A stretch of DNA of 64,000 nt from Daphnia pulex (Eukaryota > Arthropoda > Branchiopoda > Diplostraca > Daphniidae), in NCBI RefSeq assembly GCF_021134715.1, contig NC_060018.1, positions 12,169,501 through 12,233,500 on the forward strand, in the 5' to 3' direction. Positions 1-64,000 of the stretch are shown piece by piece. Position 1 is the first letter of the stretch, and each line of letters begins with the position of its first letter. The notes beneath the pieces were generated by a model, which did not search any database, was not told the DNA's origin, and saw nothing but the letters and a program-made list of their open reading frames with translations. A program made the translations under genes and the position numbers.

Positions 1-424
1 TTTTCCTTTTTTCCACAATGTCATTTGGTGAATTTAAGTGCTGGTCAAATCGCTGAGAGGCTTCTAGGTGACCGTGGATAATAAATAAACAAATAGACGA
101 CCGTGAACGATATATAACGTAAGATAATCACGAGCCGGAAAACCTTTTTTTTTACAGACAAGAGAGACTATGAGACGTAGCGAGCTAATTGGTTTGATTA
201 CTAATGGACGGGCTATTATGTTATTGCATCTATTGGTATCAAAGAGCGCGATAGATAGGGGTCGGTGATTGCTGTTGCGCACGCGCTATATTCGGTGATT
301 GTCATCATCGCTCTCGTCTAGTCACTATTAACGAGTATCATTGTCATTGAATGCTCAGTCAACCGCCGCCAACAACCGACAGTTCACTTAACTTTAATCG
401 CCATCCGATCCCAGCCAATTAGCC
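1..424. other. 5' flank of the methuselah-like receptor gene
   Basis: This is the upstream flank of the receptor gene that starts at 425. I see no convincing TATA box or initiator and no coding exon. The short open frames here have no recognisable motif. Confidence 0.5.
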
Positions 425-3228
425 ATGTCGAAAAAGCGGAAAATCCTGTCGTCCATTTCCGTCTTCTCTTTCGTCTTCCTCGTCTTATTATTACCTGACG
501 ATTGCTCCTCCAGTTTAGGTATTATTATTATTACGCAATCAAAACATCACGTTGATTATTTAATGAATAATTACAAATATTAGCGACTAAATTGGATTTG
601 ATCCACCGGGAACTGGCGTCCGTCAATCCGGCGTGGACTCGAGTTTTGAATTACATTTTGGATTCGAATCAATTCAACACCAACAAAGATCTAGGCCAGC
701 AGACGACGACTAGTCAAGACAATCAAGAATGCTGCCTGACGGATCATTCCGGCTGGTGGTGTCGTCGACGCCGCCAGCGTCATCACCATGAGGGTCATTT
801 GAATCCCAATAATGTTGACAACAACAACAGCAATCTTCCGTCCGATCAATTAGGCCATCGATCGACCAGGCCCGCCGATCTCTACGAGGCCACTGACTGG
901 CATTGCCCGCCGGCGGCTACCAACAGGTTGATGGCGGAAGTGGTTTATTCCGGCGAGGTCGACTCATCGTCATCCCGACATCACGTGGAATTGCCGGCCA
1001 TCTTCTCCGTCCTGATCAATTTCGGCAACAGTGAATACTATCAATTCCTCATCAGCATGCTCGACTACCTGGAGGAGGATCACGGATGTTCTTCCGGCTA
1101 CGTTTGGGATCCGTTCGCATCCGCCTGCCGCCGGATCTACTGCTCCCCGGGCCACGTCCACGGTTTCCAGGAGGATTTCTGCGATTACATCGACGCCAAC
1201 GAAACGGAGACCGATTGGCGGATGACGTACGTCATGGAGCTGGAAGTGATCCAGCTGACGCTCTACGTCGACGCCATTTACGACAGCCGCAACATCTCCG
1301 ACGACGATTTATTGGCCATCATTCAAGACTCTTTCGCTCCCGTTTTTGCGGCTTTCGTCGGGATCGATCCTGGGCGCATCACCAACCTGGACGTGGCTTT
1401 CATCAACCGGACGGCCAAGGAGAATAAGCCGGCGGCGCCGATGATGGACCAGCAGCGATCGCTGACGATCGATTTCTGGCTGAGTCAGGCGGAAGATGGA
1501 TCGGACGAGCCGACAATCGACAGCGTTGTCGCTCTGATGGGCAGTTTGATCGTCCAGGATCGTTTGATCGCCGTCATTGATGGAGTCGTTTGCCAACTGG
1601 TGGGTCTCCACGAACAGCCCGTCCCATCGGAAACGGACACTTTCGCTAACTGGTGCAGGTTGGATATATATTTCACCATCATCTCTTATCTCTTTAAAAG
1701 ATAATGAAATTGACAGGTCGATTATTTTTTTAGAGGTGGGATAACGGCCATTTACCACAATGACGAATTCGTGATCGACGTCACCAACAACACGGAAACG
1801 AATCAAAGCGAATTGATAGTAGTCTATTATATCTAATCTTTTCTTATTTCATTAACAATTATTATTTAATCATCTCTCGATTGTTAAAAGGTCTACATCA
1901 AAGCGACGGATCAGTGGTACAAATCGGGCGAGTACATGGCCGATTTGTTCTTTTACGGCTCGTCCAATTCGTCGGTTCTGACCAGTTTGTCCGGCTCGGT
2001 GGCCGTCTGTGAGAACCGGAGTGTCATCGAAGACACGTCGTGCAACGTCATCCATTTGAACCAGACGGAATTCATTTTCTTCGACAACAACACGGTCCTC
2101 TACAACGGATCCATCCCTTTCATCGATCCCACTCTGCAGCCGGGCGAGTACGAAAGTCTTCCGGACGGAGGGCTGGCCGTCTGCCTGTACATCTCTCAAA
2201 AATGGCCAACGGCATTGATCGTCGAATCCTACCTGACGCTCTGCTTGATGTCCATCTCGATCCTGGCCATGATGGCCACCATCGTCACGTATTTGATCTT
2301 TCCGGAATTGCGGAATTTGGCCGGATTGGCCGTTATGAATTTGTGTCTAATGACATCCGGATTCCAGCTGTGCATCATGATCGGAATGTCGCTGTCGGTC
2401 CACCAGAAATCCGAGCTGTGCGTGGCCACCGCCATTTTGGTCCACTACGAAGGATTGGCATCCATTTTCTGGACCAACGTTATGGCCATCGACCTCTTCC
2501 TGACGCTGGGCCGATGGTCGGCGGCCCCCCGGAAGCCTTCGAAAATCCTTCCGCGCTACAGCCTCTACGCCTACGGCCTGCCGCTGGCCATCGTGTCCGT
2601 GGCGGTGGCCATCAACTTCTGCGACTGCACCGGTGAGTTCGAGGTCGAGTACGGCAAGCTCTTCTGCTGGATCAGCAATCCGACGGCCAACATGGTCTTC
2701 TTCGGCCTGCCGCTGGCCTTGGCTCTGGTAGCCAACATTGTCCTCTTCGTCCGGACGGTGGCCATCATCTACAGTTCATCGGCCTGTCAGGGCCAGTGTT
2801 CCAGGCGTCAGAGGGCCCTGTGCCAGCTGAAACTCTACGCCCGCATGTCGACCGTCATGGGATTCGCCTGGATCTTCGCCTTCATCGCCGCCTGTTTCGA
2901 CCCGTCTTCGACGGCCGGCATGATCTTCACCTTCATTTACGTCATCCTCAACTCGATGGGCGGTCTGTTTATCTTCGTGGCCTTCACGTGCAACCGACGC
3001 GTCTACCTCCTCTACCGCGGCTGGTGGGCCAAAAGGCGTAATCAATTGCTGCGCCGCTCCAGCACGACGACGGCCGACAGCCTCAGCAGCACCAGGAAAA
3101 CCAAGACGGCCCACGCCAGTGTCTCTCACCAGTCCCGTCAAGCCAAGACCATTTCGGTAGAGACCCTTGTTTCCAATTCGGATGCCGGAGATGTTAGTCC
3201 AAACCGTGAAACGTCTCTCCACATGTAA
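425..3228 (+). CDS. Methuselah-like family B G-protein-coupled receptor
   Basis: This is a plasma-membrane receptor of the secretin/methuselah class. The model has four exons: 425-518, 584-1658, 1734-1818 and 1891-3228. All junctions are GT-AG and the phases join cleanly to give about 863 residues. Exon 1 supplies a signal peptide (basic MSKKRK, then a hydrophobic core). About 490 residues of ectodomain follow, Cys-bearing and rich in N-glycosylation sites (NETE, NISD, NRTA, NNTE, NQTE). Seven hydrophobic segments start near residue 528 and end near 786. The PELRNLAGLAVMNLCLMTS stretch at TM2 is typical of methuselah-like receptors. Cysteines at the start of TM3 and in the second outer loop (KLFCWIS) fit the conserved disulphide. 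The Ser/Thr-rich tail of about 75 residues is a likely phosphorylation target. The ligand is unknown. The ectodomain is longer than that of fly Mth, so orthology to a named Mth gene is uncertain. Confidence 0.88.
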
Positions 3229-4499
3229 AAATAACAAATTTTCTTACTTATTCCCAAGTTGATTATTACATAACATCCCCACATAGCTTTCAGCAGGAAA
3301 TATGGTGATCGTTCAGTTCTTATTAGAATTTTTTTTTAGAAATTCCTTGAATAAAAAAGATATTTTTCAATTTTTTAACACTCGGATATTTGAACGTTCG
3401 TTGTTATTCTGGGCATTTTTATTATGTATAGTTAACAAACGATGGAGAATGCAGAAAAATCGATCGATGAAACACACTCGCATGTATAGGCCTATATAGT
3501 TGAATACAAAAGGGTAAATAGTAAGAAAAGGAAAAACAAGACCATAAAAGGTTGACAAAATGATTTAAGAGGCATATTTATAATAATCGTATATCGGGAA
3601 AAAAAGGGGATTGGTTGAACACACATTTCTCTCACACACACACCCTTTTCGAGGATATAGATTTCCTTCCTCCCTTTTGTTTGCTTTTTCTTTCAGCTCA
3701 ATAGAGCGCCACGTTCAAAAAAGGAAACGGGCGTGACAACCAAAGCTCTTTTACACACAGTGGGCATTCTTATTCTAATTTCTTTTCTTTTTTACCGAAA
3801 ATTCCATCATACACGCACAAATACAAGCACGCCAATTTTTAAAAAAGAAAGAAAAATATATATACTCGGAAATACAGAATGGTAAATAGTAGTTACACAC
3901 GGGAAATAAATGATTTTAAGCGCACTTCAGGTTTCCCGCCATGAAACGGTTAAAGAAAATTGAGGGGTGGATTTAAAAAAAATAGTAGTAATAATAAATC
4001 GCGTTTTGACTAAACGGGGCACCCGACAAAAAAAGAAATTATTTACAACATATAGACTCCCCCCTTTATATTCGTTTCTACTCTTTCTTGAATTTGCTAG
4101 ACGTAACATCATTTTAAAACAAAAGACAAAAGAAAGAGCAGTTTCATGCACACGGGGGGAGAGAGAAATAACATTTTTTAATAACGATCGTTTCAAGTTT
4201 CATTAGACCAATAATCGATTATTAATATGGCTGTATGTGGCACTTATTTTTTTCCTCCTTCATCTTGCGAATCTCCAGTGATCGGAACCTCCACCTCCCC
4301 TGCAATTACGAACACGGACGTAACAAAAAAAAATGACAGAAGACAGGTGTTGTTTGATGACATCTCTTCAATGGGCACAAGGACGATCACAGTCATTGAA
4401 GCAACACGCCAAACGACCCCAAAGTTGTCTGTTCTTTTCTCTCCATCTCTGCAGGAAAAAAAGCTCGACGAGTTACGTAATTATTCGTAAAAAATAATT
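3229..4499. other. 3' UTR and intergenic sequence
   Basis: AT-rich sequence with homopolymer A and T runs. It probably holds the 3' UTR of the receptor and then spacer. Short open frames around 3927-4490 on both strands overlap each other, have low-complexity composition and match no family I know. Confidence 0.5.
3350..3355 (+). promoter_or_regulatory. Candidate poly(A) signal of the receptor gene
   Basis: An AATAAA hexamer lies about 120 bases after the receptor stop codon in AT-rich sequence. Other AATAAA hexamers occur further down (for example near 3905), so the site actually used is not certain. Confidence 0.4.
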
Positions 4500-4811
4500 T
4501 CAGCAAGGAGCTGCGTTGCTGCTGGGCCAACGCGATCCGGAATTGCTGGGCTGCTGCATCGTTGGCGGCTGCGGCGCTTGCTGGCGTTTCATACTCTGGT
4601 TGGCTACTGTTGGTCGTTGGGATGTGTCGGGTGTGTCGGGTAACAAGGACGTCAATTTAGAAGCGTCACCACACCAAGAAGAAGATGTTGATTTCCAATA
4701 ATAAAATAGGAATAACCAGGAGGAGAGAAAAAGAAGCCGGGAAAATACACAAAAAAAATAAGCGTCAGACAAGGCGGTTAAACAAATAAGCTCTCCAAAG
4801 TTTCCTGACAA
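4500..4811 (-). CDS. Possible isolated coding exon, unidentified
   Basis: Between about 4500 and 4620 the minus strand has codon-like composition, much richer in GC than its surroundings. One frame reads a Gln/Pro-rich stretch (KRQQAPQPPTMQQPSNSG). Another reads an Ala/Gln-rich stretch (AAAANDAAAQQFRIALAQQQ) and stays open further. An AG acceptor lies just upstream on the minus strand, near 4607. It could be a downstream exon of the WIP gene, an exon of an unseen gene, or chance. I do not recognise it. Confidence 0.2.
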   Translation of the reverse strand: MSGNFGELICLTALSDAYFFCVFSRLLFLSSWLFLFYYWKSTSSSWCGDASKLTSLLPDTPDTSQRPTVANQSMKRQQAPQPPTMQQPSNSGSRWPSSNAAPC

Positions 4812-5125
4812 GTTCAGTTACTTTGAAGAATTATAAGACTTTTGACATCTAAGAGACAAAATGACGAGAAAAAAACCCATTGCCCATTTAAAAAAAAAAA
4901 AAGAAATGTACACTTGAGCTGTGAAGCGTAAAAATAAGCCAATAACCGGAATAATAAAAATAAATCAAAAGGAAACCCTATCAAAGGTCTTGAAACCCAA
5001 AAGCCAAAGAAGTTTCTCCCAAAAATTTAAATCTTTTCTCTCATTGAAATGAAAACATTTGTAAGTAAGTTAACTGTCGAGTCAATTGTTTGTCTAACAC
5101 TTAAAATTTTTAGATTTAGAAATGT
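4812..5125. other. Non-coding spacer, probable 3' UTR of the WIP gene
   Basis: AT-rich sequence just downstream, in the minus-strand sense, of the WIP stop codon. I see no gene in it. Confidence 0.4.
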
Positions 5126-6871
5126 TTAAGTTTGAGTCCTACGCGTTGGGTAAAGCTTCTGGCAGTTGGTGAAGGGCTCCGGCGACGGCATGTGGTGCAG
5201 CGGGCGGAAGCGGCTGGCGAATCGCGACTCAAAGTCTTCCGGTTCGGCTGACGACGATTGCTGGAAGGCGTAGGCCACGCTGGGTGGTGGCGGAGGTGGC
5301 GGAGGGACGACCATCGACGACAGCGACGTCACCGAGCCGCTACTCCGCTGCATGGAAGATCCACGGGTGGGCGGCGTCGGCGGGCCGCTGTTGTTGTAGA
5401 TGCCGGGCGACCTGTTCGACATGATGGAAGACGACGGAGGTGGCGGAGGTGCTGGGCTCATTCGATGCGGCGGAGGTGGCGGAGGAGCACTAAGAGGCGG
5501 CGGCGGAGGGATTGAGGCAGGAGGATTGATCCGCTGCGGAGGCGGCGGGGGACGCACTGAAGGTGGCCGGATTTTGGCCGGACTGGAATGAACACCGTTG
5601 GCCATTGGAGCTCGCGGCACCGGCGGTAATGGGCCACGAGGAGCTCCGGAGATTCCTGCCGGCGGAATGGCGTTGCGTGGTAAGGTGGCGTATCGGTTGG
5701 GCGGCGGCGGAGGAGCCACCGGAGGTGATGAAATGTCCTGCGAACTCTGATTCCGCCTCTCTTGGCTCTCCATGATGGACTCTTCGACTTCCGAAGATCC
5801 CGGAGCTCCTGGTTTGACGGATCGAAGACTCTGAGCCCGGGCCACCGTCGGTTTGGCACTGGGCGGCGGCGGCGGAGGTGGACTCGTCGGATTGACGGGC
5901 CAATTCATGCTCATACTGGCGATGCTGGGCGATTTGGGAGGTGGCGAAGGTCGTTTAGTCGAAGCAGATGTCCCGCTCCCAGCTCGAGCGCTTCCAGCCG
6001 GAGGCGGAACGGGACTAGTGGGTTTCGATTCCATCGGAGGCGGTTTCGGTGCCAAATTGGGTTTGCCGAAATTCAAAGTCGGCGGTTTGGTGGGCACGCT
6101 CGGCGGATTCCGAGCGTACGACACATTATCCGTCGAGTCACTCTTTTAAAAAATAAAAAAAGGAAAATTTGATAAGATAAACAAACAGGTGACGATAAGA
6201 GAGAAACGGTTAGATGTACCGTTACGAGCGACGGTTTCCTGCTGGCTGGCGGAGGCTGTGGCGGAGGTCCTCGGTTGACTGACGAGGCGGACGAGATGGA
6301 TGAGCCGGATGTGGATCCATTAAGCGTTTTGGGCTTCCACGGCGTGTTGGAAGGAGCCATTTCCGTTGAAGGCGTTCTGCTTAAACCACCTGGATGGCCG
6401 CCGCCGCCACCGCCGGACGAATTCTGATTGACTGGGCCCAGTCGCCCTCTACCTGTCGCTTTCAAAACCGGCATTCCACCTGGATTGAGATAGAGTTATA
6501 AGAATCATGACGTATTTTGTCTTGGCCTGTCAAATGTCTTGAAAAATAATTTCACCAGCAAAAAGTCCGCCCAGTTGAGGCGCTGATGTCCCATTGCTGA
6601 CGGCCGGCACGGCAAACGGTTTCGGCCCGCTGGGTTTGTTGTTGTTACTGCTGCTGCTGCCTCCCCCTTCGATGACGGGCGCACTGCGATCGTTGGTCAC
6701 CGTTTTCTTGAGCGCCGCTCCCTGGCGAATAGAACTGAGCAGCTGGTTACGATCATCGGCGCCTCCCGATTTGCCCATTTTAGACGTGCTGGGTCCTTTG
6801 GCGCCGAATGACGGCGGCGGAGGAGGTCCGGGTGGTGGAGGAGGACCCGGCGGAGGTGGCGGAGGAGGCAT
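5126..6871 (-). CDS. Vrp1: Verprolin / WASP-interacting protein (WIP) homologue
   Basis: This actin-cytoskeleton regulator binds G-actin through a WH2 motif and binds WASP through its C-terminus. Coding exons on the minus strand are 6871-6556, 6479-6220 and 6142-5126. The phases join to give about 530 residues, close to animal WIP proteins. The start is a poly-Pro leader (MPPPPPPPGPPPPPG). The WH2 segment follows around residues 38-65 (RNQLLSSIRQGAALKKTV, then TNDRSAP), and it matches the WIP pattern including LKKT. The GGLFAG-GMPVLK junction across the first intron matches the GGLFQAGMPKLR region of vertebrate WIP. The middle is a long Pro-rich linker with PPPP runs, likely profilin and SH3 ligands. 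The last 40 residues (EDFESRFASRF, then PSPEPF and KLYP) match the WASP-binding domain. An acceptor-like sequence near 6908-6911 indicates at least one upstream 5' UTR exon. The gene symbol follows the fly gene. Confidence 0.93.
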
Positions 6872-9800
6872 TTTTCTCTATTTTTCTCTCCAACCTCCTA
6901 GTGTATCCTGAAAGATAAATCAATCATTGTATTAAGCCAAAAAGAATAAAAAGTACAGAGAGAATATTAACATTTCCTCCCACCGGATTAAATAACAAGG
7001 CGGTTACAGGGGCTTCTCTTTCTGCGTGTACGTCTGTCTGGATATGTTTCAAACGTTTTTTTCCTTTCTCAAACTTTTGGTATCGATATATATATATTTT
7101 GTTTAGATAGCAAGAGTCTAATCTTAGTTCTTTTCAGACTTTGGGAGGCGCTGGTTGGCCACCAACAGGTACAACAAGACGAGTGTGGGCGTTACGGCAA
7201 CACACACGTAAACAGTCATACATCATCACTTCCGGAAAGAAAGAAAAGCTTTTTTACGTCACTGCAGTTCTTCCACTTGGAATAAATTAGGCAATCAAAC
7301 CTTACAAGAGAGACCGATAATGTAGGGGGGGGGGACCTTTCAATCGCAATGGAATGGCCAAACAAAACGATGGTTCGTGCCCGTTGGGCTTTCACGTGTG
7401 GGGGTGAAATCGGGAACAATAAAAACTACTTCTGCTTTTCTTTCTTTCTTTTCTGTGAGGTTGTTTCACTCTTATCGACCTTATCGCCAAGCCGCCAACT
7501 TCCTTTTCGTTTCGACTCGTTTTTCTCGTTTAAAGAAATATAATAACTGTGACGATTGAAAAGAAAACAGCAAACAACTTCCTTTCGTCTGATAAATAAT
7601 GAACTCAATTTACGTGAACATGTGATCACGTCACACGATTTCATACACCGTCGTTCTTATTTCTTTTTATTATTCTTTTTTTTTCGGCGGTGGGAGGTGG
7701 TAGGAGAAAAAAGTTTGGTGGGAGGACGTGAAAGCTCGGCGAGAGAAATTCAGTCCAAAGTCCGCGGTCAGCCATCAGAAAATCTCACCTTAATGACGTT
7801 GGAAAACGAACACAAATTTCTGGTTGTAGTGACCCGTTTTTCTCTTTTCCTCGATCGAATAAACACTCTCACATATACACACACACACACACTGGGTTGA
7901 AACCAGCAATGAGTCTCTCAATCAACGGCGTTGCACACAGAGTTCAACACATTCCACATATTGATTGAATTAGCCGAGTTTTCTGTTCGATGCAAACGGC
8001 GTTTGACATTGGCGAGGCTCGGCCTCGTAAACAGTTGGAGTTGCCGAGGTAAAACTGTGTCTTCAGACACCTGCAAACCCACTTCACACACGACAGTAAA
8101 TACCTATATGAAGACAACGTTACACGAAACCTTCTTTCTACTGCTGCAGTGTACACTAGTCTATAGCCCACCACCACTGCCCCAACACAGGCGCTCTGGC
8201 GGCGGTCGGCAGTATCGCTGGGGGGGTCGGTAAAAGTAACACGTTGCCAGATTTATTTAATTTCGTTCAATCAATTTTCCGTTTGATTTGAAAAACAAAT
8301 CGAATGAAATTACAGTTGTTTTTTTTATTAGCTTGCATTACAGCAAACGTCGATTGCGTTTTATTTCGTTTAAATTCGTTTAAAAAGATGAAAATTTGAA
8401 TAATAGAATTTCCCCCCAAAACATAAATTTGTTAATTTGACTACGCCCTTGATCTAGTTGTTATTCAAGAGAAATTCACTGATTGCGTGTAATCTGGAGA
8501 TTTTATCTTGTACGACTTGCGCAACTACACATGCAAATTAAAAAAAAGCCACTTTGCTTAAGAGTGCTAAAAACTCGAATCAAAAATTGATGTTCATTTG
8601 GAATTCAAGTTGTGTATAGTAACCAGTCGAAATCAATCAGCCGGTTTCTAGTGAAATGCCACCTGAAGGCATGTCCCAATATCGCTGAGAAAATCCAGCG
8701 TCAATATAGGTGAAACTTGCTTGCATCATTTCAATACAATGACTCGATGGTCTTCCCTGCTACAGCAGGTTTTGTTGTTGAATCATGCGTTGCTAAATTA
8801 GCCTCGCTCATTCAAAAGTTTTGGCCGTGGTTTGAGTCAGCGTTATTCACTGGTGTTGAAATGTATCCATTTAAATAGCTCCTCAAGTTTGAAGTTTGCC
8901 AACGTCAAGTGCCGTTAACCAATTTGGTGATTTCACAACTGTACGTAAATGCCAGTTCTTTTTATTGCACTGCCCCCATGCCCAGAGCAGCGCGCATACT
9001 TAACGACGTCAATTTATTCAGAAGCATTTCACAGCTTGTTGGCATCAATTAAGGGAATTAAGACACACGATCGATTTCCAACAGTTAATGAGGGCGAAAT
9101 AACGCACGCACTTGAAATTCCCAGCATTGACGTAGGAATCTATCAAAGATAAATGTTTAGAGTCTAGACAGGATTTTTCGTTAGTTGCCGCCCAAGTGAG
9201 TTGTGTTCACAATGAAGCCTTCATTATTGAAGAATTTCTCAAAAACAAATCTCTACAGGATTAGATTTATTCACGTTCTTCGATGCGCAACCAAAATTAA
9301 TCAAATCTGGTTCCGTTTTATCCGAGCTGTATTATGCAGTCGAAATTAGTTGCGTTCTTTCATTGCACGAAAAAAGGATGGAACTCATCCGAGATTCTGG
9401 GAATAAATCCGGCATTACCAGTTTTTTTCTTATACAATCTTCTTCCTTATTCTGTTATTCAAGGGCATCCAAACGTAGTTATCTTATGGAATATTTGATA
9501 CCAAAAGCTTCTACCGTCAAAGCAAAAGTTTTTACGTCTAATACGACCACCATTTAAATTCTTGATTCTTTCGATCAACTTCTCAAGGTTAATCTAATCC
9601 AAACTGAATGAACCACCCCGTCTTGGGATGTCAACTTTTATTTAGCGCACTCTGATCTCTTTGTATTGGCATAACGAGCGTTTGGAAAATCCATCGGTAC
9701 ATCACTTCTTTCCTCAAGGATATCACTTAATCAGTAGAGAAGAAGGAAATAAGTAATGACAACGTGGGCTGGGCTTGATAGGCTTAGGATTTTCAAACGT

Positions 9801-10004
9801 GGAACAAGTCCAGAAATATTCAATCTTGTGAAATGAAAATGGAAAAAGCTTTCGGGATTACAGCCATATTTTTTTCAATGAATTCGAATTATTGTTAATT
9901 TTCTAAATTTTTGTTTCTGATTTTTAGTTGATTGCTTGCCGAGTGAGTGCGATGAAGTTTCGTCCAGTATCGGACCGTTGGATTCGAAGTAAAAGGATAA
10001 CAAA
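6872..10004. other. 5' region of the WIP gene and intergenic sequence
   Basis: Probable 5' UTR, promoter and intron sequence of the minus-strand WIP gene, followed by spacer. A CA microsatellite lies at about 7872-7892. About 8230-9640 is AT-rich and carries only short frames without domains. The last few hundred bases before 10005 should hold the 3' UTR of the minus-strand Rpt6 gene. I see no other gene. Confidence 0.5.
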
Positions 10005-11816
<1,812 letters not shown>

Positions 11817-12178
11817 CTGAAACAGTAATACACATTAGCCTGCATGAATTATGGAGCTTCGGAACGAAAGGAATTGCTAGTTATTTGATACACTTGAGAG
11901 CTTTATGTAACACAATGTTAGTGAGAAAATAAAAATTTCATGGTTGTTCTATTTGTACAATTAATGCTCTTCTTCGGTGCTACGTCTGCAAAAGAGTTAA
12001 TGAATGAGAAGCAGCAGCACTGCATTACGACAAGGGTAGATGACAAATGTCAAGGACGAATGCCAAATAAGTAGACTGTTAAGGAATTAAATCTAGAATT
12101 ACGTGATTTTTCATTTAAACGTTCAATCGGCGTTTTCGCGATCCTCCAAATTTTATCACGAGCTCGGAAAAATTTCAC

Positions 12179-12290
12179 CAGAGGATGACAAGCTGTTTGA
12201 CTGTTTAGTTCAACCGTCTACCGCCCCTATCGGCTTGCGCGACGGTAGGAACGTCGGCCATGTTTTCTACTACAAAATCAGTTAAGCGTC
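12179..12290 (-). other. Candidate 5' UTR exon of Rpt6 with a short upstream ORF
   Basis: A good donor (CTCTG then GTGAAA) ends a minus-strand stretch at 12179, about 360 bases upstream of the first coding exon. The stretch contains an ATG at 12261-12259 in a favourable context (AAAACATGG) that opens an 18-codon frame ending in TAA at 12205. Splicing from 12179 to 11816 would leave Rpt6 translation to start at the ATGATG, with this as an upstream ORF. The join is inferred, not shown. Confidence 0.3.
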
Positions 12291-12467
12291 TGGTAAAAAC
12301 ATTGTAGAGAAATAAATGATTAAATACCAAAACGAATTTTCCCAAGACTAAAATCATCTCGAAAACTAATATCTCGAATATTAAAAAATATCTGAATATA
12401 AACCGAGTTCACTTAAAAGTTTCGGTTGTTGTGGTGAGTCGTGGTCTGAGTTCTCCTCCCCTAAAAC

Positions 12468-12674
12468 TCAGTTTTCATGTGCAGTCCGCCGGAGACAGAG
12501 CGGACGACAGTTGGTGTGTGTGTGCTTAGTGTGTTGGTAACCGAAAAATCGAGTTTTGCATTCGGATTTTTTTTTCATTTGGTTTTTCGGCCTGCTTAAA
12601 TTGACTGTGCATTATACCGAGGAACAAAAAACAATTGGTGCAAATTTGATTTACTTCAATCGGGACTCTTAGTG
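12468..12674 (+). promoter_or_regulatory. Candidate promoter and first non-coding exon on the plus strand
   Basis: TCAGTT at 12468 fits the arthropod initiator. GC-richer sequence follows and then a strong splice donor (AGTG then GTAAGT) with the last exon base at 12674. The next good plus-strand acceptor in front of a coding start is at 21722-21723, so this could be the distal first exon of the EcR B-like transcript. This is position-based inference only. Confidence 0.25.
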
Positions 12675-15600
12675 GTAAGTTTCCATCGGCCTCCATCTTT
12701 AAAAAGCTCTTTCTCTCTCGTGTGTGTTTTCTTTTTTCCCAGGCATTTTCCAATGTTTTTCCCTTTCCCCCTCTCTCTCCCCATCAAGTGTGTATGTATG
12801 CCGCAGTGGCTGACCTAGTTTCTCTCAGGCCGTACATATACATGGCGAGTTGGTGTGTGTGTGTGTGTGTATATATATGGTAGAGTTTGACTAGATAGAA
12901 GTTGTTGGAATCTCGCCAACAACCCGCGGTTCTTCTGTCTGTCTGTCTGTCGTGGTTTTTATATTTTTCCCAATTCGCTTTTCACAAAAAGAGAGAAAAT
13001 TTCTTTTCTAAACATTTCGGCCAAAAGTGTCGTGTGTGTGTTGATGTCTCGTGTTCATACATTTTCAAGTTCGTAACCTTGAAAAAAATTAAATTTGTTT
13101 GTATTTCGAAACTTTGCCGTTTGTTGCACGACCGAGAGGCAGAAGACGCGCCACACAAACGGAACACGCCGGGTCAAACGGAATCAGATTACACAACCCA
13201 CAGGCCCGCGCTCACGATGTAAATAAGATCTTTTGAAAAAATATCATTGATGAAATGAATTTTCAATTTCTTCTTGTTGAACGGGAGGAGGAGGATTTTT
13301 AGACATCTTGTCGAAACCAAAAGAGTTTTCCAAAGAAATGGGCGTATTTTTGTCCCTCCTATTCGGAGAAATTGTGGGTTTTACCTTCAAATTCCCCACA
13401 GATATAAATTTTTTTGGTTCTAATACGACCCATTTTGGTTCCCCTCCAATAATTAGCCAAAACTTCTTTTACTTAAAGAAAAGTTTTCTACCTTCTGATA
13501 CCACCCACTCGTGTAGACCCAGAATTGTATCGATTTTTCGGCAATCGTTCCCGGTTGACCGAGTTGAACGTCCACAATCTTTTTATACATCAAAACTTTC
13601 CTTTTTTTTATTTATAAAAGAAAGAAATGTCGGGGATTTGTCGTTGGGGATAAAGCATCAGGTAGGCAGGGACGACGTTAATTTCGCACTCGTCGATCGT
13701 CAAATCGGTTACTACCGAGAATATTCTGCCAATTTTAGAAAGAAATCGGGAAAGAGATAAATCAACTTAATTTGAATAGGAATCGGGATTGAACGTGGGC
13801 GTCTTATTTTTTCTCTCTCTCAATGGGAGGGCCTTTCGACTACATTAGCTCACAGACACACACAAAGACAGGAAATCAGTGCGATTCTTTTCTGCGCCGT
13901 GACAACCGCGTTCGGTAACGAGAGACCCCCGTGTGTTTCTCACTGGAAATCATTTGGCATCTTCTTGTGTATTTGACGGTTGCAGATTTTTATTTCTTTT
14001 CACGCACTGTTGGTAAATAGAGCGACGTGAAAAAAGAGAACCCCCCCTCTTACTACTAGGCAGACGAAAAAGAATCACGGGGGGCGGGACTCCTCCCCCC
14101 TCCTTTTCTGCCGACCCCTCCCGAAACGGTTAGAATGGGGTCACATCCCGCACGCAACTGTCGTCAGTCTGCTGAATTCGCTACTTTTTCTTTTTTATGT
14201 TTTCAAACGAAATTTTGTTAACGTCGAGCAAAGGATGGACTAGACTCACGCGTGTTGTTAGTCAACGCAAACAAATTCTCTAGCGGTTAAAAAATACAAA
14301 GCGGGTTGGAGTTGGGGGGATGGACAATGTGACCCAAAGTAAAAATTTAAGCAAACCCACCAAAGTCACATAATAAAGTGAATGTCCTGGACTTGAATTG
14401 TACATGTGATGATGTCGTTCTTGAATAAGTGAATAGCGTCTGGGTTGGGCGTGTGGTGGTTTTTATATATTTCTTTGAATTGGTACGTGATTGACTTTCA
14501 CAAGTAGAAATAACCTCCCCGTGGAGAGTCTGGGGGGAAAAAAAAGCGTCTCTTGATTGAGTTCATGTGGCCCTCGTGATGAACTGGACCCTAAAAGACG
14601 TGATCTCATCACCCAATTCTTTAACATCAAAAGACAAATTTGCTTTTAATTCTCTCTCCTGGTTCTCAATGGGGTGTGTGTGCTACTGCTGACGGTGGAA
14701 TGTGTCATGTGATCCTATTTCACTTTCACTACTCACGTCGTCGACTCCCGAGGACAAAGTTTTCTAGGCTCCTTCGCGTAAAACTTGGTCAAAAACCTCT
14801 GAGGCGTTCGGGTGGTTGGGATATCCGAGAACCGACCGTTTGCGGTTGCGGTCGTGATGACTACTAGATGATGAAGTCAACCAACTCTCTGATGGCCGAA
14901 ACAAAAAGAAGTTTTTTTCTAACTTGATGTAATCATTTTACTTTTATTTTGTCTTCTTCTTCTCCGGGTGGGATGATGATAAACGACGCCCCTGCTTATA
15001 AGTTTGGATATATACGACCGAGTCTCTGGAGCTTTTGATGAAATTGCCCCCTCCCTCACTATGGGGGGTTTTTGGGGGGAGTCTAATGGTTAGGAGACGT
15101 CGTACTGTACAAGTAGTAGATTTTTTTGCGGTGGTGGGTGGGGGTAACGCCCACTTACTTGGTGAGGCACTTTGCCAAGAAAAACGCAATCAACTCTTCT
15201 TCTTCTTTCTTTCTAAAAGGACTATACTTTTCCTCTATAAATATAAAAGAAGAAGAAGAAAATGGCCAATAGGGTAGCAGCAGCAGCAGCAGTAGAGGAT
15301 GGATAAGTTATTGAAGAAAGGAGGTCAAGTGAGCTATAAATTCCTTCATTCCATCTCCACATTTTACCGGCTCTCTGACGTGCCACACACTTACATTGTG
15401 TATTGTGTGTGTGATGTTCTGCGAACCCAAACAAAGCCAATAGGGTTCAACAACTGCAGATTCTGTTTTTTTTTTTCTTTTTGCTCAGTGTCTGTTGTAA
15501 TATTGAATGGATAGACTCGACGTGATTGTTGACCCCGTTGCCATGACGACAACTTGATTTTGTCTTTTTTTATTCTTTTATTCTTTCCCTCTTAAGACAT

Positions 15601-18600
15601 GAAAAAGAAAATGATTCGGTTCGTCCGTCTTGAGGGCATTACGTATTCACGTTGGCCGCTTATCGTCACATTGAATTGTTATCAAAAGCGACACAGTATT
15701 TCTTATTTGTTAACTTGCCCCAGTCGCGCACATAGCCTGCGTAGACTATAGACTGTGTGTGTGTTTGAATAAAAACAAGGGAGGTAGTATATAGTATAGT
15801 ATATACATGTAATAATCTGGCGTGACCTAGTTTTTCTTATCCGCCGCGCTCGACTTGGCTCTGTGTGTCTGTGCGGCGGCAACGGCGGTGGTGGTGGTGG
15901 GCGTGCGGGAGTGGTGACGGGGTCAAGACTCACGCTCTCTTTATACTCGGCTTTTTTTCTGGCTCCATCTCAAACTCTGTTTTTATTTTTTTGGGGTTTT
16001 GTTTAGAAGTCGGAAGGGGGGGAGGACTTGGTTTGTGCCAATGTTGGAACAAGGAAAAAAGAACCTCACGAGAAATATTCTAATTTTAGTCAGCTGAAAA
16101 TTTGTTGTCGGGAGAGAAGTAAAGAATAAAAAGGACCAGATTTCTAAAAGGTCTAGGGGCGCGGTAGGATTGTATGGTGATCGTGTGTGTTAAAGGGGGG
16201 AAAAACATACGGGAATAAACGTGGCAGAGGTCATTGTTCACGGACGATCGGACGGAAGTGGAGAGACGGATGATGGGCGTGAGTCCACCGTTGTAGAGTT
16301 TTTCGTCTAGTCGAAAGTGACACACTTTCACTTGTTTGTTTTTTTATTTTTCTTTCTGGCACGACGCCGACCGACGCTTATTGACGTCACCAGACCTGAT
16401 AGACGCTAACTGTATAATAACCCAGAAATTCGCTTTTTTCGGGGGCTGTTTGATGCCATTTTGTATTAGCTCTACCTCCTTGTTTCTCCTTCATTGCAAA
16501 TCGATTTTTTGTGTTTTTGTCTCTTTTTAATATGAAAAACGGGGACTAACTTTCGAAGAAAGTTATTTTTTTCTTGTCCCGCGGCGCAATCGATAGAACA
16601 ACAAGAGAAGGGGGGGGGGGGATATTGCCTCAAACAAAGTGACTATTCATCATGAGCGATGAAATTGCAAGTTTCGCAGTGACGCGTTGAAAATTTTCCC
16701 GTTCGTTCACTCTTCTTAGTCCCGAGCTCCTTGTTTTTTGTTTGCTTATTGCCCACCACTCGCCATTCTTCAGGATATCCACGGGAAAATGTCTTCGAGC
16801 GTCACGTTACATCATTGAAGAGGGGGAGAGGTGGTAGAAGGAATGGATGGAATCTAATGGATAACCATCCGTCAATCCGAGATGCCAGCGATTCTCCAAA
16901 TACTTTTTCAAAGAGGAATAAATCCAGTTTGACTTAAATGTTTGTTTTTCTTCTTCACTCGGGGGGTGAGAGAAAAATGGCGGTCTTTTTGAAAAAAAAA
17001 AGTAAACAATTTGTTCGTGTAGACACAACCACTTTTAATCAAACAGAAACAAAAGAACAAAGTTCCTTAAACTTTGTTTTTTTTTTTAAATTGTCGGGGT
17101 TTTTCGTGTGTGTGTTTACAGAACCCGGAAACGGCACCACACACACACACATTTTCATTACGTATTCAAAAATGTTGTCCCCCCTTACCCCACCCACACC
17201 CCATATGTATCGTGGAGAAACATCCGGTTTTGCTACACCACGAACGAGTGGAGGTACCGTACGACATACACAATGAGTCCTTTAGTTTTTAGTCTTTTAA
17301 AAAATCCAGTCGTGGTGGTACCTGTACAAAGTCAAAGTTTGTGTCGGGGATTTTTTAAACAACCCCGGCGTGAATCCTAGAAAGAGGGAGGGGGGAATAA
17401 GACAAAAAGAATAACTTTCCATTCTTTTCAAAGAAAGAAAAGAACAACAGGATGTCAATTATTATTCTCTCACGAATCTATGAGGGATTAGTTCAACCTT
17501 GAACCTTTTACTTTTTTTTTAAATATTTTCCCCCTCTCTCTCTCCCGAACGTGTTGAAGCATTGGTTGGATTATACGCCACCGCATACACACACAGATTA
17601 TAGATTTGGGCGTCGGTAAACTTTTTTAAAAAATGAATTTGATGTAATATGCAAGACTGCTGGGAGGGATTAAATATTTTGTTGTGTTTTATTTATGTTT
17701 CGCGCCTTCACTTGACTTGTTGTCGTTTGAGGCTTGAACGAGATTAGAGACATGATATATGAACGGATTTGTAATCCCCGCCCAGGCTGTAGAGTTACTG
17801 GACTGTCCCCTGGACGGGTGTCCACACACACTTGATGGGTTTTCCCCCCCTCCCGAAGAAGAAAAATGTCAAATCATTCTTCTTCGTCTCCTATACGTAC
17901 GGGTCGTTGAACTTGTTCGACGATATCGTGTGTGCACACACACACACAGAGCACCGGGAGAGAAAGTGACGTCATCCCGCCGCTAGGTGGCCCTAATCGG
18001 AACCCGGGATCAATCCGCCCTCCCTCGCGTTCAATCAACTTTTTGTCGTTCACAGAAATTCGGACCCTTGAAAATGAAATTGTCGCAGGTCAAATGCGTA
18101 GGTTAGGTTTTCAATACAAAGATTAACGTCATTTTTGTTTAACTCTTGGAATCTGGGTCCTTTTTTAAAATAAATAAAGAAATGATTTCTTTTCTACGGT
18201 TTGGCCTAGTTTCCAATTGTAGTAAGTGTGTTTAGGTACGACGGGCGGTAGAGAGAGACTAAGCTAAAGCCTCTTTCTTTCTTTCTTTCTTGGTAACTGG
18301 GTTAAACCGCCACCTCATTTTCTTGTTTCGGGAGTTCCCGAAAGCGGGCGGCACACGCTGTTCTGCTCCTGTTTGTGTCATTTTTTTTTCTTATTTTGCG
18401 GTCACTTTTTCTCTCGTCTTTTCTCTCCTCTCTTTTGCAACGAGAGCGTTTCAAATGGGTTTTTTCTGCGGCTTTTCCATCCACCGAAAATAAAAACTCT
18501 ACGCCGACTCTTTTTTTATTCTACCAAACGAGAAAGGAGGTCGAAAAACCCAAAATGGTTGACTCCCATAGCCGCCAGGTGTATGACACAAGCTCCTCCT

Positions 18601-21600
18601 CCCACCAGGTAAAAAAAAACCGGAATGTGCCGGCCCGAAGAAGAAGAAGTTGATGATGGTGGTGGTGGTGGTTGGTAGAGGGGCCCCATAATCATGTAAT
18701 AAAAAGAATTCTTTTTTTCGTTCTCCTCGTGTGTGCTGTTTAGCTCTCTCTTTTCTTCTTCTTCTTCTTCTTCTTCGTGTAGAGAGAGAGAGAAGGTTAG
18801 GAGGGAGGTGCGCCACCTCCGTCTTCCCGCGCCCGCTTCTCCAGGTATTAGTGTGTACACGGACGCTGGAGTGGAGAGAGAGAGAGCTTGCAGCTGCTTT
18901 GTTATTTCTTCTCCCGTCTAAAAAAAAGTTGTGTGCAGTTTTTTTCGATTCGACGACTTGTATATTTTTCCCGACTGTCTCAAGTTTTGTTTGGTGTGTG
19001 TCTGTGTGTGTGTCAACTCGCATCATGCAACATTGATCGGATATATTTCACTTTAGTCGACAGACAAGAAGAAGAAGAATCCTTTTTTTTCCAGGTAAAT
19101 AATTCCCTACCGTCTCTACGCCTTGTAGTGCCAGTGGGGAACTGGGGGCCCCAAAAAATAAAAAAAGGCGGCCATGGAAAGTGCAAGGCGAAATAAGCTG
19201 AAGGCGTTGGATGACCTAAAAAAGTCGGGAAAAAAAGACACGACACGCGTCGAAAGGATTTTCGTGAAAATTGAATTTGACAAATATTTTTTGTGTTGGA
19301 TTGGGGGGATTCTTTATTGAAACTATTTCGGGCTACCCAGGGTTTGAATGCTGCTGCAGGGGTGGGCGGGAATTTTTGTTATATCTTCTTGCTCGATTTG
19401 CCATTTATGGATGAGAGTTATACGTGTCCTTGGTTGACGTCGAACTCTTTTTTTCTTTATTTTTTCTGATGGAACTTTTTTGGATATTTGATTATTTCAG
19501 CGACTTAACCATTTCGCTACCATCAGAGCGTGAAAGTCGACGAGTCGACTCGTTTACCTTGAACGATCAGGGCGCCCACCCTTTTCTACATACACACGCG
19601 CGCAGGCAGGCAGGCAGACGTGTGTATCAACCATCTGTCTTTGTCACGACAAATGTGTTTGTGTGTGTGCGAGTTGCACAATAATTCCATTCGCCGGCGC
19701 AATGATGAGACGCCAAGTGCCCTCATTTCGATTCTTTTATATTTATTTGTCTCCATTGATTGAGAGAGTTGAATCAAGTCTTGTGTTTACTCTCTTAATT
19801 TATTTGCCAACTTCTTTTTCTGTGTGTGTGTAGTTGGGTTGATTTTGTCCGACATGTGCTGGTTGTGGTGCACCTGTTGGGTTTGTTGGCCCCCGGAGCA
19901 GACCTAATTTCCCCCGTCTACAACTATACGGGTGTGTAGTAAGTACAGGTGATGTAGCCTGGGAATATGGGACGCCATTCAAACATTTTTTATTTTTATT
20001 GAGACTTGGGTCTTGTCAGGGAGTTGATGGGAGGGTTCAACCTCGGATGACCTTATTTCTGAAATGCCACGCCTTTTCAAAGAAAATAAAAATTTAAAAA
20101 TCCGGTGTGACCTTGGAGGGGGGGGGGTCAATCCTACCCAAAAGAAAAGAAACTTTCCATCAGTCACGTGACTCTTTATATTACACCGTCTTTCGAAAGC
20201 GTGACGTCATTATTGTTGTAGTTATTTTGTGTGTCTAGAAGAGAAAAAGTGTCTTGATTAATCCGGAGCGCGCGCGTGGGGTTTTTTTTTCTTTCTTTTT
20301 ATGATTGGGAAATCGTTAAAGCAATCGCGGTGGAACGGAAAGGAAATATATAAATGATTGCGCGCGGCTTTTTTTTCTCTTAAATTTATACCCCAGTCCC
20401 GACAGGTGTTGTAGTTTTTTTTCCCGACGAAATAAAAGTAAAAAAATAAGAGAAAAAGAATGTAAAAAAGAGAAAAACTCTCTGTCACATCCGCCGGATA
20501 CTATAGACTTGTGGATCAATTCAACTTGACGCCGCGTGACATTTTCCATAGTTTTGCAACCGGATCTGTCCGTCTGGATTGGCTGGCATTTTTCGGGGTT
20601 TTTCTGTTATTCGGGAGAACAATGTGGGCGATTCTCCCAACTGGGGCGAACGAAATATAAAAAAAAAGGTTCATCATCATCTCGGAATACAAAACGGAAT
20701 CGGAGAGTTAAGACTTTTTTAATATATGAATTTTCTCATTTTCTTTTCTTTTCTTTTTTCTTCCCCTCGTTGAACCGAATCCCGCAGTCGGGAATATCTC
20801 GAATTTCTTCTTTCTCTCTGTCTGTCATCCGACAAGTCGTCAGGTATAGAATAACCCGAGCTCTGGTTAATATTAATATTTCTCCCCCCGTGTTCTACTT
20901 TTTTTGTCTTTATTTTCGTCTGAGAAAAATGTACAAATTTATTGATTGGGAGACAGACAGAAGACAACAACTTTGAAACCTTGTTGTTGTTGTTGCTGCT
21001 CGCTCTGCTTGTTGCCCTCGGCTATAATATGCTTGGATATAATATAACAAAAGAGAAAGAAAAGAAAAGAGATACATACTCTCCAGACTTGATTTGCATT
21101 CAAGTTTGGTGGGGTACCAACCAGTTTCAAGGTTTTCTTCCTCTCTCTCTACATCGTTCGTTCGTTCGTGTAACCAAAAAAAAACTTGCAGTTGAGCTTT
21201 TATCATCATCGTCATCTCTCACGAACGGACCAAGATGGAGAGGAGGGAGAAAACTCGTTACTCTGCGCCGGTGTACCGACTCTCCTTGTGTCCTTCGTGA
21301 TTTTCTTGACTGTCGGGAGTGGGGTGTCGGTTGTTTAGTTGGAGCCGGTTCTACCCGAAATTTCCAAACGACAAGTTTTTTAAAAAATTTAATTCTCCTT
21401 CCCAAATTGGTTGCAACTCACGAGCTAGCTGTGACATTGTCAAAATAGACTGGGGTGTAGTAGTAGCAGTAGCTTAGGTGTAGGAGAGAGAGAGAAACTC
21501 ACGAAAAAAAGACTCCCGGAGTCCTTGATCTGATCAGCTATTTTACCGACCGGGCCACAGGATGTTGTTGGGTCACGCCGGAGGTCAGCCAACGAGCTGA

Positions 21601-21723
21601 CTCTTGTCCGATTTCCAGTCTGTGTGTCTCTCTGTGTGTGTGTGTGGTGAAATCTTATTTACCCTTTAGCCCCTTTTTTATTGAATTTCTTTTTTTGAAA
21701 TTTTTTTATTTTTTATTTTGCAG
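12675..21723. other. Long non-coding stretch, probable 5' intron or upstream region of EcR
   Basis: About 9 kb dominated by T-rich and A-rich runs, GT/CA and TC microsatellites and G homopolymers (for example 16607-16620). Open frames are short, overlap on both strands and have biased composition. No domain is recognisable. Short GC-rich islands near 15870-15930 and 18600-18850 are simple repeats rather than exons. Confidence 0.5.
12852..12878. repeat. GT/AT microsatellite
   Basis: A run of alternating GT passes directly into AT repeats. It is one of many dinucleotide tracts in the EcR flank. Confidence 0.8.
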
Positions 21724-24700
21724 GTGCAAGATTTGTCTTGTCACGACCGCCTTCTCTTCCTTCTTCTTCTTCTTCTTCTTTCTGTTTGTTGATTGGAAGT
21801 TGAAATTTAAAAAATAAAAAAGGCGGGGCTAGTCTTCCTCCATCAAGTGAGAGTGTCGTTTGGGTTGTTGTTGTTGGACTTTTTGGCGAACCGAAAGATT
21901 TAAAAAAGAAAAAGAAAAATCAAACAAAAAGTGTCGGTTTGCGGTGTGAGCGGAACAATGGAAGTGGAACAGCTGGAACGTTCGTCGACGACGGCCGGCG
22001 GCCGGGTGTTTTACCGGCCAGCCTCCCGTAATCGAATCAACAGTATGGAAGGTGTGGTGATTAGTAGTGAGCCTCCTCCGCAACAACAACAGCAACAGCA
22101 GCAGCAGAGAATCCGGCTGGCCTCGTCGGTCCTCTCGGTTGCAACCATCATCAAAACGGAGCCGCGCTCCACCTCCGACTCGCCCACCACGCAACAACAA
22201 CAACTGCACAACAACTCTTCTTCTTGTTCTTCTCCTTCTCCGTCCTCGGCTAGTTCGATCCGTCGATCACGCTCCCGCATCAGTACCGGGTAATCTAAAC
22301 CTAAAACAAACAAAAAACGGTTTGGTGTTTTGAAAAAACCCCAAAAAATTCGAATTTCCCGCCTCACAAAATTTCTGTCAATCCGCATGCGCTTCATCAA
22401 AAAACAAAACAAAAACGATCCTCTTCTTTGCTTCTTTGATCCTTTTTTTCTTTACTAATCCACAACCCTTGAATGGGTGGAGTCAAAATATTTTTTTTTA
22501 ATTAGTTTGAACGTTTTCCATTTAATTTAATGCAATTAATTAATTAATTTATTATATTTTATATTATTTTAGGGGAGGCAGCCCATTGGGTAGTTCACCT
22601 TCTCCGACGTCGCCCTCGGCCGCAATGCACCCGATCTCCATGTCGTTGCTCCACTCGTCTTCTCCGTCGTCTTCGCATCCGCACCATCCGCACCACTCGT
22701 TTTACGGCGGAGCGACGACGCCCACCTTGGGGGCGTCGACCAGCGGCTCCGTCCACTCGCCGAGTCCGCTCAAGCGCTCCCGACACAACCACATTATCAT
22801 CAACAACAACAACAACAACAGCAACAACAGCAGCAGCGCCATGGAGGAATGGTTGCCGTCGCCTGGGCAAATGTCGGTCGACTCGATGTCACCGCCGCCT
22901 CCGCCCAGCAGCTCCTCCATGTCGATGAGGGGAGCCAACGACGGGCTGCTGATGCTGGACGGCCAATCGCAACAACAACAGCAACAACAGCAGCAACTAC
23001 TATTACAACAACGGGGGTCCACCTTGCCGCCTTCGGTCATCTCATCGTCCAACGGCTACTCGCCGTCGCCCATGTCGACGGGCAGCTACGAGCCGCCATT
23101 CAGTCCGGGCGGAGGCGGTGGAGGCAAATTGGGTCAGTTCCAACAACTTTTTTTTCTGCATTTTACCCTTGTAGCTTCTATGTGTGTAGCTGGAGCACCA
23201 CCACCCCCCGTCGTCTTTTTCTTCCATCGCCTTTGATTGAGGAGAGAAGCGATCGATCCGCTTTCCTATAAGGATTCCGTGAAACGAGCCGTCCGTCCGT
23301 CTTTGTAACACACTTTCGTGTGTGTGTGTGTGTGTGTCGATAAAGCCTCAATTGAGGGTCACGATCACGTGCCGAGACGGTTAGAATGGAAGAGAGAGAG
23401 AGGGGAAAGAATATCCATCGACACACACACACACGTAAAACCGGATCTTTTTGGGTTGTGCCCTCCGCCCGTTGAGTCCGCGGTCGGTTGTTGGGGCTCT
23501 CTCTGCTCTCTATATATGTGTGTATAATATAACACGGCGTCCGGATGGAAGAAGAAAGGAGTGGATGGGGTGGGGTAGTAAAGCTATAGGGCCCAGTCAA
23601 TTAGATTAAGAATTTTATCCCATTTTTACTTTTTATTCGATTGGGATTTTTTGTGTGTGTATTTTTCGCCGCTTGGCGCCAGCGACATCTAGCGGTCGAA
23701 AATGAAACCGCGGGAAAATTCGAATTTTTTGAAACATGCCAACAGCTCTTTTGAAATGATTTTGTAAAATAACCAAAATTGCGTTTTGAATTTGGGTTTT
23801 ATTTGCAAAAAGAAAAGAATGGCGACGAGAGTTGGGCGCCCAAGATTATTTAGCCTTGATATGTCTTTTGTTCCGTTTGGTAAGACAAATTTGTGCGTAC
23901 AAGAAGTTTTAGAAAGTTTTTCTTTTTTCCCTATCGGTTTCAACCGGTCGGTCCCTCACCAAGAAAAACGAGAAAACAAAACTCGGACAGATAACAACAA
24001 CAACAACAGCAACAACAACAGCAACCAAAAAAAAGGCCCTTAAAGTTAAAATTCACGGAGCGAGACTCACGCCGAAGAATGGCGTGGCGCAATGTCATCG
24101 CAGTTTTCAATCTCCACGTTCACCTTCGCCCCAGGGTTTTATTTTGTTTCTTATTCTTTTGGGATTTTTCTTCTTTTCTGTTCCTTGTTCACCTGCGACG
24201 CTTCGACCTCGATATCCGTGAGCGCCGTTTTTCTTTTCGTTCGGTCGCCGTCACCGACCGACAAGACAAAGTCGAGACGCCAAACAAAAACGGCAGGGCC
24301 AAAAGAAAACCGATATCGGCTATATAATGGTCGGCCAACTTGGGGAGAAAGGGGGGGGGAGGTGTCAAACGGGTGACGAAGAGACAAAAACACCAGACAC
24401 GGTTCCTAGAACCAAACCAGAAAAATATTCTTTGGATAGATAAAACAGGCTGAGAGCGACTTTTATATTTTGTGTTAAGTGTTAAGTAGGGCGTTTATTA
24501 TATATAGACTAAATATAGCCAGAAAGAGCCAGTCGGAGCACCACTTTCTCGTTCGGCGATGCGCCACCAAACATTCCCGCGGGCTCTGAAATCGTTTCAA
24601 GTGGGTGGTGATGGTGGTGGTGGGAGAGTCACTTCGGGAGTCACGATTTTTCTGATTAACTTTTTTTTTTTCTTTTTTTGGGAGAAAACAAAAACGAAAC

Positions 24701-27700
24701 GCGCCATTTCCTGGAGCGTTCAATTATTTATTTTATGTCTTATTATTATTATTATTATTTGTTCTTTTTCAACAATTGACTCTCCCCGTATTTTTTCTTT
24801 CTTCGCCTTGTTGGGTGTACTCAACCTTGCGGTTCCGCAACGCCCCGAGGGCTACTAAAGAATTTCAATGTCCAGTTGTATTTTTAATCCACAGATGGCG
24901 CCAATTTTTTCAAACGGAAAAAAATTTCAAAAAGTAAAAAATTTTGAACTTTTTTCCCCCCATTCAAATTAATTTTCAATGGAAAATTCTAGAAGAATAA
25001 ATCATCGAAAAATAAATCAAGAAAAACGGAAGAAGAAGAATTGAGAGTTGACCTGCGGTTGGTTGATGGCGACATTTGAAAAGAATTTTTAAGCGTCGCG
25101 CTGGATAGCGATTATAGGATGATTACACACTCTACGTGTATTTATACATCCATCCATCCAAGAATGGGCTTTTTTTATTATTATTCTGTACGCATTATAA
25201 TAGAAAGCACGCAGTCGCGATTTCCTTGCTTCGTTTTCCTGTCGGTCGCAGTTGCGCACAATAATGGAAGTCACGACACGCACGCAAGGGGGAAAAAAGA
25301 ATTCTTCCCTTAATCGAAGAATAGAGGGGGAAATAGTGTCACGACCGAATTTCCTGTCGACTTCTTTATACATATTTTTTTGTTCGTTTTTTTAACAAAA
25401 GTGGGTAGGAAAAATATAGCAGTGCCTTATCGACGTTTGAATTACAAGAAAGGAAAAATGATTTATTTATTTTGAAATAAAATTTTGAAAAATTCTAAGA
25501 AGTAAAAATAAATTTAAATCAAATTTTCTTTTGATTGTACGGCAGCCGGATCTATTTTTAGATGCCTTTCAAATAATATTTTTTTTATTTTTAAAGAAAG
25601 AAATATGAAAATAAATAAATGGTAAAATGTGTGGTTCTTTCGACCATCTGTCGTCGGTATATTTCTTACTCGAGCAGACATTATGGCAGATGAGACTATC
25701 CCGCTGAGTTCCGTGAAAAAAAAATACTCCCGCAAGGAAAAAGGAGAAGAAGAATCCCGCGCGCACCTGTTGCGCGCACTTTGAAGAATAAAAATTTTAT
25801 TTTTTAAAAATTTTAAAAAGAAATAATTTTTTTTTTCAATTTTGATGGCATTTTTCGTAACGAATAATACTCCGTAGAATTTAAAGTTTAATCATTTGAA
25901 ATGTTTTTATTAGACCAAATAACCCGGGCAATTATTTCATTTTATTTCATTTTTCAAACCCGCGTAAACAAGAGCGCGTAAAATTTAAAAAAAGAAATGT
26001 GAATTGTTAAGTCAGACGAGAGAAAGTTGACGGTCATGGCCGTTTATTGAAGTGGGGAAAAAAAGATGATGGCGCCACCATCACCACTCACGAATGATTA
26101 TTTGTCTTCTTTTTTTTTCTCCCCTTTAGACCTTTTTTACTTTTTAACTTTGAGCGTGACTTACGAATTCAATTGCTCCAGAGATGGGGAATTTTTTCCC
26201 TACCCCTTTCTTATTTATTTATTTTTTCTCTCCCGAAATAGATAATTATTACCGAGTCATAATGTTTTCACAAAACGAGTGCGACAGATGTCGTGATGGG
26301 GCGCTACGAGACCAATTCACTCGGAAAATGTCATAAAAAAAACAAATCTTAATTAATAATGGCCCCCACAATTTCATTCCGTAAAAAAAAACAAGTTGGG
26401 ACAATTTTCGTCTTTGATTTTTTTTTAGTTCATTTTTTACCTTCCCGCACGTTAGACCAAGGACGTCCGAAGGTTAATTATCCCCCGTACTTGTAACCAC
26501 CATCTTTTTTCCCGAGCTTGTTGTGTGTCTGTCTGATTCATAAATTCAAAACTCTGTAGGAAGAAACATGATCAGATAAACTCGGTTTCCCCAAGTTATG
26601 TAATCCAGATTGGGAAGAAATCCACATTGATTATATACTGTTTCAACTAATGATGATGTTGGACTGACACAGACCATAGGCCCAACAAGACATTCTCTCC
26701 CACTAGTAGAACAAGAGAGAGAAAGTTTTGGAAATATTTGTTCATCCCAAAGCGGCCAAGGTCGGTTATTTCCCTTTATTTTTTGATTTCATTCGTTTGT
26801 TTTTTATCTTCTTCTTCTTCTTCCTTCGTGGTGGTGTTGACCGCACCACCGTCCTACTGAATTTCCCGGCCTTGTCTCTATTTCAAATGCGACGCCACAC
26901 ACAAACACACACACAATTGGAAAATCTTTGTTGACGACAACACAACAGGTGTGTGTTTTTGTTACATTTTCCTTTTCATCGAAAGATTCTTTTTTTTTAT
27001 TATTTTTAATCGACGAGGAAAAGAAAAAAGTTATTAAAAACGCGGTTCCCGGAGCAGTCCTTTATAGAGAGGTGGATGTTATTGCGTCTTGATTTGATTA
27101 GCCCGAGGCAATCGGCAACGTAACAATTGTGTCAACAACATCACAAAAGTTACCGAGAAAATAATCATTTTTTTAGCTCTCTGGATTTTATTTTGTAATT
27201 TTTCTTTTTAAAAAGAAGCAAACAACAAAAATTGGATGCCCGGGAGTGGTGGGGGGGGGGGGGGCAATAAGATCGTGCAATCCATCACGTATTCACCACC
27301 ATCGCCACGCCCAATCAAAAAGATTGGGATGGATTGGATATTTCGTCGAATGGCTTCAGGTGTTGATGAGAGAGAGAAAAATAGCCCTAGGGGTATATCG
27401 TCTGACATTTGATTTCAATTCATTCAACTTAAAAAAATCATTCTTATCACATTTCTACAGTCAGAAAAACCAGACCTATCTCAATCGTAAAACGGTTGAC
27501 AGTCTGACTTTTCCACTGTTTCCAAGGGTGTGTTTTTCGAGTGTAAGAAATCTTTTTTTAAGGGGAAAAATTCGAAATTTTCCCGTGGGGGTTTTCTCTT
27601 TCCTTTTTTACCTGGTTTTAACTTTTTCACCCCGATAGCCATCGTACCCAATAACCAGTTTTTTCCTCGAAGGGCAACTCGAATTTTATTGTAGTCAAGT

Positions 27701-30700
27701 GGAGTGGTGGGTTCTTGTCTGTCGTCAAGCCAGAAAGAAGAAACGACGATGGCGTAATATTACCATGAATATATTTAAGGATTTTTGCGGCCGTTGGAAA
27801 TGTATAAAAAAGGATATGCGGGTCGAGGATATACACGCCCTTGAAAATTGCGCCATTGTTGGGCAGACGGAAACAGGTGAAGAAGAAAAATCCCGACATG
27901 AAATTTTTAGTGAAAAGAAAAGCAAAAACAAGGCCGATATTTATGATATAACTCGAGAAGAGCATTTAACAAACATTATACAAAAACAACGAGTATGTGT
28001 TGTTGTTGTTGTTGGTGGGCGAGATAGAGACGATCGTTAAAACAAGTCCGCGGGATGGATGGAAAAGGGAATCGAGTGGACGTAATTCGTTCCGCTTGAA
28101 AGCCGGAAAGAAAAAGGAGATTTTTATTTTATTTTTTGTGTTTGTCGGTTTTTGGGGTGGTTCGTTCACCTTGCCGCAAGCTTTTCACTTTTATTTTTTT
28201 TAATACTTTACATCGTGAATAACAAAATTAATAAAATTCCATTTGATTACCCCCTTCTTCCAATACATTAATTTATTTTTTATTTTTTTAAGAAAACTAA
28301 TCGTTAAACATTTATATTTTTAATAGTTAAATCAATTAAATGATCAGTTTAATTGAATTAAATTTGAATTGAGTAACCCCCTTTTTTTTATTATTATTCA
28401 ATATCATCACGCTCCCGTGAAGATTGAAACCCTTTTTTTCTTCTCTTGGGAATGACTTTGAGAACGTTCTCGTTTCCATTTTTTTGAACGCGGGACGTTG
28501 ACTTTTGATCCACAGAGCCGTGACCGAATTCACGATCGCATTTTTTTTTTCGGGACAGAAAACCAGGCAACCATCCCACCCTCCTCTCTACTCTACTGAC
28601 TATACAATTTTGTTGTATCGATCCATCAAACGTGAAAAAATAATTTCAACGTTCAAAAAAATTTGAATTTTCCCGCGCGTGAAACTGAGAAAAAATGCAA
28701 TACCAAAAATGTGAGGGGTGGGTCCGGGAATTAAATTTTTTCTCTTTTTTTCTTAGTTGATTGTAACGACGCGCTTAGCTAATCAAGTGATGCGCGCCTG
28801 TAATAGTATTTATAGTTTAGTGTGCAGCCGCAATGTGTCTCAAAAATTTCGTTCAATAGTTTTTTTTGGCCGCGGAGAGAATTTCGGCAACGCTCCGTCT
28901 GTTCCGTGTCCTTGGAAAAATCGGGAAAATAATAATAAAAATAAAAAAGAAACGAGAGGAATTTAAGAGTCGAAAAATCAAAATGGCGTCGCGGCGCCCG
29001 GGAAAAAATCAACTCTGCGTGAAGGGTGAAATGTTTGGCGTCCCTTGAAACGTAAAAGAAAAAATAAGAAATATAAGAAAAACAATTCCGAAATGATAGA
29101 CATATATATTCGTCTAGTTTTTTTTACAATCCCCCGAGAGAGATACGTGTGTAATCATCAGCGTTCACGTTTGAATGATGATGAAATTCACCTTCAATTT
29201 GTCTGATTTTACTTTCGGCTACCAAAAAACGTGGTGGTGGTCGCCGTCGTGTGTATTTTTTTTTCTTTTTCCCGGACTTTAATTGTCGTGTCCTTGTAGA
29301 AAAAATGAACGAACGAACGAACGAAACGACCAAAGTCAAGAAAAAAGCTTCCAGCGCCAAACCAACCGAAAGAGAAAACCCTTTTGCCTCTTGTTTGCGC
29401 ACCTGTTGTGCACCTTTCTGGTGGTGGTGGGGGAATGCAATTCACGGTCCCTTTTACACGACAGAAGGTGACGTCACCTTTTCTCCCCCCTCCCTTAAAA
29501 GGAAAAATTTCGTCTGGTTTTTTGGAAGAAATCGAGAGTGTTTTATTCAAATTTACTTTTGTATCTTTTTCAACTTCCTTTAAAAGTGCAACGACCGGGG
29601 GTGCCATACCGACGTTTGTTATTTTTTTTTTAAATTTAGAAAGTAAATCTCCAATTCATTGTTGTTCATTTTATCTCTCAGAAAAGTGTAACGTGAGATT
29701 AGTTGGAACGTTTAACCCCCCAACTCCTTTTGTTGGGTAACGCGTTGCGTGTGACGGGGGCGGCACATGCCACAAATTCCAACCGACTTTGTTGTTTGTT
29801 TGATAATTAAGTCGGAACTCGGAAGTTGGGAAAAAATCAAGATGGCCACCGCTGCTGCTGCCGGTTGGGGTTGGACCAGTGCGTCGCTGTCACTGGGGGG
29901 TTTTTCCTTCCCCCTTGCCAACCGGCAATAAAAAGAAACAACAACAGATGGTTAGCCCTCGGGCGTAGGCTCATAACAATTTTCGTTAGAGGTTCGATGA
30001 CTTTTTCTTTCTGTGTGTGTTAAATAAAAAGATATATATTTTTTCTCCAAAGAAACAAAACAAGACTCGATTGGGGCTCTCTCTGTGTGTCTCTGTGTTA
30101 ACACGGAGACACACGTGAAGAAGGGCGCCCCATCTTTATTTTCCCACCCCCTCGCTTATTTTTTACCTGTGTGTGTATGTGGCCTTCGTGCGTGGCCCGA
30201 GGGCATCCTTGAAAACATCTTTTGGATCACTCTTCCTTTTCATCATCATTTTTCTTCTCTCTCTGTGTTCGTCTTCCTTTTCTTCTTTTTCTTTTTTACC
30301 TGTTGATTTTTTTAGCTCGAGGCTCTCCTCTTGCACACCTCGATCAAGCCTCGGGGCTGGTTCTTATTTTTCTGAAATAATTCAACGAATTATTCAAGCT
30401 GAAAAGTAGCTTCTGGCCAAAAAAATACTGTCGAGCGTATTTATTTTTCAATGCCAAAAAGTAAAAGCACGTGACTTGAGCCATTTTTTCCCAGTCTAAA
30501 CTCCGCCCCCTCCAAAAAAGTGGGAGGAATCGATTTTGCAGACGAAAAAATATTTCATCAGGTGGCAGTAGCAGAAATGGTGGGTGTAATGTTTCCTGGT
30601 CGAGTTGCCGAAACCGAATCTAAGAAAAGAGGCGGAGCCAATTGAAACTATCCTCCACCCCTCAACACACACACACAAAGTCCCTTGTTCTTCTTCTTCT

Positions 30701-33678
30701 TCTCTTTTCCGAATATCTTTTGAAAGAATAAAAAGAATAAAAAGAGAGAGTGGTTGAGCCGAGAACAAGTTCCAACTTCTTTAGCAGTCGGTTTTGCGAC
30801 GTCAACCAGTTCAGTCTTGTCTTTTACTTGCGAGTGTTTAATTATTTTTTGGGGTTTTATTTAAAATATTAAAAGGTGAATTTCGTTAGAACTGTAGAGA
30901 GCGAAAGTGTAAATTGATTCGCTGACTGTCGTGATTTTCCAACGGATCGGTTATTAGTTGTGGAGTTGAGTATCGGCGGACAACCTTGGCGGAGTATCTG
31001 GTTACGTGGAGGACCAAAGGGAAATAAAAACTGAATGTTGTGCGGCTTTTGGGCCATCCGTCGTCCTTGACATCGGCCACCATTCGTTTTCCCTTTTTTC
31101 TTCAATTCAATCATGTGGCCCGACGTGGGGCAAAGACCGTGATAAGCCCAGCAGCAGCAAGCTTCGTTAATTAACTCGTTTTGCATACGACCGAAACAAT
31201 TAGTAGCTTCTTCTTTTTGATTTTTTTCAATTTATTGACAAAATGACCATGGGCGATCATGGTGAAGTCAGTTCGTCGTCGTCTGTTCCGATGACCACAT
31301 CTTCTCCGTCTTCGTGGCCGTCCAACAACAACAACAACCGAGTCCAGCAGCAACAACAGCAGCAACAGCTCAAGTATCCCTACGGTCACGTGACTCGCGG
31401 TGCTAATAAAATGCTGGCCAGTTACTCTCTGCCCGGCCAAGTGATGCGCAGTAACGCTGTGAGCACGACAACGGCCAACGGCCATCATCATCATCAACAA
31501 CAGCAACAACATCTGCATTACGGCGGATCGACTCCACAGCAGCCATCAACCGGTTTGATGCAACCGCCATCTTTCACCAATGGCGGTGGCATAGCCACGA
31601 CCGTCGTTTTGACCGGTTTGCACCACCACCACCACCAGGTTGCTGGACATGTCCAGCAGAGGATCGGCGGAAGTCCGTCCGACGAGCATTCGCTCCCATC
31701 GTCGGACATTGGCGAAGTCGATTTGGATCTGTGGGATCTGGACATCAACGGGCCATCCGTCAGTCCCCAATCGTCGACGGGCGGCGGCCACAGTCCGGCC
31801 GTCCCGCCCGGCCGACGATCCTCCGACACATCCTCAACTTCAGGTCCTTTTTTCCAGCAAATTTTTCCTTTGTAGTTTTTACCGGATCGGGAAGATGACA
31901 CACGGGTTTTTGTGTGTGTGTCGTGTCTTTGATTTGGTAAAGGGCGTCGTCACGGTAACGCCCCGCCCTATCGTCAAACAGAAGGGGGGAGGAAGGAAAT
32001 GTGGCGTCGCGGCGCTTTTAGATTTTTCTTATTTTCTTATTTTTCAAGGTCGACGTCACCTTCATTCCACCTTCTCTTTCGGCCGATTAACCAACCGTGT
32101 GTATGTGAATCGAAAACCACATTTCAATCGTGTGGTTTTTCTTAGACCAACTGAAACCATTTTTCTATTTCTTTCTCTCCATTGGCTGTTGAAGAAGCTT
32201 CTTTTTGTGTGTCGCGTCAGTTGCTACCTGTGAGAGAGACCTGGTTGAGGATTTTTAGCTTAAAGGCGCAGAGGGATGAAGGGAAAAAGGTTCTTTTAGC
32301 TACATCCCTAGCGGGGGGGTGCGGCATACAAACAAGAAAACCAGTTCGCCTTAAAAAAAAAAACCTTATATTATTTTTCTTTTTTTTTAATATTCCGCGG
32401 AATCGGCTCCGGAATTATTAAGACAAAAAGTGTCTCTTGTGGGACCTTCGACATGTCCTTGCGTGTCCTCCGAATTTTTATGTTGCTTAGAGGACTGCTG
32501 GCCAACGTTTTCTAGGAAAACATTTTTTTTACCCCCCTTTGTGTGCACATTTTTCAAGAATTTTTAAAAAACCCTTTTTTTTATGACGCATGTCGTTTCA
32601 ATTTGAAACATCTTGATTTCATCATTTTTTTTAGTCTCCAGATGTTTTTCATTTTATTTTATTTAAATAGATCGATTTTTTGAAAAAATATTAAATTTTG
32701 TTTTTTTTTTAATATATTTGGCAGGTCGAGAAGATTTGTCGCCGCCGGGCAGCGTCAATGGCGGTGGCGGTTACTCGGTTGACAGTTTTGCCGATGCCAA
32801 GAAGAAGAAAGGTCCCGTACCGCGACAACAGGAGGAATTGTGTCTGGTCTGCGGTGATCGAGCTTCCGGTTACCACTACAACGCCCTCACCTGTGAAGGA
32901 TGCAAAGGTATGACATCATCAATCAAATGAATCATTCCAAATCATTAATTCATTCAATTTATCCGGTGCAGGATTCTTCCGGCGGAGTATCACGAAAAAT
33001 GCAGTGTACCAGTGCAAGTACGGCAACGGCTGCGACATTGACATGTACATGAGGCGAAAGTGCCAAGAGTGCCGACTGAAAAAGTGCCTGACGGTTGGCA
33101 TGCGACCGGAATGTAAGTTGTTAATGTTAATGTTAATTCATTCCTTCCTATCCGTTTTCAATTTCATCCCGAAGGATGGCCATTTGGATTTATTATGTGC
33201 CGGCCCCCGTGTAGTAGTTTTTTGTGTCGACGTGTTCCCACAGCCATCAACTTACTCGTTACACTCATGTCTCTGTAATAATGGCCGCTGGCGGTGTTGA
33301 ATGATGAGACGTTTTTCGGGGGTTTGAGAATGAAGCGTGTATGTAAATCAGAGATGGGTTTGGGCGATCGGGCAGACATCCGGTTTCAATTCCGTCTCTT
33401 TTTCTTCCAGTTGTTAATTGGAATGAGAGGCTTCCATTGTCTAATGGAAACTTGAATATTTGCCAAACGGGTTTCATCATTTCTTCTTATGTTTTTATTG
33501 AATGATTTTAAATTTATCTTTTGTTTTTGTTTGGGTTTGTCCAGGTGTCGTTCCAGAGTACCAGTGCGCCGTCAAAAGGGAAGCCAAGAAAGCGCAAAAG
33601 GAAAAGGACCGGCCCAATTCCAGTTCGCTGGGATCGCCCGACATGAAAGAGCCTGAAATCAAGGCCATCCACCACCAA

Positions 33679-33720
<42 letters not shown>

Positions 33721-34815
33721 TTGCAGCAGCAGCAGCAGTTACAACAACAGCAGCAACACATTCACGTAAGTGTAAAGGAGGAACAGATTTCCAACCTGTT
33801 GGAATTTTTCATCTATAATTTTTCTTTGTTGTTGTTGTTGTTGTTGATGGGCGTGGCCGAACCGACAGGTGTTGGATGAGAAACCCATGGTGGTTTGCGG
33901 CACCGCCAACGGAGGTGTTGGCAACGGGTTGGCCGTCAAACCCCTCAGTCCCGAGCAGGAGGAGCTCATCAATCGGCTCGTCTATTTCCAGGAAGAATTT
34001 GATCAACCGTCCGAAGAGGATCTGAGAAAAATTTCCGTAAGATTTTTCTTTTTATCAAATTTTATTTTTCTTTCCAAAAAATTAAAATTTCCGATTTTTT
34101 TACTTTTATTGCAGACGTCGGGCATTCACGAATCGGACGCCGACGCCAAATTCAAACACATAACGGAAATGACGATCCTGACTGTGCAGCTGACGGTCGA
34201 GTTTTCCAAGCGGCTGCCGGGCTTCGACACGCTCCTGCGCGAGGATCAGATCACGTTGCTCAAGGCGTGCTCGAGCGAGGTGATGATGCTGCGCTGCGCC
34301 CGACGCTACGACGCCAACACGGACTCGATCGTTTTCGCCAACAACCTGCCCTACACGCGCGAGTCGTACAACATGGCCGGCGTCGGAGACACGGCCGAGC
34401 CGCTCTTCCGCTTCGGCAAGAGCATGTCGCAGATGAAAGTCGACAATGCCGAGTACGCCCTTCTCACGGCCATCGTCATCTTCTCTGGTGAGAAATTTGA
34501 ATTTTTTTTGAAATTTTCAAATTTTTCCCGCCTTTTTTATTTAAAATTTAAATTTGAAAATTTATTTGAATAGAACGACCGGGATTGGTGGAGGCGAGAA
34601 AAGTGGAAAAGATTCAGGAGATTTACCTCGAAGCGCTTCAGGCTTACGTGATGAACCACCGGGTGCGGCCGATGACGGAATTCGCAAAGCTCCTGTCGGT
34701 GCTAACCGAGTTGCGCACGCTCGGCAACCTCAACTCTGAGATGTGCTTTTCTCTCAAGCTCAAAAACAAGAAACTGCCGCCCTTCCTCGCCGAAATCTGG
34801 GACGTTCATTCGTGA
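21724..34815 (+). CDS. EcR: Ecdysone receptor, B-like long isoform
   Basis: EcR is the nuclear receptor for 20-hydroxyecdysone. It heterodimerises with RXR/USP and drives moulting and development. An acceptor at 21722-21723 opens the exon with the start codon at 21958. Coding exons are 21958-22289, 22573-23132, 32725-32907, 32972-33112, 33545-33765, 33869-34036, 34115-34487 and 34574-34815, giving about 739 residues. The N-terminal A/B region is low complexity (Gln, Ser, Asn and His runs) and contains IIKTEP, which fits the SUMO consensus. The two zinc fingers begin at [14 protein letters not shown] near residue 337, with P-box EGCKG split by an intron and a second finger reading [21 protein letters not shown] poly-Gln hinge follows. 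The ligand-binding domain includes the hallmark stretches [17 protein letters not shown] and [11 protein letters not shown]. The protein stops at EIWDVHS, so the F domain is almost absent. Calling the isoform B rests on contrast with the A-type exon. Confidence 0.93.
23133..31242. other. Large EcR intron containing the presumed EcR-A promoter
   Basis: AT-rich sequence with many microsatellites, including GT at 23319-23337, CA at 23421-23434 and GT/CA tracts near 30085-30180 and 30665. The frames here are short and low in complexity. The last 450 bases before 31243 are the best place for the EcR-A 5' UTR. I see no separate gene. Confidence 0.5.
30811..30816 (+). promoter_or_regulatory. Candidate initiator for the EcR-A transcript
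   Basis: A TCAGTC hexamer fits the arthropod initiator consensus and lies about 430 bases upstream of the EcR-A start codon. There is no clear TATA box at -30. The motif is short, so this is only a candidate. Confidence 0.2.
31243..34815 (+). CDS. EcR: Ecdysone receptor, A-type isoform
   Basis: This is an alternative first coding exon (31243-31843) of the same receptor. It ends in phase 1 at TCAACTTCAG and splices to the shared exon at 32725, exactly as the B-like exon does, giving about 642 residues. Its A/B region is rich in Ser, Gln and His. Near residue 155 it carries [13 protein letters not shown], which closely matches the A-box that marks EcR-A in insects. From 32725 onward the protein is identical to the B-like form. 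The about 8-kb gap between the two N-terminal exons suggests a separate promoter for this isoform. The fit of the A-box and the splice phase makes this call strong; the transcription start is not shown. Confidence 0.9.
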
Positions 34816-34958
34816 AAACGATCTCCTCTCTATTCCCACCCCCTTACCAACTCTCCTCTTCGCTTCCGCCTCCCTTGAAAAAAGCCCCGGGCACACAAAC
34901 AAATTAACGACTCGCACACAAAACTTACCAGACAAAAAAATGTCACACACCCCGCCCC

Positions 34959-34979
34959 ATATATATATATATATATATA
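34959..34979. repeat. AT microsatellite in the EcR 3' UTR
   Basis: About ten AT units lie 145 bases after the EcR stop codon. Confidence 0.8.
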
Positions 34980-37900
34980 CATACAAATTTTGTTTCTTTT
35001 TCTTTTTGGTTGTCTTGGCCCTTGAGATCTCTCTCTCTCTTTTTCCCTTAATATTTTTGGGGGGGATTATTTTTTTTTTTTTTCATTTAATTAGATCCTT
35101 TGGGGGAGGGCTGGGCAATTCTGGTGCGATCGATAATTATTATTTTTTTCCTGTTGGAATTTGAGAGAAAATCAGTACCTGAGAGAGACGCGCAATCTCT
35201 CTTGGCGCGTTATTAGATCGTGTGAAAGAGAGAGAGTCTTAACAGAAAAGAAAAAAGGAAAATCCATTTTTATGTAATTTAGAAGAAAAACATTGGAATT
35301 GTGTAATCATTTGTTATCGCGAAATTAACTTTTTTTCACTTCTAATTGGGTTGTGAGATTTTTTTAAAAATGGCCGATTAGCTAAAAATCTACTTTAAAC
35401 GAGCAGATAATTTTTTTAAAAATTTGATTGGATGTAACGGACAATTCAAAAGCATGGGGTTGTGAATCTTTTTCTTGTTATTTTTGCGCGTAGATAAAAA
35501 AAGAAGATGGTGTCAATCCAAAAAACGAATTTTTGTTTGAGAAAGAAAAAATATTTATCGAATGTTGTACAGAGAAAAACTTGGTAATTTATCGGCGCTA
35601 GAAATTGGGCGAGTGAAAAACAAAAATAACCAAGGCCAAGAAGAATTCAGAAAAAATCGATCCATCGCGGTACTATTATTAAAATAAAAATTCGTGAGAA
35701 ATTAATTTCGTTCGTGAAAACCAGAAAACACATTTTTCGATCCGCTTTTTCCAATTTTTTCTCTCTCTGTTGAAAAAGTCAACTCTAAAAAAAAAAAGAA
35801 ATTCAAAAGAGACGTTCGTGACCGACATGTACACCGACCGAGTTTACGAGCGTGGACCATTTTTATATATTTTTCTACACGAAAAAAACAAAATTACAAA
35901 AAAAAAATTAATAGAAATGATGTAAACGTGGAAAAAGTTGCGCGTCAAACAATTGTTCATCGTTATTCACCAATTCGACATCTTGCCGTGCTATTTGTTG
36001 TAACATAAAAACAATTTTGTTTGTTTCCTTCCCCTCAATATCTATTCAGTTGTTTTTCTTCCTTTACTTACGACAAAAAACTGTGAACGCCATTTTCCTC
36101 ACCCGTTTCATTTTTTTCGAATCCACACACATACACACACACACAAAGGGAGGGGAAAAAATCAATTCTTTTTTAATTATTTTTTTTTTTTGCTATTTTT
36201 GTCCGGTTGATTTAATTAATTATTCCGTCTTTAATTTTGACAGTGTTTTCTTTTCTCCCCCAAACAAAACAACAAGATACCACGTAACTATTTTTTCTTA
36301 ATTTTTTTTAAAATCATGTGGTGTGTTATTATATAACCCTCCTTCTTTCCTCTGTGTCTCGAATCAGTTTTGTTTCTATCTGGACTTTTGTGCATAAATT
36401 TACAAAAAGATGCAAAATCGAATTGTTTTTTTTTTTATTTGTTTGTTTTTACTTTTTGAAAGGTTCGTTTCTGTTGTAAGAGACTTGAAGAGCCTTTTTA
36501 ATTTGTATTTCTTATTTCTTTAAAAAAAAATTCGATTTTTGAAACGATTTTTTCCATCGAAATTTTGAATTTTTTGCTTTTTCAATTGAAAAACAAAAAT
36601 GACAAGTTTTGCCTTTTTGGTGTGTGTGTTATTATTACACGGCGCTGCTTTCTCCTATTTTATATATAAAATGCACACACACGCGACCTTTTTTTAAACT
36701 ATATGTATACATATAAATATATTCATCCGGAAGTGCTCTATATTATTACGATGATTCACAATAACTAAAAAAAAACAAAACAAAAACAATTAAATAAAAT
36801 GTGTATGCCGGCGTGTTGATTGTGTTCCCCCTATTACACCCTCACTTTTTTTTATAAAATAATTCTTGTGGAAAACAAAAATTAAAAAAAGATTTTTTGA
36901 ATTAAAAAAAAAAAGAAATTAATTCGCGAAGATAATTGCGTTGGCGCCTCGGTGTGTGTCCATGTCTAATTCGCTCCATGAAATAATTACGTGTGTGTGT
37001 GAAGTATGTAAACTACTTGTGTGTGGTGTAAAAAACAAATTCTGTTGTTGTTTCTTTTGATTTCTCTCGGCATAACATTATTAAACATGAAACACGAAAT
37101 TAACGTTTATTATATAATATTATCGAATTTTTCAAAAAAAAAATTGTTTTTTTTTTCCCGTTTATTCTCCGACACTTTTTGAATTTCCAAATGTCAGTCA
37201 ACAGTTTTTGACACGGAAATTCTTATAAGGTGTCACGTCCCAAAATGGGCAAAGACATATTTTTTTTGGGTCGTCCGATCTTTCAACTTGGGTGGTTGTT
37301 TTTATTTCAAACTGAAATCAACTTGACGCAAAAAGATTGACACGTATATATCTGGCGGCATCTCTCGCTAATTCCGTTACGCGACTCTTTTCCCCGTGAC
37401 ATTAGACGTGGCGTCATTTCAATTCTCGTGAGTCAAAAATTTAAATAAAACGAGTATATTTATTATCATATCACTCCCGAAATCTTTCTTGTCGACTCTT
37501 CCCGTCAAGTCACTTTTTCTTCTTCCTCCAGAAACAAACCAAATAAAATAAAGTATAACTCTCGCACCCAATGTGTTGCACACACGTATAAGATGATTTA
37601 TTTCAAAGAAAAGTTTCTAGACTTGGTGAAAATAATTTTGTTTTAAATTTTTTCCTTTCGTGAAAATGGCAGCTGTTGCAACCTTGGGACATTCTTGGTC
37701 GACAACAACAACGAAAAGCTTTTTCCACCCAAATAATCATAAACACACGAGCTGAAAAGACACACGGCAGCAGATGGGAAAAAAACTTTTTTTCGAACAA
37801 GAGTTTTCTTCCACCTCTGCCAGCAACGCCAGCACAACAGATTTTGTGTATTTTTCACCTTCATTTTTTGATGATGATGATGATGAGAATATGTGAACTC

Positions 37901-40761
37901 GTAGCGGTCACAGCTGTTTGCTGCTGGGATGCTGCTGCTGTCCCGGGCAAAGTTTTGGATAATTCCTGTAGTTTCTGTCGGAATTCATTAGAAAAGCGTC
38001 AGCCGTCATACGTAGGCGATCTCTCCCTTTTGAGAGCTCGTAGGGCAGGAATCATTTGCATTGATTATTTGTATTGTGGGCCGGCTCCTTATGCTGCTCT
38101 GTTTATTCCAGTAAAGGTCCGTCACCTCCGCCTCCCCAATGGCGTTTAATAACTGGAATTAGACTAAAAGTCTCAAATTCATCTCACCGACCGATGAACC
38201 ATTTATACACACGTTAAACACCGAAAAAAGAAACCCAAATAATCATCTCGTTTTACCTGCGCAATATAATTTCGTGCGTTGCGCCAGCGGCTCTCGGGTG
38301 TTTAATGGACGGAACGGCCTTTGATTTGAGCGCGGAGGAAAAAAACACATTCTTCAAAGACTTTGTGTTTTTATTGCGACGTTGCTGGAAGTATCAGAGC
38401 GTTATCCGAATTCCGATCTCTATATAACAGACGGCTCAAATATGCATCATGCATCTCATGCACGTGAAATATATGCACACCCCCCCCCTAAAGGGATATA
38501 AAAAGGTGTTATGTCTACGCAATATAATGTGAACGATTTCGCTCGAAATTGGAAAAACGATTTCACTTTGATCCAGAAATGGAGCGAAACCAGAAAATTA
38601 CACAGTTATTTATGGCGGAATTATATCCCGCATATTTATTTATATTATATGCACACAGAGCTCTCTGCTGGAGAGTGATTTTTGAAACCCAAAAAGCTCT
38701 CCCGTCTCTCCTGATGTTGATCTGTTTCTTTTGGGCTTGTTTGTTTTCGAGGAATTGCACATGTTGTGAGTTCCGAGAGGTAATATATATCATGGCAACC
38801 AGCTCGACTGGTATGTATACATACGTATATTCTATCGAAAATGTAATCCACATACTGTTGCTGTGTGCTGTGTGGACGAATTGAATTCATCAACGAAATA
38901 GGAAACGACTCGGTGCGCGTTTCCTTACAGAAATCTATGCCTCGGGACGTTTTTCGGGCTATTTTGGGAAGTTATTCGTATGGACCATAAGAGCCCGCCG
39001 CGTCTTTTGATAACCGGGAAAGAACACACAGCAACTAATTGAACCGATATTCACTCAAACTGCGTGGGCTCTGATGATGGCAGAGGGAATTGAGTACAGC
39101 TATATAAAAACATGGCTCGGCCTTTTTCCTGTTCTGTTTTAAATAACCTGTTTTATATGTGCGGGAAATGACGGTGCACTATATATATATTTGCAAAATC
39201 AACTGGGCTCGTGAGAAATTTAAATTTTTAAAAAATTCCTTGTGTGTAAATTCGGAGATTTTTGACGATTATTATTTAAAAATTAAAAAAATGGACTGGA
39301 AAATAGTCGGAATTCCTTGTTATTATTACTGCCAATGCGGACCTAATTATTTCACTTTTTTCTTCTAAACATCGTGACTTCGTTTGTCATTTTTTCTTTC
39401 CTCCCCACCAGATTATATCAACTCTGAAGCAAATGGCGCTTATAAAATAACGTCAATTCTCAGGAGAGGTGCACCGGTATTTCTGGATTTTCAAGTATTC
39501 AACTGAAACGCTAGTCACGATTGCTTCACTCATTTCAGGTTTATACATCTTGCTTTTTTAATAATATTTTTATGCTTTTCGTATATGTTTCCGTCATTAG
39601 AGAAATGTATTCACTCACAGCATTGTCCTCTTGTCGCACAGTGCTTCGCTTAACTTATTTTAGACCATCGTCACTCCATCACTGTCACTATTAATAAGCT
39701 GTTTTGCCGGGAAACATTTATTCGAGATTGTTTTCATAAAAACTGCCTTTTTTTTTGGCAAGGATCAATTTTGATGATAAAAATCTGTACTCGTCGCTCT
39801 ATTAAATTACTTTGAATTATTTTGTGATCACACCCTGATTGATTACACGATATCTATCCAATGTGTTTGCTAGATATAAACGATAGACTGGTGCAGGGGG
39901 TCCAAGAATGTTCATTTTTAAAAAAAGTATCTTATTACTGTAGAACCGCCTATAATTCAAAAATTTTTAGTTTCGTGATATTCTTTTACGCTGACGTTTA
40001 GAAAATACAAGGACGTTTATAAATAAAAGTCGTTCTATTTTCACTTTCGACAGATGCATTTGAAATTTAAAATAAATTGTGTAAAGACCTCCCCCATTCG
40101 CCCCCACATACCCCACTCAGACTGTGCTGGTGATTCCATCACGTTTGAGACTTGATATTTCACGGTCAAGGCCAACTGAATCCATTTTCCTGGTTACATA
40201 AGGAAACACATTTTTTTTACGGTGGAAGAAAGCGATAGTGCGCTAGAGGCTCATATAAACAAAGAAAGTTCATTCTTGTCAGAGTGACGACAAAAAACAA
40301 CACTGAAGTGCGGATGGCATTTATTCATTCATGTGATGTAGGATAAAGAAGGGCGGAGCTAAATAATCTTAAAGAAGGAAAAAAAAACAATCGAAATACT
40401 TTAATGAGAATTTAGCGATAGAAAGAAAGTTGCGCTATGGGGCTGGATAGTATCGGTTGCTGAAACCACATTTGTATGGTATCGATCTGGCAATAAGTGA
40501 CAGCGATCTGGTTTATTTAATTTTGACGTACAAACAAAATCGAAGTAGAATTATTATTAATGTCGGAGAAATCAAGTGACAATACTGTCCAAGTAAAAAT
40601 TTAAGTATTTTCTTTGTTTTTACGGATTTCAGATTTTCAGCAGCTTTCATTGCCCACCATCTTATACATGTTCGTTATGTCGCAACGCTGTTTATGCTGT
40701 AACATAAACAAAACTTGTAAACGTCAACCCGTCAACATTTCATTCCAGCGATTCCAGAGTA

Positions 40762-40781
40762 TCTAGAATCTAGATTCTAGA
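40762..40781. repeat. Perfect 20-bp palindrome
   Basis: TCTAGAATCTAGATTCTAGA equals its own reverse complement. Further TTCTAGA-like words follow at about 40796. It could form a small cruciform or bind a dimeric factor, but nothing assigns it a function. Confidence 0.6.
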
Positions 40782-42400
40782 CTTCTCGAATGCCATATTC
40801 TAGACCGACCGTACAATCGGAAGTCCAAATGATATGCCATTGAGAGTCTTTTGTAATACTCTGAATGTTTGCTTTCAGCTTTGAAAATGTCTTCATTGGA
40901 CAAGCTAAAACTTTTAAGTATTTGTTCCTTCTGCAAACGGTAAAGAATAACTTTGTGGACATGCATTTATTATTACCTACCTAATTCTCTTCCACATGTT
41001 TTGTATAGTTTGATCCCCTTCCTGATGTACTTTATTTCTCATGATATTTGTTCGATTAGTCTTGTGTTTTTTTCGTTTGTTTTTTAAATTTTGTATTCAA
41101 TTGACAAGTTTAAAATTAGATTAAATTGTAGAAAATTAAGGGTAATATTTCTTCCTTCCAAATAATTGTTTCCGTTCAAAGATAGCCACATTGTTGGTCA
41201 ACTTCCACAGTTTTTTTTTAATTTTCTTCCAGTCAATCTTGAACGAAAATTCCCACTCAGTATTGTATTACCAAGTATTTATAACATATTGAAAGTAGAT
41301 GCTAGATGTACAATTGTACATAATTCTTTCCTCGTTTCTTTTTCAATTTAAATTAATTATTAATTTTAAATTAAGTAAATTTTATTATCGGTACCCTTTT
41401 ACACATTTCAAAACGTAATTGATTCATTAATGTTCTTTTCCTTTTAGGAGTTCATCGTCGGTATGATGTCTGAGCTGTTTATGGTGTTGCTGTTTGGTGT
41501 CCAGTGGTTTTGAAGTTGAGGTTTGTTGAGGTAATGCTTGATGTTTCGTTCAGTTATTGACTTTTAATTAAGATCTATATTCTTTTTTTCAGTTTAATCG
41601 TTTGCTGCCGTTCCATAGACTTGATCCATTGGTAAAACTGAGGAGAGGTTGCTGAAATTCAAGACTCGTCAATAAATTATGTAGATGTAGACAAATTACA
41701 AGTGCATATCTGGGCTCCCTTCTTCAGTGGCCCCGTTTCCCTAAATAACCACTAACCAACGCCCGCCGGTGGTCACTCACTCGCTGCCGAAAGCCTACTA
41801 TGATGCATTGCTCTCTTAAAAACTGTTCCTCGGCCCTCTTCGCTCTTTTTCCGGTTTCTCTTAACCATGGCCGGGTAATCAGGTAATCTCCCTGGTAAAG
41901 TCAGTCGGGCAGTGTCTCCCCCTGCTTGACTGGCTGCAGTTTGAACCGGACGGTCTGTTAAAATAAGAATTTAAATCGAGAACAACGCCTCCTTTGAGCG
42001 GCCCGGACAATCCTGAAACCTTTAGGGTTGCCATTTCGTCGAGGCTTAAACGAGGGTAAGTAATTACACGTTAGTCAAATTGCTAAAGCTACTGATTCAA
42101 TTGTTTGTATTACCCAGATGACGCGGAGGTGTTTCCTATTGAGGGGTTTTGGTGACCAGGAGTCACTGAACGAAACGCTAAACCAAATGAAAAAAAAAAA
42201 CATTAAAAAAGGTAGGCCCCTAATGCTAGATACGACATGAAGCTTTTGCTTTTGCAGAAAATAATGTGAATTTGTTTGCAGCCAACGATCCTTTACTATA
42301 TCCGAGCCGAGTCCTTTCCGTCTACGTTCGGTGTGAAGAGCAAAACCCGAATTTCAACACATTTTACTGCTTAGCAATGAAAACAAAGCGAGTGTCAAAA

Positions 42401-43103
42401 CATTGTTTTATTTGCGCATACTTTATTGTGGCAGAAACGCGTTGGTCATGTAACAGGGTGAAATTTTTTCCCCTTTTGTTCATGCAGCATCAAACGCAGT
42501 GATGTGCACGTCATACGGTGACTTATTCGAAAATTTGACGTTACGTCGTACGTTACGTCAATTTTCCTTGTTTTTGAAGTTTACGGTGACTTCTACGTAA
42601 GTGAAAAAAAAATACTGACTTTTTACGTATACTTTTGACGTGTAAAAAAGTCCAGTTATGAGTTTACCGTAAAAGTCAAAAAACAATTTTAAAAATTTGG
42701 CAACATTTGCTTTGCGAAAATTCGTCTGCCATTTTAAATTTATTAAATTTTAATTCTTCTAAAAATAGCCCTCCATGTTTAATTTTCATTCTTATTTTTT
42801 CCAAATGCAATCTGTGTATATTATGGGCAATAGCAATAAATAATGTAATGATGTATATGTGACGTAACGTCATACGTTTGAAGTATGAAAAAATTTACGT
42901 TACGTTGACGTTTTTTTTTTGACTTATTACGTAGTACTTTTAAAATACGTATGACTTCTACGTTTTTTTGGTACGTCAACAAATCCCGTTGACGTGCACA
43001 TCACTTGCATTGTTTTATTTGCGCATACTTTATTGTGGCAGAAACGCGTTGGTCATGTAACAGGGTGAAATTTTTTTCCCTTTTGTTCATACAGCATCAA
43101 ACG
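42401..43103. repeat. 96-bp direct duplication flanking a MITE
   Basis: The sequence at 42401-42496 recurs at 43008-43103 with a few changes, and the MITE lies exactly between the two copies. The right arm has a single copy. The duplication is far too long for an ordinary target-site duplication of a DNA transposon. Confidence 0.8.
42497..43007. mobile_element. hAT-like MITE, present only in the left arm
   Basis: This is a 511-bp element with inverted ends: CAGTGATGTGCACGTCA on the left and a near-perfect complement ending CACATCACTTG on the right. The interior is filled with ACGT-containing words and has no coding frame. The CAGTG start resembles hAT termini; the family is a guess. No 8-bp target duplication is visible because the flanks are a longer repeat. 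Confidence 0.65.
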
Positions 43104-43767
43104 ACACGCGATAGTTCTGGCGGTAATCAACTATTCAAGATGGTAGACCTGTCAATGTAAAAGACAGGGTAAGGGTAGCTCCTGTAAATGTTATTCATTA
43201 TTGTTAAATAGCTGCTAGTAGGAGCTCATTGTTGATTTGCGGTTACAAAATGCATAGCCCTAGAGTTCAGGTATTGTCAATCAATCATTTGATTTGCGTT
43301 TTAGATACTCCTAAATCAGTTGTGGAAATACGATTCCCCCTGCTTCTCCTGGGTGGTTATTTAGGATCATTTAAGTTCATTTTTGAGTTATGCGTTGTGA
43401 ACGTAGCGGACGAACTCTGACAGTCTATCGAGCTTTAGCAATTGCGTCTAATTTCTTATTTTATTGATTTTATTCATTTTATTCAACCGTTTTATGAGAA
43501 GCTTTGATTTGTATTTTTTTATATTAATAATTTACCTTGTTTATCTTTTTTTTTTAGATTTTCTTCTCCGACTGCAGGTGCAAGGATTATGTGTTTGAAA
43601 CTTAGAAAAGTTTGCAGTAGAATATTTAAAAAAAAAAGCCGACTGTCTTTCAAACGGTTCGAAATGGAAGATTTATTCATTCACCGAAGAAACGAGTCAA
43701 ATGACTCAAATGTCAAATGTGGTATTTTTAAAGTGACTAAAATTTAAGCCATTATCATTTATGATTT

Positions 43768-44162
43768 GATATTTATTTTGATATTGGTTTTTGTAGACCC
43801 ATCCCCAGCAACGTTAACCTGCAGAAAGAAAAAGGCCGGTTTCTATGACCTTGACGCTCGAAGGTCACGGAGATCATTACGTAAAACGTGTCATGCAGTA
43901 GTGTAGAGGTTGGGTGAGAATGACACGTGTTGCTTCATAATCAAAAAGGTACAATAGCCGCAAGTGTAAGCTATTTGGTATTCATTTTGATATTGGTTAT
44001 TGTAGACCCATCCCCGGCAAAGTCACCTGCAGAAGGAAAGGCCAGTTTGCATTTCAATCGAAGATCATGGAGATCATTACGTAAAAGGTGTCAGGCATAG
44101 TGTAGAGGTTGGGTGAGAACGGGACGTTTTGCTTCATTATCAAAAAGGTAAAATAGCCATTA
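43768..44162 (+). repeat. Two tandem copies of an about 200-bp unit (left arm)
   Basis: Two units start near 43768 and 43977. They share the blocks TTTTGATATTGGTT, TAGACCCATCCCC, GGAGATCATTACGTAAAA and TAGAGGTTGGGTGAGAA. The second unit leads directly into the TATA box at 44192, so these may be duplicated upstream regulatory blocks of the tyrosine-rich gene. The mirror copy is at about 60616-61010. Confidence 0.75.
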
Positions 44163-44191
44163 GGCTTAAGAGGAGGGGTGAGAAAAAATTG

Positions 44192-44227
44192 TATAAAAGG
44201 CGAGAGAAAATTTGACAGGGATCAGTC
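44192..44227 (+). promoter_or_regulatory. TATA box plus initiator of tyrosine-rich gene copy 1 (left arm)
   Basis: TATAAAAG at 44192-44199 is followed by TCAGTC at 44222-44227. The predicted start base (A at 44224) is 32 bases downstream of the first T of the TATA box, which is canonical spacing. The corresponding block ahead of copy 2 has lost the TATA word (it reads TCAAAAGG). Confidence 0.7.
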
Positions 44228-44287
44228 GAGTGAGCATCTCCGACACGGCAACAACTCCATATTTCGTCGTAATATCAGTTCGCAATC

Positions 44288-44650
44288 ATGGGTAAATGTT
44301 CATTTTTATTTCGAGTCGTAAATCTATTCTATCTTGTTATTAGTTCTTGATACGACTAAGTTACCTTCGAAAAATAATTTCCCATTGTTTATTGCATAGT
44401 TAATTATGGCATTGTGTTGCTGTTGGGTGTTGTATCGTTGATGTCGACCACGAGAGAAAATCTTTCAAAAGGAAAGAGAAAAGGCAACAGAAGTCAATCG
44501 AGTGAGCATCTCCGACCCGGCAACAACTGCATTCTTCGTCGTATTACCAGGTCGCAATCACGGGTAAATAATCTGTATTTATACATGGAATGTTGTATCA
44601 ATTTCCATTTTTTCTATTTGATAATGTGTCCGTTAATGTTGAATATTTAA
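44288..44650 (+). pseudogene. Tyrosine-rich secreted protein gene, copy 1 (left arm), truncated
   Basis: Exon 1 ends at 44291, just after the start codon (ATGG then gtaaat). Exon 2 starts at 44400 and encodes a good signal peptide (MVNYGIVLLLGVVSLMS). After STTREN the frame does not enter the tyrosine-rich repeats but runs into the decayed promoter and 5' UTR of copy 2, ending at 44650 as an about 83-residue chimera. It has the only intact start codon and promoter of the three copies. It could be a small secreted peptide, but a deletion remnant is more likely. Confidence 0.6.
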
Positions 44651-45090
44651 TATTGTCTAGTTAACTATGCCGTCACGCTGCTATTTGTTGTTGTATCGTC
44701 GATGGCTGGGTCGACCACTGGTGTACCGACGTCTCCTGGATAAGGCGGATACCAAACCGCAACGCCACCGCCTTCTACACAACAACATACGCAATGACCA
44801 GATACTACACCGAGGTTGCACTGTTGGGTTTACAGTTAAACCACCAAGGATCGAGATTATTACACCACAACTTGTGCTGCTCCTCGAGGTACTACACCGA
44901 GGCACCTACTGAGACTACGCAACTACGTATGCTGCCCCAACCTACGACACCGAGGCTCCAGCTTATTACATCACCAAAGCTGTCGAATTCTACACTGGAT
45001 CGCCAAAGTACAACAGAAATCAGTCAAGTAAGCTTGACGACAACACGACACGAGCGACACCCAACACGGCAACCCCGAAGTTTCGAATAA
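44480..45090 (+). pseudogene. Tyrosine-rich secreted protein gene, copy 2 (left arm), degenerate
   Basis: The 5' UTR block GAGTGAGCATCTCCGAC recurs here, but the start codon has become ACG (near 44560). Exon 2 keeps a signal-peptide-like stretch and GVPTSPG, followed immediately by TAA in place of the tyrosine codon seen in copy 3 (PGYGGYQ). Beyond that, words for YYTE-type repeats survive in shifting frames. The promoter TATA word is also lost. This copy cannot make the protein. Confidence 0.75.
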
Positions 45091-45204
45091 ACTTCGTTTC
45101 AAACAGTGTAACGGCAAAAAGTGAAGGTGAGTTCTTTATTATTGTAATTTTGTGCAACATGTACTAATGACTTGTTTTCGTTCCTTGTCTGTCTTTCGAA
45201 CAAG

Positions 45205-46163
45205 ACGAATTCGACTGCAATCGCGTCGAATTGAATAGCAAAGATAACATATTCGTACGTGTACACCGCGCCGTTAAACTTGACATTGTCGGTCTGCAAG
45301 CCGCACTTGACGACAAGTGCGTTATTGCCACAGGTAAACATTTTATGCCAAGCGAAATTTGTCTTTAAAAGTCTCAATGATAACACCTTTACGGAATGTT
45401 GAATAAATTTGATAATCTTCCTGCTCGATAGTATCTAAGAGTCTATTTAAACTGCTAGCAATTTATTTCTGTGAATTAGTTCTACGAATTCCTCTAAAAA
45501 TGGCCTTTATTTTCTTGTTAGGTGTTAAACGAAAATCTTTTTCAATCCCTGAGCGGTGCCCTTAAAGATGCCCACGAGCACGTAGCGCTGTTCCGCAACA
45601 TTGATGGCGGTAACATAGGTCGAGTTCTCCGTTCTCCTAAATATTTGAGCCAATGGACAACCGAGAAGGTGAAAGCGGAAAGTGTTAATGGTTTGCTCAA
45701 AGCTAATGTGGAGGGTGCAATTTTCGAAGACTACAAGGTCGCATTGACCTTAAACGATGGTCAAAAGGTAAACAGTTATTTCAGTACATGTTTTAGCGAT
45801 GTTAATTAAAATCTAAAAATTATTTCAGCAGATTTAAACTGACAATGTCGTCGCTGCTGTCGGTTGGTTGGGACGCAAACACGGATTTGGCTGTTGCTTT
45901 TGGTTTGGAAATAAAGGAGAGGAGATTTTGGTGGTTATCGAGTGAATACCGAGCTTGAAGCACGATCGAACGTTTGGTTGGTAAGAATCCTTGAACATTT
46001 TATTTCATATAAATTGTACTACTGTGATATTTTTATTAGGCTGGAGATGTTACGTTCTTTTGTGATATCAAATTGGGTCGCTGTTGTATGGAACATGATC
46101 ACCATGCTGTTGTATCAGGGCGATTGGCTGGAGAGAACAATACTGGCAAAGAAACATGGATGA
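45205..46163 (+). pseudogene. AIF (apoptosis-inducing factor)-like pseudogene (left arm)
   Basis: AIFM1 is a mitochondrial FAD flavoprotein. Four AIF-like exons keep their introns: 45205-45333 (ends KCVIAT), 45522-45768 (NIGRVLRSPKYLSQWTTEKV, then VALTLNDGQK), 45832-45980 (DNVVAAVG, then NTELEARSNVWL) and 46040 to about 46160 ([17 protein letters not shown]). The order and motifs match the middle of AIFM1. It is broken: a TAA at 45835-45837 replaces the Glu codon of VETD, there is a frameshift after GLEI, the GGGFLG NAD-binding loop is missing, and both termini are absent. The 3' end fuses directly to the 5' block of tyrosine-rich copy 3. Retained introns argue for DNA-level duplication rather than retroposition. 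Confidence 0.85.
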
Positions 46164-46319
46164 AAAACTGCAGTGCACTGTTACCGAGTGCATTCTTCGT
46201 CGTATTATCAGTACGCAATCGGGTAAATATTCTGTTTCACGGAGTTTGTATAAATTATTTGTATTTTATCTGTTTATGTACCATATTGAATATTAATGTT
46301 CAAATTATTTGCTGAATAG

Positions 46320-47188
46320 TTGATTGTGATTTCGTGATGTCGCCGTTTGCCGTATCATTGAAGGCTGGGTCGATCACTGGTGTACCGATGTCTCCTGGGT
46401 ATGGCGGATACCAAAGCACCACGCCGCCGCCTTGCTACACAACGACAACATTCGCAAGAACCAGTTACTACACTGAGGCACACTATTACTACACCACCAA
46501 GGCTCCAGAGTATTACACCGAAGCTGATGCTGCCCCGAGTTACAACATCAAACGTACTACACCGAAGCTCCCAAGTACTAAAACCACCAAGTCACCGGAG
46601 TATTACACGTATGTTGCCCCAGCTTGCTGCACCGAGGCTCCCAAGTATTACCTAGTTCCTAGCTACTACACCGAGGCTCCAACTTATTACACCACCAAAG
46701 CGGCTGAATACTACACCGAGCCGCCCAAGTACTACACCAACAAGGCTCCCACCACAACTTGTGCTTCCCCGAACCTCTACACCGAAGCCCCGAAGTATTA
46801 CTCTGCCCTAAGCTACACAACTACAACTGAGGCGGCCAAGTACTACGCAGCCCCAACTTACTACACAGCGGCTGCTCCTTCGTACTACGTTGAATCGGAA
46901 TACTACACCTAGGCTTCAGTTTACTACACCACAACCTACGCTACACCTAGCTACTACACCGAGGCCCCTATGTACTACACTACCAAGGCACCTGAGTATT
47001 ATAACGCTATTTACGCTGCTCCGACCAACTACACCGAAGCTCCGAAGTATTACTCCATCCCGAGTTACTACACCACTAAGGCACCTGAATATTACACCAC
47101 ACCCTACGCTTCTCCAACTTACTACAGGGACGCTCCTAAATATTATAACTATGTTCAGATTTGTCGGTCATATCTTAATAGTTACTAA
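46320..47188 (+). pseudogene. Tyrosine-rich repeat secreted protein gene, copy 3 (left arm)
   Basis: Exon 2 starts at 46320 after an acceptor. A frame of about 290 codons is built on repeats such as YYTTKAPEYYTEA and APKYYSIPSYYTTKAPEYYT, the style of secreted tyrosine-rich matrix or adhesive proteins. The family is one I recall from Daphnia, without a proven function. One in-frame TAG at 46910-46912 interrupts it (repeat context suggests GAG or CAG originally). The frame then stays open to the stop at 47188. The first-exon start codon is deleted (GCAATCGGG instead of GCAATCATGG) and the signal peptide is eroded. A shorter product could start at 46337, but a pseudogene is more likely. Confidence 0.75.
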
Positions 47189-47742
47189 TCACTGGGAATT
47201 GTTGATCTTTAATAGGGAAATAATTTTTTTTTAACCTGGGTAATCATTGTGTACGACTTTTTGCCACCTAAAAGCCTTAAGTCATTGCGACGTTTTCTTA
47301 TTTTGGTTGGGTCTTTCCTATTTCGCATGTTAGAGGTGACTATTGCTCTAGTCGCTCCGCATTCCGACACATTCTAGTGTTTGGACGAACTTCATTTACA
47401 GGGCAAGTTACGAAAGAGACGTACTTTGTGGTGTTCTAAAATTGTTTGATGTTAACAGCTCTCTTTTTAACTTAAGTTGGCGTAACAAAAGAGTTGCAGA
47501 TAGTGTGTGGTTCATCATAGAAGTTTTATTTGAAGAATCTGAAGTTGATCAATCGCGTGCCTATAACTTATGTAAAACTTAAGTTGTAAAAAATATACAA
47601 GTCGTGAACTAAACATTTTTTGTATTACAAATTATGCATGCGACATAGCAAACACAAACATTAAAAGGAATTGCTTTTTGTAGTCCCACCTCCACCCACA
47701 ATTCCACCACATTTTAAAATCACATACATACATACACTTAAG

Positions 47743-48061
47743 TTAACCCGTTGGCTGCCACGCCATACAACCCGTAGGTTGCTCTCTACTACTCTACGCG
47801 CCACGTCTGAAGGATCTATGACCAAGGTGGAACTTGCCATTGCTGACAAGTCCGGGCTGACACGGTGACAGAAGAATCCATCACCGCATCGACAAGGGGG
47901 AACTAGGGTAGTATGGTGCATTGCCTAACAGGCGCCTTGCGGCAAGTTTTGGGCTGGTGCGACTTTCCGACCCCTCGGCATGAAAACCACGAGACCGAAC
48001 AGCGCACGCAGCCCGTGCTAAGGAGCAGGGGAAAACAAAGGCGTGGCAACCAACAGGTTAA
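47743..48061. mobile_element. piggyBac-like MITE (left arm)
   Basis: An element of about 310 bp is bounded by TTAA on both sides (47743-47746 and 48058-48061). Its inverted termini read CCCGTTGGCTGCCACGCC and, from the other end, CCTGTTGGTTGCCACGCC. The TTAA target site and the CCC start are hallmarks of piggyBac-type elements. There is no transposase. An 86-codon frame that crosses the MITE edge is incidental. Confidence 0.8.
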
Positions 48062-48323
48062 TTAACACTAACACATATTACCAACAACAAATAATGATCC
48101 ACGCTGACACTTTGGAGATACCGGCGATGTTTTGGTGTCAATCTTCTCGACGTCTCCTCTGCATTACCTGAATAAAGAGAAAACAAATTCTTACTAAGTG
48201 AAATGCCAATAAAAGTTACATAATACATATAGGTACATTGATCTGTTATTTTTGGCTCAAAACTTTAAAGGCGCGCTTTAAATTGCTTAAAATCTTGCTA
48301 ACAATATTGAAAACTGTACACAT

Positions 48324-48709
48324 AACAAAGCTCACTTGCTAGTCTTTAAAAAAAATCCGGAAGTAAACCGGAAGTAGCCACAGCGCCTCAACCATTGAGC
48401 TGTCGTCAAATTAAACCACATATTCGTGATCTCCATGAAATTTGGGGTCGATTAGGTGTGATTTAAACGAAATCCAAAATTTTGCCAAAATCGAGAATTT
48501 TCCTGAACTATAGTTCAGGAAAATTTTCAAAGCCGGAAGTACGAAAACGTACAAAACGAAACATGAACTTTACCACAAATTCGACGAGGATCACGAATAT
48601 GTGGTTCTTTTGTGCGTCAGATGAATATTTACTGAACTACTGACTAAAAAGAGTAAACCGGAAGTAGAAAAAAAAGCAATTATCGAAAATTTAACAAGTG
48701 AGCTTTGTT
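48324..48709. mobile_element. Foldback/MITE-like element (left arm)
   Basis: The element begins AACAAAGCTCACTTG and ends CAAGTGAGCTTTGTT. It carries CCGGAAGTA words near both ends and CACATATTCGTGATC with its complement inside. A perfect 30-bp palindrome (48496-48525) sits at its centre, so the strand can fold on itself almost completely. It has no coding frame and the family is unknown. Confidence 0.7.
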
Positions 48710-48844
48710 GGGGGAATAATAATCGTCAGTAATCACTAAATATTTCAACAAAATAACTGTCGATAAATGTTTAAAGAGATGTTCAAAGTAACAGAAACTG
48801 ACTGTTTTGACAGCTGTTTAGACTGCAAATTATCAAAAAGCCAT

Positions 48845-49572
48845 CTAGCGTTGGAAAAAAGAAGCGTCCAAGTAAACTTTGTTTGAGCGCAAGAAGGGCC
48901 TAATTTTGGAAACTATTACACAGACACTGTTTAACGCAAAATTGGTATATAACCTAAGAAAATAAGTCAATTGTTGGATACCTAGGCATAATCCCGTGGT
49001 GAGTGACTGCAGGTGTTTAACAGCAAAGGGGTAGCGACCACTGAAGTGTTCTAACTCGTCAGTGAAGTAAGACAAGTTGTAGCAGCAAAAGCAGTGAAGC
49101 TAGATGAGTGTACGTCGGGAAGATAAGGATGGAGCAGTACGTTGCTGAATGTCCCTCTTCCGTCATGAACAAAGGTCAGCATTGGCTTATTAGGATCTTT
49201 TATGCGCTCTGTAAAAAAAAATTTATTGCATTAATGAATTGAAAATATAACAGTTAATATAGCATTTCCATCTTTACCTATACTAACAAGCATACTGAAG
49301 TTTTCATGACAAAAAACCGCAAAAATGGAAATCACAGCAACCAACAGGTTTACTCCTGAGGTTGATGTAAATTTCCTGATGCCAAAGAAAGTGTCATGAA
49401 GTGTTGCAGTAGTATGGTGATAGGTGGTATTGATGCTTACCTTTATCATATGGGTGAATGGTGCTGAATTTAGTATTAGTAAGGCATTAGACGTGGTGTG
49501 GTTGTTGTGGTAGCAGTAATGGGGAAATACCTTGTCCCCGCACATTTGTATTCCACAATATGTGAGCTTCAC
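48845..49572 (-). pseudogene. Unidentified two-exon gene fragment at the inner end of the left arm
   Basis: On the minus strand, exon A (49572-49278) encodes a hydrophobic segment (GVNLLVAVISIFAVF) after a Thr/His-rich stretch. It splices (donor at 49277, acceptor at 49210-49209) to exon B from 49208, which continues in frame with RIKDPNKPMLTFVHDGR and LLHPYLPDVHSSSFTAF. A small indel then shifts the frame to LSYFTDELEHF, ending at 48845. The gene is not recognised. One membrane segment is likely. The diverged right-arm homologue keeps the exon B frame, so the left copy is broken. Confidence 0.45.
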
Positions 49573-49850
49573 ACATGAGTTTTAGGCTTTTGACAACATG
49601 ATGGGTCTGTTGGATGGAAAGTGACTGAGCGCTAAGTCAACTTTTTAGAATGACTGACAGTATATGCATCTAAAATTTGAAGATATAAGTTGGTATAGTA
49701 TAAAAATAAGTAAATTAGGTCAAGTTAAACCTACACAAGTTACGAAGTTCAATTTGGTATATGAAATCACAGGAATATAAGTATTAATTCGCATCCAATT
49801 TCCCGTAGGGATTCTGTACAGGTTTTTTGGTATACGGGAGGCACACGGAT

Positions 49851-49949
49851 GATTAGTTCGAAATTTCCCCAATAGATAGGATTAGTTCGAAATTTCCCCA
49901 ATAGATGTTTGCACACACGGAGGATTAGTTCGAAATTTCACCAATAGAT
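49851..49949. repeat. Short tandem repeat beside the left arm
   Basis: Three copies of a 27-bp unit (GATTAGTTCGAAATTTC, then CCAATAGAT) lie at about 49851, 49881 and 49923. Confidence 0.75.
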
Positions 49950-50263
49950 GGCGTTTGTACGTAGAAAATGGAAAACGGTTTGAACTGCGCGCCTAAAAGA
50001 ATTAGAATGTATAGAGAAAGGAGATCGACCGCTGGTTCAGTATGACCTGATTAACCTATTGAATATTTATTTACCCCATAGATGGCTTATTTACTTGCAC
50101 GCCTGAAATATAATTTGCTGTCGTATCAATAACGACTGTTTCAACTTTGAAGAAAGGCTCGATCCTTTTGGAGGTGAATCAATAGGCTATTGCAGTTTTG
50201 TTTTGTTTTTTTCAGTCTTGCCTGTCATGTTCCATTATCTTCTGAAGAGGATCGCGAAAAAAA

Positions 50264-53200
50264 ATGAGTTCAAGTAATCCACTGTCTAATCAGGTAATAA
50301 GGAATATGACTGATTTTCACTTCTCTAGGTCATTGAGATTTTTTTTGCATAGACTTATTGTGTATTTGGAATGTAAAAAGTTTTAAAGACTGAATCTGAT
50401 AAAGTGAGTCTTATGTAGAGCCCTAAACTATAGCGGATTTTTTAATTAATCAGGCTCAATGAATGATGCATTTGAATCATTTTCTTTGTTGTGTATTGAA
50501 ATTGTATTCATACATACATTCATCTTGTGATGTATGTAACCTAAAGTTTAACGCTCTATGTTTTTATCAGGTGGCTTTCAATGAGGCTGTTGCTGAAGTT
50601 TCATGTGAACCAATAAAGAAACACGTTCAAGAAGGTATTGGAAATACAAATAGAAAACCTCCGAAACGTTCGAAGCGTAAACAAGTGATTATAACAACAG
50701 GATTATTCGTCTAATTAAGATAAATATTTAATATTTTAATTGTTTTTTTAGACATTTGGAGCTAACAATCTGCCAGAAATAGATGATAATAATACAATAA
50801 GCGAAAGAGTAGAAATTATTCACAAGGTAATAAGAAAAATTATTCATATGATTTAGTAATTTTCTTCACCTAATATTGAAATTTTTGAAGACTGTTGGAG
50901 TTAACAATTTCCCTAAAATAGATGATCATGAAATAAGCGAAGGTTTTGAAGTGAACCGCCAGGTAATAATAATGATGACTGACAATTTTCATCTTTATTG
51001 TATATCTATTATTTTCCCTCAGCAGTCACGTAAAACATATGAGCGTAAACGTTCTCGAAACGTTGTGTTTGATAATATAACGCTTCGCAAAGAGCCTTTA
51101 CCTCAAGAAACAGATAAGATTGAATACTCTCAAAAGACAGCAAAAAGGGTTCCAGTATGCCGGGCGATCATAAATGCTGGAAAAGGCGTTAAACGTTCTG
51201 AAATATTTGATAACGAAATAAGGGAAAGTTTTGAAGTGAACAGACAGGTAATAATAATAATGACTGACAATTTTGTTTCTTTTTTTAATTTCTAATATTT
51301 TTCCCCAGTCGCGTCGTGAAGAGGCTAAATCTCTAGAAACAGATAGTCTTGAACAGTCTCAAAATGCAGTGAAAAGTGTTTCGCAATCCCGTACAATCAT
51401 CAGTGCTCGGAGAGGCGTTAGAAAGCCACAACGAAGAACAGAAGACAAATTTGAATCATGTGAGAGCAGAGAGAGATGTAGATTGAATGAAGAATTGTTT
51501 ACTCCCGACGAACTTGCTTGCTTAGAAAAAGCTGGGGTTCCGCATCCAATTACGTCTGAGCAACTAGTATCTATTACTGAAGCAATTTATAAAGAATACC
51601 ATTCCGAAATCGTCGTTTGTGCTGTTTGTGATGAAATGTTTAGTCATTTGGAAACCAAACTTATGAGTGCAGCTGATCTGCCAATCAGTTTTTTCAGTGT
51701 TTTACGTAAACCTTCTGGATTGCCTAATGAAGTCCCAGCTTTACATCCACTTCTTCTACAGCAATATGATGTTAGTCATTACTTTCCAGCTGATCCACGG
51801 TTTCAAGGATTATTAATATCACCCCGAGGTCTGGAAATTCACCACAAAAAATGCTTAGTGAAATATCAGAACTGTTGTAAATCTCAACTTTACATTTGCG
51901 TTACTAACGGATGTTTAACAGCTCTTCAACACAACAAGATCCCCAAGTTTGCGATTGCTCATGGCAACTATATTGGTCAACTTCCGGAAGCGATACGAGA
52001 AATGACATTTGCCTCTAGATCCTTAATTCGGCCAATAACTTCATTCGGTCGAATGGCTTGTTACTCTGATACTAGTGGAACGCGGCTAACAGGTCATGTT
52101 TATTCAAACCGTCTAAATACAGCCCTAGTAAGGCAGAAGCTTCCGATGGCCCCTGCAACTACAGCAATTCGGGTATTGATCGTTTCCCCAATGGCTTCCG
52201 ACCAAACAGCTGTATCAAGAGGGAAGATGGCATCAGTGAAGTCCGATTATATTATTGAACCCGAAAAGATTGCTAGTTCTTTACGCTTTTTCCGAGATGT
52301 TGGTAACAAAGTCATGAAAAACGTTGAAATAGATCAAGATGCAATCAACAATTTGCCTTCTGATAAAACATCAGTGGACATGCTATTTACGACAGAACAG
52401 GAAACTGAAGATTCTCATCAAGATCCTGATTTAGTTCAATCAGTTGAATTCGACAACGGTACAGGTGGACCTTCTCTGTTTAGATCAAATGAAGAATTTC
52501 TTGACGGGGTTTTTGAATCCGCAACTGTTACAATTGGAACTGTAGAACCGGAAGAGATCAACGATCATGGGAAAATAGCTCGTGTATTACACACGATACT
52601 TGACGAAGGTAATTGATTATTATTGGTTTGGCGTTAAATATTATATTAAAATTATATTTATATGCATTTAAAGGCACATCTTCAAATGAGGTGACTAGCA
52701 AAGATGATCTGGGAACGAATAAAAGTTCGTCTACTTATGTTGTTCGCCCAGAAAAGGAATTCATGTCGGATTCCAACCCTGATTACCTTGAGCTCCATTA
52801 TCCGGATTTATTCCCATTTGGATGTGGTGGATTCGGAGAGCAACGGAAGAATCCAATTTCGAGAAAAGCATTAGTTCAGCACCTCCTTAATTTAAGTTCA
52901 AGACAATTCCAGCAAGTGGATTTTGTTTTACCCATTTACGACATGGTGACACGCCAGCAAGTGTCCAATATGGCGTATGTACGTTCCATTCTTCCTTCTC
53001 GATTGTCAGGATCAGAGAGGGGCACTACAAATTCCAAAGGAGAAGTGTATGGACGAGTTTCGATGGAAGATTTGAGAGCTGCCCATGGTTATAAAGTTAC
53101 CTGCTCCGAAGCAGCAAGTCAAGGCTGCCGGTTTCCCTTGCCTCCAGCGAGTTTAAACGGATTAGCAATAGATTTCTTCACGGACATCGGAATTTCTACG

Positions 53201-53710
53201 CAACCCATGCAGCATTCACAGGCAGCAGCAAATCGAAATCGCCAAAAGGTGTATGCAGCACACAATTCACTGGGAAAAGCTCAAATATGGTTTACCGTGA
53301 GTCCCGACGACACTCAATCATTCAAGATCGTTGTGAACGCACTGGGATCTCAAGCAGTTAATTTCGAAAATCCCGTTCCAACAGGGGAAAAGCGATTCAA
53401 ACTGTTGGCCAAACATCCCGTTGCAGCTGCCCTTCATTTTCAACGCATTTTGAAGATGGTTATAAAAAAAGTCTTGGGTTGGAATCGAAGCCAGCTATTG
53501 CCATACAGATCGGGAGGTGTGTTTGGTGTTCCTAAAGGTTACCTGTATCTCGTTGAAGAACAATCGAGGCTCACACTGCACGCTCATTTTCTTATATGGC
53601 TTTACGGCCATGAGAATATAGAACGACAACTGCTCCGCGCGTCTAGACTGGACGAAGAAGAACGCAAAGCGAATGATGTATCCCACAACATGCACGAATT
53701 ATTCCAGGTT
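50264..53710 (+). CDS. Helitron transposon protein, truncated within the Rep domain
   Basis: This is the replication initiator of a rolling-circle transposon. The model has seven exons: 50264-50293, 50571-50684, 50752-50826, 50891-50962, 51023-51247, 51309-52608 and 52674-53710, in frame for about 951 codons. Exon 6 holds a Cys-containing N-terminal domain (CAVCDEMF, IPKFAIAHGNYIGQLPE, then RSLIRPI), in the style of the DUF6570 region I associate with Helitrons. Exon 7 starts with ELHYPDLFPFGCGGFGE and the Helitron_like_N domain. It includes GKAQIWFTVSPDD, HPVAAALHFQRILK, and the HUH motif in RLTLHAHFLIWL. The reading ends at HELFQ before a donor. No later exon with the catalytic tyrosines or the helicase is found before the right arm at 54699. 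Exons 3, 4 and the end of 5 are duplicates of one another. The fragment is probably immobile, or its 3' half has been lost. Confidence 0.8.
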
Positions 53711-53804
53711 AATTTCCTTAATTTTTATTTCTAATTTTTTTTGCATCCAAAAGACAAAAAGATCATAATTACTATAATACTATTTCAAGTAAAAATATCA
53801 AAAT

Positions 53805-54215
53805 AACTTAAACGAAAAACGAAGCGTAAGAGCCTAAGAGGGGGTGGGGGTTGGTGCAAGGGTTGTTGGGTGTTGTGGTTTGGTTTGTTCTAACTGTTTA
53901 TAGATTTTTCTTTAACTATAACTAATTATTTTTTATTTCATATTGCTTATGAAAATAATAAATTTTGTTGTAACTTAAGGTAAAAAGAGAGTGCGACGTG
54001 GGGTGGCGGGGCGAAGCCTCCGCCACACCTAAGTCGCACCCCTAATGATTCACAGATATTTTTTTATGTTCCGATAGGCCTATGTTTGATTGATACTATT
54101 TAATGTAAATGTATAACGGTAATTTAAGCGATTAACGAAGCGCGAAGGGGGGGAGGGCGGGGGTTGGCGGGCGAAGCCCGCCACCCCCGTCCCCCCCCCC
54201 CCCTCCTGATTCACC
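53805..54215. repeat. GC-rich hairpin repeats downstream of the Helitron gene
   Basis: Related units near 53809-53860, 53991-54055 and 54131-54215 share ACGAAGCG, GGGGGTTGG and a final TGATTCAC. The second folds with outer stem GTGCGAC/GTCGCAC (53991-53997 and 54033-54039) and an inner stem topped by GGCGAAGCC. The third folds as GGCGGGC, loop GAA, GCCCGCC. CTAA followed by T at 54042-54046 sits just after the second hairpin, the layout of a Helitron 3' end. Confidence 0.6.
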
Positions 54216-54350
54216 ATACCGATAGATTCATGTAATTAATTTTGAATTTCATGTTTACTTTACTTTTGCTTTTTTAAATTTTTAATTGATATTATTTCCT
54301 ACGGGAACCTCGCAAACCGGAACGGGATGCCAGCATTGTCTCACCCATTT

Positions 54351-54660
54351 TGCCTCGTTTCACGATGTAAAAACAACAAGGGCGACACTAGCGACATCTG
54401 GTAATGAGTTTTGAATCCTAATTTGGTTGCAATATTATTAAAGATACCCGACAATAGAACTCCACCGACAATAGAACCCCAATATTTTATTTTTTAAAAA
54501 ATACCCGACAATAGAACTCCAGTGCTCGACAGTAGAACTCCACTACGAGACACGGAGACAGTAGAACTCCGATAATTTGAGCTACGACTGTACAACCAAC
54601 TTAGGATTCAAAACTCAAGATGTCGCCAGTGTCGCCTTTGTTGTTGTTACAAACGAGGCG
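54351..54660. mobile_element. Inverted-repeat element with internal pogo/Tigger-like words
   Basis: Arms of about 70 bp (54351-54429 and 54593-54660) are reverse complements with some mismatches. Both read as TGAGTTTTGAATCCTAA with GACATCT and CGACAC nearby. Between them, the word CGACAATAGAACTCCA or close variants recurs about five times, ending in a stretch resembling pogo/Tigger termini. There is no transposase. The family is tentative. Confidence 0.5.
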
Positions 54661-55558
54661 AAGCCGAAAAGGGCGAAACAAAACTGTAGCTAATTTATAC
54701 TTATATTCCTGTGATTTCAATTACCAAATTGAATTTCGTATCATATGTAGGTTTATCTTGACCTAGTTTCCTTATTTTTATACTGTACTAACTTATTTCT
54801 TCAAATTCTAGTCTTCTAGATGCATACTGTCAGTGTCAGTCATTCCAACAAGTTGACTTAGCGCTCAGTCAATTTCCATCCATTAGGCCCATCATGCTCT
54901 TTGACAAAGCCTAAAACTCATGTTTGAAGATCACATGTAGTGGAATACAAATCTGCCAAGATAAGGTATTTCCCCATTACTGCTACCAGACCATTACAAT
55001 TCAGATTTTCTTATTATTTATTACATAGGTTTCCTGAACCATAAGACTTTTCTGAATCTTGCAATTTTTGTGGCACACCCTGCAACAGCATGATTTTTGT
55101 TATGGATGTTTTTACTTCTCTTTAGAAGGCAACCCAGCTTAGAAATAGGTACAGTTTTATTTCTCATGGGTAAATTTATGTCAATTTATAAGTAACATAG
55201 AGAATTTCCTTGTCCCATTGCCACTTTCAGTTTCAGAGACATGAAGCGTGTGAAGTGAATAACCTGCCATGTGTATGCACATGTACCGGATCTGCTTGAT
55301 GAAAGTCAAATGCCTTACTAAATTCATCACCCATATGATAAGGTAAGCATCAATACCACCTATCACCATGTTACTGAAATACTTCATGACACTTTCTTTA
55401 GCATCAGGAAATTTATCTCAACATGTGGAATAATGCTGTTTTTTGCTGTGAATTCAATTTTTACAGTTTTTCATCATGAGCATTTCTGTGTGCTTATTAA
55501 AAAAAAGGTAAAGATTGATATGCTTCATTCATTGTTATATTTTCAATAATGAAAAAAT

Positions 55559-55930
55559 TTGTTTTTACAGAGCACGGAGATTCTTGTGCCAATACTGACC
55601 TTTGTCCATGACGGAAGAAGGACTATCAACAACATTCTTCTCCATCCTTATCTTCGCGACGCACGCTCATCTAGCTTCACTGCTTTTGAACAAGATTTGT
55701 TTTACTTCACTGGCGACTTAGCGAGTTTCTGGACCACTTCAAGATCGCTTCCGTCCGCTGTTACACACCTGCAGTCCACGGGATTATGCCTAGGTATCCA
55801 ACAATTGACTTATTTTCTTAGGTTATATACCAATTTTGCGTTAAACAGTGTCTGTGTAATAGTTTCCAAAATTAGGCCCTTCTTGCGCTCAAACAAAGTT
55901 TACTTGGACGCTTCTTTTTTCCAACGCTAG
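55559..55930 (+). pseudogene. Unidentified gene fragment at the inner end of the right arm
   Basis: This is the diverged homologue of 48845-49208. After an acceptor (ttttacag) it encodes PILTFVHDGRRT, then LLHPYLRDARSSSFTAF and FYFTGDLASFW, and stays open to 55930. From about 55790 onward it is nearly identical to the left arm. The equivalent of left exon A is riddled with stops. It may be a last exon of a gene, but the protein family is unknown to me. Confidence 0.4.
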
Positions 55931-56065
55931 ATGGCTTTTTGATAATTTGCAGTCTAAACAGCTGTCAAAACAGTCAGTTTCTGTTACTTTGAACATCTCT
56001 TTAAACATTTATCGACAGTTATTTTGTTGAAATATTTAGTGATTACTGACGATTATTATTCCCCC

Positions 56066-56454
56066 AACAAAGCTCACTTGTTAAATTTTCGATAATTGCT
56101 TTTTTTTTCTACTTCCGGTTTACTCTTTTTAGTCAGTAGTTCAGTAAATATTCATCTGACGCACAAAAGAACCACATATTCGTGATCCTCGTCGAATTTG
56201 TGGTAAAGTTCATGTTTCGTTTTGTACGTTTTCGTACTTCCGGCTTTGAAAATTTTCCTGAACTATAGTTCAGGAAAATTCTCGATTTTGGCAAAATTTT
56301 GGATTTCGTTTAAATCACACCTAATCGACCCCAAATTTCATGGAGATCACGAATATGTGGTTTAATTTGACGACAGCTCAATGGTTGAGGCGCTGTGGCT
56401 ACTTCCGGTTTACTTCCGGATTTTTTTTAAAGACTAGCAAGTGAGCTTTGTTAT
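56066..56454. mobile_element. Foldback/MITE-like element (right arm)
   Basis: Mirror of 48324-48709. It differs by one T in a homopolymer. Confidence 0.7.
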
Positions 56455-56716
56455 GTGTACAGTTTTCAATATTGTTAGCAAGATTTTAAGCAATTTAAAG
56501 CGCGCCTTTAAAGTTTTGAGCCAAAAATAACAGATCAATGTACCTATATGTATTATGTAACTTTTATTGGCATTTCACTTAGTAAGAATATTTGTTTTCT
56601 CTTTATTCAGGTAATGCAGAGGAGACGTCGAGAAGATTGACACCAAAACATCGCCGGTATCTCCAAAGTGTCAGCGTGGATCATTATTTGTTGTTGGTAA
56701 TATGTGTTAGTGTTAA

Positions 56717-57035
56717 TTAACCTGTTGGTTGCCACGCCTTTGTTTTCCCCTGCTCCTTAGCACGGGCTGCGTGCGCTGTTCGGTCTCGTGGTTTTCATGC
56801 CGAGGGGTCGGAAAGTCGCACCAGCCCAAAACTTGCCGCAAGGCGCCTGTTAGGCAATGCACCATACTACCCTAGTTCCCCCTTGTCGATGCGGTGATGG
56901 ATTCTTCTGTCACCGTGTCAGCCCGGACTTGTCAGCAATGGCAAGTTCCACCTTGGTCATAGATCCTTCAGACGTGGCGCGTAGAGTAGTAGAGAGCAAC
57001 CTACGGGTTGTATGGCGTGGCAGCCAACGGGTTAA
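56717..57035. mobile_element. piggyBac-like MITE (right arm)
   Basis: Mirror of 47743-48061 with both TTAA sites intact. Confidence 0.8.
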
Positions 57036-57589
57036 CTTAAGTGTATGTATGTATGTGATTTTAAAATGTGGTGGAATTGTGGGTGGAGGTGGGACTACAA
57101 AAAGCAATTCCTTTTAATGTTTGTGTTTGCTATGTCGCATGCATAATTTGTAATACAAAAAATGTTTAGTTCACGACTTGTATATTTTTTACAACTTAAG
57201 TTTTACATAAGTTATAGGCACGCGATTGATCAACTTCAGATTCTTCAAATAAAACTTCTATGATGAACCACACACTATCTGCAACTCTTTTGTTACGCCA
57301 ACTTAAGTTAAAAAGAGAGCTGTTAACATCAAACAATTTTAGAACACCACAAAGTACGTCTCTTTCGTAACTTGCCCTGTAAATGAAGTTCGTCCAAACA
57401 CTAGAATGTGTCGGAATGCGGAGCGACTAGAGCAATAGTCACCTCTAACATGCGAAATAGGAAAGACCCAACCAAAATAAGAAAACGTCGCAATGACTTA
57501 AGGCTTTTAGGTGGCAAAAAGTCGTACACAATGATTACCCAGGTTAAAAAAAAATTATTTCCCTATTAAAGATCAACAATTCCCAGTGA

Positions 57590-58458
57590 TTAGTAACTAT
57601 TAAGATATGACCGACAAATCTGAACATAGTTATAATATTTAGGAGCGTCCCTGTAGTAAGTTGGAGAAGCGTAGGGTGTGGTGTAATATTCAGGTGCCTT
57701 AGTGGTGTAGTAACTCGGGATGGAGTAATACTTCGGAGCTTCGGTGTAGTTGGTCGGAGCAGCGTAAATAGCGTTATAATACTCAGGTGCCTTGGTAGTG
57801 TAGTACATAGGGGCCTCGGTGTAGTAGCTAGGTGTAGCGTAGGTTGTGGTGTAGTAAACTGAAGCCTAGGTGTAGTATTCCGATTCAACGTAGTACGAAG
57901 GAGCAGCCGCTGTGTAGTAAGTTGGGGCTGCGTAGTACTTGGCCGCCTCAGTTGTAGTTGTGTAGCTTAGGGCAGAGTAATACTTCGGGGCTTCGGTGTA
58001 GAGGTTCGGGGAAGCACAAGTTGTGGTGGGAGCCTTGTTGGTGTAGTACTTGGGCGGCTCGGTGTAGTATTCAGCCGCTTTGGTGGTGTAATAAGTTGGA
58101 GCCTCGGTGTAGTAGCTAGGAACTAGGTAATACTTGGGAGCCTCGGTGCAGCAAGCTGGGGCAACATACGTGTAATACTCCGGTGACTTGGTGGTTTTAG
58201 TACTTGGGAGCTTCGGTGTAGTACGTTTGATGTTGTAACTCGGGGCAGCATCAGCTTCGGTGTAATACTCTGGAGCCTTGGTGGTGTAGTAATAGTGTGC
58301 CTCAGTGTAGTAACTGGTTCTTGCGAATGTTGTCGTTGTGTAGCAAGGCGGCGGCGTGGTGCTTTGGTATCCGCCATACCCAGGAGACATCGGTACACCA
58401 GTGATCGACCCAGCCTTCAATGATACGGCAAACGGCGACATCACGAAATCACAATCAA
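57590..58458 (-). pseudogene. Tyrosine-rich repeat secreted protein gene, copy 3 (right arm)
   Basis: Mirror of 46320-47188, including the same in-frame TAG (57868-57866) and the same missing start codon. Confidence 0.75.
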
Positions 58459-58614
58459 CTATTCAGCAAATAATTTGAACATTAATATTCAATATGGTAC
58501 ATAAACAGATAAAATACAAATAATTTATACAAACTCCGTGAAACAGAATATTTACCCGATTGCGTACTGATAATACGACGAAGAATGCACTCGGTAACAG
58601 TGCACTGCAGTTTT

Positions 58615-59573
58615 TCATCCATGTTTCTTTGCCAGTATTGTTCTCTCCAGCCAATCGCCCTGATACAACAGCATGGTGATCATGTTCCATACAACAGCGA
58701 CCCAATTTGATATCACAAAAGAACGTAACATCTCCAGCCTAATAAAAATATCACAGTAGTACAATTTATATGAAATAAAATGTTCAAGGATTCTTACCAA
58801 CCAAACGTTCGATCGTGCTTCAAGCTCGGTATTCACTCGATAACCACCAAAATCTCCTCTCCTTTATTTCCAAACCAAAAGCAACAGCCAAATCCGTGTT
58901 TGCGTCCCAACCAACCGACAGCAGCGACGACATTGTCAGTTTAAATCTGCTGAAATAATTTTTAGATTTTAATTAACATCGCTAAAACATGTACTGAAAT
59001 AACTGTTTACCTTTTGACCATCGTTTAAGGTCAATGCGACCTTGTAGTCTTCGAAAATTGCACCCTCCACATTAGCTTTGAGCAAACCATTAACACTTTC
59101 CGCTTTCACCTTCTCGGTTGTCCATTGGCTCAAATATTTAGGAGAACGGAGAACTCGACCTATGTTACCGCCATCAATGTTGCGGAACAGCGCTACGTGC
59201 TCGTGGGCATCTTTAAGGGCACCGCTCAGGGATTGAAAAAGATTTTCGTTTAACACCTAACAAGAAAATAAAGGCCATTTTTAGAGGAATTCGTAGAACT
59301 AATTCACAGAAATAAATTGCTAGCAGTTTAAATAGACTCTTAGATACTATCGAGCAGGAAGATTATCAAATTTATTCAACATTCCGTAAAGGTGTTATCA
59401 TTGAGACTTTTAAAGACAAATTTCGCTTGGCATAAAATGTTTACCTGTGGCAATAACGCACTTGTCGTCAAGTGCGGCTTGCAGACCGACAATGTCAAGT
59501 TTAACGGCGCGGTGTACACGTACGAATATGTTATCTTTGCTATTCAATTCGACGCGATTGCAGTCGAATTCGT
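58615..59573 (-). pseudogene. AIF (apoptosis-inducing factor)-like pseudogene (right arm)
   Basis: Mirror of 45205-46163 with identical exon frames and the same stop and frameshift. The damage therefore predates the inverted duplication or has been copied between the arms. Confidence 0.85.
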
Positions 59574-59687
59574 CTTGTTCGAAAGACAGACAAGGAACGA
59601 AAACAAGTCATTAGTACATGTTGCACAAAATTACAATAATAAAGAACTCACCTTCACTTTTTGCCGTTACACTGTTTGAAACGAAGT

Positions 59688-60298
59688 TTATTCGAAACTT
59701 CGGGGTTGCCGTGTTGGGTGTCGCTCGTGTCGTGTTGTCGTCAAGCTTACTTGACTGATTTCTGTTGTACTTTGGCGATCCAGTGTAGAATTCGACAGCT
59801 TTGGTGATGTAATAAGCTGGAGCCTCGGTGTCGTAGGTTGGGGCAGCATACGTAGTTGCGTAGTCTCAGTAGGTGCCTCGGTGTAGTACCTCGAGGAGCA
59901 GCACAAGTTGTGGTGTAATAATCTCGATCCTTGGTGGTTTAACTGTAAACCCAACAGTGCAACCTCGGTGTAGTATCTGGTCATTGCGTATGTTGTTGTG
60001 TAGAAGGCGGTGGCGTTGCGGTTTGGTATCCGCCTTATCCAGGAGACGTCGGTACACCAGTGGTCGACCCAGCCATCGACGATACAACAACAAATAGCAG
60101 CGTGACGGCATAGTTAACTAGACAATATTAAATATTCAACATTAACGGACACATTATCAAATAGAAAAAATGGAAATTGATACAACATTCCATGTATAAA
60201 TACAGATTATTTACCCGTGATTGCGACCTGGTAATACGACGAAGAATGCAGTTGTTGCCGGGTCGGAGATGCTCACTCGATTGACTTCTGTTGCCTTT
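59688..60298 (-). pseudogene. Tyrosine-rich secreted protein gene, copy 2 (right arm), degenerate
   Basis: Mirror of 44480-45090, with the same lost start codon and the same internal stop. Confidence 0.75.
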
Positions 60299-60490
60299 TC
60301 TCTTTCCTTTTGAAAGATTTTCTCTCGTGGTCGACATCAACGATACAACACCCAACAGCAACACAATGCCATAATTAACTATGCAATAAACAATGGGAAA
60401 TTATTTTTCGAAGGTAACTTAGTCGTATCAAGAACTAATAACAAGATAGAATAGATTTACGACTCGAAATAAAAATGAACATTTACCCAT
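60128..60490 (-). pseudogene. Tyrosine-rich secreted protein gene, copy 1 (right arm), truncated
   Basis: Mirror of 44288-44650 with the same frame and length. Exon 1 ends at 60487 and exon 2 starts at 60378. Confidence 0.6.
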
Positions 60491-60550
60491 GATTGCGAAC
60501 TGATATTACGACGAAATATGGAGTTGTTGCCGTGTCGGAGATGCTCACTC

Positions 60551-60586
60551 GACTGATCCCTGTCAAATTTTCTCTCGCCTTTTATA
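60551..60586 (-). promoter_or_regulatory. TATA box plus initiator of tyrosine-rich gene copy 1 (right arm)
   Basis: Exact mirror of 44192-44227, with the TATA box at 60586-60579 and the initiator at 60556-60551. Confidence 0.7.
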
Positions 60587-60615
60587 CAATTTTTTCTCAC
60601 CCCTCCTCTTAAGCC

Positions 60616-61010
60616 TAATGGCTATTTTACCTTTTTGATAATGAAGCAAAACGTCCCGTTCTCACCCAACCTCTACACTATGCCTGACACCTTTTACGTA
60701 ATGATCTCCATGACCTTCGATTGAAATGCAAACTGGCCTTTCCTTCTGCAGGTGACTTTGCCGGGGATGGGTCTACAATAACCAATATCAAAATGAATAC
60801 CAAATAGCTTACACTTGCGGCTATTGTACCTTTTTGATTATGAAGCAACACGTGTCATTCTCACCCAACCTCTACACTACTGCATGACACGTTTTACGTA
60901 ATGATCTCCGTGACCTTCGAGCGTCAAGGTCATAGAAACCGGCCTTTTTCTTTCTGCAGGTTAACGTTGCTGGGGATGGGTCTACAAAAACCAATATCAA
61001 AATAAATATC
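60616..61010 (-). repeat. Two tandem copies of an about 200-bp unit (right arm)
   Basis: Mirror of 43768-44162, again directly upstream, in the minus-strand sense, of the copy 1 promoter. Confidence 0.75.
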
Positions 61011-62136
61011 AAATCATAAATGATAATGGCTTAAATTTTAGTCACTTTAAAAATACCACATTTGACATTTGAGTCATTTGACTCGTTTCTTCGGTGAATG
61101 AATAAATCTTCCATTTCGAACCGTTTGAAAGACAGTCGGCTTTTTTTTTTAAATATTCTACTGCAAACTTTTCTAAGTTTCAAACACATAATCCTTGCAC
61201 CTGCAGTCGGAGAAGAAAATCTAAAAAAAAAAGATAAACAAGGTAAATTATTAATATAAAAAAATACAAATCAAAGCTTCTCATAAAACGGTTGAATAAA
61301 ATGAATAAAATCAATAAAATAAGAAATTAGACGCAATTGCTAAAGCTCGATAGACTGTCAGAGTTCGTCCGCTACGTTCACAACGCATAACTCAAAAATG
61401 AACTTAAATGATCCTAAATAACCACCCAGGAGAAGCAGGGGGAATCGTATTTCCACAACTGATTTAGGAGTATCTAAAACGCAAATCAAATGATTGATTG
61501 ACAATACCTGAACTCTAGGGCTATGCATTTTGTAACCGCAAATCAACAATGAGCTCCTACTAGCAGCTATTTAACAATAATGAATAACATTTACAGGAGC
61601 TACCCTTACCCTGTCTTTTACATTGACAGGTCTACCATCTTGAATAGTTGATTACCGCCAGAACTATCGCGTGTCGTTTGATGCTGTATGAACAAAAGGG
61701 AAAAAAATTTCACCCTGTTACATGACCAACGCGTTTCTGCCACAATAAAGTATGCGCAAATAAAACAATGTTTTGACACTCGCTTTGTTTTCATTGCTAA
61801 GCAGTAAAATGTGTTGAAATTCGGGTTTTGCTCTTCACACCGAACGTAGACGGAAAGGACTCGGCTCGGATATAGTAAAGGATCGTTGGCTGCAAACAAA
61901 TTCACATTATTTTCTGCAAAAGCAAAAGCTTCATGTCGTATCTAGCATTAGGGGCCTACCTTTTTTAATGTTTTTTTTTTTCATTTGGTTTAGCGTTTCG
62001 TTCAGTGACTCCTGGTCACCAAAACCCCTCAATAGGAAACACCTCCGCGTCATCTGGGTAATACAAACAATTGAATCAGTAGCTTTAGCAATTTGACTAA
62101 CGTGTAATTACTTACCCTCGTTTAAGCCTCGACGAA

Positions 62137-62439
62137 ATGGCAACCCTAAAGGTTTCAGGATTGTCCGGGCCGCTCAAAGGAGGCGTTGTTCTCGATTTAA
62201 ATTCTTATTTTAACAGACCGTCCGGTTCAAACTGCAGCCAGTCAAGCAGGGGGAGACACTGCCCGACTGACTTTACCAGGGAGATTACCCGGCCATGGTT
62301 AAGAGAAACCGGAAAAAGAGCAAAGAGAGACGAGGAACAGTTTTTAAGAGAGCAATGCATCATAGTAGGCTTTCGGCAGCGAGTGAGTGACCACCGGCGG
62401 GCGTTGGTTAGTGGTTATTTAGGGAAACGGGGCCACTGA
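62137..62439 (+). CDS. Possible 100-residue open frame at the outer end of the right arm
   Basis: A frame from ATG at 62137 (MATLKVSGLSGPLKGG) runs to TGA at 62437-62439 with many Arg and Lys residues and no domain I know. The left-arm counterpart starts at 42034 on the minus strand and is put out of frame by an 8-bp tandem duplication. Coding status is doubtful; it could be a first exon or chance. Confidence 0.2.
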   Translation: MATLKVSGLSGPLKGGVVLDLNSYFNRPSGSNCSQSSRGRHCPTDFTREITRPWLRETGKRAKRDEEQFLREQCIIVGFRQRVSDHRRALVSGYLGKRGH

Positions 62440-62642
62440 AGAAGGGAGCCCAGATATGCACTTGTAATTTGTCTACATCTACATAATTTATTGACGAGTC
62501 TTGAATTTCAGCAACCTCTCCTCAGTTTTGCCAATGGATCGAGTCTATGGAACGGCAGCAAACGATTAAACTGAAAAAAGAATAGAGATCTTAATTAAAA
62601 GTCAATAACTGAACGAAACATCAAGCATTAGGCCTACCTCAA

Positions 62643-64000
62643 CGCCGGTACAGGTAGCAAGAGACGACATGTCAAGCCGATAAAACAAGACCGACAGCCA
62701 TCAGGCAACATTGACTATTTAACCCAACTGTTCAACACTGCATATACTGCATGGACACCAACATAGGCAAATGACACATTTATAAATATGAGCTAAAAAT
62801 TGTGTCGCTACTACTACCACCATGATCTAAGATATTGAAATGAAAAAGTCTCTACAATTGGGAATTAAAAGCTTTTAAAGTCTAAACAGTGCACTTGAAA
62901 TTTGAGAGACATTCTAAAAGACGAACGACTCAACAAAAGCGAAGAGAGAATAAAACAGACGATATAGCCTACGACATTCTTCTACAAGGTGTCACTGATG
63001 AGCAAGGCAAATAGGCGTCAGCACTCGTTCTCGGCTGTAATACTGTAAAGATACCGTAAATAAATTTACACTAACCAACTTCTGTTGAATGAATGGTGAT
63101 ATCTTGGTGATGTCTCTAATAAACTCCACAAGTCGTTAGTAGCGTCTCTCTGTAATCTTGTTCTCAACCTGTTGGTTGGTTGAGCAACTCCATGGGATCT
63201 TGGTGATCTGATAATCCCCGGCGTTCTACTGCTGACAACCTTAAATTAAATTAAATGTTAAAAGAACCAATTTAGTAAATGAATTATTCGTCTTACGTAG
63301 AAGTCAGAGCGACATTGGTGGTGGCACGAGCCGTCGTGGAAGCTGTAGCAGATGCACAAGCCACTGAGGTCCAAACCGTTAACTTGATTGGTTAGTTACT
63401 GCTTCGTGGCTGATGACCACGAGTCAGCATCTGCTCCTGGGCTGCTCTTGAATAACAGCTAGTTATTGAGTGAGAGAACCACCAAAGATTCTGCACCACG
63501 GTCTTCAGATCTCGCGGTATCTGTATCACTAACATTTTGGTGCAGTCTGTTGCTGTTGGCCAGATGGTCGATGCATCGCTCGTTCCAAACGGGGAAGCTG
63601 ATCAAGCAGGTGCAAGAGTTTAAGAGCTGAGCTGAAACTGACAGTTTCAGTTCTTTTAACAATAAAGTAGCTTTGTTCTTGTTCCGTCACCGGATGCAGC
63701 AGGGTGGTCTTGGGCCTGCGCTTAAGCTGATTGGGCGGTTATCATGGGCTGGAGCCTAGGGCAACTAGCCCAGGCTAGGCGGGTCCCGAAGCGGAACCGA
63801 CTTTCATCTTAACAACTTAAGATGTTTCATCGTCTTTGGGGATATGAAATAGGTCCATAGGGCTTCCAGTTGCTTCGGCTGCGTAGACACCAACGACGTC
63901 AACTTGTTCCCAGGCAATTCAACTTTCCAGCAGGATGTGTTTTAGGCGGGCAACCTTAAGTTGGTGAATGGTGTTCTTAGGTAGTACGTTGGGCGATCAG
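62643..64000. other. Flank outside the right arm, no gene seen
   Basis: The sequence has no partner on the left side of the inverted repeat. Short frames on both strands (for example 63459-63662 minus) are isolated and lack motifs. I see no tRNA fold or transposon end. Confidence 0.5.

Follow-up and report, generated by a model that had tools for sequence, protein, structure and literature searches.

The genome of Daphnia pulex contains dozens of mirror-image gene pairs of similar build, among them the 21-kb palindrome analysed here. We consider it probable that these pairs form a dispersed family of convergent palindromes, that the members examined share an ancestor, that their arms recombine, that the centre has flipped in at least one lineage, and that the present copy received a late Helitron-like insertion. 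The copy lies within a window of 64,000 nucleotides, the whole stretch of DNA that was analysed.

Architecture of the palindrome

Self-BLAST of the window showed that the left arm is the reverse complement of the right arm (Table 1). The first-pass annotation had described a near-perfect palindrome, and it is real: the main minus-strand match (43008-49475 vs 61770-55316) spans 6,486 columns at 98.2% identity with 49 gap columns. Chance cannot account for an inverted match of 6.5 kb at 98%. An outer piece (41532-42496 vs 62630-61675; 965 columns) is also 98.2% alike, and the gap between the two pieces results from a 511-bp block present only in the left arm, with a 96-bp direct repeat on either side (42401-42496 and 43008-43103; 97.9% alike). 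Compared base by base over 41875-48998, the arms differ by 1 substitution (44064), 2 short indels (48186 and 48667) and the 511-bp insert, which bears out the earlier description of almost no indels over 6 kb; near-perfect complementarity extends here over about 7 kb. Over the innermost 0.8 kb identity drops sharply, to about 82-87%, and self-BLAST extends the arms inward at 83.4% (49508-49792 vs 54988-54689). The spacer measures 5.8 kb when taken from one long BLAST block to the other, and 4.9 kb, the figure given originally, when taken from one diverged inner end to the other.

Table 1. Positions of features in the window
Feature	Start	End	Strand	Remarks
Left outer flank	41058	41515	+	Outside the palindrome; homologous to outer arm sequence elsewhere; missing on the right side
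Left arm	41532	49800	+	Homogenised tract 41875-48998; diverged inner end 48999-49800
MITE-like 511-bp insert	42497	43007	.	Left arm only, between 96-bp direct repeats
Gene A, left-arm upstream paralogue	44528	45164	+	71% like gene B over 44528-44896 / 46189-46547
Gene B, left-arm Tyr/Thr/Pro-repeat frame	46316	47185	+	In-frame stop 46910-46912
Helitron/Helentron-like insert, 4.53 kb	49801	54334	+	End bases ambiguous by 1-3 (shared ATT)
Insert ORF, DUF6570	51264	52613	+	E 2.3e-20
Insert ORF, Helitron_like_N (Rep-type) domain	52613	53731	+	E 8.7e-17
Right arm with centre	54335	62630	-	Homogenised ~55781-62283; diverged inner end ~54681-55780; limits taken from alignments
Small inverted repeat, true centre	54338	54680	.	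Ends GTTTC.CCC / GGG.GAAAC; conserved with flanks at other loci
Gene B, right-arm copy	57593	58462	-	Same stop, 57866-57868
Gene A, right-arm copy	59614	60250	-	From self-BLAST and reading frames

The Tyr/Thr/Pro-repeat frames of both arms converge, as had been noted of the inward-pointing genes, and this orientation is general in the gene family. A Pfam scan of 10 ORFs, including 8 that lie in the arms or at the arm-spacer edge, gave the arm genes no named domain at a credible score (matches at E 0.044-0.14 were disregarded). No paper on the Tyr/Thr/Pro-repeat peptide was found in the literature searched. No Rfam family of structured RNA matched in 41000-63000, a result without bearing on hairpin RNA. 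Arm identity extends over non-coding DNA and broken frames, and purifying selection was on that ground rejected as its cause. Values of dN/dS ranged from 0.57 to 0.94; the range of 0.23-0.32 obtained against C2p1289 was disregarded, as dS was saturated.

Recurrence across the genome and the palindrome centre

Among the 150 listed of 214 matches to the Tyr/Thr/Pro-repeat protein, we found 36 adjacent paralogue pairs, of which 32 are convergent (P 1e-15 against one quarter) and are spread over at least seven contigs; both members score identically in 24 of these 32. A control family with 79 pairs had 8 convergent, 7 divergent and 64 tandem ones. At the DNA level, the 40 primary matches contained 14 convergent pairs and no other pair. 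The idea of a single special locus falls with these 14 DNA-level pairs and the 32 protein-level pairs (150 of 214 matches listed). Inverted arms at five other loci compared as DNA are 89-99.95% identical. Scores within the 14 DNA-level pairs are equal in five, differ by 4-8 bits in five and by 12-240 bits in four. Only some pairs are thus equal in score, an incomplete homogenisation that counts against the explanation favoured below.

The palindrome centre lies near the middle in 9 of the 14 pairs; 18 of the 32 convergent pairs have no centre match between their members, which also counts against that explanation, though only 40 of 398 centre candidates were scored. In the window, self-BLAST found an inverted match inside the centre (54366-54429 vs 54651-54593). 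Because the flanks are conserved along with it at many loci, this small repeat is the centre of the palindrome, and a lone MITE at this position was rejected, although the repeat may have begun as one.

The DUF6570 and Helitron_like_N domains confirm the Helitron-type gene noted earlier in the spacer. The palindrome had been described as centred on this gene; in any causal sense that reading was rejected, because six related loci carry an empty site with an uninterrupted centre. Judged from these sites, the mobile element in the middle is a later insert. Another copy of it, on a different contig (C7:11736265-11743403), is 98.9-99.6% alike. Canonical Helitrons are defined by 5' TC and 3' CTRR ends (PMC4067079); the ends of the insert, TTCCCGTAGG and GCCAGCAT, do not match this definition. 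If the shared ATT is read in one of the several ways open to it, the insert does show the T-rich target without duplication and the inverted 5' copy near the 3' end that mark Helentrons or Helitron2. It resembles that group, as described in PMC4067079, in its Helitron_like_N domain, in an insertion readable between T and T without duplication, and in carrying its first 10 bp again, in inverted orientation, some 28 bp short of the 3' end; it differs in lacking canonical Helitron ends and in that no helicase was found in its two large ORFs, the ones scanned.

Arm bodies and inner ends give conflicting trees

In five two-armed palindromes, arm bodies are 99.9-100% identical within one palindrome and 94.0-96.7% between palindromes, and grouping the five left-arm bodies as one clade was rejected (p-AU 1e-9). 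The inner ends behave differently. In segment p, left ends group together across loci at 94-97% (one pair 99.6%) and right ends with right ends at 96% or more, against 87-88% between left and right inside one palindrome. Joining both sides of one palindrome was rejected for segment p (p values: window 1.9e-4, C5c 3.8e-8, C11 1.2e-5) and for segment q (window 1e-91, C5c 3e-49, C11 2e-59). Three palindromes share the position of the identity edge. The q types are swapped relative to the p types when the window and C2:1.94 are set against C5c and C11. This grouping of the inner ends by side means that the palindromes predate the identity of their arms; among these paralogous loci of one genome, arms are closer within than between palindromes although the palindrome is the older.

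Other loci depart from this pattern and count against it. Both inner ends of C5:0.087 fall among those of the right type. The two halves of C5:0.35 are both of the right type and match at 99.95%, and the single arm found at C5:0.29 matches this locus at 99.9%; recent duplication therefore also occurs.

Arm-to-arm gene conversion, which the first-pass annotation had suggested, is indicated both by the disagreement of the body trees with the inner-end trees and by the sharp edge of identity; together with at least one centre flip, it appears to be the best explanation of the conflict. The examined members would descend from one ancestral palindrome centred on the small inverted repeat. Recombination, either gene conversion or repeated long arm-to-arm copying, would keep the arm bodies near identical and would halt where the arms were already too different, in the inner 0.8-1.1 kb. 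A crossover between arms would have flipped the centre in at least one lineage, and the Helitron/Helentron-like element would have entered the centre of the window copy afterwards. The sequence itself shows the recurrence, the convergent bias, the empty sites, the disagreement of the trees, the common edge and the flip; we infer from these that the recombination is germ-line gene conversion, that it continues today, and how the family spread. The evidence for conversion comes from one genome. One long copying event per locus would mimic conversion.

Independent recent inverted duplications, in which arm and centre at each locus folded back on a small inverted repeat and no older palindrome was converted, are unlikely. 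Fold-back copying is known to be seeded by short inverted repeats and one lies at the centre, the outer boundaries differ between loci, and C5:0.35 looks freshly doubled; yet segments p and q share their left and right sides across loci and the inner edge is common to three of them, so both arms predate the separation of the loci. The dispersal of one architecture over at least seven contigs would also suit a large mobile element with terminal inverted repeats, its arms identical from each insertion. We find this quite improbable, as divergence is far greater in the inner ends than in the bodies, neither consistent outer ends nor a target duplication were seen at C5c, and the 8 arm ORFs scanned, out of many, contain no transposase-like domain.

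It is very unlikely that the palindromes are kept by function, their convergent arms yielding long double-stranded RNA that would silence the family or the insert. The convergence of 32 of the 36 adjacent pairs (among 150 of 214 matches listed) and the roughly 7 kb of near-perfect complementarity in the window would fit such a role, but the convergent bias is equally expected from one convergent ancestor, and the Helitron-like insert is late and missing from the six empty sites. An assembly artefact, through a folded read or a mis-joined haplotype, might be suspected where arms are more alike than many alleles; it is nevertheless highly improbable, given inner ends that differ by 13-18%, a private insert in one arm, a unique 4.5-kb element in the centre, and the same plan at many loci with differing insert positions. 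On this sequence evidence, the worry seems weakened, though not closed.

Known palindromes and what the family may mean

The usual explanation for large converting palindromes is that a non-recombining sex chromosome needs to repair itself. The present ones lie at many loci, in a species that is not known to have sex chromosomes. Convergent pairs on at least seven contigs speak against one special chromosome, as in the sex-chromosome class. In Caenorhabditis, concerted inverted gene pairs encoding small secreted proteins of odd composition were reportedly described by Thomas (Genetics, 2006). The Daphnia pairs are likewise inverted and adjacent, encode oddly composed and perhaps secreted proteins and evolve in concert, but differ in their long homogenised tracts that include non-coding DNA, their conserved centre, their centre flips and their tens of loci.

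Gene-conversion palindromes occur on the mammalian X and Y and on the willow sex chromosome (PMC8981503, PMC7023750, PMC3403216). They share with ours large inverted arms (more than 97% alike in the window), near-perfect identity, a spacer, arm genes, and arms more alike than related copies elsewhere; the Daphnia palindromes differ in occupying many loci on ordinary contigs with one gene family and arms of 5-9 kb. Palindromes of Adineta vaga and Folsomia candida (PMC7953838, PMC5490193) resemble ours as inverted duplicate gene blocks in parthenogenetic invertebrates, and D. pulex is absent from the screen of 23 genomes given there. No Daphnia palindromes were recognised in the literature surveyed, mostly at summary level.

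Tens of palindromes on ordinary chromosomes would separate conversion from the sex-chromosome context, with built-in controls where diverged inner ends adjoin identical bodies along a common edge. The rate of conversion, the limits of its tracts and the flipping of centres would then be measurable in this classic model animal, by means of mutation-accumulation lines. The finding is also a caution for the Tyr/Thr/Pro-repeat gene family: variants called from short reads, counts of copies and estimated expression levels are unreliable there. More tentatively, and with somewhat less than even confidence, we propose that a self-homogenising, centre-flipping palindromic gene pair may itself be what is inherited and what spreads, having reached dozens of loci across the chromosomes of a cyclical parthenogen without sex chromosomes, and that arm-to-arm conversion may be a genome-wide mode of superfamily evolution and not a remedy for non-recombining chromosomes.

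Arms of the palindrome and its relatives

The first-pass annotation had proposed a near-perfect palindrome around a Helitron gene, and its inverted arms were confirmed by self-BLAST of the window, which aligned 43008-49475 with the reverse complement of 55316-61770 and 41532-42496 with that of 61675-62630, both at 98.2%. In a base-by-base comparison over 41875-48998, the arms differed by one substitution (44064), a 511-bp insert and two short indels, at positions 48186 and 48667; inward from 48999 the difference was ~13-18%. The 511-bp block lies between the two BLAST pieces, in the left arm only, with a 96-bp direct repeat on either side. By eye it is MITE-like, with ends CAGTGATGTGCACGTCA and TGACGTGCACATCACTTG; the 96-bp repeat is much longer than a usual target duplication, and the right arm has one copy of it, without the insert. 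Outer boundaries differ between loci: the left flank (41058-41515) is common to outer arms elsewhere, the right arm stops at 62630, and a second flank type borders C5b on either side and C2:5.04 on its right (palindromes listed in the table).

The window palindrome is one of many in the searched genome (133,188,837 bases, 13 contigs), where the window is C2:12169501-12233500, most loci being judged by search scores only. A 1.1-kb query from the body (the homogenised arm stretch) gave 59 matches, or 40 primary ones after 19 shorter pieces were dropped. These formed 14 adjacent pairs, all convergent (14/14), with body-stretch scores equal in five, 4-8 bits apart in five and 12-240 bits apart in four (C7:1.618, C7:1.519, C2:5.04 and C7:1.317). 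The product of gene B, a Tyr/Thr/Pro-repeat frame in each arm, was also searched, and the best 150 of 214 hits merged to 124. Among these listed hits, 32 of the 36 adjacent pairs closer than 20 kb were convergent, two divergent and two tandem; by our own count both members scored identically in 24 of the 32, and one score coincidence occurred among the 54 unpaired hits. Amino-acid identity to the query fell to ~50%. The repeat protein is similar to Daphnia proteins. A control search with cuticle family PF00379, in which 150 of the 331 candidates were scored, gave 79 adjacent pairs, of which 64 were tandem, 8 were convergent and 7 were divergent. Two divergent repeat-protein hits on C6, 54 kb apart with the same score (106.3), are perhaps a larger inverted duplication.

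Palindromes and associated features
Feature	Coordinates	Identity
C5a, truncated inverted pair	C5:0.086-0.089 Mb	89%
C5b, inverted arms	C5:0.346-0.359 Mb	99.95% over 5.75 kb compared
C5c, inverted arms	C5:0.476-0.502 Mb	98.5% over 8.0 kb
C11, inverted arms	C11:3.4995-3.512 Mb	96.2% over 4.8 kb
C2:5.04, inverted arms	C2:5.038-5.055 Mb	98.9% over 5.3 kb compared
C5:0.29, single arm	C5:286965-296940	99.9% to C5:346172-351925 (C5b)
Gene B	window 46316-47185 (+), 57593-58462 (-)	
Divergent repeat-protein hits	C6:114271-114812, C6:168513-169033	
511-bp insert, MITE-like, with its flanking 96-bp direct repeats	window 42401-43103	
Frames resembling seven-helix receptor and nuclear-receptor ligand domain, by eye	window 571-3228, 33848-34573	
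Empty sites	C5:353216 (mirror 351790), C5:492937, C5:296210, C5:87709, C2:1946429, C11:3506230	
Second copy of middle element	C7:11736265-11743403	98.9% and 99.6%
Extra sequence in that copy, 2.6 kb	C7:11740568-11743173	
Copies of the element's 3' end, ~560 bp	C8:5522391, C3:4779943, C10:14105229, C8:3785081, C4:2989989 (shorter)	
C11 insert, 1.6 kb	C11:3504530-3506129	
C5c insert, ~8.7 kb	C5:483897-492615	

Arm bodies and inner ends

Body sequences were compared over a 1.4-1.5-kb piece (15 rows). The two arms were nearest each other, at 99.9-100%, in the window, C5c, C11, C5b and C2:5.04, and identity between these five palindromes was 94.0-96.7%; C2:4.65 and C2:5.04 formed another close pair (98.1-98.2%). 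Holding the five left arms together was rejected (p-AU 1e-9), as was grouping the left arms of C11 and C5c (5e-66). In segment p, the innermost ~300 bp of the diverged inner ends, left ends (window, C11, C5c, C5b and C5:0.29) were 94-97% alike, with C5b and C5:0.29 at 99.6%, and right ends 96% or more, versus 87-88% between left and right within one palindrome. The exception was C5a, whose ends, both of right type, were 94.5% alike. Joining both sides of one palindrome was rejected for segment p (window 1.9e-4, C11 1.2e-5, C5c 3.8e-8) and for the adjacent segment q (1e-91, 2e-59 and 3e-49).

Divergence between loci was similar in body and inner ends, which argues that both arms predate locus separation, with homogenisation of the bodies following separately at each locus; the arms appear older than their identity. 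After separation, conversion would have homogenised each body and halted at inherited heterology. The edge of identity (window 48999, C5:483464 in C5c, C11:3503834) falls within ~20 bp in the alignment, by eye, which fits such a stop. Selection as the cause of arm identity was ruled out: gene B has an in-frame stop (46910-46912) mirrored in the right arm, its frame ends or shifts elsewhere in other copies, non-coding arm sequence is as identical as coding sequence base by base, and dN/dS between copies is 0.57-0.94. Values against C2p1289 were 0.23-0.32 at dS >1.4, taken as saturated. From a signal-like start, read by eye, the repeat proteins may be secreted.

Segment q occurs in two types, X (window left arm, right arms of C5c, C11 and C5a, and C2:1.94) and Y (window right arm, left arms of C5c, C11 and C5a, plus C5b and C5:0.29). 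The segment p left ends of the window, C11 and C5c group together; therefore X joins the left type in the window and C2:1.94, and Y joins it in C5c and C11. The swap is most simply explained if the innermost centre has inverted, which is the outcome to be expected when inverted arms cross over with each other. C5b is composed of two right-type halves, so new palindromes also arise. The single arm C5:0.29, 55 kb from C5b, appears to be a recent duplication.

The centre and its inserts

The 1.1-kb centre was found at 39 distinct loci (from 48 of 115 places listed, the rest overlapping the same loci by eye). With 40 of 398 candidates scored, 14 of the 32 convergent pairs had the centre between their two members, and no centre hit fell within the other 18. 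Its position was 0.48-0.52 of the inter-member distance in nine of the 14, and off-middle in the window (0.69), C5c (0.79), C11 (0.59), C2:5.04 (0.41) and C6 (0.32); in the window and C5c this is because an insert displaces it. The C5c insert lies near the inner end of the left arm. The C11 insert sits in that palindrome's inner end and has its own inverted repeats (~0.5 kb at 73%).

A Helitron-centred structure, as first annotated, was not upheld. Six other loci run uninterrupted from the equivalent of window 49476-49800 straight into 54335, reading CATCCAATT-GTTTC.CCC at the junction that is split by 4.53 kb in the window, and the middle element is therefore an insert. Its second copy, on C7, is ~2.6 kb longer; the extra sequence, at the place matching window 54104/54106, either represents an insert nested in the C7 copy or has been lost from the window copy. 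The ORFs carry DUF6570 and Helitron_like_N domains; a helicase was not found in the two scanned. The element's ends are TTCCCGTAGG...GCCAGCAT, and its target may be T|T; apart from a shared ATT there is no clear duplication. Its first ten bases recur inverted ~28 bp before the 3' end. The ends, target and inverted 5' copy are nearer to those of Helentron or Helitron2 elements than to those of canonical Helitrons (PMC4067079). The short 3'-end copies, four of five with 5'-end pieces nearby, look like non-autonomous relatives.

Relation to known palindromes

Thomas reportedly described concerted inverted pairs in Caenorhabditis in 2006. Among the papers listed in literature searches, none was recognised as dealing with Daphnia palindromes. 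Converting palindromes are known on the mammalian X and Y and in willow (PMC8981503, PMC7023750, PMC3403216), and palindromes have been described in Adineta and Folsomia (PMC7953838, PMC5490193); in Folsomia, concerted evolution was judged by the authors not to explain them (PMC5490193), and D. pulex was left out of a palindrome screen of 23 parthenogens (PMC7953838).
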